NCBI RefSeq assembly: GCF_900108105.1
Contig: NZ_FNUR01000001.1
Span: forward strand, 1 to 64,000
Length of the DNA: 64,000 nucleotides
Reading direction: 5' to 3'
Source: Butyrivibrio sp. Su6
Lineage (GTDB): Bacteria > Bacillota > Clostridia > Lachnospirales > Lachnospiraceae
In this document: piece after piece, positions 1-64,000 of the stretch
How positions within the stretch are numbered: the stretch's first letter is position 1
Layout: every line of letters begins with the position of its first letter
Notes under the pieces: generated by a model
Database searches by the model: none
What the model saw: the letters and a program-made list of their open reading frames with translations, nothing else
Told to the model about the DNA's origin: nothing
Position numbers and translations under genes: made by a program

Positions 1-19
1 AGCTTTTATCGCAGGCATT

Positions 20-502
20 TGGGCATATACGGCGATTATCCGTCCGCAGCCACCATTTTAACGGGTGGCCCGAGTCTTGAAATCGGCCTATATGCCCAGT
101 TGACCTTCATGAGGGGTGGCTGGCCTCGCAAAAAGTTGCTATAAGGACAAAATAGTAAAAATCAGAGGTGGCTGGGAGCTTTCCAAAACGCTATATGCCC
201 AAACCATTATTCTTCACAATCATATGGACTGAATGGAACATAGAAAATTTGGATTGTCAAAGTGAATTGGGTATATAGTCATATTTTTTAAGTTAACACA
301 TCCATCGACAGAATTTTCAGGAAGTGAAACTGGGCATATATGAGAAAAAATAGATTTACACATCCATTGAATCAGTGATATGAGACAATCAATCATCTAT
401 AAAATGGTGCGTGAACTTCAAAAAGGCCGTATATACCCAAAACCACAAGTCAAAATCCTTGTCGACTGGTGTTGTAAGTTCAAAAATCAGGCTATATTTC
501 CA
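20..502. repeat. Cluster of TGGGCATATA-type repeats, both orientations
   Basis: The 10-mer TGGGCATATA occurs exactly at 20-29 (+), 89-98 (-), 192-201 (-) and 331-340 (+). One-mismatch copies TGGGTATATA lie at 268-277 (+) and 430-439 (-), and a weaker copy lies at 493-502 (-). Spacing is about 63-103 bases. The minus copies near 430 and 493 share longer flanks (runs of A, then GGC, then the core, then AAAA), so the unit may be about 26 bases. A second word, GGTGGCTGG, recurs at 115-123 and 167-175. No coding potential is evident. The cluster could be a decayed intergenic repeat family, binding sites, or relics of a mobile element; its function is unknown. Confidence 0.55.
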
Positions 503-633
503 AAATGGAATCTTCGCTCTCTTCATTGGAAGCCGCAGGAATATAGTCACACATATCCTTGAAAGTAGCCACCCCTACTGTTCTCGGAATTGGATCCTGA
601 GGCACCTTAACCAAGCCACACCGAAGGTGCTTG

Positions 634-757
634 CCATTGACGGGTTCTGAGGAAAACGCTACAATGCTGATTCCGACGGTGCGAGAAAATCTACTGTTCC
701 CATCATCCTCACCGTCGGCTCGCAGACCAAGGCGTTTTACTCAGGTCCAGTCAATGG
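634..757. repeat. Long imperfect inverted repeat (possible structured RNA or MITE-like relic)
   Basis: The left arm at 634-680 pairs with the right arm at 711-757. Perfectly matching blocks are CCATTGAC (634-641) with GTCAATGG (750-757), CTGAG (647-651) with CTCAG (740-744), AAAACGC (653-659) with GCGTTTT (732-738), and CCGACGGT (673-680) with ACCGTCGG (711-718). The loop is about 30 bases. No T-run follows, so it does not look like a simple terminator. It may be a folded RNA or the remnant of a small inverted-repeat element. Confidence 0.5.
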
Positions 758-1048
758 TGGCGTACGGAGCCAAGCATTGAAGACAGCGGATATATCTGGA
801 GATCCAAGATTCTTTAAAATCCCATCATAAATTGCATCGTCAAAAACAAATAAAATGCGTGCCATGATTTCTATCTACTCGTATAAACAGTATAGAACTG
901 ATTGATTGGCGCAGACGAAATTTTATTTTAGGCATGTTTAATAATACGTTATTAAATATTTAATAATTCGTTGATAAACTGTATATGTATAACTTTGAAT
1001 ACTGTCTTATTGTGCGCTTTTTTAAGGTAAGCAAAGGAGTAAAAGATT
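758..1048 (+). promoter_or_regulatory. AT-rich leader with 18-bp palindrome ahead of the first gene
   Basis: This non-coding stretch becomes very AT-rich after 920. A perfect 18-base palindrome, TTATTAAATATTTAATAA, spans 949-966 and could be an operator. A TTGATA (971-976) and a TATAAC (988-993) lie downstream, but their 11-base spacing does not make a standard sigma-A promoter, so no promoter is assigned with confidence. The ribosome binding site AAAGGAG around 1033-1039 serves the ATG at 1049. Nothing else is recognised here. Confidence 0.35.
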
Positions 1049-4000
1049 ATGCCTATAGATGGAATGGAACTTCAAAAAGAGAAAAAGCCTTTTGAGATAA
1101 AGGTTACACAGGATGCTGAAGACGTCTCCGGAAATCTTGATGTGAAAGAAAAAATAGGAAATCCTTATGATCTTCAAAAGAAGAAAAGGCCATCCACTGA
1201 TGATGATATTGTCCATGAAAAGAAATGGGTTAGCGATTCCTTAAAGAAAATGGAAGAGGAAGATGAAAAGCGCAAAAAAGAAGAAAAGGCGCGGAGAGAA
1301 AGATCAAAAAATCTTCAGGAGCAGGATGAAAAAGAGAGATTAAAGCTCTTTGTAGAAGATGCTATCGATATTTCAAAAGATCGTCTTGAGGTTAAAGTTC
1401 CACTTAAGACAGTTCTTGATTTTAGCTATGGGAAAAAGTTTACTGACAGGATTGATAAATCTAAGCGTCAAAAAGCCCAGAATAATAAAAACTCCCGCCT
1501 GTATCACAAGCTTGTTACAGCCAAGGCGCTTGAAGATAAATTAAGCGATATATATGAAACACAGTTTGCAAGATGCAACGAAATGGCAAAAGAAGTCAAA
1601 GGAAACATTGATTCTTTTGACTTTAGTGACCTGTGCAGTTTTATGGGCAAAGATAAGTTTAAAAATATAGATCTCTTAAAGCTTTTTCTAGGCGGCAGAG
1701 ATGAAAATGATAATCCTCAGACTGATGAATTTCACGCAAGGCTTGCCCTTGTTGAGATGGCTAACCAGATACTTGGATTTAACTTTGATGGCATAGCTTT
1801 AAATACAGATAATGACATAGTAGCAAGTGCAGACAAGCTTGAAACAATGTCTGTGCAGGTTGCTGCATTTGAAAGAATATCTGCAAAGTATAAGCTTTTC
1901 GAAAACATTGACCCTGCTAAAGTATCAGCAATAGAAAGTAAGCTCGCATCTCTTAGGCCGCTACTTACATACTATTCCATACGTAAGCAGATAATCGGAA
2001 ATAAAGAGTATAAAAACCACTATAACGATGAGCTTTCAATGGATATTAGCGGAGCCAAGACAAAAGAGCAGAAGGAACTTGCAAAGCTTCTTATGAGTTC
2101 TTATGTTGTTGGAAAAAACATGTTTATTGCAAGCAAAAATACAAAACAAGCAGAAAAAATGAAGAATCTGCAGTTTAAGAATACATCAGCAAATGAGGCA
2201 TATAACCAGATCGTAAATGAGTTTGCTTTAAATAATCAAAAGAATTATTCAAAAGAGCTTAAGGATAATTATACTTCAACAGAAAGCCTTGGAGCACTGG
2301 CACTTCAGATGAAACAGGCGGGAATAAATGAAGAAGTAAAAATAGATGCTCCTATTGAGAATAATGTTCAGGCCAGGGCACATAGCCAGAAGATGAATGC
2401 GTATAGCTATATCGAAGCGCCACTTAGGTCGATGCTTACTTCAGATGAGCTTATTCCTCTTAAGGGCACCAGAGAAATGGCTACTCTGAAAAAAAATATA
2501 GCTGCAATTTCAGCATTTGCAAGCAATACGATGCCTCCTATAAAGCTTGATGCCCAAGGCAATATAGATGGAGAAAATGAGAAGAAGGTTCAAGGCGAAA
2601 TTGATGCTGTATGTACAACTATGGTCATGCTCTATTCGAAACTTACAGACAGCATAGATAAATTCATAAAAAAATATGGCAGTGCCTATACAGAACTTAG
2701 TGAGATGCTTACTGAGTTATCTAAAAGTGTTGCTGAAGAAAGAGAGTCTTTTAGGCAAAAGACTATCGAATACAGAGAAGTTGTGAGCATTGATCAACAG
2801 TTATCAAAAAAGCCAATAACTGTTTTAGATACTATCAGGTACAACCGAGGAGCTTTCTATGACCTTGACAATGATAAAAATCTGACAGTAGAGGTTGGAG
2901 GAGCAGTATCTTCTATTGTTTATAAGATAACAAGGAAGGTTCCAAAGACAAAAGAGAATCCTGAAGGCAAAGAAATAGTTTATTTCAGGGAGAAGGATGA
3001 GGTTCCAAGCGAAAATAATATAAAACTTGTTGATTCAGCGCTGGCTGGCTTTGAGTTAAGTGAAAAACTTAAAGAAACGCTTGAAGATGCGTTAGATAAT
3101 ATTTCAAATAATTTAAATAAAATCAAGACATTATTTGGCAAACTAAATGAGTACAAAGCTAATAAAGAAATGACAATAGAAGAAAAGATCGAAAAACTGA
3201 AATATTATATTAAAGACATGACTGACAAAAAACTGAATATTTCTGAAAATGAGTATGAAGCGGTATGGAATGCAGTACTTAAATATCAGCATTTGATGAC
3301 ATCGCGTGAAATAGCAAGTCAGATGGATGAATCACCCAAAATAAAATGCGGGAAAAATCTCTCTGACAGAAATGTAGCTACAAGCCGCCTTGCAACACTA
3401 TTAGGTATGCAGGCCATGATCTGTGATTCACGAACAGCTACCATCCGTATGAATGGAAAGCTTGTTAAGGGCAACTTAATGGATAATACAGGAGGTAGTA
3501 GCACAAGTACGAAAAATGTAGCATATTCACCGGAAGCCATAGCCCAAATATTCCAAATGCAGGTATTTGATTTTATCTGCGGCCAGACAGACAGACACTT
3601 TGGAAATTTCCACGGAGTAATAGAAAACGGTAAATTCACTCAGATCAGGTGCCTTGATAATGACCTGGCTTTTGGAAGACTTAAAGCTGCTGATATAGAT
3701 GGAAAATACTTTAATCGAATTAAGCCAGTTGATTCAATTGCAATTTCAGGACTTTCAGCATCATTTATCAATAAGATAATGGCGATGGACAGACCATATA
3801 TGGAGCAGATTCTTGGCGATATTATTGATGCTGAAGAGATGGACGCTCTGATGGACAGGCTTAATTGCGTTAAGAACCATATTGTTAATTATGCTGAAAA
3901 TCATAAAGCAGTAGCCGAGTGGGATAGCGAGAAAAAATTGTTTTCATTCAAAGGAGCAACAAAGGATGATCAGCTAAGACAAATACTTGCTGTCAAAGCA

Positions 4001-4138
4001 TATGTGAATCGTGCAGATCAAAATTATCAAATGCTTGAAAATATATGCTGCTTCTTTAGAGAAAATATTGAATTTACTGATCTTGATAGCATGGAAAAGA
4101 AGCGTAGAAGAGAACTTCAAAATGCAGGCAATAAATAA
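1049..4138 (+). CDS. Kinase-like (PI3K/HipA-type motif) large protein, paralogue 1; candidate CIS cargo
   Basis: This 1029-residue protein has no signal peptide or membrane segment. The N-terminal ~110 residues are charged and probably disordered or coiled, followed by a long helical region. The C-terminal part (about 620-960) carries a kinase-like signature. GQTDRHFGNF holds D848, R849, H850 and N853, resembling the catalytic DRHxxN of PI3/4-kinase, Fam20 and HipA-like folds. LDND (D870-N871-D872) sits where the metal-binding DFG/DxD would be. An upstream block, SDRNVATSRLATLLG, matches the helix preceding the hinge in such folds. The motif is conserved in the next two genes. The start has a good AAAGGAG site. 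Kinase or other nucleotidyl activity and delivery by the CIS downstream are inferences; substrate is unknown. Confidence 0.6.
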   Translation: MPIDGMELQKEKKPFEIKVTQDAEDVSGNLDVKEKIGNPYDLQKKKRPSTDDDIVHEKKWVSDSLKKMEEEDEKRKKEEKARRERSKNLQEQDEKERLKLFVEDAIDISKDRLEVKVPLKTVLDFSYGKKFTDRIDKSKRQKAQNNKNSRLYHKLVTAKALEDKLSDIYETQFARCNEMAKEVKGNIDSFDFSDLCSFMGKDKFKNIDLLKLFLGGRDENDNPQTDEFHARLALVEMANQILGFNFDGIALNTDNDIVASADKLETMSVQVAAFERISAKYKLFENIDPAKVSAIESKLASLRPLLTYYSIRKQIIGNKEYKNHYNDELSMDISGAKTKEQKELAKLLMSSYVVGKNMFIASKNTKQAEKMKNLQFKNTSANEAYNQIVNEFALNNQKNYSKELKDNYTSTESLGALALQMKQAGINEEVKIDAPIENNVQARAHSQKMNAYSYIEAPLRSMLTSDELIPLKGTREMATLKKNIAAISAFASNTMPPIKLDAQGNIDGENEKKVQGEIDAVCTTMVMLYSKLTDSIDKFIKKYGSAYTELSEMLTELSKSVAEERESFRQKTIEYREVVSIDQQLSKKPITVLDTIRYNRGAFYDLDNDKNLTVEVGGAVSSIVYKITRKVPKTKENPEGKEIVYFREKDEVPSENNIKLVDSALAGFELSEKLKETLEDALDNISNNLNKIKTLFGKLNEYKANKEMTIEEKIEKLKYYIKDMTDKKLNISENEYEAVWNAVLKYQHLMTSREIASQMDESPKIKCGKNLSDRNVATSRLATLLGMQAMICDSRTATIRMNGKLVKGNLMDNTGGSSTSTKNVAYSPEAIAQIFQMQVFDFICGQTDRHFGNFHGVIENGKFTQIRCLDNDLAFGRLKAADIDGKYFNRIKPVDSIAISGLSASFINKIMAMDRPYMEQILGDIIDAEEMDALMDRLNCVKNHIVNYAENHKAVAEWDSEKKLFSFKGATKDDQLRQILAVKAYVNRADQNYQMLENICCFFRENIEFTDLDSMEKKRRRELQNAGNK

Positions 4139-4167
4139 TTACTTTTCGTAAAAAAGGAGATCGCTAT

Positions 4168-7100
4168 ATGCCCAACAAAGATATGCAGCATTTAAACAAA
4201 GAAAATAGTTTAAAGAAAGGCAAATATAAAGAGGCAGAGGATGTAGCAGGTAAGCTTGATATAAAGTCGATGCTTCTTAATGATGCTGAGCCTATGAACA
4301 TAAATGGGCAGGACGCTTTAAATGATCAAAATGCTGATAAACAGTGGGTTGGCGATTCTTTAAAGAAAATGGAAGAGGAAGACGAAAAGCGCCGTAAAGA
4401 AAAAGCGCTTAAGGCCCAAAAGGAGAAAGAACAAAAAGAGAGGTCAAAGCAGCTTAGAGACCAGGACGAAAACCAAAGACTTGACCTTTACGCGGAAGAC
4501 TTAATTGATCTTAAAAACAGCCAGATTGGTGTTTCCATTCCGAAAAATACTGTTCTGCAGATCAGTCATGGAAAACAGTTCTTAGAAAGGCTTACTGCGG
4601 CAAAAAGGGCTCAGAAGCAGAAAAATAAAAAGTCCCGCTTATATAACAAACTCCGCAATGTAGAGGAATTGGAAAAGCAGCTTTCGGATGTCTATGACAG
4701 CCAGTATGCGACACGCCTTGAAATGGCAAAAGAAATAAAGGGCAACATAAGCGCTTCTGACTTTAATGATATCTGTAACTTTATGACAAGCACCGACAAA
4801 AGTAAGAATATTGACCTTCTGAAATTATTTATGGCAGGCAGAGATGATAATGGGAATCCTCAGGTGGATGAATATCATGCAAAGCTTGCTCTTGTAGAGG
4901 CTGCAAATCAGATCCTTGGAATAAAACTTGATGGAATCAGACTGGATTCAGACAAAGATATTGTAGAAAATACTGTAAAGCTTGAGAAATATTCGATGCT
5001 GGTTGCTTCTTTTGACAGGCTTACATCTAAATACAAATTCTTTGAAAACTTAGGAAATGAGAAGAAACAAGCAATCGAGTCCAAGTTGTCGTTACTCAGG
5101 CCCGTGCTTACTTACTATACACTCAGAAAAGAAATAATCGGAAATAAAGAGTACAAGAATCATTATGATGATGAACTTTCTATGGACTACAGCAAGGCAA
5201 CTACCGAGGAGCAAAAGGAACTTGCAGGGCTTCTGATGAGTTCCTATGTTGTAGGAAAAAATATGCTGTCACTTACCGGTAAAAAATCATCCGGTATGAA
5301 GTCGCTTCACTTTAAGGATTACAACACAACACAAGTTTATGCAAAGATCGTCGAAGACTTTGCGCCGGAAAATGAAAAGGTATATAGGGAAAAACTTCAG
5401 GACAATTACTCGCCAACTGACAGCCTTGCAGACATTTCTCTAAAATTGCATAGCGAAGGCTTGAATGTTGAAGTCCAAATAGATGAGTCTATGGTGGATG
5501 AGGAACAGATCATAGCACACAACAAAAAGATGAATGAGAGCGAGTATTTATCAAAACCTCTTAGCACAATGCTTTCATCAGATGAGCTTATTCCTCTTAA
5601 GAGCACCAGAGAAATGGCAGCACTCAGAAAGAGTATCGAAGCTCTTTCTGCATTTTCATCCAATTCTTTTCCTCCTGTAAAGCTTGATGGGGAAGGAAAA
5701 CTCGATGAAAAAAATGAAAAGCTGGTTAAGGATGAAATTGATGCAGTCTGCACGTCAATGATCATGCTATACAACAGAGTTACGGACAGCATTAACAATT
5801 TCATAAAAAAATATGGCAGTGGGTATACGGAACTTACCGAAATGCTTACAGAGCTTTCTAAACAGGTAAGCAGTGATAGTGAAACATTCAGGCAAAAGAC
5901 AATTGAATACAGAGAAATAGTAACTAGGGATCCGGAACTTGTGAAAAAACCTATTACAATACTTGATACTATCAGGTACAACAGAGGAGTTTTCTATGAT
6001 CTTGATAATGACAAGACTTTGACAGTAAGTATTGAGGGAGCAGCGGCATCCACTGTATATAAGATTACCAGAAATGTAGCCAAGACCAAGGATAATCCTG
6101 ATGGCAAGGAAGTGGTGTATTTCAGAAAAAAAGACAATGTACCGCCTGAAAATAATCAGGAACTGGTAGAGGATGTTCTTTCAAGATATGAGATCAGTGA
6201 AGAAGTAAAAAGTAAGCTAAGAGAAGGGTTTAACAGCATACTTGGCAATGCAGAAATTGGCAAAATGTTCTTTATGAGACTGAAAAGCATTAAAAACACT
6301 CCAAAGGAATATTTTTCCGATGCAGTTGTAGTAGCCACCGGAGCATTTATTGCGGCAACGAGTATTGATATTGCAATTCCTAATCAGGAAAAAGAAGAAG
6401 CCTGGAGATTATTTGTAGATTTTACAAATGCGGTTACCAAGAGAAAAATGGCAACAATGAAGGGGTCACCTTATATTGATTGTGGGAAAAATCTTTCTGA
6501 CCGAAACGTGGCAACAAGCCGCCTTGCAACACTTTTGGGAATCAGTTCCATTGTCTGTGAATCAAGAACTGCCACTATTCGTATGAATGGAAAACTTGTA
6601 ACGGGAAATCTTATGGAGAATTCTGGAGGAATATCTACGCTGAATGGCAAAAAGCCAGCAACCTACTCGGATAAGGCTATTGAACAGATATTCCAGATGC
6701 AGGTGTTTGATTTTATCTGCGGACAGACGGACAGACATTTTGGAAACTTCCATGGGATATTAGAGAATGGGCAATTCACGCAGATAAAGTGTATTGATAA
6801 CGACATGTCTTTTGGAAAGCTTAAAGCCAAGGATATAGACGGATTCATATATAACCGCTCAATACCTATAAGCGATAATGGAATCAGTGGACTGTCGGCG
6901 GAGTTTATAAATAAGATCATGGCACTTGATAAACCATATCTGGAACAGGTTCTTGGAGATATTTTGGATGAAAAAGAGATTGCGGCTCTCATGGATAGGC
7001 TTAACTGTGTCAAATCTCATATTCTTAAAACTGCAGGTAAGAATAGTGATATTAAATGGGATAAAAAGAAAAAGAAAATTGTCTTTACCGGCTCTATGAA

Positions 7101-7284
7101 AGATGACAAGCTTAGGCGCTTAAAGGCAATCAAAGCATACCAAAAATATATTAACCAAAATAAAAAACAAAAATTAGAGCTGGAGCATATTAGTAAATTT
7201 TACGGTCCCCATATCAAACTAACAAACATCGATAAGATGATAAGTGACAGAGAGGCAGAACTGAAAAACGCAGCTAACAAGTAA
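4168..7284 (+). CDS. Kinase-like large protein, paralogue 2; candidate CIS cargo
   Basis: This 1038-residue paralogue of the preceding gene aligns along nearly its full length and begins 30 bases after it behind AAAAGGAG. The catalytic-like motif D855-R856-H857..N860 and the D877-N878-D879 block are both intact. The segment between about 690 and 760 differs from paralogue 1 and looks locally replaced, while the surrounding blocks (FYDLDNDK, SDRNVATSRLATLLG, GQTDRHFGNFHG) are nearly identical. The N-terminus contains KYKEAEDVAGKLDIKSMLLN, shared in similar form with the next paralogue. Tandem duplication is the simplest origin. Function is inferred as for paralogue 1. Confidence 0.6.
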   Translation: MPNKDMQHLNKENSLKKGKYKEAEDVAGKLDIKSMLLNDAEPMNINGQDALNDQNADKQWVGDSLKKMEEEDEKRRKEKALKAQKEKEQKERSKQLRDQDENQRLDLYAEDLIDLKNSQIGVSIPKNTVLQISHGKQFLERLTAAKRAQKQKNKKSRLYNKLRNVEELEKQLSDVYDSQYATRLEMAKEIKGNISASDFNDICNFMTSTDKSKNIDLLKLFMAGRDDNGNPQVDEYHAKLALVEAANQILGIKLDGIRLDSDKDIVENTVKLEKYSMLVASFDRLTSKYKFFENLGNEKKQAIESKLSLLRPVLTYYTLRKEIIGNKEYKNHYDDELSMDYSKATTEEQKELAGLLMSSYVVGKNMLSLTGKKSSGMKSLHFKDYNTTQVYAKIVEDFAPENEKVYREKLQDNYSPTDSLADISLKLHSEGLNVEVQIDESMVDEEQIIAHNKKMNESEYLSKPLSTMLSSDELIPLKSTREMAALRKSIEALSAFSSNSFPPVKLDGEGKLDEKNEKLVKDEIDAVCTSMIMLYNRVTDSINNFIKKYGSGYTELTEMLTELSKQVSSDSETFRQKTIEYREIVTRDPELVKKPITILDTIRYNRGVFYDLDNDKTLTVSIEGAAASTVYKITRNVAKTKDNPDGKEVVYFRKKDNVPPENNQELVEDVLSRYEISEEVKSKLREGFNSILGNAEIGKMFFMRLKSIKNTPKEYFSDAVVVATGAFIAATSIDIAIPNQEKEEAWRLFVDFTNAVTKRKMATMKGSPYIDCGKNLSDRNVATSRLATLLGISSIVCESRTATIRMNGKLVTGNLMENSGGISTLNGKKPATYSDKAIEQIFQMQVFDFICGQTDRHFGNFHGILENGQFTQIKCIDNDMSFGKLKAKDIDGFIYNRSIPISDNGISGLSAEFINKIMALDKPYLEQVLGDILDEKEIAALMDRLNCVKSHILKTAGKNSDIKWDKKKKKIVFTGSMKDDKLRRLKAIKAYQKYINQNKKQKLELEHISKFYGPHIKLTNIDKMISDREAELKNAANK

Positions 7285-7313
7285 TTCTTTTTCATGGATC
7301 AGGAGGCGAAGAT

Positions 7314-9536
7314 ATGCCAAATAGTGATAACCAGCAGCTAAACAAAGAAAAAGGAAAGGCAGTCCATAAGTATAAAGAAGCGGAGGATGCAGTAAATAAG
7401 CTTGATATTAAGTCAATGCTTCTTAATACGGGTGATAATGGTCAGATAAATAAAAAAAATGCTGACAAGAAGTGGGCCAGCAAATCCGTAAAAGACTTGG
7501 AAGAAGCGCCTGAAGGAGGCATACAGGTGGAAGTTCCTGCCCAGTCTGTATTAAACGAAAATCATAGCGGAAAGTTTAGTGGCAGATTAAATAACAGGAA
7601 ATCACTGGGGGAACCATCGGTAAACAGAAAAAAATTAAAAGAAGACTTGAAAAAGTCCAAAGTGCTGGATCATGAAAATTTAGATAATGCGCCAAATGAA
7701 ATTATTATCCAAAATGGGCCGCAACAGGCAGAAGTGCCGGTCAATGTAGAAGAGGTAAAGGATAATCAGCCCATTGAGAATGAAATTCAGGAAGAAGCGC
7801 AAATGGAGCGCTTTAAAGACATAAGTTTTGATAATGAGGCGATAAATACTCTTCTTACATCAGATGAACTTGTTCCGCTTAAAGGAACAAGAGAGCTTGC
7901 TGATGTAAGAAGGAGCATAGAGGCTATCCAGGCAGTTTATACCAACGAACTGCCACCTATTAAACTTGATAAAAAGGGAAAGCTTGACACTGAATATGAA
8001 AAGAAGGCGCAGGAAGAAATGGATGGCCTGTGCATAATGGTCACTATGCTCTATAAGCGCCTTATAGACAGCACCAATAATGTTCTTGCAAAGCATGGCG
8101 CAGACTATAAGGATGCCTGCCAGATACTTAAGGTCCTTTCAGGGTATACCCAGAAAGAAAGCGAGAGCTTTAGGGAAAAACTGCTTGAGTACAGAAAACT
8201 GGCCATTTCAGATAAGACTCTTGCAGGAAAGAAAACAACAATTCGCGACATAGTCAGCTTTAACAGGGGCGAGTTCTATGACCTTGATAATGACGAAAAT
8301 ATTACTTACAGCATAAAGGGCGCTGCAGCTTCAACTATCTACATGATAAGCAAAAAGGTTCCAAAAACAAAGGCTAATCCTAAAGGAGTAGAAATTGTGT
8401 ATTTCAGGGAAAAAGACTTTGTTCCGGCAAAAGACAACATAAAAATGCTCTCGGATGTATTTGCAAAACATGAACTTACTGAACAAACGAGAACGAAGTT
8501 AAAAGAAATACTCTCAGAAGTTCTTGATAAGAGAAATCAGCGAGTGGATATTTCCGATGCAATCTCTAAATATAGGGATAAAGGACTAAAAGCTGATAAA
8601 TTTGCAAAGGCAATGGAAAAGGAAATAAAAAAGGCAACCGGGAAATCAATTAAATTTGATGCCGGAGAATATGAAGCAGTTAAGCTGGCGCTAATTGATT
8701 ACTCAGGTGCATATGCTAAGCGAAATATGGCAAATAAACTTAATAATTCTGCCAAGATAGGATTTGAAAGGAATCTTTCTGACAGAAATGTGGCCACCAG
8801 CCGTCTTGCTACACTTTTGGGAATACAGTCAATGATATGTGACTCGAGAACGGCCACAATAAGACTAAATGGAAAGGTTTTACAGGGAAATCTCATGGAG
8901 GATGCAGGTGGAAAGTGCACACTTATTGATTCACCGGGTTACTCTATGAAGGCAATTTCTCAGTTGTTTGAACTACAGATATTTGACTATATCTGTGGTC
9001 AGACTGACAGACACTTTGGGAATTTTAACGGAATAGTTAAAAATGGAAGAATAGACCAGATACGATGCTTTGATAATGATATGGCATTTGGAAATCTAAG
9101 GCAAAAGGATTTAAAAGGAAAATTCTATAACAGGATAATTCCTGTTAGAAAGGAAGGTATTTTAGGACTGCCGACTTCCTTTATCAATAGGCTGATGGCT
9201 CTTGACAGGCCTTATTTTGAGCAGGTTCTTGGAGACATTTTAAATAAAGAAGAGCTGGATGCCATGGAGGAGAGGCTTAACTATGTTAAGCAAAAGGTAT
9301 TACAGTTGGCAAAAAAAGATAAAAATGTTAAATGGGATGATAAGAAAAAGCAGATTTCTTTTTCTAACGAACTGGCAAATGAAGAATTAAGACAGCTGTA
9401 CTCCATTAGATATTTTGCTGATCTTGCAGCGAATAAGGGCTTGGGAATCGAGAAGGTAAGTAAATTTTCACCTGTCGCTATTTTTAGAAGTGACATAGAC
9501 GATATGATCAGGAATAGAAAAAGGAGAATTCAATGA
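7314..9536 (+). CDS. Kinase-like protein, shortened paralogue 3; candidate CIS cargo
   Basis: This 740-residue third paralogue lacks most of the helical middle region present in the other two (roughly residues 110-480 of paralogue 2) and replaces it with a short acidic linker. It keeps the start of the family (KYKEAEDAVNKLDIKSMLLN) and the whole C-terminal region. D565, R566, H567, N570 and D587 occupy the motif positions. Retention of both ends with loss of the middle suggests that the N-terminus (targeting or loading) and the C-terminus (activity) are the functional parts. The stop overlaps the ATG of the next gene by four bases (ATGA), indicating translational coupling. Confidence 0.6.
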   Translation: MPNSDNQQLNKEKGKAVHKYKEAEDAVNKLDIKSMLLNTGDNGQINKKNADKKWASKSVKDLEEAPEGGIQVEVPAQSVLNENHSGKFSGRLNNRKSLGEPSVNRKKLKEDLKKSKVLDHENLDNAPNEIIIQNGPQQAEVPVNVEEVKDNQPIENEIQEEAQMERFKDISFDNEAINTLLTSDELVPLKGTRELADVRRSIEAIQAVYTNELPPIKLDKKGKLDTEYEKKAQEEMDGLCIMVTMLYKRLIDSTNNVLAKHGADYKDACQILKVLSGYTQKESESFREKLLEYRKLAISDKTLAGKKTTIRDIVSFNRGEFYDLDNDENITYSIKGAAASTIYMISKKVPKTKANPKGVEIVYFREKDFVPAKDNIKMLSDVFAKHELTEQTRTKLKEILSEVLDKRNQRVDISDAISKYRDKGLKADKFAKAMEKEIKKATGKSIKFDAGEYEAVKLALIDYSGAYAKRNMANKLNNSAKIGFERNLSDRNVATSRLATLLGIQSMICDSRTATIRLNGKVLQGNLMEDAGGKCTLIDSPGYSMKAISQLFELQIFDYICGQTDRHFGNFNGIVKNGRIDQIRCFDNDMAFGNLRQKDLKGKFYNRIIPVRKEGILGLPTSFINRLMALDRPYFEQVLGDILNKEELDAMEERLNYVKQKVLQLAKKDKNVKWDDKKKQISFSNELANEELRQLYSIRYFADLAANKGLGIEKVSKFSPVAIFRSDIDDMIRNRKRRIQ

Positions 9537-10381
9537 GAGGGACACTGATAAACGAATCCAATATTAAATTCTTTGAAAATGCTCTTGATGCTGAGACCAG
9601 AAAAAGAAGCGACATTCTCATAGGTGTTATTGATGAAGAATCTGGAAATGCCTGTGGCATCCTTGCAGCAGAAGCGGTTGGTGATCACGTTTTGGATATC
9701 AGGTATATTTTCGTTGATGAGAATTTCAGAGAAAAGGGCGCAGGAAAAGAACTGGTCTATACCTTTATTGAAGCAGCAAAAAGAATGCAGGCAAGTGGCA
9801 TTACCTGTGTGCATTCAAGAGGAAACATCAGTGATGGTATATCAGAGCTATTGGAATCCTGTGGCTTTTATCCTGATGAAGAACTGAGCAGCTTTATATA
9901 TGGAGCCATGCTAAGTGAAATACAGATAGATGAGATCAAGGAAAAAGCGCTGAAATTCAGCGTAAAATCCCTGAAAAATATAAGTGATAAAAAGTGGAAT
10001 GATAGCAGGATCATGTGGGATCACGATGGCGGATCATCTCATGGTATGGCAGGTCTTTCCTACAAAAAAGATACCTATGACCAGGAACTTAGTTTTATGG
10101 CGTTTGATGATAACGGGGACATAAAAGGAATGATCCTGGGAAAAATATCAGAGGCCGGCTTTGAAATCCTTACCCTTTCAGCCATAGGGGCACAAAAATC
10201 TTATATTCTTTATGCGCTGCTCAAAAATGCAATTGATGCTTCACGTAAAAAGCTTGATGAACAAACATATGTCATTGTGAGCGGTGCTTCAAAATCATCT
10301 ATGGAAGTGCTTGATCATATATCAGGGGGCGCTTATATAACCCTCGGCAAGACAATTTATTATTACTACGATATTGGATAA
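9533..10381 (+). CDS. Tandem GNAT-fold acetyltransferase-like protein
   Basis: This 282-residue protein has two GNAT-like halves. In the first (about 20-115), RYIFVDENFREKGAGKELVY contains the R/QxxGxG/A acetyl-CoA pyrophosphate loop after a beta strand (motif A), and LLESCGFYPDE matches the typical GNAT C-terminal strand. The second half (about 150-282) has strands and a helix of similar order but no clear acetyl-CoA loop, so it may be a non-catalytic copy. The gene is coupled to the preceding kinase-like gene by an ATGA overlap. It could modify a cargo or a host target; the substrate is unknown. GNAT assignment of the first half is fairly secure, that of the second is tentative. Confidence 0.65.
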   Translation: MRGTLINESNIKFFENALDAETRKRSDILIGVIDEESGNACGILAAEAVGDHVLDIRYIFVDENFREKGAGKELVYTFIEAAKRMQASGITCVHSRGNISDGISELLESCGFYPDEELSSFIYGAMLSEIQIDEIKEKALKFSVKSLKNISDKKWNDSRIMWDHDGGSSHGMAGLSYKKDTYDQELSFMAFDDNGDIKGMILGKISEAGFEILTLSAIGAQKSYILYALLKNAIDASRKKLDEQTYVIVSGASKSSMEVLDHISGGAYITLGKTIYYYYDIG

Positions 10382-10437
10382 TATCGGATGATATCTGTAA
10401 TGGAGATAAAAGTACTTTTGGAATAAGGAGAGATAGC

Positions 10438-13400
10438 ATGAATTACGATGAAATGTTAAAAACTACCCAAAAGAAGGCCCAGGTTATCAACACAAAATCT
10501 GATGAAAAAAAGAAGCTTAATCTGGCTAACCCGGATGAAAAGAACAAGCTAAAGCCACAAAAGGCAGCCGATAAAGAATTTATCTCCAAGCAGACTGCCG
10601 CCCAAAATGAATTTAAGAAAAAATACATGTCCAGGAGGACAGGCTTTGATATTATAGATGGTCCTGAAATTGAAGAATCATCTTTTGTTCCTGTGAATGA
10701 ATCAGTTGAACTCAGGGCTTTTGATAAGACCTTTAAAAACCGTATAAAAAAAGATGCCAAGCAGTGGGTATCAAAATGGAACGATATATGCCAGATCAAT
10801 GATCTTAATAAAAATGGTTATGGCTTTAAGATAGCCAGCAAAAATGTAAATTACAAAACCTACTCAATGATGGTAGGCCTTAATAACTGGGCCAATGCAC
10901 AGAAGTTAAAAGAGCAGTGCGCATCAGTTCTTAAAGGAAATAAGTTCTATCAAAAGAACAAGAAGATAATTGATGCTCTTGCTCCAAGTCCTAAGATGGA
11001 TATCAAGGCTGTCAAGGAAAGTGAGGACTCATCAAATAATCCACTTGTTCTTGATCTTGAGTATAAAAAGTTTACTGCTGGTTCTGTAGAAGCGGTACGA
11101 AAGTATTATGAACAGTTTAATAACAATGATGAAAAAACTCAGGCTGAGCTTCTAAAAACAGTCGCAGAAGAAAGTCTTATCTCTATGGATTATATAAACG
11201 ATAAGGCTTTAAGCCCTGATGCAATGCCCCAGAAAATAATGGAAAGCAAGCTTCTTAGGGACAGGTTAGAGGCTATTCATCTGTATTCAGCGACAAGCGG
11301 GAATACAATAAATGAAGAGTTTTCTGAGCATATAAAATTAGCAAGGCAGCTCTTTATGGCTCTTGATGCAGATATGAGGACGTGCTTTGTGAAAAATGGA
11401 ATGGATTTTGCTGAGAATGGTTCATTCCTTCTTGAAATGAACAAACAGGGAGTTCAGATTAAAAGTACCTATAAAACTCTTAGCACGGCATACCACAATC
11501 TTGCCAAAAACCATAAGGAAAAGGGACATTGCGCGGAACTTATAATAAAGTCACTTGCCGGGTACGATACCAGAAAGAAAAATAGTGAATCAAGTGATTT
11601 CTTTGATATTTTTAATAAAGAGCTGGAAGAAAAAATTGAAGCTCACGGAAATAGTGGTGACGATGAACTTGGAATCGGGCAGGCTGTTTTAAATATGCAA
11701 GCTAACAATGAAGAGAAGTACCAGGCTAACAAAGCCATGCTTGATCCGATGATAGAAGATGCCAAAAAAGTGGCGACTTCTATTGATAGTCTTAGGCATC
11801 AAATTGAGTACATGGAAAAGATAACAAGTGGGGCTGGGGTTCCTGATGACTCCAGTGCTCTTTCTATGCGCATTCAGATAAATGAGAACTTAAAGAAGTC
11901 ATTAAATACAAGTATAGAACAGAAAAAGAGACAGGTGATGGAGCTTTTGGGAAGAGCTAATGGCTTCATGAATGCTATGAGCAATATATACACTGACTCT
12001 GAACTTAGTCCGGAAGGACAGGATATCATTGAAAAATATAGAAGCAATCCGGATACATATGTAGATAATTCACAGACTGCAAATCTTCTAAGAAAGATTG
12101 GAGGATTGTCAGTCCCAACAAAATTTAACAATACTTCAGAATTAAAAAATACTCTTATAAGTAAATTATGCGCAGCAAAGAAGGCAAGCCAGAAAAAGGA
12201 ATTAACCGAAGAAGAAAAGGCAAAGATAAGTACATGGATGAATTCTACTGCAGGTAGTTTATGTCTTATTGACCTTGATATTAATGGCGTTGATGTTAGT
12301 AAGCTAAGCGATAAGGAATTATACGAAAAGATACATGAGTATGCTCCTCTTTTAGGAGATTTGAAAAAAAATAAGTTTAAAAAGCTTATTAAAAGAACCA
12401 AAAAAGAAGAGGATGTGATTAAATCCATATTTGATAAGGTAACTGAAATCAGTGTAGAGTTTCAGAAGCTTTTTGCTGATAATTTTGGAGCTATGGGCAC
12501 TCTTAAGGAAGAAACATCCACTGCCAAAGCTTTTAGGGATAAAATCGAAAAGCTTATAGAACTTAGGAACAAGTATGATTCTGTTCAAAAGATATTATAC
12601 TCAGAAGTCGACGATATAGATTACACTACTAAAAAGCCAATAAAAAAGACTCTTATTGAGACGCTTAATTATAAACTTGGGCCTGCTCAAATGGAAAATT
12701 TTGAGAAAATCCATGCCATATGTCAACAAGAGTTTAAGACCGCAGAAAATGTTGTTTTTGAGTTTAAACTGGGTGAATTAGTCAAAAAGCTTGATATGGG
12801 CGTTAGCATTAAAAAGATTGTTACGGATAAAGTTTTTGGGGAGCATCCTGACCTATATAAAGCTATTGATTTATTTCAAAAATCGAAATCTAATGCAACC
12901 GAGGATGATCTTATTATTTGTGTCAAGACTCTCTATGCGAAACATAAGGAATATACTGATAAGGCCATAAAAAATCTTTGGAAGCAATTTGATAAAAATG
13001 AGGTAGTTGCTCAGCAAAAGCCTATATACAACGAAAATATAGATTTCTTTGTAAAAAAACTAAGAGAATATGCTGAAGATGGATACAACGAAGAAGAGGA
13101 TGCTAAAATCCAACAGGAAGTTACATTGGAACTAGTAAAAGAAGCGACAGAAAGAAGAGAGAAAGAATTTCTTGATGAACTAAAAAAACAAAATATTGGT
13201 AATCGGCTAAATAATGAAAAAATAGACATTGATGATGAATATGCAGGAACCTTGGATAAAGAACTTGAAAAAGAAGTGGATTACCTGCTTGATATTGGAA
13301 ACAGTGATGTAAAGATTTCTCTTGAAAGTAAACTTTCTGATATAGCAAAGGGTAACAGTCTCATTAATAATATCGATAAGAGAATTCTTTGTATCGATGA

Positions 13401-16400
13401 AAAGTACCTTACAGATGAGGAAAAAGTGGCAAGAGAGAACTTTATGCTATTACTAAATAACATTGTTGAAGGTGCAAAACTACTAAATATTGAATTCATG
13501 GATGAAAACGGAAAAGACGCTGTAGAAATACCATTATTACGAAAGCACGCAAGGAAGCTTGCCAGAATAAAAAATTACAAAGAAAGAGAAAGTGCAAAAG
13601 AAGGATTAAAGAATAAGCTTTTAAATGGAGATAAAGATTTTGATGGTCTTAGCGCCGGAACAAAGTTAAGACTTCTTTTGATGTGCGACAAAAATATTTC
13701 CGGTAAAAAAGTTGTATATGTTAAAAAAGATAAAGAATTTTCTGGTAAAGCTAACAACTATGCTGGTATGGAAGCTAAATATCAAAATTTCGATAATGAT
13801 CAGATAAAGGATATATTAAGAAATTATGAAAAATTGTCGTTTAGTCCAATTGTAAGATGGCGAGACGAGAAAGAAGCATTCGAGGAGCAGAAAAACAGAG
13901 AGGCTATTGAAAAGTATAAGAACGCAGTTTCTGTACCTGATGTATTAAAAGAAACTGTTGATAAACTGCTTGGTGTGGGCGACAAGCTGGAAAAGCTTGG
14001 CGTGTATGAAAATAGTATACTTAATAGTCCAAAAGCAATAATTGAGTCTTATATGAAACGGCATGATTTTGATAAGAGAATTCTGTATCTGGATGATGAT
14101 CTTTTATCAGATAAAGAACGTAAAGATAAAAACGATTATGTCAATGAAATATCTAAGATAACTAAAGCATTTGAAAAAGTATATGGTAAAGACGGCACAT
14201 ATGCAGATGATAAGGGCGATTACGATCTGGCCGTTATTATGGATATGGCTAAAAAATTCGCTGTAGCAAGTGATGATCCTGAAGATTCTGAAAAAGATAC
14301 CAGTGATCTTATTTCTGAATTTGATAACTTGATGTCTCCAAGGAGCGAGATAAATAACGCAACGCGTTTCAGATTACAACTCTTATATTATAGCAAATAT
14401 GGTATGGGAGCATCTGGTGAATTAGATGATAATAAGCATATTTATGATACGTTAATGAATAATTTAAAGTTCATGGGAAAGGGAGAAATAGATTATACCG
14501 ATTATAGGTACAAAGATTACAATGTTAGGATCAGGAAAAATGAGCTTAAGTTGGCTGAATTAAAAAATAAAGGAACTATTTCTGCAGATCTTCAAAGAAA
14601 ATTGGATGCAGATTCTATTTCAAATATTGCTCTCACAAGAAATCTTGACTCTATAAGAGATCTTTTTAATGATCCGGGAGACCAATATCTGAATGATATG
14701 GGATTAGTCACCAGAAATTTTATAGAGGATTTCTTTAAGGGAATGGATAAGTATCAGGAAGATGCAGTGGTCCTGGATACTTCTATTAGTGATGAAGAAA
14801 TAAAGGAACTTAAGTATATCATTGATAGCACCGGATATGACAGAATGTATGATCTTCGTAAACAGATGAATATATTAAGTCAAGATATTGATTCTAAATT
14901 CAAGTCATATTCTGATGGATTTAGAATAAGACTTGCAGGAATTATCAATAGCTATATAGCATTGGCAAATAATAGCGATGAACTGAAAGAGAGTGTCGCC
15001 AGAAAGAAAGGCCGTTTAGAGAATCCTGGAGGATATGATGAGAGTTTAGGAGAGCTGTTTGTTGATGAGGATAAAGCTTGGGAGGAGCATGTTAAAGCCG
15101 TAGAGAAAGAAGAAGCTTTAGAGAAAGAAGCTTTAAAGAAAGAAGCTTTAGCGAAAGAAGAAGCTTTAAAGAATAGAACATTAGACGAAGTGATCAACGA
15201 ATACATGGCCCCCTATTTGAAAGATTTAACGGGACAATTTGCTAAGCTGGCTGAAAAAGAAGAACAAAAGAATAAGGACGCCATTCTTCGGGCTGAAGTA
15301 AAGAAAAATGTGAGAAATGAAGAACTAAATAATCATGGGGAACTAAGTAAAAATGAAGTAAAGGAACTAGAGAAAAAAAGTAAAAGAGCTGAGAATTTGT
15401 TCAATATATTAAATTCCAGATATAAGATGCGAGATGGTCTAAAACATATTCTCCTTGTTGATGATCTTAAAGATATGTTTAGGGCATTTGATACAAAGCT
15501 TTTATTCATTGATCCTAAATACTTGGATGGACATGAGAAAGCTCTTATTTCGATGTTCTTTAAAATTAAAAAGAGAATGATTTCTTATAATAAATCGTTT
15601 AAAAACAATGAACAATTAATGCCTATGTCTATGATAAAAGGAGAAGAGACGCTTCTTTCTACAATAATAGATTCTTTTTCTATTCTTGGGACTGAAAATC
15701 AAAATGTAAATTTAAGCCTTAAGAATAATCTTTTGAATGAAATAGAAAAAAAAGATGGCATGTTTGAACTATGCTCAGATGGCTTTAAGCTAAGGCTAAA
15801 GATGCTTCTCAATAGTGGATTTGATGCTCCTAGTGTAAAAAATGAAGGTTTTAGTTCTGATGGAGAAAGAAATATTGCAAAATATTATGAAGGCCTTAAA
15901 GAGCTGGGGTTTGATGATGAAGAATTGAGTATCTTAGAGCAAGAAAAGAATACTCATATGCGGAATCGTGAGAAATATACAAACGAACGAATAGATCAAA
16001 TAATGGATTTGGAAAAATTCGAAGAAATAGATCAGAAGGTAGATGAGGTATTAAAAGATAAAGAAGAAGCGATAGAAAAAGAAATTGATAAGAAATTAGA
16101 AGAACTGAATTTGTCTGAAGACCAGATACACGAATATAAGAACCAATTCATAGCAGCAATAAAAGAAGAAGTAAACAACAAGGTTGAGAAAGAGCTTAAA
16201 GATGGAATTAATGAAGAATCTGCTAAGAAACATGGAAAATACATATCCAAGGATGAATTTGATTCTGAAAAGTATAATGAAAAAGATGAGCTCGAAGAAG
16301 AGGTGGAGGAAGAACTTAATAATCTTAATAAGAGAGCAAAAGACGATTTTGATACTGCAAGACATAGAATGAAACTTGATGATGTTGATACTGATGTTGA

Positions 16401-18969
16401 ACTTGCTGTTGATACTGTTATTAAACAAAAACTGAGTGAACTGGGGCCACAGTATGATGTCATCGAGGAATATGTAAATAAAGATATGGAAAGCAGCTTT
16501 ATTTCTGCTAAATCAGAAGTATCATTTGAAGAGCAAGAGGAGTCAGATTCTGATCAGCTCAAAGAGGATAGTCTCAATAAATCTTCAGTAGAACAGCTTA
16601 AAGAAAGCAGTAATGTCAATGAGGATTTTGATGATGAGGATTATGAGGATTATGATGATGCTCTAGGAGAAGAGGAGTTTTATGCGCAGTATGCTAATGA
16701 AGTAAAGAATAATGAGCAAGAAATCAATGAAAAATCTAAAGAAAAAATAAGTTTTAATATTAACGAAGAAAAAAGAAACTGGCAAGACACTGATGAAGAC
16801 TTTGAGAAAGCTTTAAATGACAACAAATCTGAGAAACTTTTGAAAGAACAAGAGTTGCAAGAGCAGATAGCTAAGGAGAAAGAAGAGGAAGAACGTAAGA
16901 AGAAAGAAGAACAACTTCGTAAGGAGAAAGAAGAGGAAGATCGTAAGAAGGAAGAGGAAGAACGACTTCGTAAGGAGAAAGAAGAGGAAGATCGTAAGAA
17001 AGAGGAAGAACGACTTCGTAAGGAAAAAGAAGAGGAAGAACTGCGCCTTAAGAAAGAAAAGGAGGAGCTGGAAAAGTATGAATTGGCAAAGAAAAAATAT
17101 CTAGATTCATTAAAAGCGCAGAAAGCCAGTAGAAGAAAAGAAATTAAAAAGATATTGGAGTCTGGGCTTGATAATGAGCTGGATAAAATGGAAGAAAATA
17201 TGGGTGGTAAGACTGAAGAAGAAATACAGAAAGAAATTGATAACCTGACTGATGAAAAGTATAAATATGGTATAAAAAAAGGCAACTACAATTTTGGAGA
17301 TATTTCTTCTTCTATGTTTAAGATATTCGTCACAAATGAATACGGTAAATTTGAGTTTGTGAAGAACGAGATAGACGATAAAGATGAAGAAATTGACCGA
17401 AAAGTATTACTCAGGTTTGCACTACACACACTAGGCAAGAAGGCGCTCAACCATGAATATTGGCAATATGTAGAAATGCTTCCGGAAACAGATTACAGGA
17501 ATATATTTTATAAAAAGCTTTTGGAAGCCTTACCAGAGGACTCTTATCAACTTGGTGATGCACAAATGCTATATTTTGATAAGCTTTTTGAACATATTGA
17601 TGATTATTCAAGTCCAAGGCAACTTAGAGATAGAATGTATGAACTTGAGAAGGAATTTCCACAATTCTATGAAGAAGGTAAGCTTAAGCGTGGTGCGTTC
17701 GAATATTATTATGATCTTATGGATGCATGGAAAAAAGCTGAAAGTGCTGCATTAAATTCTGAACCTATTCAGAAACAGAAATACGACAAATTATATAAAG
17801 AGTTACATGATCATAAGAAGATGAAAATTAAACTTACAGAGGATGTCTATAAGGATAAGTATCAAAAAAAATGTTATATACAAAATGGCGATACTTTCGA
17901 ACCTCAATTTTATAAAAATAGCTGCTATGCTACATGTTCTGCATATTTGCTAAATAAGTTCTTTATACAAAATCCAGATTTGATAGATAGTGGAAGATTA
18001 GATAAATATCGCTGTAAGAATAGTAAGTTTGGAAAGGATGAAAAGGGTGTTTATGTAAATCAGGAGGATTTTAAGTATGGAAAATTAAAAATTAATGATA
18101 TTGCAAAGGATGCATTAGATAACAAAGGCCCATTTGATGCGGATACAAATTCAGGAATTCAATATGCTTATAAGAACTTTTTGGAAGAATCAAATACTCA
18201 AAATGACAGTGAGCGTGACATATATAGTATCTCTGATAAGTTTATTAATATGTCTAAGAATGTATGCGTAAACTGCATAGAATTTGAGCCATTTTCGGAT
18301 TTCTATACCGAAGCTCTGAAAAAGGAGACAGAGAAGGATAATCTACCTTTCAACAACAGTGCTTTAGATTCTAGTATCGACAAATATAAGGTTAATAGTA
18401 AAAAAAGAAAGCACTTTACTCCTTATATGAGAGATATTAAAGAAAATTATTTTCAAACAGTTGTTGGAAAGATAGAAGAGCTTATGGAAGAAAGGCCAGA
18501 TACGCCAATTGCTCTTTTGACTGCTGATTATGGACAGGCGGGGCATTACGTTGTAGTAAAGGGAACTACTACAGATGGCAGACTAATCGTTATGAATCCA
18601 ATGCACAAAAAGGATAACGAGGGTGATACTTCAGAATTGATACCTGATATGCTAATGGATGTGGACAAATTTTTTGGCTATTCGGGGGACAAACCTGGAT
18701 TTACTCTTACGTGGCTGGAGAAATTTGACTCAAAAAAAGCACAAGAGGTTGAAAAGAAATGTGATATGAAGGGAGCCTCTTATAACGAAAAAGGAGAACT
18801 TGTTAACTCTACGGCAGCTGAAAAATCTAATTTGAGTGATAAGGCTTCATGGCTTGCACATAGGAATGGTGTTTCTTTTGAGGTTAATAAAAAGTTAAAT
18901 GGAAAAAATGGAGATTTGTTCAACCATCATATTTACGTTCCAAAGACCTATGATCCATCTGTGAAGTAA
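10438..18969 (+). CDS. Giant protein with C-terminal papain/C39-like cysteine peptidase domain; candidate CIS cargo
   Basis: This 2843-residue protein has no signal peptide or membrane span. Residues 1-980 are helical. Between about 980 and 1800 at least four divergent units recur, each starting like DKRILCIDEKYLTDEEK and ending like GxxLRLxxL. Residues ~2145-2210 are a Lys/Glu/Arg-rich coiled coil encoded by DNA tandem repeats. The C-terminal region resembles a papain-fold peptidase. YKNSCYATCSAYLLNKF carries Cys2496 at the start of a helix, AGHYVVVKG carries His2703, and VMNPMH carries Asn2720, matching the Cys-His-Asn/Asp order of C39/papain-like enzymes. The start follows AAGGAGAGATAGC. 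Neighbours suggest an injected toxin or processing protease, an inference. A structural role is the main alternative. Confidence 0.65.
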   Translation: MNYDEMLKTTQKKAQVINTKSDEKKKLNLANPDEKNKLKPQKAADKEFISKQTAAQNEFKKKYMSRRTGFDIIDGPEIEESSFVPVNESVELRAFDKTFKNRIKKDAKQWVSKWNDICQINDLNKNGYGFKIASKNVNYKTYSMMVGLNNWANAQKLKEQCASVLKGNKFYQKNKKIIDALAPSPKMDIKAVKESEDSSNNPLVLDLEYKKFTAGSVEAVRKYYEQFNNNDEKTQAELLKTVAEESLISMDYINDKALSPDAMPQKIMESKLLRDRLEAIHLYSATSGNTINEEFSEHIKLARQLFMALDADMRTCFVKNGMDFAENGSFLLEMNKQGVQIKSTYKTLSTAYHNLAKNHKEKGHCAELIIKSLAGYDTRKKNSESSDFFDIFNKELEEKIEAHGNSGDDELGIGQAVLNMQANNEEKYQANKAMLDPMIEDAKKVATSIDSLRHQIEYMEKITSGAGVPDDSSALSMRIQINENLKKSLNTSIEQKKRQVMELLGRANGFMNAMSNIYTDSELSPEGQDIIEKYRSNPDTYVDNSQTANLLRKIGGLSVPTKFNNTSELKNTLISKLCAAKKASQKKELTEEEKAKISTWMNSTAGSLCLIDLDINGVDVSKLSDKELYEKIHEYAPLLGDLKKNKFKKLIKRTKKEEDVIKSIFDKVTEISVEFQKLFADNFGAMGTLKEETSTAKAFRDKIEKLIELRNKYDSVQKILYSEVDDIDYTTKKPIKKTLIETLNYKLGPAQMENFEKIHAICQQEFKTAENVVFEFKLGELVKKLDMGVSIKKIVTDKVFGEHPDLYKAIDLFQKSKSNATEDDLIICVKTLYAKHKEYTDKAIKNLWKQFDKNEVVAQQKPIYNENIDFFVKKLREYAEDGYNEEEDAKIQQEVTLELVKEATERREKEFLDELKKQNIGNRLNNEKIDIDDEYAGTLDKELEKEVDYLLDIGNSDVKISLESKLSDIAKGNSLINNIDKRILCIDEKYLTDEEKVARENFMLLLNNIVEGAKLLNIEFMDENGKDAVEIPLLRKHARKLARIKNYKERESAKEGLKNKLLNGDKDFDGLSAGTKLRLLLMCDKNISGKKVVYVKKDKEFSGKANNYAGMEAKYQNFDNDQIKDILRNYEKLSFSPIVRWRDEKEAFEEQKNREAIEKYKNAVSVPDVLKETVDKLLGVGDKLEKLGVYENSILNSPKAIIESYMKRHDFDKRILYLDDDLLSDKERKDKNDYVNEISKITKAFEKVYGKDGTYADDKGDYDLAVIMDMAKKFAVASDDPEDSEKDTSDLISEFDNLMSPRSEINNATRFRLQLLYYSKYGMGASGELDDNKHIYDTLMNNLKFMGKGEIDYTDYRYKDYNVRIRKNELKLAELKNKGTISADLQRKLDADSISNIALTRNLDSIRDLFNDPGDQYLNDMGLVTRNFIEDFFKGMDKYQEDAVVLDTSISDEEIKELKYIIDSTGYDRMYDLRKQMNILSQDIDSKFKSYSDGFRIRLAGIINSYIALANNSDELKESVARKKGRLENPGGYDESLGELFVDEDKAWEEHVKAVEKEEALEKEALKKEALAKEEALKNRTLDEVINEYMAPYLKDLTGQFAKLAEKEEQKNKDAILRAEVKKNVRNEELNNHGELSKNEVKELEKKSKRAENLFNILNSRYKMRDGLKHILLVDDLKDMFRAFDTKLLFIDPKYLDGHEKALISMFFKIKKRMISYNKSFKNNEQLMPMSMIKGEETLLSTIIDSFSILGTENQNVNLSLKNNLLNEIEKKDGMFELCSDGFKLRLKMLLNSGFDAPSVKNEGFSSDGERNIAKYYEGLKELGFDDEELSILEQEKNTHMRNREKYTNERIDQIMDLEKFEEIDQKVDEVLKDKEEAIEKEIDKKLEELNLSEDQIHEYKNQFIAAIKEEVNNKVEKELKDGINEESAKKHGKYISKDEFDSEKYNEKDELEEEVEEELNNLNKRAKDDFDTARHRMKLDDVDTDVELAVDTVIKQKLSELGPQYDVIEEYVNKDMESSFISAKSEVSFEEQEESDSDQLKEDSLNKSSVEQLKESSNVNEDFDDEDYEDYDDALGEEEFYAQYANEVKNNEQEINEKSKEKISFNINEEKRNWQDTDEDFEKALNDNKSEKLLKEQELQEQIAKEKEEEERKKKEEQLRKEKEEEDRKKEEEERLRKEKEEEDRKKEEERLRKEKEEEELRLKKEKEELEKYELAKKKYLDSLKAQKASRRKEIKKILESGLDNELDKMEENMGGKTEEEIQKEIDNLTDEKYKYGIKKGNYNFGDISSSMFKIFVTNEYGKFEFVKNEIDDKDEEIDRKVLLRFALHTLGKKALNHEYWQYVEMLPETDYRNIFYKKLLEALPEDSYQLGDAQMLYFDKLFEHIDDYSSPRQLRDRMYELEKEFPQFYEEGKLKRGAFEYYYDLMDAWKKAESAALNSEPIQKQKYDKLYKELHDHKKMKIKLTEDVYKDKYQKKCYIQNGDTFEPQFYKNSCYATCSAYLLNKFFIQNPDLIDSGRLDKYRCKNSKFGKDEKGVYVNQEDFKYGKLKINDIAKDALDNKGPFDADTNSGIQYAYKNFLEESNTQNDSERDIYSISDKFINMSKNVCVNCIEFEPFSDFYTEALKKETEKDNLPFNNSALDSSIDKYKVNSKKRKHFTPYMRDIKENYFQTVVGKIEELMEERPDTPIALLTADYGQAGHYVVVKGTTTDGRLIVMNPMHKKDNEGDTSELIPDMLMDVDKFFGYSGDKPGFTLTWLEKFDSKKAQEVEKKCDMKGASYNEKGELVNSTAAEKSNLSDKASWLAHRNGVSFEVNKKLNGKNGDLFNHHIYVPKTYDPSVK
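16870..17060 (+). repeat. Tandem DNA repeat encoding a charged coiled coil
   Basis: Inside the giant gene, units beginning CTTCGTAAGGAGAAAGAAGA start at 16915, 16966 and 17014, giving unit lengths of 51 and 48 bases, preceded by a related 45-base partial unit. They encode repeats such as LRKEKEEEDRKKEEEE. Unit lengths are multiples of three, so copy-number change would keep the frame. Confidence 0.75.
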
Positions 18970-19022
18970 AGATGAAAAAGTTATCATAAAAGTGTATACT
19001 TATAATAGAGGATAACGCACAT

Positions 19023-19454
19023 ATGGTTACTGAGATCTATAAGCAGGATGTTAGGAAATTCATACACTTGGTTGATGACCGTATATGGAAAAAGGCGATT
19101 GAGAGAAAATACCATATGCTTGGAAGCATATGGGAAACAGAGAGTGGCATGCTTCCGGCCGGAGTTATGATCTACGATATCATAGATCATCCAGAGCACG
19201 TAGGAACCTCTTTTATACACATTAAATGGGTGTATGCTTCGGTTGCGGTTCAGAGGCCGGAAGCGGTTTACGATGATTTTTTTGAAGAAATTTATAAAGT
19301 TGCTGTTAGACGTAAGATAAAGCAAATATCAATAACTATTCCCAAAGTTAAGGAGTATAACTTTGAACTGTTGTCTTCTTATATTGGGGACAGAGGCTAT
19401 ATCTTAATGGAAGGCAGTTCAGGAAATGTAAATGCTATTCTGAAACTGCCCTAA
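19023..19454 (+). CDS. Small GNAT-like protein
   Basis: This 143-residue protein has the strand-helix order of a GNAT fold. VYASVAVQRPEAVYDDFFEEI lies where motif A would be, but the acetyl-CoA loop (QRPEAV) lacks the usual glycines, so the protein may be a degenerate acetyltransferase. The strand after the next helix (KQISITIPK) and the C-terminal YIGDRGYILMEG fit the fold. It starts at ATG 19023, ten bases after GAGGA, 53 bases downstream of the giant peptidase gene, and ends 17 bases before the next gene. It could be a dedicated partner or antitoxin-like modifier for a neighbouring large protein, but this is speculative. Confidence 0.45.
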   Translation: MVTEIYKQDVRKFIHLVDDRIWKKAIERKYHMLGSIWETESGMLPAGVMIYDIIDHPEHVGTSFIHIKWVYASVAVQRPEAVYDDFFEEIYKVAVRRKIKQISITIPKVKEYNFELLSSYIGDRGYILMEGSSGNVNAILKLP

Positions 19455-19471
19455 TGCAGGAGGCATGCTGA

Positions 19472-22105
19472 ATGCTTGGTGGTGACGATCAAAACAGTTT
19501 AAATAAGTTCAAAGAAAATAATCAGAACATAGTTGCTCATGAAAATCAGAATGTAGAACAAAAAGCCCAGAACGTTGAAATGCTTAATAAGGGCCTGTAT
19601 TCTTATGCCGAAGGCAAAACAATGGACAAAATGAAAAAAAAGTTTGGCCTTGATTCGGAGTCGGGATCAGAGCATAAGGAAAACGAGCTAAAGCATGTAG
19701 TAAAGGTTTCAAAGGAAATTGCAGATGAGGATAATAGCAATGTGCAGGTAGCAGCAAATGCAATGCTTGCTAAAGAGGTGCTCACTGCGCCAAAAGAGAT
19801 AGAAAAAATAATACAAAAATTTGAGGACGATGGGTTTATTGACCTCATCTCTGATTGTAATGTCCTTATAGCAGACAAAAGCAAGATAGACACAAATGTG
19901 CTTGCAGAGTTTAAAGAAGCAGCAGATGAGCTGGGGGCTGTTGCCCATAAATATATGAAAAATACTGCTGCAGCAACACCTGATGACTATGATGCCTTTG
20001 TAAAGGGGCTTATGCGCCTTTATGAGGCTGCTTCAGGATATATAAGTGTGACTGGTAAAAAAAGTAATACAAAAGATCTGGCACAGTCTATCTATGACAG
20101 GATAAGTGCTATGCTTTTGGCAGATAATGAGGTTGTAAATAATGTCATTGAAAATAATGATTCTCCAGAAGCTATAAAAAAAGCGAAAGTTGCTCAAAAA
20201 GCACTAATCAACTTAAATGAAAACTATTTAAGGTTTTCTAAAGAGCTTGCAGAGGATCCGTATGATTCTCCTGAGGAAAAGCTTAATAGAAAGCTGAGTC
20301 TTTTTAATTCCCATAAAGCTTATTTTGATGATTATATAGCTGTGCATGAAGGCAATATGCCGGCAGAGATAAAAAATCTTTTGGCAGAAAGAAAAAGACT
20401 TTTTAGTGAGCTTAAATTTATGGCCACATGCACTAAAAACAGCCTGGCTTTAAAGAAAGAAGAAAAGGAATCTCTTTTTGATAATAAAGATGAATTAAAG
20501 GAAAGAAATAAAAAGCTTGATGAGGGCCTTACCAAGGAACAGGAGAGAGGAGTTGCTGAAATTGACAGATGGCTCCTTAGGAATTATCAGAACGGAGGCC
20601 TGGTAGGTGGATTTAGAAGTAAGGTAAAAAAGAACAGGTCAGAGTTTATATTCAGCCTGTTATCCATGTCAAAGAGGGAGAGACTCTTTGTCTACTTCAT
20701 GGTGGAGTCAAGAAAGCGTGTTAAGCCTGATGAAAAGGGCAATGACATGATATATTCTCAAAAGCATTATATTCCTGATCTTGATAAGTTTAAGGGCAGA
20801 ATGATAGCGTCCAAGTGGCTTATGTCTAAGCGCTTTACGGGAGACTATATTTACTGGGATAAGCTCGACAAGGCTGTCTCCTTATTGGGAAGTGAAAGTA
20901 ACAGGAACGTACTTGACGAGCAGTATCTTGAAAAAAAAGTAGTACAGGCTGATGTTGATGAGGATTATGAGCCTGTTAAGAAGGAAAGCTTTTTCAAAAG
21001 TGGTCGTTTAAAAAATGCAAGGCGTGAGTTTAAAGAGGCCAAACAAAAAGCTGCCTATCTCAATAATATGATCGATATCTTTGAGAAAGCAGGTCTTCTT
21101 GACGGAAAAGGAAAAGTTGATTTATCCTTCCTTGAAAAATTTGGGGTAAAGCTTGGAAGAAATATAGCAAATTCAGCAGTTTATACGCCTTTTTCTGTGC
21201 TTGGAGCCATAGAAAAGATAGTGATGCAGATTAAATTCGGCAAATATTCTGATAACCCTGATTTACTTACTGCCCTTATTGATATTTTGATCTCTGGTGG
21301 CAGAACAGTAAGCTCAGTTCTTATGTCTGTGAAAAGTATTGGAAAACAGATTGCCAAGGACGGCTTTAAGAAGTTCAAATTCCTGGATAAGTTCAGCAAG
21401 GTTCTGGGCATAGTCGATGTGGGCAACAAGATTCTCCAGGGTGGAATCTGGGGGCATAGAAAAGGTAAAGTTACAAGTGCTGTAAATGCGATTAAGAATA
21501 AGTATGCTGATCAGGATGATGAGAACCTTACCAAGGAGAAAAAGAAAGAGAAAAACTACGACCAGAAGATTGCAGCTCTTAGTAAGAAGGTAGTGAACTT
21601 TAAAGGAAAGAACCTGGCCTTTGGGTCCGTAACCTCAGGCCTTGCTCTTGCATCAGCCTTTCTTCCGGGATATGGAATTGTATTTGGAGCGGCAACCGCT
21701 ATCTATGCGACTATTACCAGCGTTTTAGATGCTACAAGAGAAAACAGCATAGCTAAGTGGATCTTTGATAAGTACTATGACATAGAGAATAGGTATAAGG
21801 AAATTGTCGGGAAATTTAAGTTCGAGCGTCCGGATAAATACAAACTCATGAGAAGGCTCAGAGAGAGAGTTGCATCTGAAAATAAGTTCACTTCAGTTAA
21901 TTCTGCAGTTTCATCTATCGGAAAAGATTATGCCAGATTCATTATAGATAAGGTTTTTGACGGAACAGATATAAATAGTGAAGAGAAAAAGCCCTATATA
22001 AATATCATTAAGGCTTGCGGACTTAAAATACATGAAGCCAAAAAAGAGGATGAAAAAAACAAACCTACTGTTGAATCTTTGGCTTATAAGCTCATAGGAA
22101 AGTAA
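19472..22105 (+). CDS. Large helical protein with hydrophobic segment near C-terminus; candidate cargo
   Basis: This 877-residue protein belongs to no family I recognise. It has an Asn/Gln-rich N-terminus (about 1-45), a long helical charged body, and two less polar regions. Residues ~560-660 contain small-residue-rich helices. Residues ~711-760 hold SGLALASAFLPGYGIVFGAA, a Gly/Ala-rich hydrophobic hairpin-like stretch bounded by charged residues. That arrangement occurs in pore-forming toxins and in membrane-inserting effectors, but it is not diagnostic. There is no N-terminal signal peptide. The start ATG lies 8 bases after AGGAGG. The stop is 14 bases before the ATG of the small YbjN-like gene, which could encode its chaperone. 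Confidence 0.4.
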   Translation: MLGGDDQNSLNKFKENNQNIVAHENQNVEQKAQNVEMLNKGLYSYAEGKTMDKMKKKFGLDSESGSEHKENELKHVVKVSKEIADEDNSNVQVAANAMLAKEVLTAPKEIEKIIQKFEDDGFIDLISDCNVLIADKSKIDTNVLAEFKEAADELGAVAHKYMKNTAAATPDDYDAFVKGLMRLYEAASGYISVTGKKSNTKDLAQSIYDRISAMLLADNEVVNNVIENNDSPEAIKKAKVAQKALINLNENYLRFSKELAEDPYDSPEEKLNRKLSLFNSHKAYFDDYIAVHEGNMPAEIKNLLAERKRLFSELKFMATCTKNSLALKKEEKESLFDNKDELKERNKKLDEGLTKEQERGVAEIDRWLLRNYQNGGLVGGFRSKVKKNRSEFIFSLLSMSKRERLFVYFMVESRKRVKPDEKGNDMIYSQKHYIPDLDKFKGRMIASKWLMSKRFTGDYIYWDKLDKAVSLLGSESNRNVLDEQYLEKKVVQADVDEDYEPVKKESFFKSGRLKNARREFKEAKQKAAYLNNMIDIFEKAGLLDGKGKVDLSFLEKFGVKLGRNIANSAVYTPFSVLGAIEKIVMQIKFGKYSDNPDLLTALIDILISGGRTVSSVLMSVKSIGKQIAKDGFKKFKFLDKFSKVLGIVDVGNKILQGGIWGHRKGKVTSAVNAIKNKYADQDDENLTKEKKKEKNYDQKIAALSKKVVNFKGKNLAFGSVTSGLALASAFLPGYGIVFGAATAIYATITSVLDATRENSIAKWIFDKYYDIENRYKEIVGKFKFERPDKYKLMRRLRERVASENKFTSVNSAVSSIGKDYARFIIDKVFDGTDINSEEKKPYINIIKACGLKIHEAKKEDEKNKPTVESLAYKLIGK

Positions 22106-22119
22106 AAGTGGAGGGTGTA

Positions 22120-22668
22120 ATGGATATTGAGAAGATTAAAAAGCAGAGAGAAAAGCTATTACAAAAAGCAAACGAAGAGCTTAAGGATGAGCTTATACCG
22201 TCAGTAATTAAGGATAAAGAAGAATCCGGAATTGAGGACGGAGTACTGGCTATTCTTTTTGATGAGCTTGGATCAAATAGTGATGAGGCATTTGGAGAAT
22301 TCTTTTTTTCTCCTGTAATCACAGATGAGGATGAGGTTCAGTATTTTAACTGTGTCATTGTGCTGACTCAGGATATTGATAAGGATAAGCTTCCTTTATT
22401 GTATGAGGCATTTGCTTATATTAACTTTTATATTCCTTATGGAGCGTTTGCCATTGACGCAGATCATGAGAGCATAGTTTACAGATACACTCAGGCCCTT
22501 CCAATCAGGATGAAGGATGAAGACCTGTATGCGCAGATACAGATAGCAATGGGAAATGCCATTTCAATGGCAGATACTAATGCGAATATTGTTCTTAGCC
22601 TTGAGGATGGGACTATGGATCTTGAAGATGTGAGGGATGTCTTTATTACAAGTGGCGACGAGGAATGA
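22120..22668 (+). CDS. YbjN/type III chaperone-fold-like protein
   Basis: This protein is about 182 residues from the ATG at 22120, which has TGGAGGG (22109-22115) at good spacing. A GTG at 22108 is in frame but would overlap that site. The middle region resembles the YbjN family: strands followed by YEAFAYINFYIPYGAFAID and then SIVYRYTQALPI, a pattern seen in YbjN and in the related type III secretion chaperone fold. Such small acidic proteins often bind secreted partners. Its position between the 877-residue and 951-residue proteins suggests a loading chaperone for a CIS cargo. Family placement rests on pattern recognition alone. Confidence 0.5.
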   Translation: MDIEKIKKQREKLLQKANEELKDELIPSVIKDKEESGIEDGVLAILFDELGSNSDEAFGEFFFSPVITDEDEVQYFNCVIVLTQDIDKDKLPLLYEAFAYINFYIPYGAFAIDADHESIVYRYTQALPIRMKDEDLYAQIQIAMGNAISMADTNANIVLSLEDGTMDLEDVRDVFITSGDEE

Positions 22669-22694
22669 TTTTCTTTTTCTTATGAGGATAAAAA

Positions 22695-25550
22695 ATGCCT
22701 GGATTTGGTGAAGATCAGAAAGATGAACAGGTAATTGATAATAATATAGAGAATGTTGAAGAAAATGAGCAGCAAGCCTCCCTGGAAAATGAGGAGGCTG
22801 ATTTTGCTGGTCAGGAAAATGAAAATGAGAAATCTTCTGAGAATGAAAGCCCTGCTGATGAAGCCAAAGAAAATAAAGTTGAAGTAGAAGCCCAGGTTGA
22901 AGAGGACGTTGAGATAGATTCCGGTTTTAACCTTGATGCAGGTCAGTTCATGGAGGCTGAGCTAAAGGGAGAAAGTGAGCCTTTGGAGGTGGAGGACATT
23001 AACACTGAAGGCAAAGATTTTGACTCCCTAAACGCTATAGTTATAGGTATTCTTGAAGATATCAATGAAGAATCAGATATCATCGATGATGTCAATAGTT
23101 CCTCTGAGTATAAGAGAAAAAAAGGGATTCTTGAAAGCAAGATACAGGAGCATGAAGAAAACAGAAAAAAACTTGAAGAGTGGGCTAAAGGGAAAGATGA
23201 AAAGGAAGTTTCAAGTGAAGTCTTTTCTTTTTATAAAAGTGCGATAAGCACTGATGATATCACAAAGGCATTTGACACTCAGGCTGAGATAGAGGCCAAA
23301 AAGAGGCTTGCAACGAAAGATGCCCTTCTTGATTTTGAGGATGGGAGACTTAAAGAGGCACGGAGCGGTGATATCGAAGTAATAAAAAAGCTCTTTGACT
23401 ATGCCTATGATCATGGAATCAAGAACTTTGAAGAGGTAAGGCCTGATTTTACAACCCACGCCTATACAATTGCAAAGCCGCTGGTGGAAGGTAGAGAAGT
23501 AGAGGATGTATCTGATGAAGACATTATAAAGCGAGAGAGAGAGAGGATAGACAGGGAGACCTTCGAGGGAAACGAGAGAATAAAGCTATATGAGAAAAAG
23601 CTTGAAGAGCTTGGAATAGGAGATGACAAGCTTGATAAGCCCAATAAGGATTTTGCCAGGTTTTATAAGGAAAATGGCGGTAGTCTGTTTTTTAAAGAAG
23701 CCATAATAAACGGCCTTGTTGATGTTACAAAGATAATAGACATAGAACTTTCGGAGCTGAAAAGGGACGACGCCACAAAGAAAGCCTATGATATCTACCA
23801 GATGCTCTTAGAAAAAAAAGAAGAGTATGAGACTTATGAGGAACCGTACAAAAAGGTGAGCCTTGAAACCGCCAGAAAGCAGTTTTTTGGAACGGGCGGA
23901 TTTAAGCTTTCGGATGTGGTCGCAGAGGCCTACAGAATGGCTACTTCAGAGGAAATTATCGATTATGAGGAAAGAAAGGTCAATCGGATTGAGAATGACC
24001 TGTTTTTAGGCAAAAGAGTAGATGAACTTCTTGCAAGTATTGATTATACGGGAATCAGCCAGAAGGTCTTTTCACCTGATAATAATAAAAGAAAAGAAAT
24101 AATAAAAAACAATGTTGAAATTGATACCCTCATAAAATATGAGGATGAGCAGATAGCGTATTTTGAACGTGTCAGAGATGTAAAAGAGGAACAAAGGCAC
24201 CGCAGCAGACGCGGATATTTATCAGGCCTTTATAGTGATATTAAAAAGCTTGAAGAGGGTGAGATAAAAGATGCCCAGATAAATGCCTTAAGAGCAGATT
24301 ACTTTAAGGGAGTTTTTGACTATAAGGGCGAGAATATGGGGGATCTGAAAATAGCCCCTATAAAGGACTTTTTGGATGCTGCTGTGGAGGGAAGATATAT
24401 AGCTGATGATCAGCAGATATTGGAGGCTCTTAAGAAGGAAATAATAGATAGTCATTATTCCAAAGAGTTTATTTTTTCAGACAATCACGTTCTTCTTTTG
24501 AAAAAGTTAAAAGACCTTAAGGCAAACGGAGCTTCAGAAGATGAAATCATGGACTTTTACAGAAAAGAAAGGGGTATGAATATCTCGCATTTTTCTAAAG
24601 ATATAATGTGGGACAGATTAGATCTGAAAGCATTTATTTCTTTTGATGAAATGATCAATTTTACCAGGAGTAAGTTAAGAGACCTTTCAAAGCTGTCCTG
24701 GGCTACCCGCAAGAAAAAGGGAATTGGGGATAAGGAGATAGCAAATCATTTTGACAGGATAGAGGCTCTGGCAAAGTTCCGTGACAGTAATGAATATTCA
24801 GATCTTCCCGAAGATGAGCGCCGAAATAGGCTTAAGGAGTTATATATTGATGAGCTTAAAGCTGGTGGAGCTTTGAACAAATTTGTTAGTGATACCGACA
24901 ATACGCAAGCTACTCCTAAAATGATAATGGATTATGAAAGAAGGCTTGTCCATGAGGAAAATGAGAAAAAGCTAAAAGAGCTTGACCTGTTAGTAAGCGG
25001 AAGAAAAAGGGAGTATAAGGCCGCTGCTGAGGGGGAAGACAACGTTTTTGTATTATGGGCAAAAGCTGTTTTCAGGAAGACTCATGGCGAGAAAGAGCTG
25101 CTAAAGATCGAGCCAAAGGAAATAATCGATAACTTAACACCACTTGATATTCTGGAATATCAGTATGAATATTTCAAGGATGCAGGCCCTGAATACAGTA
25201 AGAGAGTAGCATTTCTTAAAGGCAGTAACATAACGCAGGAAAATGCCTATGAAGAATATGATAAAAAATTTGGAACCGGGGATTTCTTTAAGGTAAAGGC
25301 AGAGCAGCTCCAAAAGCTGAAGGTGTCTCTTTCAAAGGCATATATGAAGAAAGGAACCTTTGGGCTTGATAAGCTCGTTAAGTTTGAACAGGACAGAGAA
25401 AATCTCTACAAAAAAGAACTGGAAGCACTCCCTGATAAAGAAATCGCAAGGAGTAAGGAAAGGTTACAGAAGCTAAACAATAATTATGAAAAGATAAGAG
25501 CTGCCATAAGAAAGCTTGGTGAATTGGGTTCCAGTGAAGAACAAAAATAA
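22695..25550 (+). CDS. Large acidic helical protein, internal repeats, function unknown
   Basis: This 951-residue protein has no recognised family. Residues 1-110 are strongly acidic (Glu/Asn/Asp-rich) and probably disordered. The remainder is helical and appears built from degenerate units in which a phrase such as IIDYEERKVNRIENDL, LIKYEDEQIAYFERV or IMDYERRLVHEENEKK recurs roughly every 80-150 residues, followed by a Leu-rich helix. There is no signal peptide, membrane helix or catalytic signature. The gene lies 26 bases after the YbjN-like gene and 21 bases before the HATPase gene. It could be another cargo or a scaffold. Confidence 0.4.
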   Translation: MPGFGEDQKDEQVIDNNIENVEENEQQASLENEEADFAGQENENEKSSENESPADEAKENKVEVEAQVEEDVEIDSGFNLDAGQFMEAELKGESEPLEVEDINTEGKDFDSLNAIVIGILEDINEESDIIDDVNSSSEYKRKKGILESKIQEHEENRKKLEEWAKGKDEKEVSSEVFSFYKSAISTDDITKAFDTQAEIEAKKRLATKDALLDFEDGRLKEARSGDIEVIKKLFDYAYDHGIKNFEEVRPDFTTHAYTIAKPLVEGREVEDVSDEDIIKRERERIDRETFEGNERIKLYEKKLEELGIGDDKLDKPNKDFARFYKENGGSLFFKEAIINGLVDVTKIIDIELSELKRDDATKKAYDIYQMLLEKKEEYETYEEPYKKVSLETARKQFFGTGGFKLSDVVAEAYRMATSEEIIDYEERKVNRIENDLFLGKRVDELLASIDYTGISQKVFSPDNNKRKEIIKNNVEIDTLIKYEDEQIAYFERVRDVKEEQRHRSRRGYLSGLYSDIKKLEEGEIKDAQINALRADYFKGVFDYKGENMGDLKIAPIKDFLDAAVEGRYIADDQQILEALKKEIIDSHYSKEFIFSDNHVLLLKKLKDLKANGASEDEIMDFYRKERGMNISHFSKDIMWDRLDLKAFISFDEMINFTRSKLRDLSKLSWATRKKKGIGDKEIANHFDRIEALAKFRDSNEYSDLPEDERRNRLKELYIDELKAGGALNKFVSDTDNTQATPKMIMDYERRLVHEENEKKLKELDLLVSGRKREYKAAAEGEDNVFVLWAKAVFRKTHGEKELLKIEPKEIIDNLTPLDILEYQYEYFKDAGPEYSKRVAFLKGSNITQENAYEEYDKKFGTGDFFKVKAEQLQKLKVSLSKAYMKKGTFGLDKLVKFEQDRENLYKKELEALPDKEIARSKERLQKLNNNYEKIRAAIRKLGELGSSEEQK

Positions 25551-25571
25551 ATCATAAGGAGAAACTATCAG

Positions 25572-26483
25572 ATGTTTACATGGGGTAACTTAAGCAGGGA
25601 TCAGAAAATTCTACTAATTTCATCTTGTGTTTTATATGTACTTGTAATATTTGGCTTTTTTAATTTTGATCTTTACCTGATCATAGTTCTTTTTGTTCTG
25701 CACAGCATTTCGCTTATTCTTTTTACATATGTGTCACTAAGCGCCAAAACGGATGAGGATGACCTTGATGATCTCAGACAGGAAATCGGAATAATGCGTG
25801 CTGAGAATGCACAGACTGTAAGGGACTGCGATGAGAAAGTTGCATCCATCAAAAAAGAGATGGATGATCTTGAGCTCTGTCTTGTGGATGAGAGAAACAA
25901 GAATAAGGAACTGTCTGATGCTCTTGAAAAGGAAAGAAATAATAAAGAACCTGAGAGAGTAAATAGTTTTAATGATGATGCTTTTTCATCACTCCTTCCT
26001 CCGGCAGCAGATGGAGAGGAAAACAGGGTGGTGGATATTATCGCCATTGCAAAAGAAACTGCTGAGGAGTTTAGAGAATCTGCCCGTCAGGCAGGACTTA
26101 CAATAAATGTCGTGGCAACAGAAGAGGCACTTGAGGTAAGAGCAAGTGCCAGACGCATTAAGATCATGTTCAAGAACATCATAGATAATTCTATAAAGTA
26201 CATGCAAAAAGAGGGCACTTTAGTTATTACGATCTCAACTATAAATGACGATATATTTATAGTACTAAAAGACAGCGGAAATGGTCTTTCAGAAAATGAA
26301 ACGAAGCATATATTTGAACTCAATTTCCAGGGAAGTAACAGGATAAGCGGAAATGGGCTTGGTCTAACTCAGGCAAAAGCGATTGTAGATTATTATGGTG
26401 GCAATATTTATGCAAGAAGCAGCCAGGGAAAGGGTATGGGCGTCTATATCCAGCTTCCTGCTGAAACTGCAAAAGAAGAATGA
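25572..26483 (+). CDS. Membrane HATPase (histidine-kinase-like) protein lacking an evident phospho-acceptor His
   Basis: This 303-residue protein has two N-terminal membrane helices (about 13-55), a coiled-coil linker and a GHKL ATPase domain (about 155-300). N-box residues lie near N202-N206 (FKNIIDNSIKYM), the G1 box is DSGNGLS near D234 and the G2 box is GNGLGLTQAKA near 258. The ATP site therefore looks complete. The linker contains no histidine where the DHp phospho-acceptor should be, and no response regulator lies nearby. It may phosphorylate or bind something else, partner with another kinase in trans, or act as an ATP-dependent sensor. The start follows AAGGAG and the next gene starts nine bases after the stop. 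Confidence 0.7.
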   Translation: MFTWGNLSRDQKILLISSCVLYVLVIFGFFNFDLYLIIVLFVLHSISLILFTYVSLSAKTDEDDLDDLRQEIGIMRAENAQTVRDCDEKVASIKKEMDDLELCLVDERNKNKELSDALEKERNNKEPERVNSFNDDAFSSLLPPAADGEENRVVDIIAIAKETAEEFRESARQAGLTINVVATEEALEVRASARRIKIMFKNIIDNSIKYMQKEGTLVITISTINDDIFIVLKDSGNGLSENETKHIFELNFQGSNRISGNGLGLTQAKAIVDYYGGNIYARSSQGKGMGVYIQLPAETAKEE

Positions 26484-26491
26484 GGTAGGCT

Positions 26492-27076
26492 ATGAAAAAA
26501 AATCAAAACTATTTAATATTCATGATTGTTTTTTATGTACTTGTTGCTTTTTTTGCATTTGCATTTCTTAGCAGGGACTTGTCTGTATTTAACAGAAAGT
26601 ACTCAGATGAAGTCATAGAGGCCCAAAATACTGAGACAGTGGTCGGAAGAGTTGAAAAGGCCGAGGAAAGTACAACAGAGGCTACAGCTGAAGTAGAGAC
26701 CAAGACAGAGATTGAGGAAGTTGTAGCTGCAATTGAAGCTACCAGTGAGGCGCCTGCAGAGACTGAGGCAGAGCCTGCAGAAGAACCTGCAACAGAGCCT
26801 GCAACAGAAGCAGAAATTGTTTACTACTCCTATGTAACAAATAATACAGAATCAAATCTAAGAGTCAGGGAAGAGCCTTCTTTAAATGCGAAGGTTCTAA
26901 AGAGGCTGTACCCGGGCTCTAAGGGATATGTTCTTGAAAAAGACGATGAGTGGTGCAAGGTTGTTGCATCAGGAGATACTATAGGTTATTGCTCGACAGA
27001 ATTTTTAGACTTGGAGGAAATTGCAAAGGAAGACTTTCCGGCAGAGTATGTTGAACTTGTCACAAGCACCAGATGA
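26492..27076 (+). CDS. Membrane-anchored SH3 (bacterial SH3b) protein
   Basis: This 194-residue protein has one N-terminal membrane helix (about 7-27), then a Thr/Glu/Ala-rich extracytoplasmic stalk (about 45-110) with repeats such as TEPATEPATEAE. The C-terminal SH3b domain (about 113-175) shows the family phrases NLRVREEPSLNAKVLKRL and GYVLEKDDEWCKV. Bacterial SH3 domains usually bind cell-wall peptides, so the protein probably sits in the envelope facing peptidoglycan. It is co-directional with the HATPase gene and the surface protein gene and is probably co-transcribed with them. Confidence 0.75.
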   Translation: MKKNQNYLIFMIVFYVLVAFFAFAFLSRDLSVFNRKYSDEVIEAQNTETVVGRVEKAEESTTEATAEVETKTEIEEVVAAIEATSEAPAETEAEPAEEPATEPATEAEIVYYSYVTNNTESNLRVREEPSLNAKVLKRLYPGSKGYVLEKDDEWCKVVASGDTIGYCSTEFLDLEEIAKEDFPAEYVELVTSTR

Positions 27077-27091
27077 TCAGGAGGAGCTTTG

Positions 27092-30000
27092 ATGAACAGA
27101 ATTAATATGCTGAACAAGAAAGCTAAAAAAGCCTTAGCCATATGTATGGCCACAGCGCTTGCCTGCACGACTACAAGTATAGGGACATTTATAGTAGAGG
27201 CGGATGATCCATATGAGGATATGTATATTACTGATTTTGACACACTTTCGGAGTCAGTTGCATATCAGAAACTAATGGTTGGTTCATCTGAATCAGACAT
27301 AGTTTTCCCGACATCACTTAGTGTTACTTTTTTATCTTTTGGTAAAAAGGATTCATCAAGTGGTGCTTCGAGTGCGGCTTCAAGTGCATCAAGTGAAGCT
27401 TCAAGTGCAGCATCGAGTGCATCTACAGAAAGCTCAAGTGCGGCAAGCTCTGCATCAAGTCAGGAAAGTACAGAAGGAACGAGCGAAAGCTCTTTAAACG
27501 GAGCATCAGCTGCAAGCGCTGCAGAAAATAGCGGCGAAGTAACAAATCCAGAGGCAGCAGGTGAAGCAACTGTAAATGAAGATGCTGCAACTACAGGAAG
27601 TGATGTAGAAAATACAGAGCCTGCAGGTAATGCAGAAACTCCTGCTAATACAGAATCAGGTGATAATACAGAAACTCCCGCAAATACAGAGCCGGAGACG
27701 ACCTCTGAAACTGAACAGGAAGTGCCTGCAGAGACGCAGCCTTCTTCTGAACCTGCACCTTCTACAGAGGAAGAACCTTCGCAGCCTGAAAATGCAGAAC
27801 CTGAAAATTCAGAGCCTGAAAGTACTGACGGCACAATAGTTGGAAGTGCCATTAATTCTTTTAATAAAGTAAGGGCCCTGTCCGTAGTTTATGCTATGGA
27901 AGATGACTTAGAAGAACTATCAGAGGGAACAAGGGCTATCCTTGAAGATATAACCTGGACTTTGGATGAGAGCGCAAGTTCTCACAATCAGTTCCTTTCA
28001 TTTAAGGAGAATGTAGGCGATTACTACACCTATGTGCCTGTTCTTGATGAATACGAGATTTCAGAAAATGCCGTTCTTCCTAGAATAAGAGTAACTATTA
28101 TTCCTGATGAAACTGAAGAAGAAAAGCTTTATCCATTTAATGAGAGTGTGACAATTGACGGAATCACAATCTCGGTATCAGCTCCTGAAGGAGTATTTCC
28201 TGAAGGTGCCTTTCTTGAAGTATCAGCCCTGGGCGGCAGAGATGACCTTGAGTATATAGAAGGCGAGCTTTCGGGGCGTATATCTGAAGATAAAGAAATT
28301 GAAGATATTATCTCTTTTGACATAACGATATTTAATAAAGACGGAGAGAAAATAGAACCGGATACAAATTATGGAGAAGTAAGCGTTACATTCTCTCAGC
28401 TGGGTATGGCGCAGGATGTTTCAGAGGATGATAATGCTGAGCTTAGGGTATACCATTTTAGCGATGACAGCGGCAGCGTAGATGAAGTTGGAGCTGATGT
28501 AAATGGCGATACAGTAGAATTTACAACAAACAGTTTTTCTACTTATACCATAATCAAGATCACGGATTCAAAAACAAATGCGGAAATAGATATCTCTGTT
28601 ACAGGAAATGACTCCATTTATGACGGTCTTGAGCACACTCTTGTGACAATAGGAGACTATGACGCTAGTAAGATCACTATTTCAGACTTTGCTATAAAAT
28701 ATACTGACACTTTAGGTAAGACAACATCTACAACTTCCCAGAGTATTCCAAAGGGCATAGCAGCCGGGCAATATGATATTACTATCAATTGCAAGGACAG
28801 CGCAGGTAAAACCTCTGCCAATGTAGTTACAGCCAATATTGTGGCAAAGAGTATCTCTACGACTACAATGGAGCTTACACCCTCTGATGGAAGCAACCAG
28901 TTCTTTAAGTATAACGGTGGGAATGAGGTAAAGCCTAAAGTTACAATTACTGACTACATTGACGGCACAGAATATGTTCTAAAAGAGGGAACAGATTATA
29001 CTGTAGCTTTTTCTAATAACAAAGAGAAAAAGCTCTCCACGGATACTGATGCACCTACTGTAGCAGTTACAGGTAAGGGCAACTATACAGGTTCTCTGTC
29101 CCAGACATTCTCAATCGGTGATGAGATAGCTGCAAGTGAGATTCTTGTGACAGCCTGTGACGCTGAGTATACAGGAGCATCAATACCTCTTGTTACATTA
29201 AATGGAACTTACCCTTCGGGAAATATCACAGCTGTAAAGTACTCAGTTGAAAAAGAGGCAGAGACCGATACAATTCCTGAGGCTATAGCTGCGGATATAT
29301 ATGAAGTCAAGGTGAGATTCTGCGGTAAGGAAGGGTACTGTGACTATGTAAAGACACTTAACTGCAGAATCAGGCCCAAGGATATATCAGGCATGACGGT
29401 AGTGCTTGTAGAGTCTTCTACTTCTACGACACCTTTGGAAGAGTACGCCTATACAGGATCCCCGGTTGAGCCTATTGCCAAGGTGACTGATGGGACAACT
29501 GAGCTTTCATCAGGGATTGACTATATCATTTCCTATGAAAACAACACTGCAGTTGCTAAAAAGACTGCTGCCAAGGCGCCTACTGTAGTAGTGACAGGTA
29601 AGGGCAACTATACAGGAGTCATCAAAACAAAATTCTCAATTGTTGGAAGCAGCGGCGATATCACTGTTATGTATAACAGCAGCACTACCAAGAAAGACTG
29701 GTACACCGGTGACGTAGTAGTAACAGTTCCAGGGTATAACTTATCTACCGCATTTGATGGTGCCTTCCAGCCTAAATACACCATAACAGGTGAAGGTATG
29801 GTAATAGGTGCGGGACTATATTTAAAGAATACTTCAACAGGTGAGGTTCTTTCATCGCCTATAACAGCCACCGTCAACATAGACAGGACTGCTCCTACAG
29901 GTACTGTAAGAGTAGGTGATCATTCATCATCCAAGATAAATACCTCCAAGGAGATTGCTTTTTACACAAGGGAAAGAAGGGGTATACACATAACATATGA

Positions 30001-31582
30001 TGATGTGCTCTCCGGAGTTACTTCGGTTGAGTACTATATTTCATCAAAGCTTTTGGCAGACTCTTCTGACATTGAAACAGCAGCCAAAAACAAATGGATC
30101 AAATACACCGAGAGCACAAATCCCAAGATCGCGGATAATGATGCAAGCTTTGTATGTGTAAGGATCCAGGATGTTGCCGGAAATATTGCCTATGTATCAA
30201 CCAAGGGAATAATACATGATACAGAAGGCCCGACTATTAAGAGCATGGCAGTAGTGCAGGATGGCAGCGTTGCTCATATCAAGGCTGTAGCTTCTGATAA
30301 GCTAAGCGGAGTTGCAAAGTACTATCTTATTCAGTATGAGGCAGCATATGCTCCATCAAGTAAGCCGGATGCTGATACAGTTAAGGGCGGATACTCATCT
30401 GATAAAGGTGAGTTTGATATTCCTGCAGATAGCACCAAAAGCTATGTATATTATGCTGTGGCAGAGGACAAGGTTGAAAATCTTGGAGAGGTTTACAAAA
30501 AGGGTAAAAATGGCGGTGGAAGCAGCACAGCCTCATCAAAAGCAAGTGGTGCAACCTCCCTTGCAGCTACTCCAAATGGAATAGCTGGCGGTGGCGCATC
30601 AGGTTCAGGCGCAGGCGGAAGCTCGCAGGGCTCTAAGACTTCTGGAAATAAGAACAGCAGTAAGGAAAAATCTTCAGGATCGTCAGATAGCGGAAAGCTC
30701 GATCTTAGTCAGATTGAGATAAAACGTGATCCTTATATATATGATGCCACAGGCAATGTCCATATCGGAGAGGAGCTTACCAGCACCTGGCCTTCAATTT
30801 CATCTGAGGTTAAAAGAGCTGATGAAGGTGCAACAATTTCTGTAGATATGAGGGGAACAAGCAATGTCCCTGCTACATTTATCTCAAATCTTCAGAATAA
30901 GGATGTGGATGTTATCCTTAAGATGGCGGACGACTATAGATGGACCATAAATGGAACAAGTGTTACAGATATAGAAAGTGATGGAGTTGACCTTAGAGTT
31001 ACAGCCAATTCCAGAAATATCCCATCCAGCCTTATCAGCCAGATGGCAGATAGTTATCCGCACTATGAATTTAATATAGCCCATGATGGTGAGTTTGGAT
31101 TTACAGCAAGACTTACAATGAATGTAAATAAGGCAAATGCCGGCCTTTACGGTAACCTTTATTACTATGATCCATCTAAGGGAGAGCTTAACCTTGTTGA
31201 TAGCTCCAAGGTTGATAATAACGGAGATGTATCCTATGAACTTGGTCATGCTTCTGACTATACAGTAATAGTAAAACCGACGGTAGCAGGAGCAATAGGG
31301 GATCCGCAGGGCCTGGGAATAGCAGGCACTATCGAAGACTACACCAATGTTCCCACAACCAGGAGTACAGGACTTCTTTCAGCAGGTAAGAAGTTTGAGG
31401 GAATAAGGAACTGGCTTATTGCGATTACCATTATAAGCATAGCACTTGGTGCATCCATCCTCTTTATTCCGGGAATGCAGGACGAGAATTTCAGATTTAC
31501 AGACTTTATTCTAAATACTGCTAAAAGATTAAATTTTAATAAACAAAAAAAGGATCCTTGGGATCAAATGCTTGATGAATAA
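27092..31582 (+). CDS. Large surface protein: signal peptide, Ser/Glu linker, Ig-like repeats, C-terminal membrane anchor
   Basis: This protein is 1496 residues from the ATG at 27092, which follows GGAGGAG (a TTG one codon earlier is less likely). A signal peptide ends near residue 37. Residues ~87-247 are a low-complexity Ser/Ala then Glu/Pro/Thr linker. A beta domain follows (~330-480). At least two Ig/MBG-type repeats contain the phrase VTGKGNYTG (about 650-860), and Thr/Gly-rich beta regions follow. Residues ~1440-1462 form a single membrane helix with a positively charged cytoplasmic tail; no LPxTG motif precedes it. It is probably an adhesin-like or envelope scaffold protein. It is the last gene before the terminator. 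Confidence 0.7.
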   Translation: MNRINMLNKKAKKALAICMATALACTTTSIGTFIVEADDPYEDMYITDFDTLSESVAYQKLMVGSSESDIVFPTSLSVTFLSFGKKDSSSGASSAASSASSEASSAASSASTESSSAASSASSQESTEGTSESSLNGASAASAAENSGEVTNPEAAGEATVNEDAATTGSDVENTEPAGNAETPANTESGDNTETPANTEPETTSETEQEVPAETQPSSEPAPSTEEEPSQPENAEPENSEPESTDGTIVGSAINSFNKVRALSVVYAMEDDLEELSEGTRAILEDITWTLDESASSHNQFLSFKENVGDYYTYVPVLDEYEISENAVLPRIRVTIIPDETEEEKLYPFNESVTIDGITISVSAPEGVFPEGAFLEVSALGGRDDLEYIEGELSGRISEDKEIEDIISFDITIFNKDGEKIEPDTNYGEVSVTFSQLGMAQDVSEDDNAELRVYHFSDDSGSVDEVGADVNGDTVEFTTNSFSTYTIIKITDSKTNAEIDISVTGNDSIYDGLEHTLVTIGDYDASKITISDFAIKYTDTLGKTTSTTSQSIPKGIAAGQYDITINCKDSAGKTSANVVTANIVAKSISTTTMELTPSDGSNQFFKYNGGNEVKPKVTITDYIDGTEYVLKEGTDYTVAFSNNKEKKLSTDTDAPTVAVTGKGNYTGSLSQTFSIGDEIAASEILVTACDAEYTGASIPLVTLNGTYPSGNITAVKYSVEKEAETDTIPEAIAADIYEVKVRFCGKEGYCDYVKTLNCRIRPKDISGMTVVLVESSTSTTPLEEYAYTGSPVEPIAKVTDGTTELSSGIDYIISYENNTAVAKKTAAKAPTVVVTGKGNYTGVIKTKFSIVGSSGDITVMYNSSTTKKDWYTGDVVVTVPGYNLSTAFDGAFQPKYTITGEGMVIGAGLYLKNTSTGEVLSSPITATVNIDRTAPTGTVRVGDHSSSKINTSKEIAFYTRERRGIHITYDDVLSGVTSVEYYISSKLLADSSDIETAAKNKWIKYTESTNPKIADNDASFVCVRIQDVAGNIAYVSTKGIIHDTEGPTIKSMAVVQDGSVAHIKAVASDKLSGVAKYYLIQYEAAYAPSSKPDADTVKGGYSSDKGEFDIPADSTKSYVYYAVAEDKVENLGEVYKKGKNGGGSSTASSKASGATSLAATPNGIAGGGASGSGAGGSSQGSKTSGNKNSSKEKSSGSSDSGKLDLSQIEIKRDPYIYDATGNVHIGEELTSTWPSISSEVKRADEGATISVDMRGTSNVPATFISNLQNKDVDVILKMADDYRWTINGTSVTDIESDGVDLRVTANSRNIPSSLISQMADSYPHYEFNIAHDGEFGFTARLTMNVNKANAGLYGNLYYYDPSKGELNLVDSSKVDNNGDVSYELGHASDYTVIVKPTVAGAIGDPQGLGIAGTIEDYTNVPTTRSTGLLSAGKKFEGIRNWLIAITIISIALGASILFIPGMQDENFRFTDFILNTAKRLNFNKQKKDPWDQMLDE

Positions 31583-31604
31583 CAGAGTACAAGCGGTTTT
31601 AGAG

Positions 31605-31640
31605 CAAGGCGTGCATTAAAATAGTGCACGCCTTGTTTAT
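31605..31640 (+). terminator. Hairpin terminator after the surface protein gene
   Basis: CAAGGCGTGCA (31605-31615) pairs perfectly with TGCACGCCTTG (31625-31635), with a nine-base loop and a short T-rich tail (TTTATGTT). The 11-bp stem lies 23 bases after the stop codon at 31582. The tail is imperfect, so some read-through is possible. It separates the cargo/envelope block from the CIS block. Confidence 0.75.
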
Positions 31641-31669
31641 GTTAGGGCAAACATAAAAACTCTTAATTA

Positions 31670-31678
31670 TGATAAAAT
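31670..31678 (+). promoter_or_regulatory. Extended -10 promoter for the CIS operon
   Basis: TGATAAAAT provides an extended -10 (TGn followed by TAAAAT at 31673-31678) in an AT-rich stretch just after the terminator. No good -35 hexamer is visible at 17 bases upstream. The predicted start near 31685 gives a leader of about 40 bases before the TTG start at 31725, with GAGGG at 31713-31717. Confidence 0.45.
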
Positions 31679-31724
31679 ATATATGTGATTTTGCATTAAA
31701 AAATACGGTATCGAGGGCATATTC

Positions 31725-33713
31725 TTGGAACAAAAAACAGACGACTGGCGAGGATTTGTGCTTGATTTGATATCTTTTGCCAATGGAGGTTTTGACAATC
31801 GAAAAAATACAGATTCGCTTCGAACTTGTTTTGACGGTCTTTATGAAAAAGATAAAGATCTGGGACTGTCAGAGATAAGTTTTTTTGCGCTTATTTTCTA
31901 TGTCTGTAAAGACCTCTATGAGTCCGTAGACAATTCTTTGTCCAAAAAATCCTTATCATATAGAGATATTTGCCTTTATGCCGGATTTATTTTTCCGGAG
32001 AGTTCTTTTGAATGCGAACTTCTATCAGAAAATAGCCTTCTTAATGAGGTTTTTATGGAACCGCTCAGGGAATCGGAAGGACTCTCGCTGTCGGCACCAA
32101 TGAAACTTGAAAGCGGGATAGAGAGCTTTATCTGTGAAAAAAAGCTACCTCTCGGTGAGGCAGAACTTTGCTGCAAAGAAGAATCCTATGAAGAGCTTCT
32201 GAGCCTTGATCTTGAAATGCTTTCCCATAAAGAAGAAATCTTGGAAGCCTGGTCTGTGGTGCAGACGCTTGGTATTCGCCAAAAGAAAGGAATTATTCTC
32301 TTTGAGGGAACCAAAGGCAGAGGAAAGAGATTTGCCGCAAGGCGCCTTTCCTGCCAGATGAAAAAAGGTCTTTTGACACTAAGTCTTAAAAAGTATCTGG
32401 CGCAAAAGGAACAGATGAGGCAAAAGATACTAAAGAGAGTTCTCCAAAAAGTATATCTTGAAAATTATCAGATCTATATAGATTGCAATGGAGAAAGCTT
32501 AGATGATCAGGGCGTTTTGAGAACCCTTACCCAGATTATCTCTTACATACAATTAAGGGCAGATATCCTTGTGGCAGGCTGCGAAAAGAAACCGGGAGGA
32601 AGTATTTCTGATCTTGAAGTTTATGAGATCACTCTCCAGGGACTTAATGAGACAGAGCAGATAGCCATGTATAAATACTTTTCTCAAAGAGAAGATATTT
32701 ATTTTGCAGATGATGTGGATTTCGACAAGATTACTTCCAAGTACAGATTAAATTCAGGTCAGATAAAAGAGGTTTTAGTTAACTGCGCAAAAGATGTGAT
32801 AGGTAAGAATGATTCCGAAACAGATTTTGAAGAGGAATTTATTGTTGACAGACAGGTCCTTGAAAAGAATATCAGAAGTTCCTGCAATGTATCTTTTAAC
32901 GGCCTTGCAACAAGACTTGAAAGTGCATACACCTTTGAAGATATAGCTCTTCCGGATGAGTCATTGAACAAGCTGAAGGAAGTGATAGACAGGGTAATCT
33001 ATAAAAATACAGTGCTTGATAAATATGGCTTTTCCAAAAAGCTTCCCTATGGAAGGGGGCTTGTACTTGCACTTTACGGGCCACCTGGCACAGGAAAGAC
33101 CATGGCTGCCAATGTTCTTGCCAATGAACTTGGACTTGATATATACAGAATAGACCTCTCGCAGATTAGCAGTAAATATGTGGGAGAGAGCGAAAAGAAT
33201 CTTGGGGCAGTGTTTGAAGCCGCAAAAGATTCAAATGTGGTTCTTTTCTTTGATGAGGCAGATGCCCTGTTTGCCAAGAGGACAGAAGTTTCATCCTCTA
33301 ATGATAAATATTCAAACTCGGAGACAGCTTATCTCTTGCAGAAGATGGAGGAATATGAGGGGATTTCGATCCTGGCAACCAATGTAATGCAGAACTTTGA
33401 TAATGCATTCAAGCGAAGGATCACCTATATCATAAGCATCGAAGCTCCCCAGGAAAAAGACAGACTCCTTATGTGGAAGAAGGTATTTCCAAAAGAGGTT
33501 AAGCTCTCTAAAGACGTTAAGTTTGAAGTATATGCAAGATACGCAGATATGCCGGGAAGCAGCATAAAATCTGCTGCCTTATCTGCAGCTTACAAAGCGG
33601 CCGCAGGAGATGGAGTCATAAAGCATGAGGACCTGTGCAGCGCTATTGATGAGGAATACAAGAAAACCGGTCATACCAGTATTCTTAGAGAACTATTATA
33701 TGGGACTTTGTAA
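31725..33713 (+). CDS. CIS-associated AAA+ ATPase (Afp15/Pvc15-like)
   Basis: This 662-residue protein starts at TTG 31725, eight bases after GAGGG. The C-terminal AAA+ domain (about 405-650) has Walker A GPPGTGKT (G452 to T459), Walker B VVLFFDEADALF (D510-E511), a sensor-1-like ILATN and an arginine-containing KRRI stretch. An N-terminal region (about 150-380) includes a degenerate P-loop, GTKGRGKR (195-202), where the usual Ser/Thr is Arg. An ATPase of this arrangement is a conserved member of eCIS loci, where it is thought to act in assembly. Its position heading the operon supports the assignment. The unusual N-terminal pseudo-P-loop may make it a tandem ATPase with one active site. Confidence 0.85.
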   Translation: MEQKTDDWRGFVLDLISFANGGFDNRKNTDSLRTCFDGLYEKDKDLGLSEISFFALIFYVCKDLYESVDNSLSKKSLSYRDICLYAGFIFPESSFECELLSENSLLNEVFMEPLRESEGLSLSAPMKLESGIESFICEKKLPLGEAELCCKEESYEELLSLDLEMLSHKEEILEAWSVVQTLGIRQKKGIILFEGTKGRGKRFAARRLSCQMKKGLLTLSLKKYLAQKEQMRQKILKRVLQKVYLENYQIYIDCNGESLDDQGVLRTLTQIISYIQLRADILVAGCEKKPGGSISDLEVYEITLQGLNETEQIAMYKYFSQREDIYFADDVDFDKITSKYRLNSGQIKEVLVNCAKDVIGKNDSETDFEEEFIVDRQVLEKNIRSSCNVSFNGLATRLESAYTFEDIALPDESLNKLKEVIDRVIYKNTVLDKYGFSKKLPYGRGLVLALYGPPGTGKTMAANVLANELGLDIYRIDLSQISSKYVGESEKNLGAVFEAAKDSNVVLFFDEADALFAKRTEVSSSNDKYSNSETAYLLQKMEEYEGISILATNVMQNFDNAFKRRITYIISIEAPQEKDRLLMWKKVFPKEVKLSKDVKFEVYARYADMPGSSIKSAALSAAYKAAAGDGVIKHEDLCSAIDEEYKKTGHTSILRELLYGTL

Positions 33714-33740
33714 ATAGGAAAAAATAGAAAGGACTAAATA

Positions 33741-35618
33741 ATGGGCAATAATCGTCTGTATCCATTTGAAAAAAACCGTTACTACAAGGGAAAAGAGCTT
33801 GCCAGCGCTGATTTTTTGGCAGAACAGAATTACAGCGTCAACAAGTCCAGATTCATGAACAGCCTTATGTATGGATCCGGTATTGTTTGCGGACTTGGAG
33901 TGTTTAGTCTTGATGATCTGTCCATCCTGGTTGAAAGCGGAGTGGCAATCGACGGGATTGGCAGAGAAATTGTAGTTGACAGTTCTGTGGTTTTAAAGCT
34001 CTCATCCATAGAAGGCTATGAGAATCTAAAAACTTCATCGGCCAGCCTGATCATTAAATACAAGGAGACAGAGGTTCATCCTGTGTATTCCGTAAGCCAT
34101 AAAAATGGTGAACAGGAATATGAGAACAACCGCATAAAAGAGGGCTATGAACTGTCGCTTATCGACAGCGAGGACTATGAGGAGAATTACGATCTTGAGA
34201 CAGAGTTTTTGGCTACAGAAAATCTCTTTTCAAGTGAGAACTATATAGGAAATATCATAATCCCGAACACAGCCTGTAAGGGACGCAATTTCAAGATAAC
34301 TGTTGAGATAAAAAAGCTCACAAATAATCCTTGCAAGATCTCATGCAAGGGAGTGCTGGAGCTTCCTGCTTTTACAACTCCTGATGATGAGAAGACTCTG
34401 GATATAGACATTGATGACCTCAGACTTTCTGCCGGAGAGACCTTTGTAAAAGAGTACTGGGTAAGACTTGATAAGACAAGCGCTATTGACTCAGAGATCA
34501 TCTTAAAGAGCGGATCCTGTTCAGCTTTTGAGGATGACAGGGCAGTGCCTTGTGCCAGCAGTTTTTCCATAAAACTAAAACTCACAGACGCTTCTCCGAT
34601 GGAGCTTGTAAACAGAGCTACAGCCATTATGAATCTGGAAATGAGAAGTGTGGAAGCGGGCGAAAACATCAAGCTTGCAGATATAAGTCTTGTCAGATCA
34701 GAAGGCACCTACATTATCGAAAAGATATCCGAAATCGGTATCAAGAACTATATATCAGCGCCATCGCAGGAACTGTTAAAAAACAGGTATCTTGAGTACT
34801 TTGTAAAAGACGTTGATATAAGGGAAAAGAAAATAAAAGAAAGCTTTGTAGCTGATACAAAAGATAGCCCGGCTCAAAATGCTGACCTTGGCAGATATCT
34901 TGCAACAGGAATACTTGAGATTCCTCTTGGCAAGAATGCAAAGGCAGGCGATATAAGGTATTCCGGAGAAATTGCTCACGGGCTTGGAAAGGGAAATATC
35001 TATGTTTCTATAGGTTATGAGTATATTTCACAGGACAAGACTCTTGGAGCCAATGCCAGAAATACAATTTACGGTAATCCGGAGCTCTTTTCCAAGGAAT
35101 CAGGTCAGTCGGTTGATGCTGAAACTGCCGTAAGAGTTCTAAATGATAAGGGAAGCTTTGTAGTTGCAGCAAGACTTTTAAGAGATGTTGAATATCTGGT
35201 TCTCACCTACAGATGGATCGCCATTAAGTTTGCATCAGGCGATGAGAGCGATGTGGTTGATTACTATTATGACAAGTCAATTACCGCTGAGACTCCGACA
35301 ATTGTTATGGGACCTAAGACCAATCACTTCTTCGGAGTAAGGTTTAACAACATGAAAAACTGCAGTATAACCTATGAACTTACGTCTCCTGGAAGTGGCG
35401 AGATCACTGCAGATGGTATTTATACTTCACCTGCCAAGGAGGGCGTATATGAGATAAGGATCTATTGCACTGATATGCCTGTTATCTGCACATACGCTTA
35501 TGCAATTGTTAAAAAAGAGCAGGAAAATCCCGATGCTGAGCCCGTAAGCGGCCCTGCAGGGGAAGATAAGATTGCTGAAGGATTTACGCTGGATGTACCG
35601 GAACTGAAGATGAAATAG
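33741..35618 (+). CDS. Conserved CIS-associated protein, function uncertain
   Basis: This 625-residue protein begins with RYYKGKELASADFLAEQNY and then NSLMYGSGIVCGLGV. These phrases match a pattern I associate with proteins found in many CIS loci, generally 'YY.G..L.A.DF..EQ.Y....R...N..L.G.GVV.GL'. The rest is beta-rich (about 150-600), with a bacterial Ig-like C-terminal part (GEITADGIYTSP). There is no signal peptide or membrane helix. The gene follows the ATPase by 27 bases. A structural or baseplate-peripheral role is likely, but no precise function is assigned. Confidence 0.5.
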   Translation: MGNNRLYPFEKNRYYKGKELASADFLAEQNYSVNKSRFMNSLMYGSGIVCGLGVFSLDDLSILVESGVAIDGIGREIVVDSSVVLKLSSIEGYENLKTSSASLIIKYKETEVHPVYSVSHKNGEQEYENNRIKEGYELSLIDSEDYEENYDLETEFLATENLFSSENYIGNIIIPNTACKGRNFKITVEIKKLTNNPCKISCKGVLELPAFTTPDDEKTLDIDIDDLRLSAGETFVKEYWVRLDKTSAIDSEIILKSGSCSAFEDDRAVPCASSFSIKLKLTDASPMELVNRATAIMNLEMRSVEAGENIKLADISLVRSEGTYIIEKISEIGIKNYISAPSQELLKNRYLEYFVKDVDIREKKIKESFVADTKDSPAQNADLGRYLATGILEIPLGKNAKAGDIRYSGEIAHGLGKGNIYVSIGYEYISQDKTLGANARNTIYGNPELFSKESGQSVDAETAVRVLNDKGSFVVAARLLRDVEYLVLTYRWIAIKFASGDESDVVDYYYDKSITAETPTIVMGPKTNHFFGVRFNNMKNCSITYELTSPGSGEITADGIYTSPAKEGVYEIRIYCTDMPVICTYAYAIVKKEQENPDAEPVSGPAGEDKIAEGFTLDVPELKMK

Positions 35619-35634
35619 TTCTTAAGGAGTGCCA

Positions 35635-36480
35635 ATGATTTTTGAGTCATCAAAAATGAAATTGGAAGTCATTAGTACAAAGCTTATCGGTGAAACTAAT
35701 GACTGCTACATATGTAAAGACTTAAAGTCTTCCGGTGGAAGTCTTTATACAGTTATTGTGGTCAAGGACCATGAATGTATAAAGAATGTTCTGGAAGCTT
35801 TCAGGCGCCTTGACCTTGTTGAGAACTCCGCCCTTGTTGACAGCTTTGCCTGTGAAGGAATCCATGTTCTTGTTTTCCCATACAGGAGGGAAAGGAACCT
35901 CTTTGATTTCTATGCAGGAGAACTGTACAGCTTAAAGGTGTGTGAAGACATATGTATCAACACGATCATAGCCTGTATGCAGCTGGCACTTCCCTATCAG
36001 TTATTGTATCTTCTTTTGACCCAGAACCAGCTTAATCTGTCATCAGACAACAATATATTTATGAGCTATGCCATAGATCTTAAGGATTTTGATCTTAATA
36101 TCACTGAGAAGGATTGCGTAGTAGAGTGCGCGAGAATAATCCTGGTGCTTCTTGAGGCAAAGGCTTCACAGAAGGCCAACAGCTTTATCCTTCTTCAGAA
36201 AAAAAGTGCCAACAGAAGCTATTCAAAGTTCTCAGAGCTTTATAGGGACATTACTATAGCGGCAGTTGGAGATAAGAGAATATCACTGTTTGGCAGGTTG
36301 AAGCTATGGCTTTCACTTTATTCGAATTATATATTCGGTGTTCTCTTTTGGATATGCGTAATACTTGGAATTATCGCACTGAGTCTTATTATATCAAGAT
36401 TTGTACTCGGAAATGGCTCGTGGCTTAGGATCATATTCAATAATTTCAAGAATATTGGAACAGAATCGCTTGTACAGTAG
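35635..36480 (+). CDS. Pseudokinase-like protein with C-terminal membrane helix
   Basis: This protein is about 281 residues from the ATG at 35635, five bases after AAGGAG; a GTG at 35629 overlaps that site and is unlikely. Residues 1-200 follow a protein-kinase-like order. YTVIVVKDHE resembles the beta3 lysine strand, GIHVLVFPYRRERNLFDFY resembles the hinge, NQLNLSSDNNIFMS resembles the catalytic loop (xxDNxxx), and AIDLKDFDLN lies where DFG would be. HRD and DFG are not intact, so it is probably inactive as a kinase. One membrane helix spans about 229-255, leaving the kinase-like domain in the cytoplasm. It may be a signalling adaptor or docking protein for the CIS. Confidence 0.5.
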   Translation: MIFESSKMKLEVISTKLIGETNDCYICKDLKSSGGSLYTVIVVKDHECIKNVLEAFRRLDLVENSALVDSFACEGIHVLVFPYRRERNLFDFYAGELYSLKVCEDICINTIIACMQLALPYQLLYLLLTQNQLNLSSDNNIFMSYAIDLKDFDLNITEKDCVVECARIILVLLEAKASQKANSFILLQKKSANRSYSKFSELYRDITIAAVGDKRISLFGRLKLWLSLYSNYIFGVLFWICVILGIIALSLIISRFVLGNGSWLRIIFNNFKNIGTESLVQ

Positions 36481-36498
36481 TTCGTGGTGAGGGATAGC

Positions 36499-38913
36499 AT
36501 GAATATAAGAAAGAGGTTGTTACCAATAATTTATATAGTGAGTATAGCTGTATCAGCGGTTATCTTTGCGTTTGTCATGTCCAGAAACGTTCATGATACA
36601 GAATACACATCCTATACCAGATCTCTTGTTACGAACGAGGGAATCTATTTTAGTGAAAATCTTGAGGATTTTGCGCTGCTGTACAGACTTACCAGCAAGG
36701 GCAAAGTCAAAAATGTCTATAACAGCGCAGATATCGATCAGGAAAGGATTCTTGCCCTTACAGTTTATGACGGCAATCTATATGTTGCTTTTTCAAAAAC
36801 TGAAAATGATGACGAGTACCAGGAGGGCAAGCATTACGAGTACTGCATCGGAGAGTTTAATACAAAGCTGAATCTTTTACAAATTTCAAGTGAATTTCAT
36901 CTGGATGAAGATATTCTTTCATCCATTACAGTAGACAACAGCGGAATTTATGTGACTGCGATCTCAAAGGATGGCGGACAGGTAAGGGTTGTATCTTTTT
37001 CACATGATAAGATGGCAAGTCCGTCAGAAAGAGGACACGAGATACATGCCACAGAAAACGTGATGATAAGAAAGGCTGATCCTGAAAGATTCTTTGTATC
37101 TGCAATTTATGAAAACGGCGGCCTGACTATCAGGACCGACGAGGATGAGCCATCAGGATATTTTGCACAGGATGAAAGAGTTTCAGCTGCAGTATCATCC
37201 ATGTCTTTGTCGGCACCTGCAGAATTCATAATGTACAGGGCTTACTTCATTGTATGGATAGCTGGAACAATCATCTGGCTCATCATAGTAAGGCTTATTT
37301 ACAACATGCTGATAGTTTCAAACAGGACAATGTATTCCTTTGTTCTGTTCGAGATTATTCTGGCGATACTTGTTGGATGCAGCATCTATTACATAAGTGG
37401 CCAGTATATGACAGCCAGAAAGCAGGAGCATGTCAGGTTTGGAATCATTTCAATGCAGGCTCTTGCAGATGAATCCGGACTTACAAGAGCCGTTGATTAT
37501 GGAGCCCAGGATTATTTTGAAAGTAATGACTATTTTGAGACGCAAAATGCTCTGACAGATTTCCTTGAAAGAAATGGCAACTCTTCAGTATTTTACGATG
37601 TTCTTATCGTAAGACTTGCTGATGGCATGGTTGTTACAAGCGGAAGTGGAAGGAACAACGAAAGCGCTGTATTTCTTTTCGGAAATGCAATTTCAGATGT
37701 TATAGATGATCTTCATAACAGCACAGCAATGTATTCGGTATGCGAGCTGTACCTTGGCGGAGAGGATTGCCTGGCAGTAGGTGTAGCGGATGATGATTTC
37801 ATCTCTGACTATGCGATCGTAGGAATTATCGATGATACAAGGGTCAATGAGAGATTTAATAAGAGTAACTTTTTCTACGTAGTTCTTTTTATAGCCCTGT
37901 TCGCTGTCGGCAGTCTGATACTTTTGGGCATTTATTATCTTAATTCAAGAGATCTTAAGCATCTTGAGGATGCCCTTCGTGAATGTGCACTTGGAAGAAA
38001 GATTCCCGACAGACCTGCAACTGCAGGAGTTGATCTGAAAAATATGTGGGATTCTCTTTTTGAAATAGGAAAGAGAGTAGATGAGATCAACTATAAGAGA
38101 TTTAAGGTATTTGAAGCATATTTTAAATATGCTCCTAAAAATATTGAATTTGCTCTGGGCAAAGAATCAATTATGGATGTCAAAAATGGTGAAAGGACAA
38201 AGATTGATGGAAGGCTTTTGACGATCCAGCTTGGGGAGGGACTTGAAAAGGAGCTTCTTTTATCAGTGACCACAGCCCTTGAGCAGAGGCAAAAAGGAAA
38301 TGACTGTATCCTTGTTGGAAACAGTACAGACCTTTCAAGACTCCAAATGCTGTTCATGATGTCGGATAAACCTATGGTGGACTATGCAGCAGAGATCATT
38401 CATGACATCAACATGCATGGAAATGTCTTTAATTCAGCCTTTATTTTCTTTGACACCTTCGAGTTTGGAATAGTTGGAAATGACGGGCTTGCACTTACAT
38501 ATCTGGACGGCGACATATCAAAAGAGTTTACAGGTTATGTTGAGTTCTTTAACAGGCTCCACTTAGGACTTGTTATAACTGAGTACATCTATCTTAGAGA
38601 GTATGAGGACAGGTCAGTCAGGTATATAGGCTATATCAAGTGCGAGAAGTACACAGAAAATATCAAGCTTTATGAAGTTATGGATGCCTGCGGACAAAGC
38701 GAAAGGCATGCCAAGATCCACACCTCAAGACTCTTTAAGGAAGCTCTTGAGACTTATGAGAAAAAAGATTTTTATCTGGCAAGAAATATGTTTTCAGATC
38801 TGCTAAAGGCAGCTCCCGGTGACGAACTTTCAAGGTGGTATCTGTTTGAGAGTGAGAAGTACTTAAATAACGGAATTGCTGACGAAGCTACCTTTGGGGC
38901 ACTTCATCTGTAA
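36499..38913 (+). CDS. Membrane sensor with degenerate class III nucleotide cyclase-like domain
   Basis: This protein is about 804 residues from the ATG at 36499, which has GTGAGGG (36487-36493) upstream. A membrane helix at ~6-25 precedes an extracytoplasmic beta domain (to ~235). Two helices (~240-300) lead to a second extracytoplasmic Cache-like region, and a fourth helix spans ~456-480. The cytoplasmic part resembles a class III cyclase homology domain followed by a TPR-like tail. RLLTIQLGEG sits where VTVLFADIRGFT normally is, ALTYLDGDISKEF occupies the xYTVIGDxVNxA position, and LVITEYIYL matches the closing strand. The tail LETYEKKDFYLARNMFSDLL is typical of such cyclases. The metal-binding aspartates are not evident, so it is probably a pseudo-cyclase sensor. 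This assignment is by motif order only. Confidence 0.5.
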   Translation: MNIRKRLLPIIYIVSIAVSAVIFAFVMSRNVHDTEYTSYTRSLVTNEGIYFSENLEDFALLYRLTSKGKVKNVYNSADIDQERILALTVYDGNLYVAFSKTENDDEYQEGKHYEYCIGEFNTKLNLLQISSEFHLDEDILSSITVDNSGIYVTAISKDGGQVRVVSFSHDKMASPSERGHEIHATENVMIRKADPERFFVSAIYENGGLTIRTDEDEPSGYFAQDERVSAAVSSMSLSAPAEFIMYRAYFIVWIAGTIIWLIIVRLIYNMLIVSNRTMYSFVLFEIILAILVGCSIYYISGQYMTARKQEHVRFGIISMQALADESGLTRAVDYGAQDYFESNDYFETQNALTDFLERNGNSSVFYDVLIVRLADGMVVTSGSGRNNESAVFLFGNAISDVIDDLHNSTAMYSVCELYLGGEDCLAVGVADDDFISDYAIVGIIDDTRVNERFNKSNFFYVVLFIALFAVGSLILLGIYYLNSRDLKHLEDALRECALGRKIPDRPATAGVDLKNMWDSLFEIGKRVDEINYKRFKVFEAYFKYAPKNIEFALGKESIMDVKNGERTKIDGRLLTIQLGEGLEKELLLSVTTALEQRQKGNDCILVGNSTDLSRLQMLFMMSDKPMVDYAAEIIHDINMHGNVFNSAFIFFDTFEFGIVGNDGLALTYLDGDISKEFTGYVEFFNRLHLGLVITEYIYLREYEDRSVRYIGYIKCEKYTENIKLYEVMDACGQSERHAKIHTSRLFKEALETYEKKDFYLARNMFSDLLKAAPGDELSRWYLFESEKYLNNGIADEATFGALHL

Positions 38914-38931
38914 TAAAGGAGAGGGGTCTAA

Positions 38932-40155
38932 GTGCAAAACCTTTTTACTGTTTTAGTCCAGACAATTAAATCAAGATGGGCCGGCCTGGTATCCAAGTTA
39001 AAGCTTCTTACTAACTGGAACTTTATCAGGACCAAGATAATAGCCAAGATTCGTGACTTCTTTTACAGTTTCCTTAACCTAAAGCCACGAAATAAAAATG
39101 ACTATATTACGGTCTTTGGCTGGATGATATCAAGGCGCCTTGTCCATGCAATGATCATTGTTATAGGTGTTTTAAGTATTTATTACATTGCATCTGAGAC
39201 CTCAATTTTCAAGCAGTTCGGACAAAACGGTGGAATTAAGACTTACAAGTATGATTCCGTGAGACTAAGACTTGTCAGTGATAATGTCAGGATAACCGGG
39301 AAGTCAGGGTATCTGGCCTATGAGGGACAGGTTGAAAAGGGCTATGTTACAGGGAAAGGTACCCTTTACAGCAAAGAAGGGAATGTTGTCTATGAAGGTG
39401 ACTTTGTAAACAACAAGTATGAGGGACAGGGACTTTTAAATTATCCAAGTGGCAATACCATGTACACAGGACAGTTCCACGATAATCTCTTTGACGGAGA
39501 GGGAACTTTATACAGAGAAGATGGGACCTTTGAATATATTGGAGAGTTTGATCTTGGAGAAAAGAACGGAAAAGGCGTCCTTTATGACAATGGTGAAAAT
39601 GAGATCTACTCAGGTGCATTTTCCAGTGACAGCATAGTTTACAGTGAACTTTTGGGCAAAACAGTTCAGGAGGCCGCAGACTACTATAAGGGCAGTCAGG
39701 TTCTTTATCAGATGGATGATGACATCGCTGTATATATGAAGCAGATAGAAGGAGTTTATTACGGAAAAGGGGAAGAGGATTCCCTTGATGACAGCATCAA
39801 AATAGAATCTGTCTATGTTTTAAAAGATTATTTTGGATATGGAAACACCAATATAGATACCATAACAAAGCTGAAAAGTATTTTAGGAGACCCAATATAT
39901 GAGGGCAACTCCACAGTTGTTTTTCCTGAGGTTGTATGTATAAACAAGCTCAACGAATCAGAAAATTCCCTAAGCGGAAGGGTAACTGTATCCACAACTG
40001 AACTCTATTCAGATGTTATCGAAGTAAATGAATTTGATAACAAGTACGTTGTATATATCTATTCCTTCAGAAGAGGAGACCTTATTTATTCATTTGTCTG
40101 CAAGGGACAGGGCGAATACTTTGATTTTTACTACGTTTCTGCAGCAGATGCCTGA
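38932..40155 (+). CDS. Membrane-anchored MORN-repeat protein
   Basis: This 407-residue protein starts at GTG 38932 behind AAGGAGAGGGG. It has a cytoplasmic N-terminal region of about 68 residues, one membrane helix (~70-92) and an extracytoplasmic part. At least four MORN repeats span ~135-225, with phrases such as VYEGDFVNNKYEGQG, MYTGQFHDNLFDGEG and YIGEFDLGEKNGKG. The C-terminal ~180 residues are an unrecognised mixed domain. MORN repeats often mediate membrane or protein contacts. The gene lies between the cyclase-like sensor and the TolC-like protein and is probably part of the same envelope assembly. Confidence 0.7.
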   Translation: MQNLFTVLVQTIKSRWAGLVSKLKLLTNWNFIRTKIIAKIRDFFYSFLNLKPRNKNDYITVFGWMISRRLVHAMIIVIGVLSIYYIASETSIFKQFGQNGGIKTYKYDSVRLRLVSDNVRITGKSGYLAYEGQVEKGYVTGKGTLYSKEGNVVYEGDFVNNKYEGQGLLNYPSGNTMYTGQFHDNLFDGEGTLYREDGTFEYIGEFDLGEKNGKGVLYDNGENEIYSGAFSSDSIVYSELLGKTVQEAADYYKGSQVLYQMDDDIAVYMKQIEGVYYGKGEEDSLDDSIKIESVYVLKDYFGYGNTNIDTITKLKSILGDPIYEGNSTVVFPEVVCINKLNESENSLSGRVTVSTTELYSDVIEVNEFDNKYVVYIYSFRRGDLIYSFVCKGQGEYFDFYYVSAADA

Positions 40156-40209
40156 CATTTTTTGTTTTCGTTCGTATCAATATAAAAGTTTTTTGATTTT
40201 GAGGTATAC

Positions 40210-42264
40210 ATGATAAGAAGCAGGGGAAAGGTTAGCTTAATACTTTATCTGGCAGCTACAGTGCTTTTCGTAGCGGTTTCATTTTACCTGCCTTCAGAAA
40301 GCAGTACATCTTTTGCAAAGGACAAAACTCTTACTCTTAAAACCTGCAAGATACTGGCTATAAGAAACAGCAGTAAATATGAATCGGCAGAGGATCAGGT
40401 AGAGGCTAAAGAGGCTAAGTATGAGAGCTCTGTAAAGTCACTTAAACTAAAAAAGAAGAACCTTACAACCTTTAGATGGTCACCCTTACTAAACTTAAAA
40501 TTCCCTGAGAAACTGACACTTGATCAGGATTCAGAGTTTGAGTTTAAGCCCATCTCTCTTCAGTACGATATTGATGTTGCCGAGCACAACATAAATGATG
40601 TAAAGCTCACGGAATACCAGGAAGTAAACAATCTTTACGTGGAAATAGTAACACTCCAGAAAATGATCTCTTTTAACGAGATGAGAGTTGAGACCTTAGA
40701 GGATGGAGTAAAAAGAAATACAGCAAAACTTAAGCTGGGACAGGCCAATCAGGCAGATGTAGATACCATGACAGCAAAGCTTAAGTCAGTAAACAATACG
40801 ATAGCTTCTGACAGACGAACACTTGAAGCTGATCTAAAGAAGATGACAAAGAAGGTTGGAATGGATGTGACAACAGGTTACGTCTTTGAAGACCCATATA
40901 TAGATGCAAGGCTAAACAGAGACATGCTTGAACCCTTAATAGAGTACACCCTTGACAGAGATGAGACCTACTACGAGGCATGCATAGAGGAAACAAGGGC
41001 AAGAGTGCAGCTTCAGACCAATTTTGATCTGATGAAAAAGCACTATGGCGGCGATACAAATATGATCGCATCCTATGTGAACATGGCAATAAGTGGCCAG
41101 GAGGTCAATAAAAAGGGATTTAAGGCTGATTATAAGAAATTTCTTGAGAAGGTAGACAGCTACTGGACGGGCAAGAAAAAGATCTGCTGGTTCATCAAGA
41201 TCCCCAGGTTATGGCTCAAGGGAGCAATAGACGGAACAAGATATGTAGAAGATGATCCAAATATTCTTTATCAGGATGTTTTAGATTATGTGAGTGCCTA
41301 TAAGGACAAGGAGGCGGCCGAAGAGGATGTAAGGCAGGCTGTAACTGATTCTTTTAACAACTATGTATCAGTTAAAAACTCCTATGCCCAGTATCAGACA
41401 GATGTTAAAGAGGCAAAAGAAAACCTTGATAAAAGCTCACTTCTTAATAAGACAGGAAAGCTCTCATTTTCAGAGTACGATGCGGAAATGAGCACCTATG
41501 AGGAGCTTCAAAAGAGTCTTATAGACACCATGAAGTTATATACAAATACCCTTCATGCCCTTGACAGAACAACCTGCGGCGGAGTGTCTGCAATACTTGA
41601 TGGAAATGACGCAGATCTTCAGACAGCAAAGCCCGGCGAGAGCTATATAGAAGAACAGACAGCAGAGGGCGCCTACTACTACATCAAGCAGATCATCCAG
41701 AAGACAGAATTTGAAGTAAATATATATATTCCTGAGGACTTTGATGTAGAGGTGACTGACTACGAGCTTTGGGTAGACAACATACAGATTGGAAGCAAAA
41801 CTCCAAAGGATGGAAAAATAAGACATCTGGCACTTACGCTTGATGATATAGATGAAGTGAAGATAAGGCTTTATAACGGCGAAGAATTCATAGATGACTG
41901 TGAGATAGATCCCCAGTCGGTTTCGGGACCTTTAAACGTTATAACAGGCTATGACATAAAGACCGTAGAGCTGGAAGAATATGGAACCTATGAAGCTGCT
42001 ATAAACGAGGGCACCGGTCTTGTAGATATAACGATATCGCCTGCTTTAGATGATATAAAGTTCTTTGTCGTTAAGAATGAAGAGGGCATAGCCCTTGGAA
42101 GCGGTGAGCCTGCAAGCATTCAGACCGGTTTAAAGCATTTGCAGCTTGTGGCATTTGACCTTGATAAACTCACCATCGAACTAATGAATGAAGAAAAAGA
42201 AGTAATTTATACTGCAAGATTCGATACTGCAAACCAGAAGGTGGTAAAAGCCATCACCCAGTAA
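40210..42264 (+). CDS. TolC-like helical secreted/envelope protein
   Basis: This 684-residue protein starts at ATG 40210 after GAGGTATAC. It has a signal-anchor or signal peptide (about 12-37, ending near SFAKD). Residues ~45-470 are long helices with features of the outer-membrane efflux (TolC) family. TLKTCKILAIRNSSKYE resembles the L..A...AL..N........ opening repeat, and KLKLGQANQADVDTMTAKLK matches the characteristic '..G.....D......L'. The second half repeats the pattern (LLNKTGKLSFSEYDAEM). A beta-rich C-terminal region (~480-684) is unusual for TolC. A TolC-like protein in a monoderm would have to act at the membrane or wall rather than in an outer membrane. Confidence 0.55.
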   Translation: MIRSRGKVSLILYLAATVLFVAVSFYLPSESSTSFAKDKTLTLKTCKILAIRNSSKYESAEDQVEAKEAKYESSVKSLKLKKKNLTTFRWSPLLNLKFPEKLTLDQDSEFEFKPISLQYDIDVAEHNINDVKLTEYQEVNNLYVEIVTLQKMISFNEMRVETLEDGVKRNTAKLKLGQANQADVDTMTAKLKSVNNTIASDRRTLEADLKKMTKKVGMDVTTGYVFEDPYIDARLNRDMLEPLIEYTLDRDETYYEACIEETRARVQLQTNFDLMKKHYGGDTNMIASYVNMAISGQEVNKKGFKADYKKFLEKVDSYWTGKKKICWFIKIPRLWLKGAIDGTRYVEDDPNILYQDVLDYVSAYKDKEAAEEDVRQAVTDSFNNYVSVKNSYAQYQTDVKEAKENLDKSSLLNKTGKLSFSEYDAEMSTYEELQKSLIDTMKLYTNTLHALDRTTCGGVSAILDGNDADLQTAKPGESYIEEQTAEGAYYYIKQIIQKTEFEVNIYIPEDFDVEVTDYELWVDNIQIGSKTPKDGKIRHLALTLDDIDEVKIRLYNGEEFIDDCEIDPQSVSGPLNVITGYDIKTVELEEYGTYEAAINEGTGLVDITISPALDDIKFFVVKNEEGIALGSGEPASIQTGLKHLQLVAFDLDKLTIELMNEEKEVIYTARFDTANQKVVKAITQ

Positions 42265-42277
42265 AGGACTGTAAAGT

Positions 42278-45010
42278 ATGAAAATGCATGAGTTTAAGAG
42301 GAAAATTTCATACCTGATAAAAAGACTTCCGGTGGTCCTTGCTGTGATCCTTTTGATCACCAGTATCCCGGCTGTAAATTCAAAGGCGGTCTTTGATGAG
42401 AAGGATGCCATTAAGTTTCGTGTGTTTAAGAGCAGATATACCATCGATAATTCAGTTCTTTTCATCGGAACCTATGTCCTTCATATAAATGCCATGACAG
42501 ATGATCTGTATGAAAAGGCCTCTGAATCAGCGAGCCAGTCGGGACAGTCTGAAGTTTACTATAAGTCAGAGCTTGCAGACGGAAGCTGGTTTGATATCGG
42601 AGATATCCAAAACGGTGTTGAGGGAATCTCAAACAGCGGAGTTATCGTACCTGAAGAAGAGCTTGATGAGCTTTATGTTCGCTACTACGCAGGGGCAGAT
42701 GGTATCCTTATTGACCTGTTAAATGATAAGGGAGTTAATCCTTTTGATATTCCTGACCCTTATGATCTAAAGCAGCTTGAGGAGCTGAATCCTTTGTGGC
42801 TTCAGTACACCTATTCAACTGAAAGTCAGGACATTTCCCAGGATGATTTCCTTACGACCAGAAATTCCAAGGATAGCGGGAATTTAAGAAGTGATGTTTA
42901 TTATTATCAGATCCTTAGTACATTCTTTAACCTGAATTTAAGGGATGAGACTACCAATAAGTATGATAAGCAGCTGGCAGCTTTAAACAGTATATATGCG
43001 GGCTACAAAGCAAATGGCAACCAGGATGAAGCAGAAGTTGTTTATAAGCTCATGAAAAAGGTTGATTCTGCAAGAAGGGCAATTGTCTTTGAAAAGCTTT
43101 CTCAGCTGGATGTAAATGCTCTTGATACTTTGTTCTCACTGGCAAACGGAGCTTATTATACAGCATCAGGAAACTTTAAGGATTCATCATCAGAAAACAA
43201 TGCGGGAAGTGAGCCCTCTTATGTAAGAGAGATTCAGGATTCCCTTCAGTATGATTTTGAGGCAGCATCGGGTGCCAGCTGGTTCCAGGGATGGATGAGA
43301 AGCCTTGGACTATCCCAGGACAGCGATGGCTGGTGGAGAGTACTTGAAGAAGCAAATGAAAATGACAGCGATGATGATGACGACGATGACGATGAGGATG
43401 AAGAAAATACCAAGGACAAGGGTGATGCATTTAAGGTTGACAGCGGCATTACAGAGGCAATAGTGACTTGTATTTCCAACTGTTCAACAAGCTATATCAC
43501 GTATTCTTCAGACGGACTAAATGACATAGATACAGTGCTTGGACACGCGGAATATGAGTACAGCACGCAGGTTCTGGAAAATACAAGCGGAGCGGAGCTT
43601 GGAGGACCTGTAGAGTATCTTAAGCACATTTTCAATATAAATGACGGAATTATTGCTGACGCTAATGGAGAGTGTTCTCTTTTGGAAAATTCTCTTTTGG
43701 GCCTTGCAAGAAATAAGTACTCTTCAATGGTAAATGGCGGAATCGATCCTGAATACAATTCAGTTCAGGGTGAAAGCGCCAAGCAGTCAGTACTTGAAAA
43801 CCAGACATCAAAGACTGACGGATTATGTGCTGAACTAAAATTTATCCTTGATGCCATAAAGAACAGAAAGGCAGCTGCTGACTCTCTGACGCTTGTATAT
43901 GAGGTCACGGATTGGGCAGAGGGACTAAAAGTAGGAGTTGTGCAGGATGATTACAGCTCTGCAGCGTATCTTTCCATCGAAACATTTTTAAATTATCTAA
44001 AGAAACTTGCAGAGGAAATAATAGCTTCAGATGAGAGCCTTCGCTCGGAACTTGATAAGCTGCGGGATAAAAAGAGCGAGCTTCAAAAAGAGCGTGATAA
44101 GTGCCTTGATAATAATGATCTTGCGGGAGCAAAGAAATATGATGCCATGATAGCGGCAGTTGATAAGGATATTGATTCACAAAATGGCAGTGGAAGCGGC
44201 GATGGTAGTGGCGATGGCAGTGGTGATGGAAGCGGTGGAAGCGGCTCATCAATTTCAGATGACCTTTTGGCAAAAGCCGTTGATTCTCTTCAAAATGATG
44301 CCAATGCAGATCTGTCAGATATAGCAGAGGCTTTGTCAGACCTTGGAGAAGATGAAGCTTTGGACGATCTGTTAGACCTTGCCGAAAAATCAGGAGCAGG
44401 AGCTGACACTTTGGATGGTATCAGGAATGCCAAAGATAAGGATACAAGCGGTGGTGCTTTATCTGAAGATGATCTCTTATCACTTTTAGAGAGCTTTTTT
44501 GGCAAATCTCTTGATGACCTTGATATGAAGGAACTTGCAATTGTTACGGCAGCTCTTTCAAAGTTCTACAGGATGGGAAATACACCGGCTGCGGCGCTTG
44601 CCTCAAGGCTTGCAACCAAGGGCGTAACAAGCAATAACATTTATTTCTACAGTCAGTGCCAGGGAACTCAGAGCAGTGAATATGTAAGCCTTAAATCTAT
44701 AGGAGATGTGACGAGCTTTAGGTATTTCTATGATGATACAAAGAAGATCTCGACTATGACAAGCGGGGCAAAGATATACATTTTTACCAACGGAAGTGAC
44801 GTGATGTATAAGAATTCCTACGGCGAAGACCAGGAGAAAATGAACAGCCCGGTTAAGCTTTCAGGCGTTCCTCACATATCAGAAGCAGATTCTGTCGTCT
44901 ATTTCAAGATAGAAACCGAGTATGTTCCAAACTCGTCCTATGCAGTATGTTACACAACGCCTATGAAGGCAAGGGCAGAAGAATTTTTGGAACTTCTAAA
45001 TAGTCAGTGA
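42278..45010 (+). CDS. Large secreted/anchored helical protein, function unknown
   Basis: This 910-residue protein has an N-terminal hydrophobic helix (about 14-34) consistent with a signal peptide or anchor. I recognise no domain family. It is largely helical with two low-complexity breaks. An Asp/Glu run is encoded near 43366-43410, and a Gly/Ser/Asp linker with repeated GSGDGSGD is encoded near 44182-44250. The second half has short Leu-rich helices (SDIAEALSDLGEDEALDDLL) and a beta-rich C-terminus. It is the last of the envelope group before the CIS structural genes, starting 13 bases after the TolC-like stop and ending 12 bases before the Pvc16-like gene. Confidence 0.45.
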   Translation: MKMHEFKRKISYLIKRLPVVLAVILLITSIPAVNSKAVFDEKDAIKFRVFKSRYTIDNSVLFIGTYVLHINAMTDDLYEKASESASQSGQSEVYYKSELADGSWFDIGDIQNGVEGISNSGVIVPEEELDELYVRYYAGADGILIDLLNDKGVNPFDIPDPYDLKQLEELNPLWLQYTYSTESQDISQDDFLTTRNSKDSGNLRSDVYYYQILSTFFNLNLRDETTNKYDKQLAALNSIYAGYKANGNQDEAEVVYKLMKKVDSARRAIVFEKLSQLDVNALDTLFSLANGAYYTASGNFKDSSSENNAGSEPSYVREIQDSLQYDFEAASGASWFQGWMRSLGLSQDSDGWWRVLEEANENDSDDDDDDDDEDEENTKDKGDAFKVDSGITEAIVTCISNCSTSYITYSSDGLNDIDTVLGHAEYEYSTQVLENTSGAELGGPVEYLKHIFNINDGIIADANGECSLLENSLLGLARNKYSSMVNGGIDPEYNSVQGESAKQSVLENQTSKTDGLCAELKFILDAIKNRKAAADSLTLVYEVTDWAEGLKVGVVQDDYSSAAYLSIETFLNYLKKLAEEIIASDESLRSELDKLRDKKSELQKERDKCLDNNDLAGAKKYDAMIAAVDKDIDSQNGSGSGDGSGDGSGDGSGGSGSSISDDLLAKAVDSLQNDANADLSDIAEALSDLGEDEALDDLLDLAEKSGAGADTLDGIRNAKDKDTSGGALSEDDLLSLLESFFGKSLDDLDMKELAIVTAALSKFYRMGNTPAAALASRLATKGVTSNNIYFYSQCQGTQSSEYVSLKSIGDVTSFRYFYDDTKKISTMTSGAKIYIFTNGSDVMYKNSYGEDQEKMNSPVKLSGVPHISEADSVVYFKIETEYVPNSSYAVCYTTPMKARAEEFLELLNSQ

Positions 45011-45022
45011 TAGGAGCAGTGT

Positions 45023-45616
45023 ATGGCAGATTATCCGATCATAGCAGATGTAAGTGCATATATTGTAAGGACTCTCAGGGAAAAGATGTGTCCTGAACCT
45101 ATACCATCCCCAAACAATATAGAGATTTCTTCACCTGCATCTCAGGACGTTGACTATATTGTAGGACTTTACCTTTACGACATAAGGGAGGCAGTTCAGC
45201 TGTCTACTCCCAACTATGTACAGAGGGGAAGAGTCCAGTTATCAAAGCCGCCAAGGCCATATGAACTTTACTATATGGTCTTCATAAACGGTTCCTCCCA
45301 GATGGGACTAAAGGCACCGGATATACAAAAGATCATTGGTCGTGTTGCTCAGATCGTAAATGACAACAGCTCTGTACGACCCAATGAGTTGCAATCCTGG
45401 CTGGATACCCAGGAACCTCCAATAGTGCTGTCTCAGGCGAAGATAAGTCTGGAGGAGAAAGTAAGGGTGTGGCAGGCTATCAGCAAGCCCTATCAGATAA
45501 GCCTGTTTTATAAGGCGGCACCCGTAATGCTTTCAAGCGGTGAGATCATCACCACACCTCGTGTATCTGAAGCTGAATTTGGATTGTATTCAGTAGGAGA
45601 AGAAAGGAGGGAATAG
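45023..45616 (+). CDS. Pvc16/Afp16-like tail terminator (DUF4255)
   Basis: This 197-residue protein is recognised from the DUF4255/Pvc16 N-terminal pattern: ADVSAYIVRTLRE at the start, IVGLYLYDIREAVQLS in the middle, RPYELYYMVFINGSS, and a late WQAISKPYQISLFYKAAPVML. The family caps the sheath and tube at the distal end in eCIS particles. Length is close to the short members of the family. It begins the compact structural block (overlaps or gaps of under 30 bases follow), and its AGGAG site lies upstream of the ATG. Confidence 0.85.
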   Translation: MADYPIIADVSAYIVRTLREKMCPEPIPSPNNIEISSPASQDVDYIVGLYLYDIREAVQLSTPNYVQRGRVQLSKPPRPYELYYMVFINGSSQMGLKAPDIQKIIGRVAQIVNDNSSVRPNELQSWLDTQEPPIVLSQAKISLEEKVRVWQAISKPYQISLFYKAAPVMLSSGEIITTPRVSEAEFGLYSVGEERRE

Positions 45617-45621
45617 CGTAA

Positions 45622-46425
45622 GTGAGTGCTTCTGTTATTCGTGTAAAGATTGACCTTGTACTAAGGCTTATCGACACGACCACAGGGGCGGCGGCCTCAG
45701 AAATAAACGTAAAGTTTATTGAAAAGGGCTGCGAGGTCAAGCCCTTATACAAGGGCGATGGTACATTCATATTCATAAATAAAGGCAGAGAGAATACTCT
45801 TATGCAGATCAGGGCTTATGGATATGAGGATATAGATATTGCCGTGAATTATGAAGAGCTTGATGAAAAAGCCCCTACCTGTGATGTTTTCCTGATACCG
45901 TCAGAGAAAGTCATAAGTGGCGAGCCGGTACTGGGCATATCCGGAAACCTCCCTTCTCTAAAGTCAATTGATGCAGTAAATCTCATGCGTCCTGTGTGCT
46001 CATTAAACGAGTTTGAACCTAAAAAGAAGCTGTTGTCAGTATTTAGCTTTGTTGCAGGTAAAAAGATAACTCTGGATGATGTGTACTACGGACTGGCATC
46101 AACTGATGAAAAAAGCTATGAAGAGTTTGTTGTTACAGATCAGAGCGGTGACAACAAAGTGGTTTTGAAAGATCTTATCCAGACTGAAGTAAAGCCAAAT
46201 CGGAAAATATTCAGATTGCTCTATGGCAATGTGAAGGAAGATGGAAGCTTTATTTTCAGGATCAGGGATGATGCGACGGTACTTAAATATCTTATCCGCT
46301 TTAGGGCGGGGGATGAGACGTACTTCAGAGTCATCGATTTCAGAGAAGAAAATGGAAAGATCGATCTCATGGAAAAGGCCGAAAGATTGACTGATCTGGA
46401 GCCAAAGGAGGTGGAAAGTGAGTGA
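45622..46425 (+). CDS. CIS-operon beta-rich protein with N-terminal Ig-like domain
   Basis: This 267-residue protein starts at GTG 45622 behind GGAGGG, five bases after the preceding stop. Residues 1-95 look like a small carboxypeptidase-regulatory/Ig-like domain (VLRLIDTTTGAAASEINVKF, then FIFINKGRENTLMQIRAYGY). The remaining beta-rich region has no family I recognise. The gene overlaps the PAAR-like gene by eight bases, suggesting coupled translation. It may be a decoration or adaptor linked to the terminator or the spike tip; this is inference from position. Confidence 0.45.
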   Translation: MSASVIRVKIDLVLRLIDTTTGAAASEINVKFIEKGCEVKPLYKGDGTFIFINKGRENTLMQIRAYGYEDIDIAVNYEELDEKAPTCDVFLIPSEKVISGEPVLGISGNLPSLKSIDAVNLMRPVCSLNEFEPKKKLLSVFSFVAGKKITLDDVYYGLASTDEKSYEEFVVTDQSGDNKVVLKDLIQTEVKPNRKIFRLLYGNVKEDGSFIFRIRDDATVLKYLIRFRAGDETYFRVIDFREENGKIDLMEKAERLTDLEPKEVESE

Positions 46426-46807
46426 ACTTGTAACGGCTGGAGCTACATGCATGTGTTCCTTCGGAACAGCACCTGCTCCACTAAAGGTTACCTCGCAGCT
46501 AAAGGTCCTTGCAAGCGGCAAACCTGTGGCAACTATCCAGGATTGTCAGGGACTTGCAAACATAGGGCCCTTTGGAATGTGTACGACCCTTACAAATCCA
46601 ATGGTGGCATCAGCCACAGCAGCTGCTTTGGGAGTCCTGACCCCCCAACCCTGTATTCCTGTTCCGGCAGGAACATGGATACCAACTCATCCAAAGGTAC
46701 TAAACAGCGGTAAGCCTTGTCTTACCTCTGACTGCAAGATGATGTGTGCATACGCAGGGCAGGTTTCGATTGTTAATCCAGGCCAGATCAAAGCTACAGC
46801 TAACTAA
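46418..46807 (+). CDS. PAAR-like spike tip protein (DUF4280)
   Basis: This 129-residue protein starts at GTG 46418 with a strong AAGGAGGTGG (46405-46414) and overlaps the upstream gene by eight bases. It shows the DUF4280/PAAR-like layout: TAGATCMCSFGTAP at the N-terminus, FGMCTTLTNP, PQPCIPVPAGTW, then GKPCLTSDC and MMCAYAGQVSIVNPGQ. Eight cysteines are spaced as for metal or disulfide stabilisation of a small beta cone. PAAR proteins cap the spike and can carry effectors. No extension domain is present here, so it is a bare tip. Confidence 0.85.
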   Translation: MSELVTAGATCMCSFGTAPAPLKVTSQLKVLASGKPVATIQDCQGLANIGPFGMCTTLTNPMVASATAAALGVLTPQPCIPVPAGTWIPTHPKVLNSGKPCLTSDCKMMCAYAGQVSIVNPGQIKATAN

Positions 46808-46827
46808 AAAATAGAAGGAGAAAAACT

Positions 46828-48528
46828 ATGCCAGAATATTTATCACCAGGTGTATATGTGGAAGAGTACGATAATTCTCCACGGAGTATAGAAGGTGTGG
46901 GCACCAGTACTGCAGGATTTATCGGTCTTGCTGAAAAAGGTCCTATAGAGGGGGCACCACTCCTTGTAACCAACATGAAGTCTTTTAAACAGCAGTTTGG
47001 CGGATTTCTTCCTGAATTTCTCTATGGAGAATATAGATATCTTGCAAACAGTGTTGAGCAGTTTTTTGATAATGGCGGAACAAGATGTTATGTAATGCGT
47101 GTTGCTCCTCCAAAGGCAAAGGTAGCAAAGAAGAAACAGGGTATTTTATCTGTTGAGGCTGCTAACCCCGGTAAGTGGGGAGATAAGATCCAGATCTTTT
47201 TCTCAACAGGCAAAAAGCACAAGATGCAGCTTATCAAAAAGGTTGATACCGGCTATATTGCAAAGAGTGTTGATGGATTCAGAGAAGGAGACATCGTTGA
47301 ATTCAATGGAACCTACAACAAGATAAAGACTATCTATGACAATGTAGTAGCTTTTGAAGAAGATATGCCAAAGGGCGTTGTTGACGATGCTATCGTTCCA
47401 AAGTCACTTGTTTATCTGGTTACTGTAGATGTAAGTGTCAGATATGGCGATGATGTTGAGAATTATTCAGAGCTTTCTTTTAACAGAAAGTCCACAAGAT
47501 ACATCGAGTCAAAACTGTCTCTCAGTAATATCGTAAAGATCACTGTTGATGACATGAAGGGCATTGGTAATCCGGTAGAAGCAATCCTTGGAGATGGCAA
47601 TACTGACGGAATGTTCTTCCTTGAAGGCGGCGATGACGGCAACATTTCAGGTGTAAATGCTGCAACATTCATCGGTGAGGACAACGGCCCCGGAAAGAGG
47701 ACAGGTCTTCAGGCATTTAAGGAAAACAATGTGATAAGCATGCTGGCAATCCCGGGTGTAACAATCCCTGAGGTAATTGTTGCTCTTGTTGGTCACTGCG
47801 AGAACTTAAAGAGCAGATTCGCAGTTATCGATATGCCGGGCGACATGTATAAGACAGCAGATCTTATCGGTTACAGACAGATGATTGACAGCTCCTATGC
47901 AGCTATGTATCATCCATGGATCCAGGTATTTGACAGATCCTCAAATAAGCCTGATTTTATTCCTCCATCAGGTGCTGTAATGGGTGTTTACTCAAGAACT
48001 GATATCAACAGAGGTGTTCATAAGGCTCCTGCTAATGAAACAGTCTTCTGTACAGGACTTAAGGTTAACTACACCAAGGATGAGCAGGACATCTTAAATC
48101 CTGAGGGCGTAAACCTTATAAGAGCACTTCCCGGACAGGGAATCAGGATCTGGGGTGCAAGAACAGCATCCAGCAATACCAACTTCAAATATGTCAACGT
48201 CAGACGTCTGTTCATATTTGTTGAAGAGAGTATCAAGGCTAACACCAACTGGGTTGTATTTGAACCAAACGATGCTTCACTGTGGCAGAGAGTCAGTCTT
48301 ACAATTTCTAATTTCCTCGATACCTTGTGGAGAAACGGAATGCTGGCAGGAGAGTCCATTTCAGACAGCTACTTTGTAGAGATCGGACCTTCTACTATGA
48401 GCCGTGAGGATATTATGAACGGAAGACTTATCTGCAATATCGGTATCGCTCCTTCAAGACCTGCAGAGTTCGTAATCTTCAGGATTACACAGCACACTGC
48501 AGAAGCAGGCGGCGAATCTGAAGAATAA
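46828..48528 (+). CDS. Contractile sheath protein
   Basis: This 566-residue protein has the tail-sheath N-terminus LSPGVYVEEYDNSPRSIEGV and GTSTAGFIGLAEKGP. It also has the C-terminal sheath domain: FCTGLKVNYTKDEQDILNPEGVN, IRIWGARTAS, the VNVRRLFIFVEESI strand, NTNWVVFEPND, and ISDSYFVEIG near the end. It forms the contractile outer cylinder. Only one sheath gene is present, whereas many eCIS encode two or three. The ATG at 46828 follows AGAAGGAG. The tube gene begins 22 bases after its stop. Confidence 0.95.
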   Translation: MPEYLSPGVYVEEYDNSPRSIEGVGTSTAGFIGLAEKGPIEGAPLLVTNMKSFKQQFGGFLPEFLYGEYRYLANSVEQFFDNGGTRCYVMRVAPPKAKVAKKKQGILSVEAANPGKWGDKIQIFFSTGKKHKMQLIKKVDTGYIAKSVDGFREGDIVEFNGTYNKIKTIYDNVVAFEEDMPKGVVDDAIVPKSLVYLVTVDVSVRYGDDVENYSELSFNRKSTRYIESKLSLSNIVKITVDDMKGIGNPVEAILGDGNTDGMFFLEGGDDGNISGVNAATFIGEDNGPGKRTGLQAFKENNVISMLAIPGVTIPEVIVALVGHCENLKSRFAVIDMPGDMYKTADLIGYRQMIDSSYAAMYHPWIQVFDRSSNKPDFIPPSGAVMGVYSRTDINRGVHKAPANETVFCTGLKVNYTKDEQDILNPEGVNLIRALPGQGIRIWGARTASSNTNFKYVNVRRLFIFVEESIKANTNWVVFEPNDASLWQRVSLTISNFLDTLWRNGMLAGESISDSYFVEIGPSTMSREDIMNGRLICNIGIAPSRPAEFVIFRITQHTAEAGGESEE

Positions 48529-48550
48529 TACAAAGAGAGGATAACACATT

Positions 48551-49048
48551 ATGGCTGATGCATATAAGAATGATAAAAACTCTGATTATCCGTTAACCAA
48601 AATGAACTTCCTTGTCACAGTTAATAACATCGCAGGAACAGCAGCTTTCAGCGAGGTGACAGGAGTAGAGTCAACGGTAGAGCCAATCGAGTTCAGACAG
48701 GGTAATTCAGCTTCACTTGCACCGGTAAAGATTCCGGGACTTGTAAAGCACGGTAACGTTACTCTTAAGATGGGCTACATCATCAACAGCCCATTCAAGA
48801 CATGGATCCAGGAGTGTGTAAGTGAGACAAGAGGTCAGATTCCTCGTCAGAATGTGACTATTGAGCTCATTGACATAAATCCGGGAGCACCGGCTCAGCT
48901 TGTTACAGCTGCAACCGGAACAAGGCAGTGGACACTTACAAATGCCTGGGTAACCAAATACTCAGCACCTGATCTTGATGCAAAGACAAGTGATGTAGCA
49001 ATTGAGAGTGTTGAAATTGCCTATGAAGAACTTGTAATACCTAACTAA
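48551..49048 (+). CDS. Inner tube protein (gp19/Afp1-like)
   Basis: This 165-residue protein is recognised by the tail-tube pattern: YPLTKMNFLVTVNNIAGTAAFSEVTGVEST, IEFRQGNSASL, KIPGLVKHGNVTLKMGYI and the late WTLTNAWVTKYSAPDLDAKTSDVAIESVEIAYEEL region. Only short parts are quoted here. It builds the hexameric rings of the inner tube inside the sheath. The start follows AAAGAGAGG. A strong hairpin sits just behind its stop, as expected for a highly expressed structural gene. Confidence 0.95.
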   Translation: MADAYKNDKNSDYPLTKMNFLVTVNNIAGTAAFSEVTGVESTVEPIEFRQGNSASLAPVKIPGLVKHGNVTLKMGYIINSPFKTWIQECVSETRGQIPRQNVTIELIDINPGAPAQLVTAATGTRQWTLTNAWVTKYSAPDLDAKTSDVAIESVEIAYEELVIPN

Positions 49049-49057
49049 ATTCATGGA

Positions 49058-49083
49058 GGCAGGGGCCGCTTTTGGTCCCTGCC
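49058..49083 (+). promoter_or_regulatory. Stable intercistronic hairpin after the tube gene
   Basis: GGCAGGGGCC (49058-49067) pairs with GGTCCCTGCC (49074-49083; nine Watson-Crick pairs and one G-U), with a six-base loop. No T-run follows (AATAAACAC), so it is not a typical intrinsic terminator. It is more likely a 3'-end stabiliser or processing hairpin that raises sheath and tube yield relative to downstream baseplate genes. Confidence 0.6.
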
Positions 49084-49110
49084 AATAAACACATATAGAG
49101 GAGGCACATG

Positions 49111-49473
49111 ATGGAAACAGTATATGAATTCACACTCCCTAAGGGATATGTTGATGGAAATGGGGATGTTCACAGAAAAGGCAAGATGAGACTTGCAACA
49201 GCAGGTGATGAGATCACCGCTACAAGAGATCCGAGAGTCCTTGCCAATCCGTCCTATCTGACAATAGTTATTTTGAGTAAAGTCGTAACAGAAATAGAGG
49301 GACTTGATGCTGTGACGGCTACTTCGATCGAGAGGCTCTTTACTGCAGATCTTGCTTTTTTGCAGGATATGTATCAGAGGATAAATGATATAGAACCTCC
49401 TGTAATGCAGTGTGTATGCCCTGATTGCGGCAAGACCTTTGAGGTTCCATTAAATTTTACTCAAGAGGGCTAA
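49111..49473 (+). CDS. Tail-assembly-chaperone-like protein with Cys ribbon
   Basis: This protein is 120 residues from the ATG at 49111, six bases after AGGAGG (the ATG at 49108 is only three bases away). It is a small acidic protein found behind the tube gene, as phage tail-assembly proteins are. PKGYVDGNGDVHRKGKMRLA and DPRVLANPSYLTIVILSKVV match the family I know as 'phage tail assembly protein' in CIS loci. A C-terminal CVCPDCGKTFEVPL forms a partial zinc ribbon. Near its 3' end a canonical slippery heptamer (49452-49458) may permit a -1 shift into the following open frame. It likely assists tube or tail assembly. Confidence 0.65.
   Translation: METVYEFTLPKGYVDGNGDVHRKGKMRLATAGDEITATRDPRVLANPSYLTIVILSKVVTEIEGLDAVTATSIERLFTADLAFLQDMYQRINDIEPPVMQCVCPDCGKTFEVPLNFTQEG
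49452..49458 (+). promoter_or_regulatory. Candidate programmed -1 frameshift heptamer AAATTTT
   Basis: In the frame of the upstream gene the heptamer reads A AAT TTT, i.e. X XXY YYZ, the canonical -1 slippery pattern. It lies 13 bases before the 0-frame stop (49471-49473). A -1 slip continues without a stop from 49458 to 49673, giving a fusion of about 187 residues. GAGG at 49441-49444 could act as an upstream SD-like stimulator, and CTCTTTAAAGAG at 49494-49505 is a short palindrome downstream. Frameshifting itself is unproven. Confidence 0.45.
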
Positions 49474-49505
49474 GGCTTTATCCAAAGGACGAGCTCTTTA
49501 AAGAG

Positions 49506-49673
49506 ATGTCTTTTATCTCATACTACTTCCACTGGAGTGAAAAGGAAGTCCTTGAAATGGACCATTCAACGCGCCGAAGGTGGTGCAGTGAGATATCGGA
49601 GATAAATAAGAGTCTTAATCCCTCTAAGGAGAAAAAAGAAAAGAGTATTTTTGAACTTAAGGCTGACAGATAG
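49506..49673 (+). CDS. DUF6760-like small CIS protein (-1 frame of preceding gene)
   Basis: The first ATG gives 55 residues, ending at TAG 49671-49673. The -1 open frame has family residues upstream of that ATG: LRLYPKDELFKEMSFISYYF, followed by HWSEKEVLEMDHSTRRRW. This resembles the small DUF6760 family that follows the tail-assembly protein in other CIS loci ('YPLDRLYEEVAFIAYHFHW...DHRERRRW'). No ATG, GTG or TTG lies in frame between the slippery heptamer and 49506. Conserved residues before the ATG therefore favour either synthesis by -1 frameshifting from the upstream gene or non-canonical initiation. The usual short DUF6760 role is unknown. Confidence 0.6.
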   Translation: MSFISYYFHWSEKEVLEMDHSTRRRWCSEISEINKSLNPSKEKKEKSIFELKADR

Positions 49674-49685
49674 AGAGGTTAGTTA

Positions 49686-50837
49686 ATGGGTGTATTAGAT
49701 ACTATTGCTAAAGGCATAGATAACATAACAGGTAATAATAAAGCTGAATTTGATCCCATACCCAGTTTTAACTTTGTGCTGTGGGTTGAGGGTGTTTATT
49801 TTCTTCCCCTTAAATCTGTACATGTATTTACCAAGGAAAATGAGTTTGAATACATTCAGGAAGGCGGGGTCAATGACTATGTTCAGATGAAAAGAAAACC
49901 TGTGTCCAAGCCTTTTACATTTCAGGTTGAAAGATATGTAGATACGGGCTGGTCTAAGTTTTTGGACCCTTTGGCAAACGGTACCGAGATGATGCTTCCC
50001 ATGTCTCTTTTTGTATATAAATCCAATGCCAAGCAGGGCTTTGCCAGTGAAAAGAGCGCAGAGGCCTGGGCTTCGAGGTTCTATGTATTTACAGGCTGTG
50101 TTGTGACAGCAAAAGAGTACGGAGAACTGAATGCAGAAAAAAGCGGACTTTTAGTAGAAACAACGACCATAGCCTACAGAGAGCTAATGGTTGTAAATAA
50201 CCCTGTAGATGACTCCACGACGGATGGAAGATGGGATAAGTTTGACGATGACAGCGACTTTAAGAACAGCTTTGATCCGCTTACCTGGAGAGGGAAAGAT
50301 GGCAGATTCGGAAAGACCCTTGAGCATACAGACAGGGTAAAGGTTTCAAAGAATGATATAAATCAGGAGTTTGGCGCACAGACCCTAAACGGCGGAGAAC
50401 CAAGAGTTGAAGCTGACGGAACTATAAATGTATCTCCATATGCCATGCCGGATGATTTTGATGCTTCCAAGAAAACAATAAGTACTTCGCAGTTTGCACC
50501 AACAAGTCCAAATATTGTGACATCAAAAAATGATGTTCCTGAGAGGAAGATAAACGGAGAAAAACAGTCAAACGGAAAAGCTTTTGAGATGAAAGGTAAG
50601 GCGGATACGTCACCGGTTTCAGCTCATATTGCAGTTTCAAAACAGGATAAGGAAACCTGGAAGGTAAATGATCAGGTGGCACAAGGGGCCTTTGACATGA
50701 AAGATGTCGATTTAAAAAAGCCAAAGCCACATACAAAGAACGTAGCAACGTCGCCTGTTGATGGCTCAAAGCCGGTACCTGTTAAGTGGCCGCCCACAAG
50801 AAGAGCTCTTATGGCAGATATGTTATCCAAAAAGTAA
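49686..50837 (+). CDS. Second tube-like protein with long C-terminal extension
   Basis: This 383-residue protein has an N-terminal ~175 residues matching the tail-tube fold. IPSFNFVLWVEGVYFLPLKSV, EYIQEGGVNDYVQMKRKP, FTFQVERYVDTGW and ETTTIAYRELMVVNN lie in the same order as in the smaller tube protein. It is probably the specialised tube protein at the baseplate end (Afp5-like). Residues ~180-383 are polar and probably disordered, with Lys/Pro-rich phrases, and end in VKWPPTRRALMADMLSKK. The extension is unusual for a tube subunit and could anchor other parts. The ATG at 49686 follows AGAGAGG and lies 12 bases after the DUF6760-like stop. Confidence 0.75.
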   Translation: MGVLDTIAKGIDNITGNNKAEFDPIPSFNFVLWVEGVYFLPLKSVHVFTKENEFEYIQEGGVNDYVQMKRKPVSKPFTFQVERYVDTGWSKFLDPLANGTEMMLPMSLFVYKSNAKQGFASEKSAEAWASRFYVFTGCVVTAKEYGELNAEKSGLLVETTTIAYRELMVVNNPVDDSTTDGRWDKFDDDSDFKNSFDPLTWRGKDGRFGKTLEHTDRVKVSKNDINQEFGAQTLNGGEPRVEADGTINVSPYAMPDDFDASKKTISTSQFAPTSPNIVTSKNDVPERKINGEKQSNGKAFEMKGKADTSPVSAHIAVSKQDKETWKVNDQVAQGAFDMKDVDLKKPKPHTKNVATSPVDGSKPVPVKWPPTRRALMADMLSKK

Positions 50838-50871
50838 AGCAAAAAGATCTAATGAGGGGAAGCAAAGGTAA

Positions 50872-52743
50872 ATGCTTAAATTACTCGCACCAATTGAAAT
50901 AACTGCAAAGACTACAATTGTAAATGATAATGAAAGCTTTACTCACAGCATTATGGCAGGCTATGACCTGATGAAGACAAGGATTGAGAAGACAGATCTT
51001 TTGCATGTGGTAAATACTCCTCCTGAAGTGTACATAGCAGAAGGGAATGGCTTTACCAGTATTCTTAACCAGAATAGTTCCAATCAGGTCAATTATGAAA
51101 AGATAGAGATAATAAATAATCTCATGAACAGCATAGTAAACAGCGCAAGTGTGGATCTTACTTACCAGATGAGGACCTTTGTGACAGATGCGCTCTACAA
51201 GCTTGGAATCCGGGATGACAGAAAATTCATGAAGAGCTTTTATGAGATTGTTAATGAGTACAAGGAAAAGAACAAGCTCATTGATATGTTTTTTTCTGAT
51301 AATACAGAAGTAGAAAATATAAGAAATGCTCTGACTGAGCTTATAAATAACAGGGAGTCCCAGGACAACAGAAGGTTTGAGAAAACTGAGAATTTAAATC
51401 TTTACGAATCAATTTTTAACAGGCTTCAGACAGGGGCAATTTACCAGATAGTTTCAAACTTTGCACATACTCAGGAGACGAATCAGATAAGTGCAGAGGA
51501 GTTTTTAGTTTCAGAGCAGAATAATACAGCTCTTAACATGCTTATAAACAATATTGCTCAAAGTGCTGAGTTTAAAAGTCCCGAGATCATTTATAACTAT
51601 GAAAATGAATATGAGCAGGAATACGCTGAAGGAAATGTTACCAATGAGCAAAACAGTAGCCTTGTAACTTCTGCAGTATTTCTTGATATGATAAGAAACC
51701 TTTATAACACAGGTTATGACAGATTCAGTTCAAACAGTAACACTTACTATGATTTTACAAGTACTATCTACAATTCATCCAATAACACATTTCACAGGCT
51801 CTACAATGAGACCTTTGTGGACAGGACAAGTAACAGACTTGTAGAGGAGTATGAAAATACCAATAAGGCAGAAATCGTAAATACTTACGAAGATAAGTCA
51901 CAGATGAGCAGTGATGAGGTGCTTGTATCAGTACTTAATGAGATAAATATACAGAATGAAGAAAGACGTAAACAGTACACTCAGCTTATAAATCAGATAG
52001 AGAGAAAGTATAAAAACAAAAAGAAAAAGTTAAGCTTCAAAGAGACAATAAAAGATGCAAAGCTAGCCCTGAATGACAAGGACAGACTCATAGAAAAGCT
52101 TGAAGAGAGGGAGGAAGAGAGCGCTCTTCTCGATGATCAGATGAGGAAAGAAATCGAGCTTATTTTCCCTGATGAAGCAGGAAAGATATTTGAGACTGTT
52201 GCTAACTACTATAAAAACACTACAGAGGCGGGCGTATCTCAGATGACACAGCAGAGCATCAGTATGCTGATAAGCAATATCGAAGAAGTACGTCACCTTA
52301 ACGAGGCAAGCTACCAGCAAAACGTTGAGATAAAAAATGAGATCAGCGAAGGGGCAAAGATAGTACACAACATCATTGAAAATGGTCCTGAGAATACAAG
52401 GACAGTTGAGACTGTAAGGGAAAATGTACCAAAGATTGAGAAGGTTCACAGAAAGAGCGAGACCATTTCCAGTGAAGATATAGAAGAGACACTAAATCAG
52501 TACAGAAGAAATATTACAAGAGAAATAAAAAATGAGGTGAAGCAGGAAACAGAGAGTATTCAGAATACCACTACAAACAAGGTAATAAATACCATAAACA
52601 CAACGAAACAGGAAATAGAAACTCCTGATATCCGCAGGATGGTACAGGAGGGAGTTAACGCTTCGCTGGGAACCATAAGCGATAAGGTATACACGAAAAT
52701 AGAAAGGCGACTTGCGAGCGAGAAAAGTAGACGAGGTTACTGA
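50872..52743 (+). CDS. Helical CIS-operon protein, possible tape measure or scaffold
   Basis: This 623-residue protein has no recognised domain. It is Asn/Glu/Gln/Tyr-rich and predominantly helical. Residues ~360-450 are strongly charged coiled coil (KYKNKKKKLSFKETIKDAKL, KLEEREEESALLDDQMRKE), and the C-terminus (~530-623) is also helical. The sequence lacks the hydrophobic stretches typical of phage tape measures. It sits between the second tube gene and the CIS_tube proteins, where a length-determining or baseplate-core protein could be encoded, and no other tape-measure candidate was recognised. The stop precedes the next ATG by two bases. Confidence 0.4.
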   Translation: MLKLLAPIEITAKTTIVNDNESFTHSIMAGYDLMKTRIEKTDLLHVVNTPPEVYIAEGNGFTSILNQNSSNQVNYEKIEIINNLMNSIVNSASVDLTYQMRTFVTDALYKLGIRDDRKFMKSFYEIVNEYKEKNKLIDMFFSDNTEVENIRNALTELINNRESQDNRRFEKTENLNLYESIFNRLQTGAIYQIVSNFAHTQETNQISAEEFLVSEQNNTALNMLINNIAQSAEFKSPEIIYNYENEYEQEYAEGNVTNEQNSSLVTSAVFLDMIRNLYNTGYDRFSSNSNTYYDFTSTIYNSSNNTFHRLYNETFVDRTSNRLVEEYENTNKAEIVNTYEDKSQMSSDEVLVSVLNEINIQNEERRKQYTQLINQIERKYKNKKKKLSFKETIKDAKLALNDKDRLIEKLEEREEESALLDDQMRKEIELIFPDEAGKIFETVANYYKNTTEAGVSQMTQQSISMLISNIEEVRHLNEASYQQNVEIKNEISEGAKIVHNIIENGPENTRTVETVRENVPKIEKVHRKSETISSEDIEETLNQYRRNITREIKNEVKQETESIQNTTTNKVINTINTTKQEIETPDIRRMVQEGVNASLGTISDKVYTKIERRLASEKSRRGY

Positions 52744-52745
52744 TC

Positions 52746-53684
52746 ATGGGTTTTGCAGATTTTATAGGCAGTGCGGCGAGCTCAGTTGGCAACTTTATAA
52801 AAGACAATACTTCTACAAAGAAGGCAATCCTGTGTATGGTAAATCCTTCTCTGGCCAATGAGTACAACACTTTTTCCATAGGACCTGTAAAGCAGCAAAA
52901 CAATGTAAAGCTCTTTGAGCTTGCTGAAAAGGCCAATGAAAAGGAAAAAGAGCTTTTGGCAAATGCAGAAAGCGCTTTAAAGATATCCGATGTGGCCGGG
53001 AAGCTGCCAGGTTTTCTAAAAAAAAGTGATACTTTTGTGGAGTTCGAGGTTCAATATAATCCCAATTCCCTCAGGTTTGAGGCAACTGCAGGAGAACAGG
53101 TCTATATTCAGAACACTCAGAAATCAGCCTATGCAGATGAGCTTAAAAAGATCAATTCAAAGACCACCATATCACTTGATTTTCAGCTTGTTTTTGATGA
53201 CCTTCAGATAGGCGATGCCTTTTCACTGGATACAGGAAGTCTTATATCCAATACAGCAGCAGAAAAGGTAAAGGATCTTACCAAGGTAGTTCAGGGCAAG
53301 AGCACTAAGCATACGGTGCAGCCCCAGATGGATATGCTGGTGGCAGCCATAGCAAGAGCATCTACAAGGCAGGTTATCTTTTTCTGGTCCAATATGAGCT
53401 TTAGAGGCGAGATCACAATTGTAAATGCCAGATATACCATGTTTAACACCAAGGGTAATCCTATAAGGGGCGTCATTGACTGCAGAATCGTCCAGAATGC
53501 CGAGATGGCGGAACTTAAATATGATGACAAATACTGGAATAAAAAATTTGAGAAGGTGTTTAAAGAGGGGAGCCCTCTGTCAGCTTCAGCGTTAAATGAT
53601 GGTGGAGAGATGATGAAGAAGGCTCAAAAAGCTACAAAATTAAGCTCCGGTAATTTTTTCAATAACAATTTCTTTAGCTTTTAA
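52746..53684 (+). CDS. CIS tube/LysM-type baseplate protein 1 (Afp7-like)
   Basis: This 312-residue protein matches the CIS_tube family (N-terminal domain of Afp7/Pvc7, related to T4 gp53/gp54-type baseplate proteins). The phrases FVEFEVQYNPNSLRFEATAG, TTISLDFQLVFD, a late RQVIFFWSNMSFRGEI and INARYTMFNTKGNPIRGVI-like segment are diagnostic. No LysM motif is evident at the C-terminus, so it is the short form. A Ser/Gly-rich N-terminal helix precedes the core. It probably links tube and hub. The ATG at 52746 is two bases after the upstream stop. A paralogue follows immediately. Confidence 0.8.
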   Translation: MGFADFIGSAASSVGNFIKDNTSTKKAILCMVNPSLANEYNTFSIGPVKQQNNVKLFELAEKANEKEKELLANAESALKISDVAGKLPGFLKKSDTFVEFEVQYNPNSLRFEATAGEQVYIQNTQKSAYADELKKINSKTTISLDFQLVFDDLQIGDAFSLDTGSLISNTAAEKVKDLTKVVQGKSTKHTVQPQMDMLVAAIARASTRQVIFFWSNMSFRGEITIVNARYTMFNTKGNPIRGVIDCRIVQNAEMAELKYDDKYWNKKFEKVFKEGSPLSASALNDGGEMMKKAQKATKLSSGNFFNNNFFSF

Positions 53685-53705
53685 GATTTTTGTAAGGAGA
53701 TGCCT

Positions 53706-54608
53706 ATGGGTTTGGGAAGTTTGCTTTCAAATGCTGGAAGCGCCATAGTTGATTCACTTGAAGATATAGCGGGTTTTAATGAGAAAGCCATTATAGAGAT
53801 CACAGATATAAGTGACCGCAATCTAAAGCAGGAGGAACTGGAGAAATATAAGACCGGTTCTATGAATACAGGCTTTAGCAGCAGCTTTGCGGCCAATTAT
53901 ATTCAGTCTGACATTATGAGCAATGTATCTTCCGTACAGGGAAAACTATCTCAGATGGCAGGAGATGTTTTGGGGCTGTCAGATGAACAGCAGATAGCAT
54001 CGTATCTGAGCGCTGCAAAGAGCAGGCAGTTTGTTGTTATGTTCAATCCCAGCGAGATATCTCTTTCAGCTCATGGTGGCGGCCAGTTTCCAAGTGAAAT
54101 TTTTGAAGATTCACCCACAAAGAACACAGATCTTAGAAGCTCATCAATCCTTCCTGCAAAGGCAAGAGTTGAGTTTTCTGTCAGACTTCTTTTTGACAGG
54201 ACAGATATAAGGGAAGCATTTATGGCAGATAAGGCAACTCTTTCAGGTTCAGGAATTGTTAAAGAAGGAATAAGTCTGGTTAAGAAGGCAGCAGGTAAGA
54301 AGAATGAGACTTCGGTTCAGAAGGAAGTGGAGGCCTTTATAGGAGCCATTAGAAACCCTAATACGAGACTTATCTCTTTTAACTGGGGAGATATGTGCTA
54401 TGAGGGAATATTATCAAGAGTAAATGCTGATTACACCATGTTCAATATGAATGGTGAGCCATGCAGAGCCTTTGTGACAATAAGGATACTGTGCGTATCT
54501 GACAGGTATAAAGAGTCTGCTAGCGTCTTTGGTCAGAGATATGAAAAGTACTGGGGCAAAGATGATTCTGTATCAGCTGTGGCAGGAGCTATCAGCAGCA
54601 TATTATAG
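53706..54608 (+). CDS. CIS tube/LysM-type baseplate protein 2 (Afp7-like paralogue)
   Basis: This protein is 300 residues from the ATG at 53706, six bases after AAGGAG; the ATG at 53700 abuts that site. It has the same family pattern as the preceding gene: QFVVMFNPSEISLSAHGGGQ, ARVEFSVRLLFDRTDIREAF, IRNPNTRLISFNWGDMCYEG and VNADYTMFNMNGEPCRAFV. The C-terminal region is short and has no clear LysM. Two successive copies suggest specialised rings at the baseplate-tube junction, as CIS baseplates sometimes have. It is 14 bases before the hub gene. Confidence 0.8.
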   Translation: MGLGSLLSNAGSAIVDSLEDIAGFNEKAIIEITDISDRNLKQEELEKYKTGSMNTGFSSSFAANYIQSDIMSNVSSVQGKLSQMAGDVLGLSDEQQIASYLSAAKSRQFVVMFNPSEISLSAHGGGQFPSEIFEDSPTKNTDLRSSSILPAKARVEFSVRLLFDRTDIREAFMADKATLSGSGIVKEGISLVKKAAGKKNETSVQKEVEAFIGAIRNPNTRLISFNWGDMCYEGILSRVNADYTMFNMNGEPCRAFVTIRILCVSDRYKESASVFGQRYEKYWGKDDSVSAVAGAISSIL

Positions 54609-54622
54609 GGGGTTACTTAGGG

Positions 54623-56248
54623 TTGGCTACTTATAACTACAAAGATCTGTTTGATAAGTACGAGTCTTTTTATGATTCCATATACTATGTGTACGTAGGG
54701 GACAGGGATATTGTCAATTCCAAAAAGAGCATTTATACGATCGATGATCTTTATGTGGAGCTTTCCTGTGAATATAAGGCTAATATTGCGACTTTTACCA
54801 TAATCGGAGCTTTTGATGAGGAAGGCAAATCCTTTGCAGTAGATGAAGCCAAAAAATATATCATGCTCGGTTCTTCTGTGAAGATTGAAATGGGGCATGG
54901 AACTTCTGTAAGAGAGGTATTTAGAGGGTATATAGCAAGAGTTGCCTTTAATTATGACAAGGATTCAGCCAGAGCTCCGGGAATAGCTATTACGGCCATG
55001 GATGTGAAGGGCATCATGATGGTCAACTGTTATTCAAAGAGATTATCGGCCAAGTACTATTCTGATGCGGTGCAGGAAATATTTAATTCCATGACTTACC
55101 AGTCTCTTATTACCAGTCAGATAGTTACTTCCTATGAAGTTTCGGCAACTCCTGATAAGTCCATGATCCCGGGCACGGGAGCCCTTGGTGGGGCAGCAGG
55201 CGGCCTTGGATCTATGGCAGGTGGTCTTGGCGGCGCGGTAGGAGGACTTAGTTCCGTAACAGATAGTCTTGGATCTATGGCGACAGGAGCACTGGGGTCA
55301 GTTGCCCAGGGAGCTGTCAGTTCAGTAACAGGAAATCTTGGGAGTTCTGCGCAGGAAGCTCTTTCTGGGGCAACAGGTGCAATCGGAACAGCGGGCGATT
55401 TAACTGATGCAGCAGGAAGCCTTAGTTCTGTGGCGGGAAGTCTTTCAAGCGGATCTATACCGGGAGCAGGAAGTCTTCCAACTTCGGGGTTATCAAGCGC
55501 CACAGGAGCTGCGAGTGCCGCAGGTGCGGTTATACCTGACCTTCCAAATGACAGAATAGAGATGAACTGTGAGAGCGACTATGACTTTATTGTAAAAGCT
55601 GCAAAGAGGTTTAATTATGAGTTCTTTTCACTTGGTGGTTATGTGTATTTCAGAAAGGCCAAGGAAAATGCAGCTGTACTTATGGAGATAAATCCATCCT
55701 GCGTTATCTATTCCTACAATATCGAATATGATCTGACAGGGATAGTAGGAGCAGTTGAAGTAAGAGGAATAGATGCAGCAAAAGGCAGCGTTATCACTGC
55801 CAAAAGGAAAAACAGCAACAAGCTCTCGCTCGGAAGCAAGGCAAAATCTCTTGTTTCAAAGCAGACCAAGGTCTATTTTGATCCAAGTGCTGATACAAAA
55901 GAAAGTGCGGATCAAAAGGCTGAGTCTTTGATGGAGAGCATATCCTACAGGCTGGCTAGCCTGGAGATGGAAATAGCGGGACTCCCGGAGATAATACCTG
56001 GAAGTTACATCCAGATAAGCGGTATAGGAAGTGCAATTTCAAATACATATTACATCACAGAGACCGCGCACTATATAAATCATGAAGGAACCTACATTAC
56101 AAAAATCATAGGAAAAGCGGCCACAATTGCTGATGGCAACAGCCCGCTCGGCGGTATAGGCGGACTTGGAGCGGCATCTTCAATTGCGGGCAGTATAGGA
56201 AGCGGCCTTGGAGATATAGGTAGTATGGCAGGCAGTTTACCATTCTGA
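54623..56248 (+). CDS. Hub protein (gp27-like) with Gly/Ala/Ser-rich insertion
   Basis: This 541-residue protein starts at TTG 54623, followed by MATYNYKDLFDKY. Its N-terminal region (LYVELSCEYKANIATFTIIG, VRTSVREVFRGYIARVAFNY-like) and later VKAAKRFNYEFFSLGGYVYF, VEVRGIDAAKGSVI and GSYIQISGIGSAISNTYYIT fit the gp27/hub fold. Residues ~178-305 are an insertion of Gly/Ala/Ser repeats (GGLGSMAGGLGGAVGGL and similar). The C-terminus is also Gly/Ser-rich. The spike is a separate gene downstream, so the hub and spike are split rather than fused as in VgrG. The weak leader and TTG start may limit its expression. Confidence 0.75.
   Translation: MATYNYKDLFDKYESFYDSIYYVYVGDRDIVNSKKSIYTIDDLYVELSCEYKANIATFTIIGAFDEEGKSFAVDEAKKYIMLGSSVKIEMGHGTSVREVFRGYIARVAFNYDKDSARAPGIAITAMDVKGIMMVNCYSKRLSAKYYSDAVQEIFNSMTYQSLITSQIVTSYEVSATPDKSMIPGTGALGGAAGGLGSMAGGLGGAVGGLSSVTDSLGSMATGALGSVAQGAVSSVTGNLGSSAQEALSGATGAIGTAGDLTDAAGSLSSVAGSLSSGSIPGAGSLPTSGLSSATGAASAAGAVIPDLPNDRIEMNCESDYDFIVKAAKRFNYEFFSLGGYVYFRKAKENAAVLMEINPSCVIYSYNIEYDLTGIVGAVEVRGIDAAKGSVITAKRKNSNKLSLGSKAKSLVSKQTKVYFDPSADTKESADQKAESLMESISYRLASLEMEIAGLPEIIPGSYIQISGIGSAISNTYYITETAHYINHEGTYITKIIGKAATIADGNSPLGGIGGLGAASSIAGSIGSGLGDIGSMAGSLPF
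55165..55545 (+). repeat. Gly/Ala/Ser-rich repetitive insertion within the hub gene
   Basis: This stretch encodes repeated Gly-Gly-Leu-Gly-Ser/Ala units interrupted by Ser-Val-Thr segments. It is flanked by hub-like sequence on both sides, so it is an insertion, not an end extension. DNA is locally GC-richer than its neighbours. It may have expanded by slippage and may form a flexible loop on the hub. Confidence 0.6.
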
Positions 56249-56279
56249 CAAAAACTATTTTTGGCAAGGAGGAGCAAAA

Positions 56280-57092
56280 ATGCCACTTTTTGATATTTTT
56301 GATGAAGTAGCTCAAAAGCAGATAGAAAAGACTGACCTTGGTGAGAACAGGATGCTGGGGGTATATCTGGGAAAGGTTACGTCAAATTTTGATATGACTC
56401 TTCCGGGAATGGTGAGAGTTACCATTTATGCAAGGGATTATGATCAGGAAAAGCAGGTATGGGCGAGGATGAGCTATCCATACAGTGGCAGCAACTGGGG
56501 AGAGTACTTTTGCCCTGAAGTTGGAGATCAGGTTCTCATAGCCTTTGAAAATGGCAATATATCAAGGCCCTATATTATTGGCAGCGTTCCAAAGAGCACA
56601 GACAGGTTTGCCAAGGGTTGCATTGATATGAATAATGCCAATAAAAAGATCCGAACGAAAAATGGAAATTCCATTTCTTTTGTTGATAAAGCTGTAGGAG
56701 AAGGAGCCATGGACAAGATAACCATCTCAACTTCTACAGATGCCCATCAGATCGAGCTAAACAATGAGGGCAAACAGATCGTCATAACAGACAAGGATAA
56801 GTCCAACCAGATAGTTATGAAGACTGAAACAGGTCAGATGGAGATAAAGGCACAGACCAAGCTGACAATAAAGGTTGGAGAGACAATAGAGCTTACCATG
56901 AACGGCAATAACGGAACGGTTCTGCTTAAGTGCAATAAGCTAAAAACAGATGTTACCAATCAGGTTCAGATATCGGCAAACAACAATACAAAGATCGAGG
57001 GCGGAAATGTGTCACTGACAGGTAACTCAATGCTAAAGCTCGAGAGCAGCGGACCTGTAAATATATCTGGAACACCAATAAAACTTGGATGA
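56280..57092 (+). CDS. Spike protein (gp5-like OB fold and beta-helix)
   Basis: This 270-residue protein has an N-terminal OB-fold region with VYLGKVTSNFDMTLPGMVRV, VWARMSYPYSG, EYFCPEVGDQVLIAFENG and SRPYIIGSVPK, the standard gp5/VgrG OB pattern. It is followed by a repetitive beta-helix (~110-270) with IKVGETIELTMNGNNGT-type turns. It forms the central spike beneath the tube, capped by the PAAR-like protein. The ATG at 56280 follows AAGGAGG. No catalytic lysozyme domain is present, unlike T4 gp5. Its stop precedes the gp25 gene start by 13 bases. Confidence 0.85.
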   Translation: MPLFDIFDEVAQKQIEKTDLGENRMLGVYLGKVTSNFDMTLPGMVRVTIYARDYDQEKQVWARMSYPYSGSNWGEYFCPEVGDQVLIAFENGNISRPYIIGSVPKSTDRFAKGCIDMNNANKKIRTKNGNSISFVDKAVGEGAMDKITISTSTDAHQIELNNEGKQIVITDKDKSNQIVMKTETGQMEIKAQTKLTIKVGETIELTMNGNNGTVLLKCNKLKTDVTNQVQISANNNTKIEGGNVSLTGNSMLKLESSGPVNISGTPIKLG

Positions 57093-57105
57093 TCGGGGTA
57101 AAAAG

Positions 57106-57564
57106 ATGGCAGATAATGGAGCACATTTAGGGACAGGTGCAAAGTTTCCCTTTGAAATTGATAAGGCGACAGGCAGGTTTATGACAGTATCAGGCAATCA
57201 GAGCGTCAAGGAATCAGTCTATATTATCCTGATGACTCAGCTGACTGAGAGGATCACAAGGCCTGATTTTGGCACGGATATCATGGGCTATACCTTCATG
57301 GATGTGAATCTTACCAGGATCAATATGATGCGCCGAAGCCTTACCAATATGATATCAAGGCAGGAGCCACGTATCAGCGATGTGGAAATAAATATAGAAA
57401 TGTCGCCAAGTCAGGAGTACCTGATGATAAATATCGATTATTACGTGGCCCAGACCAACACAAGAGATAATATGGTATTTCCTTTCTACCTTAATGTTTC
57501 CGAAGAGGAAGAGCTTGAAGAAGAATATCACGAATCTGAGATAGAGGAAGAGATTGATGGATAA
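57106..57564 (+). CDS. Baseplate wedge protein gp25 (Afp9-like)
   Basis: This protein is 152 residues from the ATG at 57106, seven bases after CGGGG. A TTG at 57085 is in frame but overlaps the preceding stop. Its pattern is typical gp25: GTGAKFPFEIDKATGRFMTV, QSVKESVYIILMTQLTERI, RPDFGTDIMGYTFMDVN and ISDVEINIEMSPSQEYLMIN. It is the small wedge component that contacts the sheath initiation site. The C-terminus is Glu-rich. The stop overlaps the next ATG by eight bases. Confidence 0.9.
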   Translation: MADNGAHLGTGAKFPFEIDKATGRFMTVSGNQSVKESVYIILMTQLTERITRPDFGTDIMGYTFMDVNLTRINMMRRSLTNMISRQEPRISDVEINIEMSPSQEYLMINIDYYVAQTNTRDNMVFPFYLNVSEEEELEEEYHESEIEEEIDG

Positions 57565-60500
57565 ATTCAAGGGACATACTGCTGAAGAAATAGAAAACAG
57601 GATAATAGAGCTAAGTCACAGCTATACGCCTGAATGGCACTATGACAAGGAAAATCCGGATATAGGTGCAGCAATAGCCAGGATATTTGCCTCCCAAATG
57701 GAGGACAATGTTGGTATTTTGGATGATGTCCTTGAAAGATATCATGCGGAATTTGTAAATTTCCTTGACCTTACTTTAAAGCCTGCAAAGCCTGCCAGCA
57801 GCATTGTTGTATTTAACAGTATCGACAATGGCGGTGACGGGACTGAGGTTGTGCGTGGAACTAAGCTCCTTGCAATGTCTGATGGGGGAGAAGGGCAGGA
57901 TATTGTCTTTGAGACAACAAGGAATCTTTTTGTGACTAATTCAAGGCTTGACCTTATCTTTATGGTGGACTATGAGGAGGGGTCAGTTATTCCTCTTTTG
58001 GGGCAGATGGCTCCGATTGAGATTTACGAGGGAGAGCTAAAGGCTGATCCTTTGGAAGAAAGTGAGATTGAAGAAGATGTAATGCCGGTTGAGCCGGTAC
58101 TACAGCCGTTTACTTTATTTGGTGAGAAGGAAGGGTCTATTTGCAGGAGCGTTTTATCTCTTTATCACAGCTCACTTTTTGATGCCCAGGACGATCCTAT
58201 ATTTATCAGGTTTTCAGGTGGAGAAAGGCTCTGCAGCCTCATAAGTGAAGGAAAGATTGTTTTTAAGTATCTTACAAAAGATGGCGGCAGGGAGTTTGAT
58301 GAGGTAGCTCTTTTGGAAGATGGGGTTACCTTCAGGCTCATCAAAAAAACTGAGTGTGAAAAGCTGGAAATTGGCGAAAAGGAGCTTTCTTTAGTGTATC
58401 TGGAGGCTCTTGTTCCTGTAAGAGAAATCCTGAAAGCAACAGAAATTGGCATCTCATCAAGTGGAGCAGAGCTTGAGCCGGAGTTTGTTACTGATGGAAA
58501 TCTTGAGTACAACAAAAAATCTTTTGATATGTTTACAGACACTATTGCAATTTACAATGAGTGTTTTATTGGGCATGACAGATATTTCAACAAGCCCGGA
58601 GCTAAGGTGAACATATCTTTTGATGTGTCTTTTTTGGAAAAAGAGCTGTATGTCACAGCGAAACAGGAAGAAGAGGAGCTTAGTATCATTAAGAGAAAGC
58701 CAAAGGCAGTCTGGACTGATAAGGTCGTAGATTCTGTTATAAATGAGATTTCTTTTGAATATTATAACGGCCTTGGCTGGAAGAAGCTTTCTTGTGACTA
58801 TGATGTCTCAACTATATTTGAGCAGTGTAAGGACGGCAAATATGAGATTTCTTTTACCTGTCCTGATGATTGGGAGCCTGTGGAGGTGGGAGCTTATTCA
58901 GGCAGATGTATAAAGCTTCAGATTCTGAAGGCAGACAACTGTTACCTCAGGCCTGCAATTCATCATTATCCGCAGGTAAAGAACATGGTAATGTCCTTTA
59001 CCTATGAGGGAAAGTATGTAAATCCTGATAAAGCTGAAATGATATGCGGAACGAAAAAGGTTGATATCACAGGAAATCTGGATGAAGAAGAATTTGAGAT
59101 CCTGGCAGGCAGCGATTACACAGGTGATGCCCTGTATCTTGGATTTTACAGAGCTATGAAGGCAGGCCCCATAAGCATTTTCTTCGATCTTGAGGATGCC
59201 TTTGGACTTACCGGCATCAAGTGCAGATATGAATACAGCACTATTGACGGTTTTAAGCCTCTAAGAGTACTTGATTTTACGGATGACTTTACAAGGCCCG
59301 GAATAATAAGATTTATTCCGCCTTCTGATATGCATGAGATGACCATAGAAGGACAAAAGAGATATTACATCAGGATTGTCAGAAACGAAAGACAATCTGA
59401 TCCGGATAGACGCATGTTCATGCCCAAAATAAGAAATATCATGCTGAATGCTATTTCTGTTGAGAATATTTTTACCAGTGATGCCAAGGAGTTTTTCATT
59501 GATGAAAGTGCTCCGGATATGCATTTTTCTCTTGGGGCAGGGAATATCCTTGACGCGGAAGTCTGGGTAAATGAAAAGGGAGATATTTCAAAACAGGAAA
59601 TAGACTTTTTGCTCAACAATTCACCGGACAGTATAAGGATTGATTACAACTTTGTGGGGGATGTTGCTGCAGTCTATGTGAGGTGGCAGGAGACAGAGAA
59701 CTTTGACAGGGCTCTATCTGACAGGTGTTACGTTATAGACAGGCTTCTTGGTGAGATCATTTTTTCTGATGGTATAAAGTGCAGGATACCGAGGGTTACG
59801 GATGATATAGCTTTTGTTGCTGTTGTGAGGTGCACAAACGGGACAGAAGGAAATGTTGAGGCTTTTCGAATAAATGACCTGATGGGACAGGGAGTCTACA
59901 TAGACTCACTTACAAACCCTGTAAAGGCCTATGGCGGCTGCGCTATGGAGACTATTCAGAAGGCTCTAAGGAGAGGTGCCGGGATCATTCATTCAAGAAA
60001 CCGCCTTGTGAGCATCGGAGATTATGAGAATATTATCCTTAACTATTCGGACTCTATAGACAAAGTCAGTACCGTGGTCGGAGAGACAATAGATGGTAAA
60101 AAGAATCCGGCAGACATAACCTTTGTAGTTCTGATGAAGGACTTCATGAACGGCTCATTTTCTTTTCACAATATCGAAAAGCAGCTGAAGATGCACCTTC
60201 TTAAGAACTGTGAGATGGTGGTAAAAGAAGACAATGTCCATATTGTTGAGCCAACATTTGTAGACATTTCGGTTAATGCCTGGGTTGAAATCACAAATAT
60301 CGATGACAGCTTTGAGATACAGAACCAGATAAAAGCGGTTCTGCAGGAGTACTTAAATCCTGTAACTTACATATCTCATACGGGATGGACAATAGGAACT
60401 ATACCTAAAAAGTCTCAGATACTCATGAGACTCAATATCTTAAAGAGCAAAGCTATTGTCAAGAGAATAGCCATTATCTGTAAATATACGGATTACATGG

Positions 60501-60592
60501 GTGAAAAAGAGGTTGATCTTACAAAGCTTGAAGTTACGCCATTTATGATATGTCGAAGCGGTGATCACGTTATCAATATCATCTATGACTGA
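57557..60592 (+). CDS. Baseplate J/gp6-like wedge protein 1 (Afp11-like)
   Basis: This protein is 1011 residues from the ATG at 57557, after GAGGAAGAG; the gene overlaps gp25 by eight bases. It begins EEIENRIIELSHSYTPEWHY and NPDIGAAIARIFASQMEDN, characteristic of the long wedge protein in eCIS. A large beta-rich middle (~230-780) resembles the insertion domains seen in Afp11-like proteins. The C-terminal region contains AYGGCAMETIQKALRRGAG and SIGDYENIILNYSDSIDKV, the baseplate J-like signature. It forms the main wedge arms of the baseplate. Confidence 0.85.
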   Translation: MDKFKGHTAEEIENRIIELSHSYTPEWHYDKENPDIGAAIARIFASQMEDNVGILDDVLERYHAEFVNFLDLTLKPAKPASSIVVFNSIDNGGDGTEVVRGTKLLAMSDGGEGQDIVFETTRNLFVTNSRLDLIFMVDYEEGSVIPLLGQMAPIEIYEGELKADPLEESEIEEDVMPVEPVLQPFTLFGEKEGSICRSVLSLYHSSLFDAQDDPIFIRFSGGERLCSLISEGKIVFKYLTKDGGREFDEVALLEDGVTFRLIKKTECEKLEIGEKELSLVYLEALVPVREILKATEIGISSSGAELEPEFVTDGNLEYNKKSFDMFTDTIAIYNECFIGHDRYFNKPGAKVNISFDVSFLEKELYVTAKQEEEELSIIKRKPKAVWTDKVVDSVINEISFEYYNGLGWKKLSCDYDVSTIFEQCKDGKYEISFTCPDDWEPVEVGAYSGRCIKLQILKADNCYLRPAIHHYPQVKNMVMSFTYEGKYVNPDKAEMICGTKKVDITGNLDEEEFEILAGSDYTGDALYLGFYRAMKAGPISIFFDLEDAFGLTGIKCRYEYSTIDGFKPLRVLDFTDDFTRPGIIRFIPPSDMHEMTIEGQKRYYIRIVRNERQSDPDRRMFMPKIRNIMLNAISVENIFTSDAKEFFIDESAPDMHFSLGAGNILDAEVWVNEKGDISKQEIDFLLNNSPDSIRIDYNFVGDVAAVYVRWQETENFDRALSDRCYVIDRLLGEIIFSDGIKCRIPRVTDDIAFVAVVRCTNGTEGNVEAFRINDLMGQGVYIDSLTNPVKAYGGCAMETIQKALRRGAGIIHSRNRLVSIGDYENIILNYSDSIDKVSTVVGETIDGKKNPADITFVVLMKDFMNGSFSFHNIEKQLKMHLLKNCEMVVKEDNVHIVEPTFVDISVNAWVEITNIDDSFEIQNQIKAVLQEYLNPVTYISHTGWTIGTIPKKSQILMRLNILKSKAIVKRIAIICKYTDYMGEKEVDLTKLEVTPFMICRSGDHVINIIYD

Positions 60593-60617
60593 AAACTAAG
60601 TAAAGGTTGGGAAGACT

Positions 60618-62708
60618 ATGCTGTTTGTAAAGGAATTACAAAACAAGCCCTATGCAGAGCGAATAAGTGAGGCAATGATGAAATTGCCTTTGATATCTCC
60701 CGAGTGGACAAACTATAACCCTTCAGACCCTGGGATAACTGTGCTTGAAAATCTGACAGCTTTTAATACTCTTCAGGGCGAGTCAATCACGAATATTTCC
60801 TACAGGGCCAAGGCTGCACTTCTAAAAATGGCATCAATCACGCCAAAAAAGGGTAAGTGCGCAAGACTCCTTTTATCTGCTGACAAGCTTGATAAACCAA
60901 TCTATATAAGGACAGGTCAGAAATTCAGACTTGGAGATCTGTGCTTTGAAGCCGGAAGAAACATGAATGTGGGTGGAAGCAGAGTAGTTGGTGTGTACTC
61001 AAGATATGGTGATACATTCCACGATTATTCCTACTGTGTAGACAGAGAGGTAAGGCTGGGAGCAAGGATTTTTGGTGATAAGCCAAAAGTCGGTGATGAG
61101 CTTTACTTTATCATCAATTCAATTCCGGACGATATCAAGGATACTTACTTTTACTTTGAAGTTGATGGCAGCAACAAACGTAATCCCGTTGAAGACAGAG
61201 CCTTAAATATATTTGCGGATGCAAAGTGGGAGTACTATACAGAGCATGGTTTTGAGGAATTGAAGGTACGAGATTATACAGGCACTTTCCTATATAGCGG
61301 AGAAGTGAAGATTTCTTTTGGAAGCTCAAGGCCTGCAGTTTGCAAGGAGGCTCCGGAAGAAGGGTACTGTATCAGGGTTACTCTTACCAAGGCTGATTTT
61401 GACGTAAGACCAAAACTCCTTGGAGTAGAGGGATTTCTTTTTGAGGTGTGGCAGAGGGAAACTGAAGGTATATGCTATACCATAAACAAAGTTGACGGTA
61501 TTGAAATAACATCAAATTTCAGCGATAATGAATATATAGCAGTATTTGCAAAGGAAGAGAAGGGATCAGCCTATAGAAAGTACGAACTCACAAGGGGTGA
61601 CGGTCATGGAAGGTATTGCTACTTTGAAGAGACGGGCAGCCGCAGTTTTCGTATTTCTTTTGACAAGGAAAAATATGGGTATGAGCCTGTTAAAGTAAAG
61701 GACTGCGTAAGAGTCATTATCTATAACGAGGACATGATGCGCACCTATGATGTGGGCAGCGTTATAGGCTATGATGATCAGGAAATAGAGCTTCCTGTAA
61801 AGCATATAGTAAGAGACAGCTTCTGCCTGATCGCCAGAAGGGATGACGGAGAAGGCGGCTTTATCTATGAGTTTGTAAGACCTGAGAAAAATGAAGAGGA
61901 TGCTCTTTATTATCATCTTCTTGAGAATGATGGAAAGATAATCATTGAAGATGCAGGGGATTATATAGGTGCAAGGCTCTATATCGGCATGATAGCTGTA
62001 AGTGAGGGCGAAAAGGGAAATATCCTTGCAGGAAATGAGCTTATAGCAGATAACATACCGGGTGCTTATTTTTATAATCCTTGTAACGGCGTTGGAGGGG
62101 CCTTTAGAGAGAGCCTTCAGAGCATGAAGGAAAGATTCGTTGAAGATATAAACACTCCATATACAGCTGTTACTGAAAAGGACTATGAGCAGATAGTAAA
62201 GACAACGCCGGGGCTCTGTATCAGAAAGGTTCACGCCTGCATAGATACAGCGGAAAATATGGTAAAGGTAATAGCAATGCCTGACACCGGCGATGAGAAG
62301 CCCTATTTGTCTGATATTTACATTGAAAAGATTACGGAAAGACTTGAGCAGAGAAGGCTTATTTCTACAAGAGTTGAGATTATACAGCCAATTTATACGC
62401 CGGTTGCAGTAAGAGGCACGGTGTACGTAAAGAGGCACTATAACGGGTGCAAAGAAAAGATATTAGAAGCTCTTGGCAGAGAGATTGATTATATGAGGTC
62501 GGATAAGAACTTTGGAGATGTCCTTGTATTTGAGGAGGTTTTCCATAGTATAGAGGCGCTGGACTGTGTTCAGTTTGTCTACGACCTTTCAATCACACCT
62601 GAAAATCCTAAGGTTGCAACACTTAAGGATTCTGATATTTACCCAAAAGAGAACTGCCTGTTTAGTCTTGGAAATGTCCAGATTGAAACAGTTACCTATG
62701 AAGACTAA
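60618..62708 (+). CDS. Baseplate J/wedge-like protein 2 (Afp12-like)
   Basis: This 696-residue protein begins RISEAMMKLPLISPEWTNYN and PSDPGITVLENLTAFNTLQG, the typical entrance of the second wedge protein. Beta domains follow (~80-440). The C-terminal part carries FRESLQSMKERFVEDINTPY and TAVTEKDYEQIVKTTPG, which match baseplate J-like proteins, then VRGTVYVKRHYNGCKEK and a helical end. It pairs with the larger J-like protein to build the wedge. The start ATG follows a modest GGTTGGGAAG. The stop lies 23 bases before the gpI-like gene. Confidence 0.85.
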   Translation: MLFVKELQNKPYAERISEAMMKLPLISPEWTNYNPSDPGITVLENLTAFNTLQGESITNISYRAKAALLKMASITPKKGKCARLLLSADKLDKPIYIRTGQKFRLGDLCFEAGRNMNVGGSRVVGVYSRYGDTFHDYSYCVDREVRLGARIFGDKPKVGDELYFIINSIPDDIKDTYFYFEVDGSNKRNPVEDRALNIFADAKWEYYTEHGFEELKVRDYTGTFLYSGEVKISFGSSRPAVCKEAPEEGYCIRVTLTKADFDVRPKLLGVEGFLFEVWQRETEGICYTINKVDGIEITSNFSDNEYIAVFAKEEKGSAYRKYELTRGDGHGRYCYFEETGSRSFRISFDKEKYGYEPVKVKDCVRVIIYNEDMMRTYDVGSVIGYDDQEIELPVKHIVRDSFCLIARRDDGEGGFIYEFVRPEKNEEDALYYHLLENDGKIIIEDAGDYIGARLYIGMIAVSEGEKGNILAGNELIADNIPGAYFYNPCNGVGGAFRESLQSMKERFVEDINTPYTAVTEKDYEQIVKTTPGLCIRKVHACIDTAENMVKVIAMPDTGDEKPYLSDIYIEKITERLEQRRLISTRVEIIQPIYTPVAVRGTVYVKRHYNGCKEKILEALGREIDYMRSDKNFGDVLVFEEVFHSIEALDCVQFVYDLSITPENPKVATLKDSDIYPKENCLFSLGNVQIETVTYED

Positions 62709-62731
62709 GCGTTTGGCATAAAGGAGTTTTG

Positions 62732-63835
62732 ATGGCTCAGATGGTGTATTCCATAAAAAAGAATAGACTAAAGAGAAGCTATATTAAAGGCTTTGATTTA
62801 AATGGTGATACAGAGCTTGTTCTTGATAAGAATAGTCTTTTTCACGAGATATTTTTATCGCCTTTAGACGGCGTTGAGAATGAGAGATACTGGGGAAGGC
62901 TCCATTTTGATATCAGGCTTTCAGAGGACATGATCTACTATGTCCATGTGCTTGCAACAGACCAGGATCAGTATTATGACGACGATGGAAGGCTTGTTGA
63001 TATAAGCAGATACCTTCTTGATGAAAGTATTGACGTCACCAGAAAGGCCAGATTTATATCGGAACTTGGCGGCAAAAGATTTGTTGGCCTTAACGATATT
63101 CTTTTATATGAACTAAAGGGTAGATACCTTTATATAGGCATTGAGCTTTATGGCACAGAAGAAGCTACAATTTCCAACATCAAAGTGGATGCCATAGGCG
63201 ATAATTTCATGAACGCTTTTCCGGAGATCTATAAGGAGAGGAATAGTTTTTTCCACAGGTATATGTCGCTGTTTTCAAGCGTTTACAACGATATGCAGGA
63301 TGAGATAGACCATGTCTATGAGGTGCTTGATCTTGATACCTGCAGTACAGAGCTTTTGGTTACTTATGGAAGCTGGCTTGGAATCGACTTAAGTGGCGGC
63401 TTTTTGCCGGATGATGTTCTTAGGACCTTGGTAAAAGAACTCTACTATCTCAGCAAGATAAAGGGGACAAAAGAGTGTCTGACAAGGCTTTTGGAGATTT
63501 TAATCGGTAAAGAAATTATCGTAATTGAGCACAGTTATCTAAAGAATTTCGCACAAAATGTCGATACACATATATCAGAGGGAATTGGAAGTGGCTCGGT
63601 TTATGACGTTACTGTGCTGGTAAAGGGAAAGGTTTCTGAGGAATTAAAGCATCAGGTGTCCTTTATCATAGACCAGTTCAAACCGATCAGATCTAACATT
63701 ACTTTGGTTCAGATGGACAATTCGGCAGTGCTTGATTCTAATGCGTTTATGGATATGAATGCAATGATCCCGCATGAGAAACAGATTATCCTGGACGAAG
63801 ATGTATCTTTGGATGGCATTATTACCCTAAAATAA
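62732..63835 (+). CDS. Phage tail protein I-like baseplate component
   Basis: This protein is 367 residues from the ATG at 62732, five bases after AAGGAG; a TTG at 62729 is less likely. An N-terminal beta region (about 1-150) precedes a helical segment with NAFPEIYKERNSFFHRYMS, YNDMQDEIDHVYEVLD and DVLRTLVKELYYLSKIKGTK. The run 'LLVTYGSWLGIDLSG' and 'LTRLLEILIGKE' matches the gpI-like family of tail-edge proteins. It probably sits at the outer baseplate, where fibres attach; no fibre gene follows within the window. It lies 15 bases before the STAS gene. Confidence 0.7.
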   Translation: MAQMVYSIKKNRLKRSYIKGFDLNGDTELVLDKNSLFHEIFLSPLDGVENERYWGRLHFDIRLSEDMIYYVHVLATDQDQYYDDDGRLVDISRYLLDESIDVTRKARFISELGGKRFVGLNDILLYELKGRYLYIGIELYGTEEATISNIKVDAIGDNFMNAFPEIYKERNSFFHRYMSLFSSVYNDMQDEIDHVYEVLDLDTCSTELLVTYGSWLGIDLSGGFLPDDVLRTLVKELYYLSKIKGTKECLTRLLEILIGKEIIVIEHSYLKNFAQNVDTHISEGIGSGSVYDVTVLVKGKVSEELKHQVSFIIDQFKPIRSNITLVQMDNSAVLDSNAFMDMNAMIPHEKQIILDEDVSLDGIITLK

Positions 63836-63850
63836 CGACTGGAGAATTTC

Positions 63851-64000
63851 ATGACTATTGAAGAAATCAAATATGATGACCAGATCCAACTAAATATTTC
63901 AGGAAAAATTGATACCATCACGTCTGCTGACTTCCAAAAGGCTGTTCTTGGTTCTTTCCAAAAGAGCAATAAGGTCATACTGAATTTTCAGGATGTGTCT
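63851..64000 (+). CDS. STAS-domain protein (anti-sigma factor antagonist-like), partial
   Basis: The gene starts at ATG 63851 behind TGGAGAA and is open to the window end; only 50 residues are visible. The opening IEEIKYDDQIQLNISGKIDT followed by TSADFQKAVLGSF and KVILNFQDVS matches the STAS fold of anti-sigma antagonists (strand-strand-helix-strand, the phospho-Ser lying beyond the end). It could belong to a partner-switching module that regulates or assembles the CIS. The visible fragment cannot show whether the serine is present. Confidence 0.75.
   Translation, partial: MTIEEIKYDDQIQLNISGKIDTITSADFQKAVLGSFQKSNKVILNFQDVS

What the first reader, a model, noticed from the sequence alone, without database searches (positions are those of the whole stretch)
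31725..63835. CIS operon containing a built-in envelope module: possible membrane-docked, signal-gated injection system
Between the CIS ATPase (31725) and the first particle gene (45023) lie five successive genes for membrane or exported proteins: pseudokinase-like, cyclase-like sensor, MORN, TolC-like and a large secreted helical protein. All share the same strand, and no gap exceeds 60 bases. Typical released eCIS need no such set. The arrangement suggests a particle docked at the membrane and triggered by extracellular or wall signals. No TssJLM-type complex was seen, so this would be a different docking apparatus. The function of every envelope gene here is unproven.
Basis: partly seen in the sequence, partly recalled or inferred. 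Interest (0 to 1): 0.8.

Follow-up and report, generated by a model that had tools for sequence, protein, structure and literature searches.

The report
Membrane module of gut-bacterial injection machines
In many gut and rumen Clostridia the genes for a phage-tail-like injection machine travel with a fixed set of membrane and surface protein genes, led by a dead kinase, which suggests that the machine is held at the cell envelope rather than simply released; if so, it would be a Gram-positive answer to the type VI secretion system.

Summary
Seven same-strand genes, gaps of at most 54 bases, precede the particle genes; five encode membrane or exported proteins. Of 200 family genomes, 21 have this sheath. 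Pseudokinase and MORN occur in the same 19, all sheath-positive; strong TolC-like and secreted-protein hits in the same 11, all sheath-positive; strong sensor hits in 17, 16 sheath-positive. Visible genes are collinear in 45 of 45 scored named loci. Five of five strong pseudokinase loci outside the family lie beside CIS genes. The pseudokinase models as a kinase fold without the catalytic Asp, with one helix and an IGT tail. No Omp85 was found, so the TolC-like protein probably has no outer membrane to sit in. TolC-like and secreted genes mark one clade of the sheath tree. Seven of seven Paenibacillaceae CIS genomes lack the pseudokinase. I read this as a cell-retained CIS docked by a pseudokinase-MORN adaptor, with a wall- or surface-side extension in one clade. 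Docking and signal gating are inferred, not shown.

The parts
31725..33713 (+). CIS-associated AAA ATPase (662 aa)
   Evidence: PF00004 E 4.5e-31; relatives near the CIS in 9 of the 20 family genomes fetched, place varies; a second one lies downstream of the window
33741..35618 (+). CIS13-like fibre/baseplate-periphery protein (625 aa), no C-terminal membrane helix
   Evidence: NCBIfam CIS13_fam, residues 8-149, E 1.1e-23, below curated cut-off; 14 of 14 aligned members match the family; 16 relatives in the fetched family loci
35629..36480 (+). bitopic pseudokinase (283 aa): cytosolic kinase fold, one helix at 237, conserved IGT tail outside
36484..38913 (+). four-helix membrane sensor with weakly cyclase-like cytosolic domain (809 aa)
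   Evidence: hydropathy; weak cyclase match; HAMP in 3 of 9 members, not in the window's own
38932..40155 (+). bitopic MORN-repeat protein (407 aa), predicted N-in, repeats outside
   Evidence: PF02493 E 2.8e-13; positive-inside 10 of 12, 2 equal; same 19 of 200 genomes as the pseudokinase
40210..42264 (+). exported TolC-like (OEP) protein (684 aa) in a genome without an Omp85 match
   Evidence: PF02321 E 2e-8; 11 of 200 genomes, all with sheath; no Omp85
42278..45010 (+). exported, mostly helical protein ending in a copper-amine-oxidase-N1-like domain (910 aa)
45023..45616 (+). Pvc16_N tube terminator/cap (role recalled)
   Evidence: PF14065 E 1.3e-29
45622..46425 (+). conserved CIS protein without family match
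   Evidence: relatives in 12 of 20 fetched family genomes; no Pfam, no PHROG
46418..46807 (+). DUF4280 (PAAR-like, recalled) tip
   Evidence: PF14107 E 1.7e-32
46828..48528 (+). sheath
   Evidence: PF04984 E 6e-17, PF17482 E 1.7e-14
48551..49048 (+). tube
   Evidence: PF06841 E 1.5e-29
49108..49473 (+). tail-assembly-chaperone-like protein
   Evidence: PHROG 508 E 1.1e-8
49686..50837 (+). second tube-like protein with extension
   Evidence: PF06841 E 4.7e-4, below cut-off
50872..52743 (+). variable-length protein in the tape-measure position (role inferred)
   Evidence: no Pfam, no PHROG; size differs between loci
52746..54608 (+). two CIS_tube genes, 52746 and 53700
   Evidence: PF19266 E 3.1e-13 and 1.5e-14
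54623..56248 (+). YQBQ-like hub protein (role recalled)
   Evidence: PF24032 E 3.2e-4, below cut-off
56280..57092 (+). baseplate V / spike OB protein
   Evidence: PF04717 E 3.1e-19
57085..57564 (+). gp25 baseplate wedge
   Evidence: PF04965 E 1.3e-16
57554..62708 (+). two baseplate J genes (57554, 60618)
   Evidence: PF04865 E 0.0044 (below cut-off) and 1.9e-9
62729..63835 (+). Tail_P2_I-like baseplate protein
   Evidence: PF09684 E 6.4e-5
63851..64000 (+). start of a STAS gene that runs past the window, followed by an FtsE-like ATPase
   Evidence: PF01740 E 3.7e-15; FtsE TIGR02673 E 8e-71, below cut-off; neighbours in relatives

Best explanation
The locus encodes a CIS of the eCIS gene type that is kept in the producing cell and docked at the cytoplasmic membrane of a single-membrane bacterium. 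Proposed working: the CIS13-like protein (33741) sits on the baseplate rim. The cytosolic kinase-like domain of the pseudokinase (35629) binds it, or the baseplate, as a hub. Its single helix and conserved IGT tail carry the contact across the membrane to the MORN protein (38932), whose repeats face out and build an oligomeric collar. The sensor (36484) reads an outside or wall signal and passes it to the docked particle. In one clade a TolC-like protein and a long helical protein with a stalk-type end domain extend the assembly through the wall or onto the surface. Firing is then outward through the cell's own envelope. Shown here: gene content, order, co-inheritance. Predicted here: fold and topology. 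Inferred: every physical contact, the outward direction and the gating.
Against: No contact between any module protein and the particle was tested; only single chains could be folded. Paenibacillaceae CIS with related sheaths have no pseudokinase (0 of 7), so such a particle does not need it in principle. TolC-like and secreted genes were not seen in any row of the other clade. The sensor has no strong hit in G085, G104 and G176, which keep the rest. Two sheath-positive genomes lack the pseudokinase: G006, whose contig ends, and G046, which has a lone sheath. One sensor relative sits in a genome without the sheath. Topology rests on a crude hydropathy scan that also flags the sheath. Operon membership alone also fits regulation or self-protection.
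Confidence: 0.55

Rival explanations
1. Streptomyces-like use: particles float in the cytoplasm and the membrane module recruits and fires them into the cell's own membrane on envelope stress, causing regulated death or lysis and release. The module is a trigger, not a secretion conduit.
For: In most loci of the other clade the same genomic slot, and the same predicted N-in one-helix design, as CisA, on which contraction and function of the Streptomyces CIS depend (PMC12237407, abstract and section 7). STAS-type regulator and histidine-kinase-like ATPase genes lie near the CIS. Related sheaths in Streptomyces (42% identity on plasmids).
Against: Does not explain why one clade adds two exported proteins, TolC-like and stalk-ended, that should not reach the cytosolic side.
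Confidence: 0.25
2. Released eCIS with accessory genes: the membrane proteins give self-protection or regulate expression and never touch the particle.
For: Core genes are those of eCIS; Paenibacillaceae relatives lack the pseudokinase.
Against: Tight operon, fixed order of the visible genes in 45 of 45 scored loci, identical pseudokinase and MORN genome sets, and a bitopic design.
Confidence: 0.12
3. Not exclusive with docking: pseudokinase, MORN and sensor belong to the particle, while the TolC-like and stalk-ended proteins are a surface structure or adhesin that makes cell-cell contact and is not part of a conduit.
For: The two exported genes are a separate layer whose distribution on the sheath tree fits one gain and two losses. 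The secreted protein varies from 734 aa (G104) to 1739 aa (L101) and is duplicated in some loci, as surface proteins often are (recalled). No Omp85 match.
Against: Where both sides are visible in that clade they lie between MORN and the particle genes (L083 shows only the TolC-like one), and strong hits are not found without the sheath in the 200 genomes.
Confidence: 0.3
4. Remnant or mobile phage tail with unrelated membrane genes caught beside it.
For: Sheath, tube and baseplate are phage-tail families.
Against: A pattern-based scan confirmed no relative of the pseudokinase in viral contigs; the 8 phage sheaths listed of 1224 are 26-32% identical and all 1224 are under 60%; no capsid family match among the 35 window proteins scanned.
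Confidence: 0.01

Closest known systems
Thylakoid-anchored CIS (tCIS, Anabaena)
   Same: eCIS-type core; CIS13-family fibre; membrane attachment (PMC8894136, section 8 and passages)
   Different: There Cis13 itself carries the membrane helix. Here the CIS13-like protein has none predicted in its C-terminal part and separate bitopic proteins are encoded beside it
Streptomyces CIS with CisA
   Same: CIS in a single-membrane bacterium; one-helix, N-in membrane protein; in most loci of the other clade also the gene slot after the baseplate genes (PMC12237407)
   Different: Here two such proteins, one with a kinase fold and one with MORN repeats, plus sensor and exported proteins; homology to CisA could not be tested; in the window itself the genes precede the particle genes
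Type VI secretion system
   Same: Would work like it: contractile tail docked inside and fired outward
   Different: No TssJ, TssL or TssM family match among the 35 window proteins; eCIS-type core; no Omp85
T7SS YukC/EssB and T4SS TraF pseudokinases
   Same: Cytosolic pseudokinase domain plus membrane helix in a single-membrane secretion machine (PMC13037476, abstract and passages)
   Different: No Pfam match at all at E<=0.01; only about 28 residues outside instead of a second soluble domain
T6SS-iv and Bacteroidales BIS
   Same: Cis13 homologue proposed to aid anchoring (PMC12210884, passages)
   Different: Bacteroidota (recalled: double membrane); no pseudokinase-MORN module in the passages seen
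Paenibacillaceae eCIS
   Same: Related sheath, AAA, Pvc16, CIS13-like protein
   Different: No pseudokinase (0 of 7); MORN protein next to the locus in 1 of the 3 inspected

Membership tests
eCIS-type contractile injection system | Pvc16, sheath, tube, CIS_tube, baseplate V, gp25, J, AAA genes in one cluster | tested here: met
eCIS-type contractile injection system | particles released by lysis, free outside | not testable with these tools
   needs microscopy
Type VI secretion system | TssJ/TssL/TssM membrane complex in the locus | tested here: not met
   no match in Pfam scans of the 35 window proteins; the rest of the genome was not searched for them
tCIS | CIS13 with C-terminal membrane helix | tested here: not met
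   CIS13-like N-terminus found; maximum 19-residue hydropathy after residue 150 is 1.16 in the window protein, and at or under 1.5 in 13 of 14 members, 1.68 in one
CisA | sequence homology to CisA | not tested
   no CisA sequence was in hand; the S. clavuligerus gene compared has no clear helix, so it is not a test
CisA | bitopic, N-terminus in the cytosol, gene after the baseplate genes | tested here: inconclusive
   topology predicted by charge only; the slot after the baseplate holds for most loci of the other clade, not for the window
Protein kinase fold | kinase-like three-dimensional fold | tested here: met
Protein kinase fold | catalytic Asp of the HRD motif | tested here: not met
   0 of 51 at the aligned position; the alignment itself is weak, E 0.05
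YukC/EssB | Pfam YukC match (that Pfam holds such a model is recalled) | tested here: not met
   0 families at E<=0.01
YukC/EssB | closest structural neighbour | tested here: inconclusive
   not among the rows shown; absence there is no evidence
TolC / OEP | Pfam OEP above cut-off | tested here: met
   34.7 bits against 22
TolC / OEP | outer-membrane beta-barrel | not tested
   not folded; the host genome has no Omp85 match
Class III nucleotide cyclase | cyclase homology domain | tested here: inconclusive
   E 0.028 to an adenylyl cyclase chain; Guanylate_cyc E 0.051 in 1 of 9; catalytic residues not examined

The most novel reading that the evidence does not exclude
A Gram-positive counterpart of the type VI secretion system: an eCIS-type contractile tail permanently docked at the cytoplasmic membrane by a pseudokinase-MORN complex, gated by an envelope sensor and, in one large clade of gut and rumen Clostridia, fired through a wall-spanning passage built from a TolC-like protein and a stalk-ended helical protein.
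Probability: 0.3. Interest if true: 0.92.

Novelty: new variant of a known kind. Interest (0 to 1): 0.76.

Why it matters
How phage-tail-like machines get out of, or act within, single-membrane bacteria is open. A conserved, gene-by-gene testable membrane module in gut and rumen Clostridia gives candidates for the docking complex, and would add CIS to the monoderm secretion machines (T7SS, T4SS) that use a membrane pseudokinase as a hub.

Tried and rejected

Rows dropped or set aside: five sheath-negative genomes with partial pseudokinase hits at E 5e-4 to 2e-7 (G120, G124, G151, G166, G193), and a second such hit in G016, are short stretches inside longer frames and were not counted. Six of the 13 phylum hits at E 1e-5 to 6e-4 were set aside likewise. 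Two marginal secreted-protein hits in sheath-negative genomes, G067 and G019, were not counted. The sensor search matched 168 of 200 genomes at E<=0.001; I counted only E<=1e-40. MORN was searched only at E<=1e-30. In one search the TolC count by script was 26 of 31; L087, L094 and L098 are misses of my distance limit (the gene is listed), in L101 two secreted-protein genes fill the upstream flank and TolC may lie beyond it, and L134 lies in the other clade. The secreted count was 31 of 34; L134 and L151 lie in the other clade, and L083 has a divergent TolC-like gene and no recognised secreted one. In one search, 12 of 101 rows carried no label, and for named loci 'lacking' means not seen in the stretch held (at least 5 kb before the sheath). 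In some searches I mapped 8 and 7 stretches; L177 and L182 were not mapped gene by gene (L177 was scanned). The pseudokinase protein search listed 120 of 224 hits, of which 45 went into alignment A6.
Full report
What is there. The window is part of a 3.7 Mb genome. Its sheath groups with rumen Lachnospiraceae, nearest by path to G041 and a Butyrivibrio MAG, and the pseudokinase relatives that bear a source's organism name are Lachnospiraceae and Butyrivibrio hypothetical proteins (120 of 224 hits listed). From 31725 to 63835 all 23 genes are on the + strand. Gaps are at most 59 bases except one of 212 bases inside the particle genes, after 49473. The particle part is an eCIS-type set. Before it lie the AAA ATPase, a CIS13-like protein, and the five envelope genes of the finding.

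The 625-residue protein at 33741 matches NCBIfam CIS13_fam over residues 8-149 with E 1.1e-23, 84 bits against a curated cut-off of 370. All 14 members of its alignment, the window's own included, match that family; the stretch was shown only for the window protein. In Anabaena, Cis13 binds the baseplate by its N-terminus and reaches into the thylakoid membrane by a C-terminal helix; without that helix 9 of 14 particles seen were free-floating (PMC8894136, section 8). The protein here has no such helix predicted. The docking helices may instead be supplied by its neighbours. That step is inference.

Co-inheritance. In an even draw of 200 family genomes (own genome included), 21 have the sheath. 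A profile of the pseudokinase finds strong relatives in 19, all sheath-positive. MORN at E<=1e-30 is found in exactly the same 19. The two missing are G006, where the contig ends, and G046, which has a lone sheath. The TolC-like protein is found in 11 and the secreted protein strongly in the same 11, all sheath-positive. The sensor is found strongly in 17, 16 of them sheath-positive; the odd one, G125, has no other core CIS gene on its 36.8-kb contig except a weak AAA match. G085, G104 and G176 keep the rest of the module without a strong sensor hit. In a phylum draw of 398 genomes the pseudokinase is strong in 7, five of them outside the family, and all five lie beside CIS genes.

Order and phylogeny. 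A sheath scan of species genomes gave 80 named loci, the best of 583 confirmed. In 45 of these the PAAR-like gene lies just before the sheath; in all 45 the genes that are visible follow the order MORN, TolC-like, secreted, Pvc16, unknown, PAAR-like. Many of the 45 are cut short, and some lack one of the genes. In most loci of the other clade the order is baseplate genes, CIS13-like, pseudokinase, MORN, Pvc16 and, in several, the sensor; G086, L134 and L151 of that clade carry the module before the sheath instead, without the exported pair. A quick sheath tree of 101 rows puts all 53 rows with TolC-like or secreted genes in one clade of 57 rows with support 100. Two labelled rows in it lack them: a sheath with an internal deletion in Faecalicatena orotica (L120) and the lone sheath of G046. 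The label needs 3 changes, which fits one gain and two losses, against a mean of 28 for shuffles. So pseudokinase and MORN are the wide core and the exported pair most simply a single gain.

Limits of the spread. Seven of seven Paenibacillaceae genomes with a related sheath lack the pseudokinase. All seven have a MORN match that starts at profile position 35 or before and so takes in the membrane helix, but of the three loci inspected only one has it next to the CIS13-like gene. Of eight non-Paenibacillaceae named genomes searched, six have the pseudokinase; a Peptostreptococcaceae MAG and F. orotica do not.

Mechanism. I favour docking by the pseudokinase-MORN pair through the CIS13-like protein, with the sensor as gate and the exported pair as a clade-specific extension (0.55). 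The main rival is the Streptomyces mode, where the membrane adaptor CisA sits in the slot after the baseplate genes and is needed for contraction (PMC12237407, abstract, section 7 and passages), and the particle acts inside its own cell (0.25). The exported pair may also be a separate surface structure; that is not exclusive with docking.

Novelty. Membrane-attached CIS are known (T6SS, tCIS, CisA-linked CIS), so this is a new variant of a known kind. The capped listings of eight paper searches showed nothing on this module. A 2026 catalogue of eCIS fibres reports a fibre-anchor class of Bacillota and Actinobacteriota but, in the passages found, no membrane module (PMC12923769).

Noticed in passing
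63851-64000 and L002:851-1866: A STAS (anti-sigma-antagonist-like) gene and an FtsE-like ABC ATPase follow the CIS. STAS lies there in G041, G080, G180, G129, G149 and G104, not G085; the FtsE-like gene beside it in G041, G080 and G129.
   Followed up: partly
25572-27076: Histidine-kinase-like ATPase with N-terminal helices and an exported SH3 protein; relatives lie near the CIS in G041, G080, G180, G129 (ATPase) and in G041 and G080 (SH3; a short match also in G196).
   Followed up: partly
1049-9536: Three large genes with weak Fam20C-kinase-like matches, E 6e-4 to 2.4e-3, below cut-off.
   Followed up: no
10438-18969: 2843-residue protein without any Pfam match at E<=0.01.
   Followed up: no
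L087 (same genome as L027), L094, L098, L101: The secreted-protein gene is duplicated in tandem, with copies up to 1739 residues.
   Followed up: no
L052 (G046) and L120 (Faecalicatena orotica): Sheath genes without most of the CIS: a lone sheath in G046, and in L120 a sheath lacking about 70 internal residues, with only one further core gene recognised.
   Followed up: partly
L178:13517-16267 (G125): A sensor relative in a genome without the sheath; a weak AAA match with helices lies in the same stretch.
   Followed up: partly
L143: A record labelled Bacteroidales carries a sheath identical to that of G188, a genome of the window's own family; probably a label or binning error.
   Followed up: no
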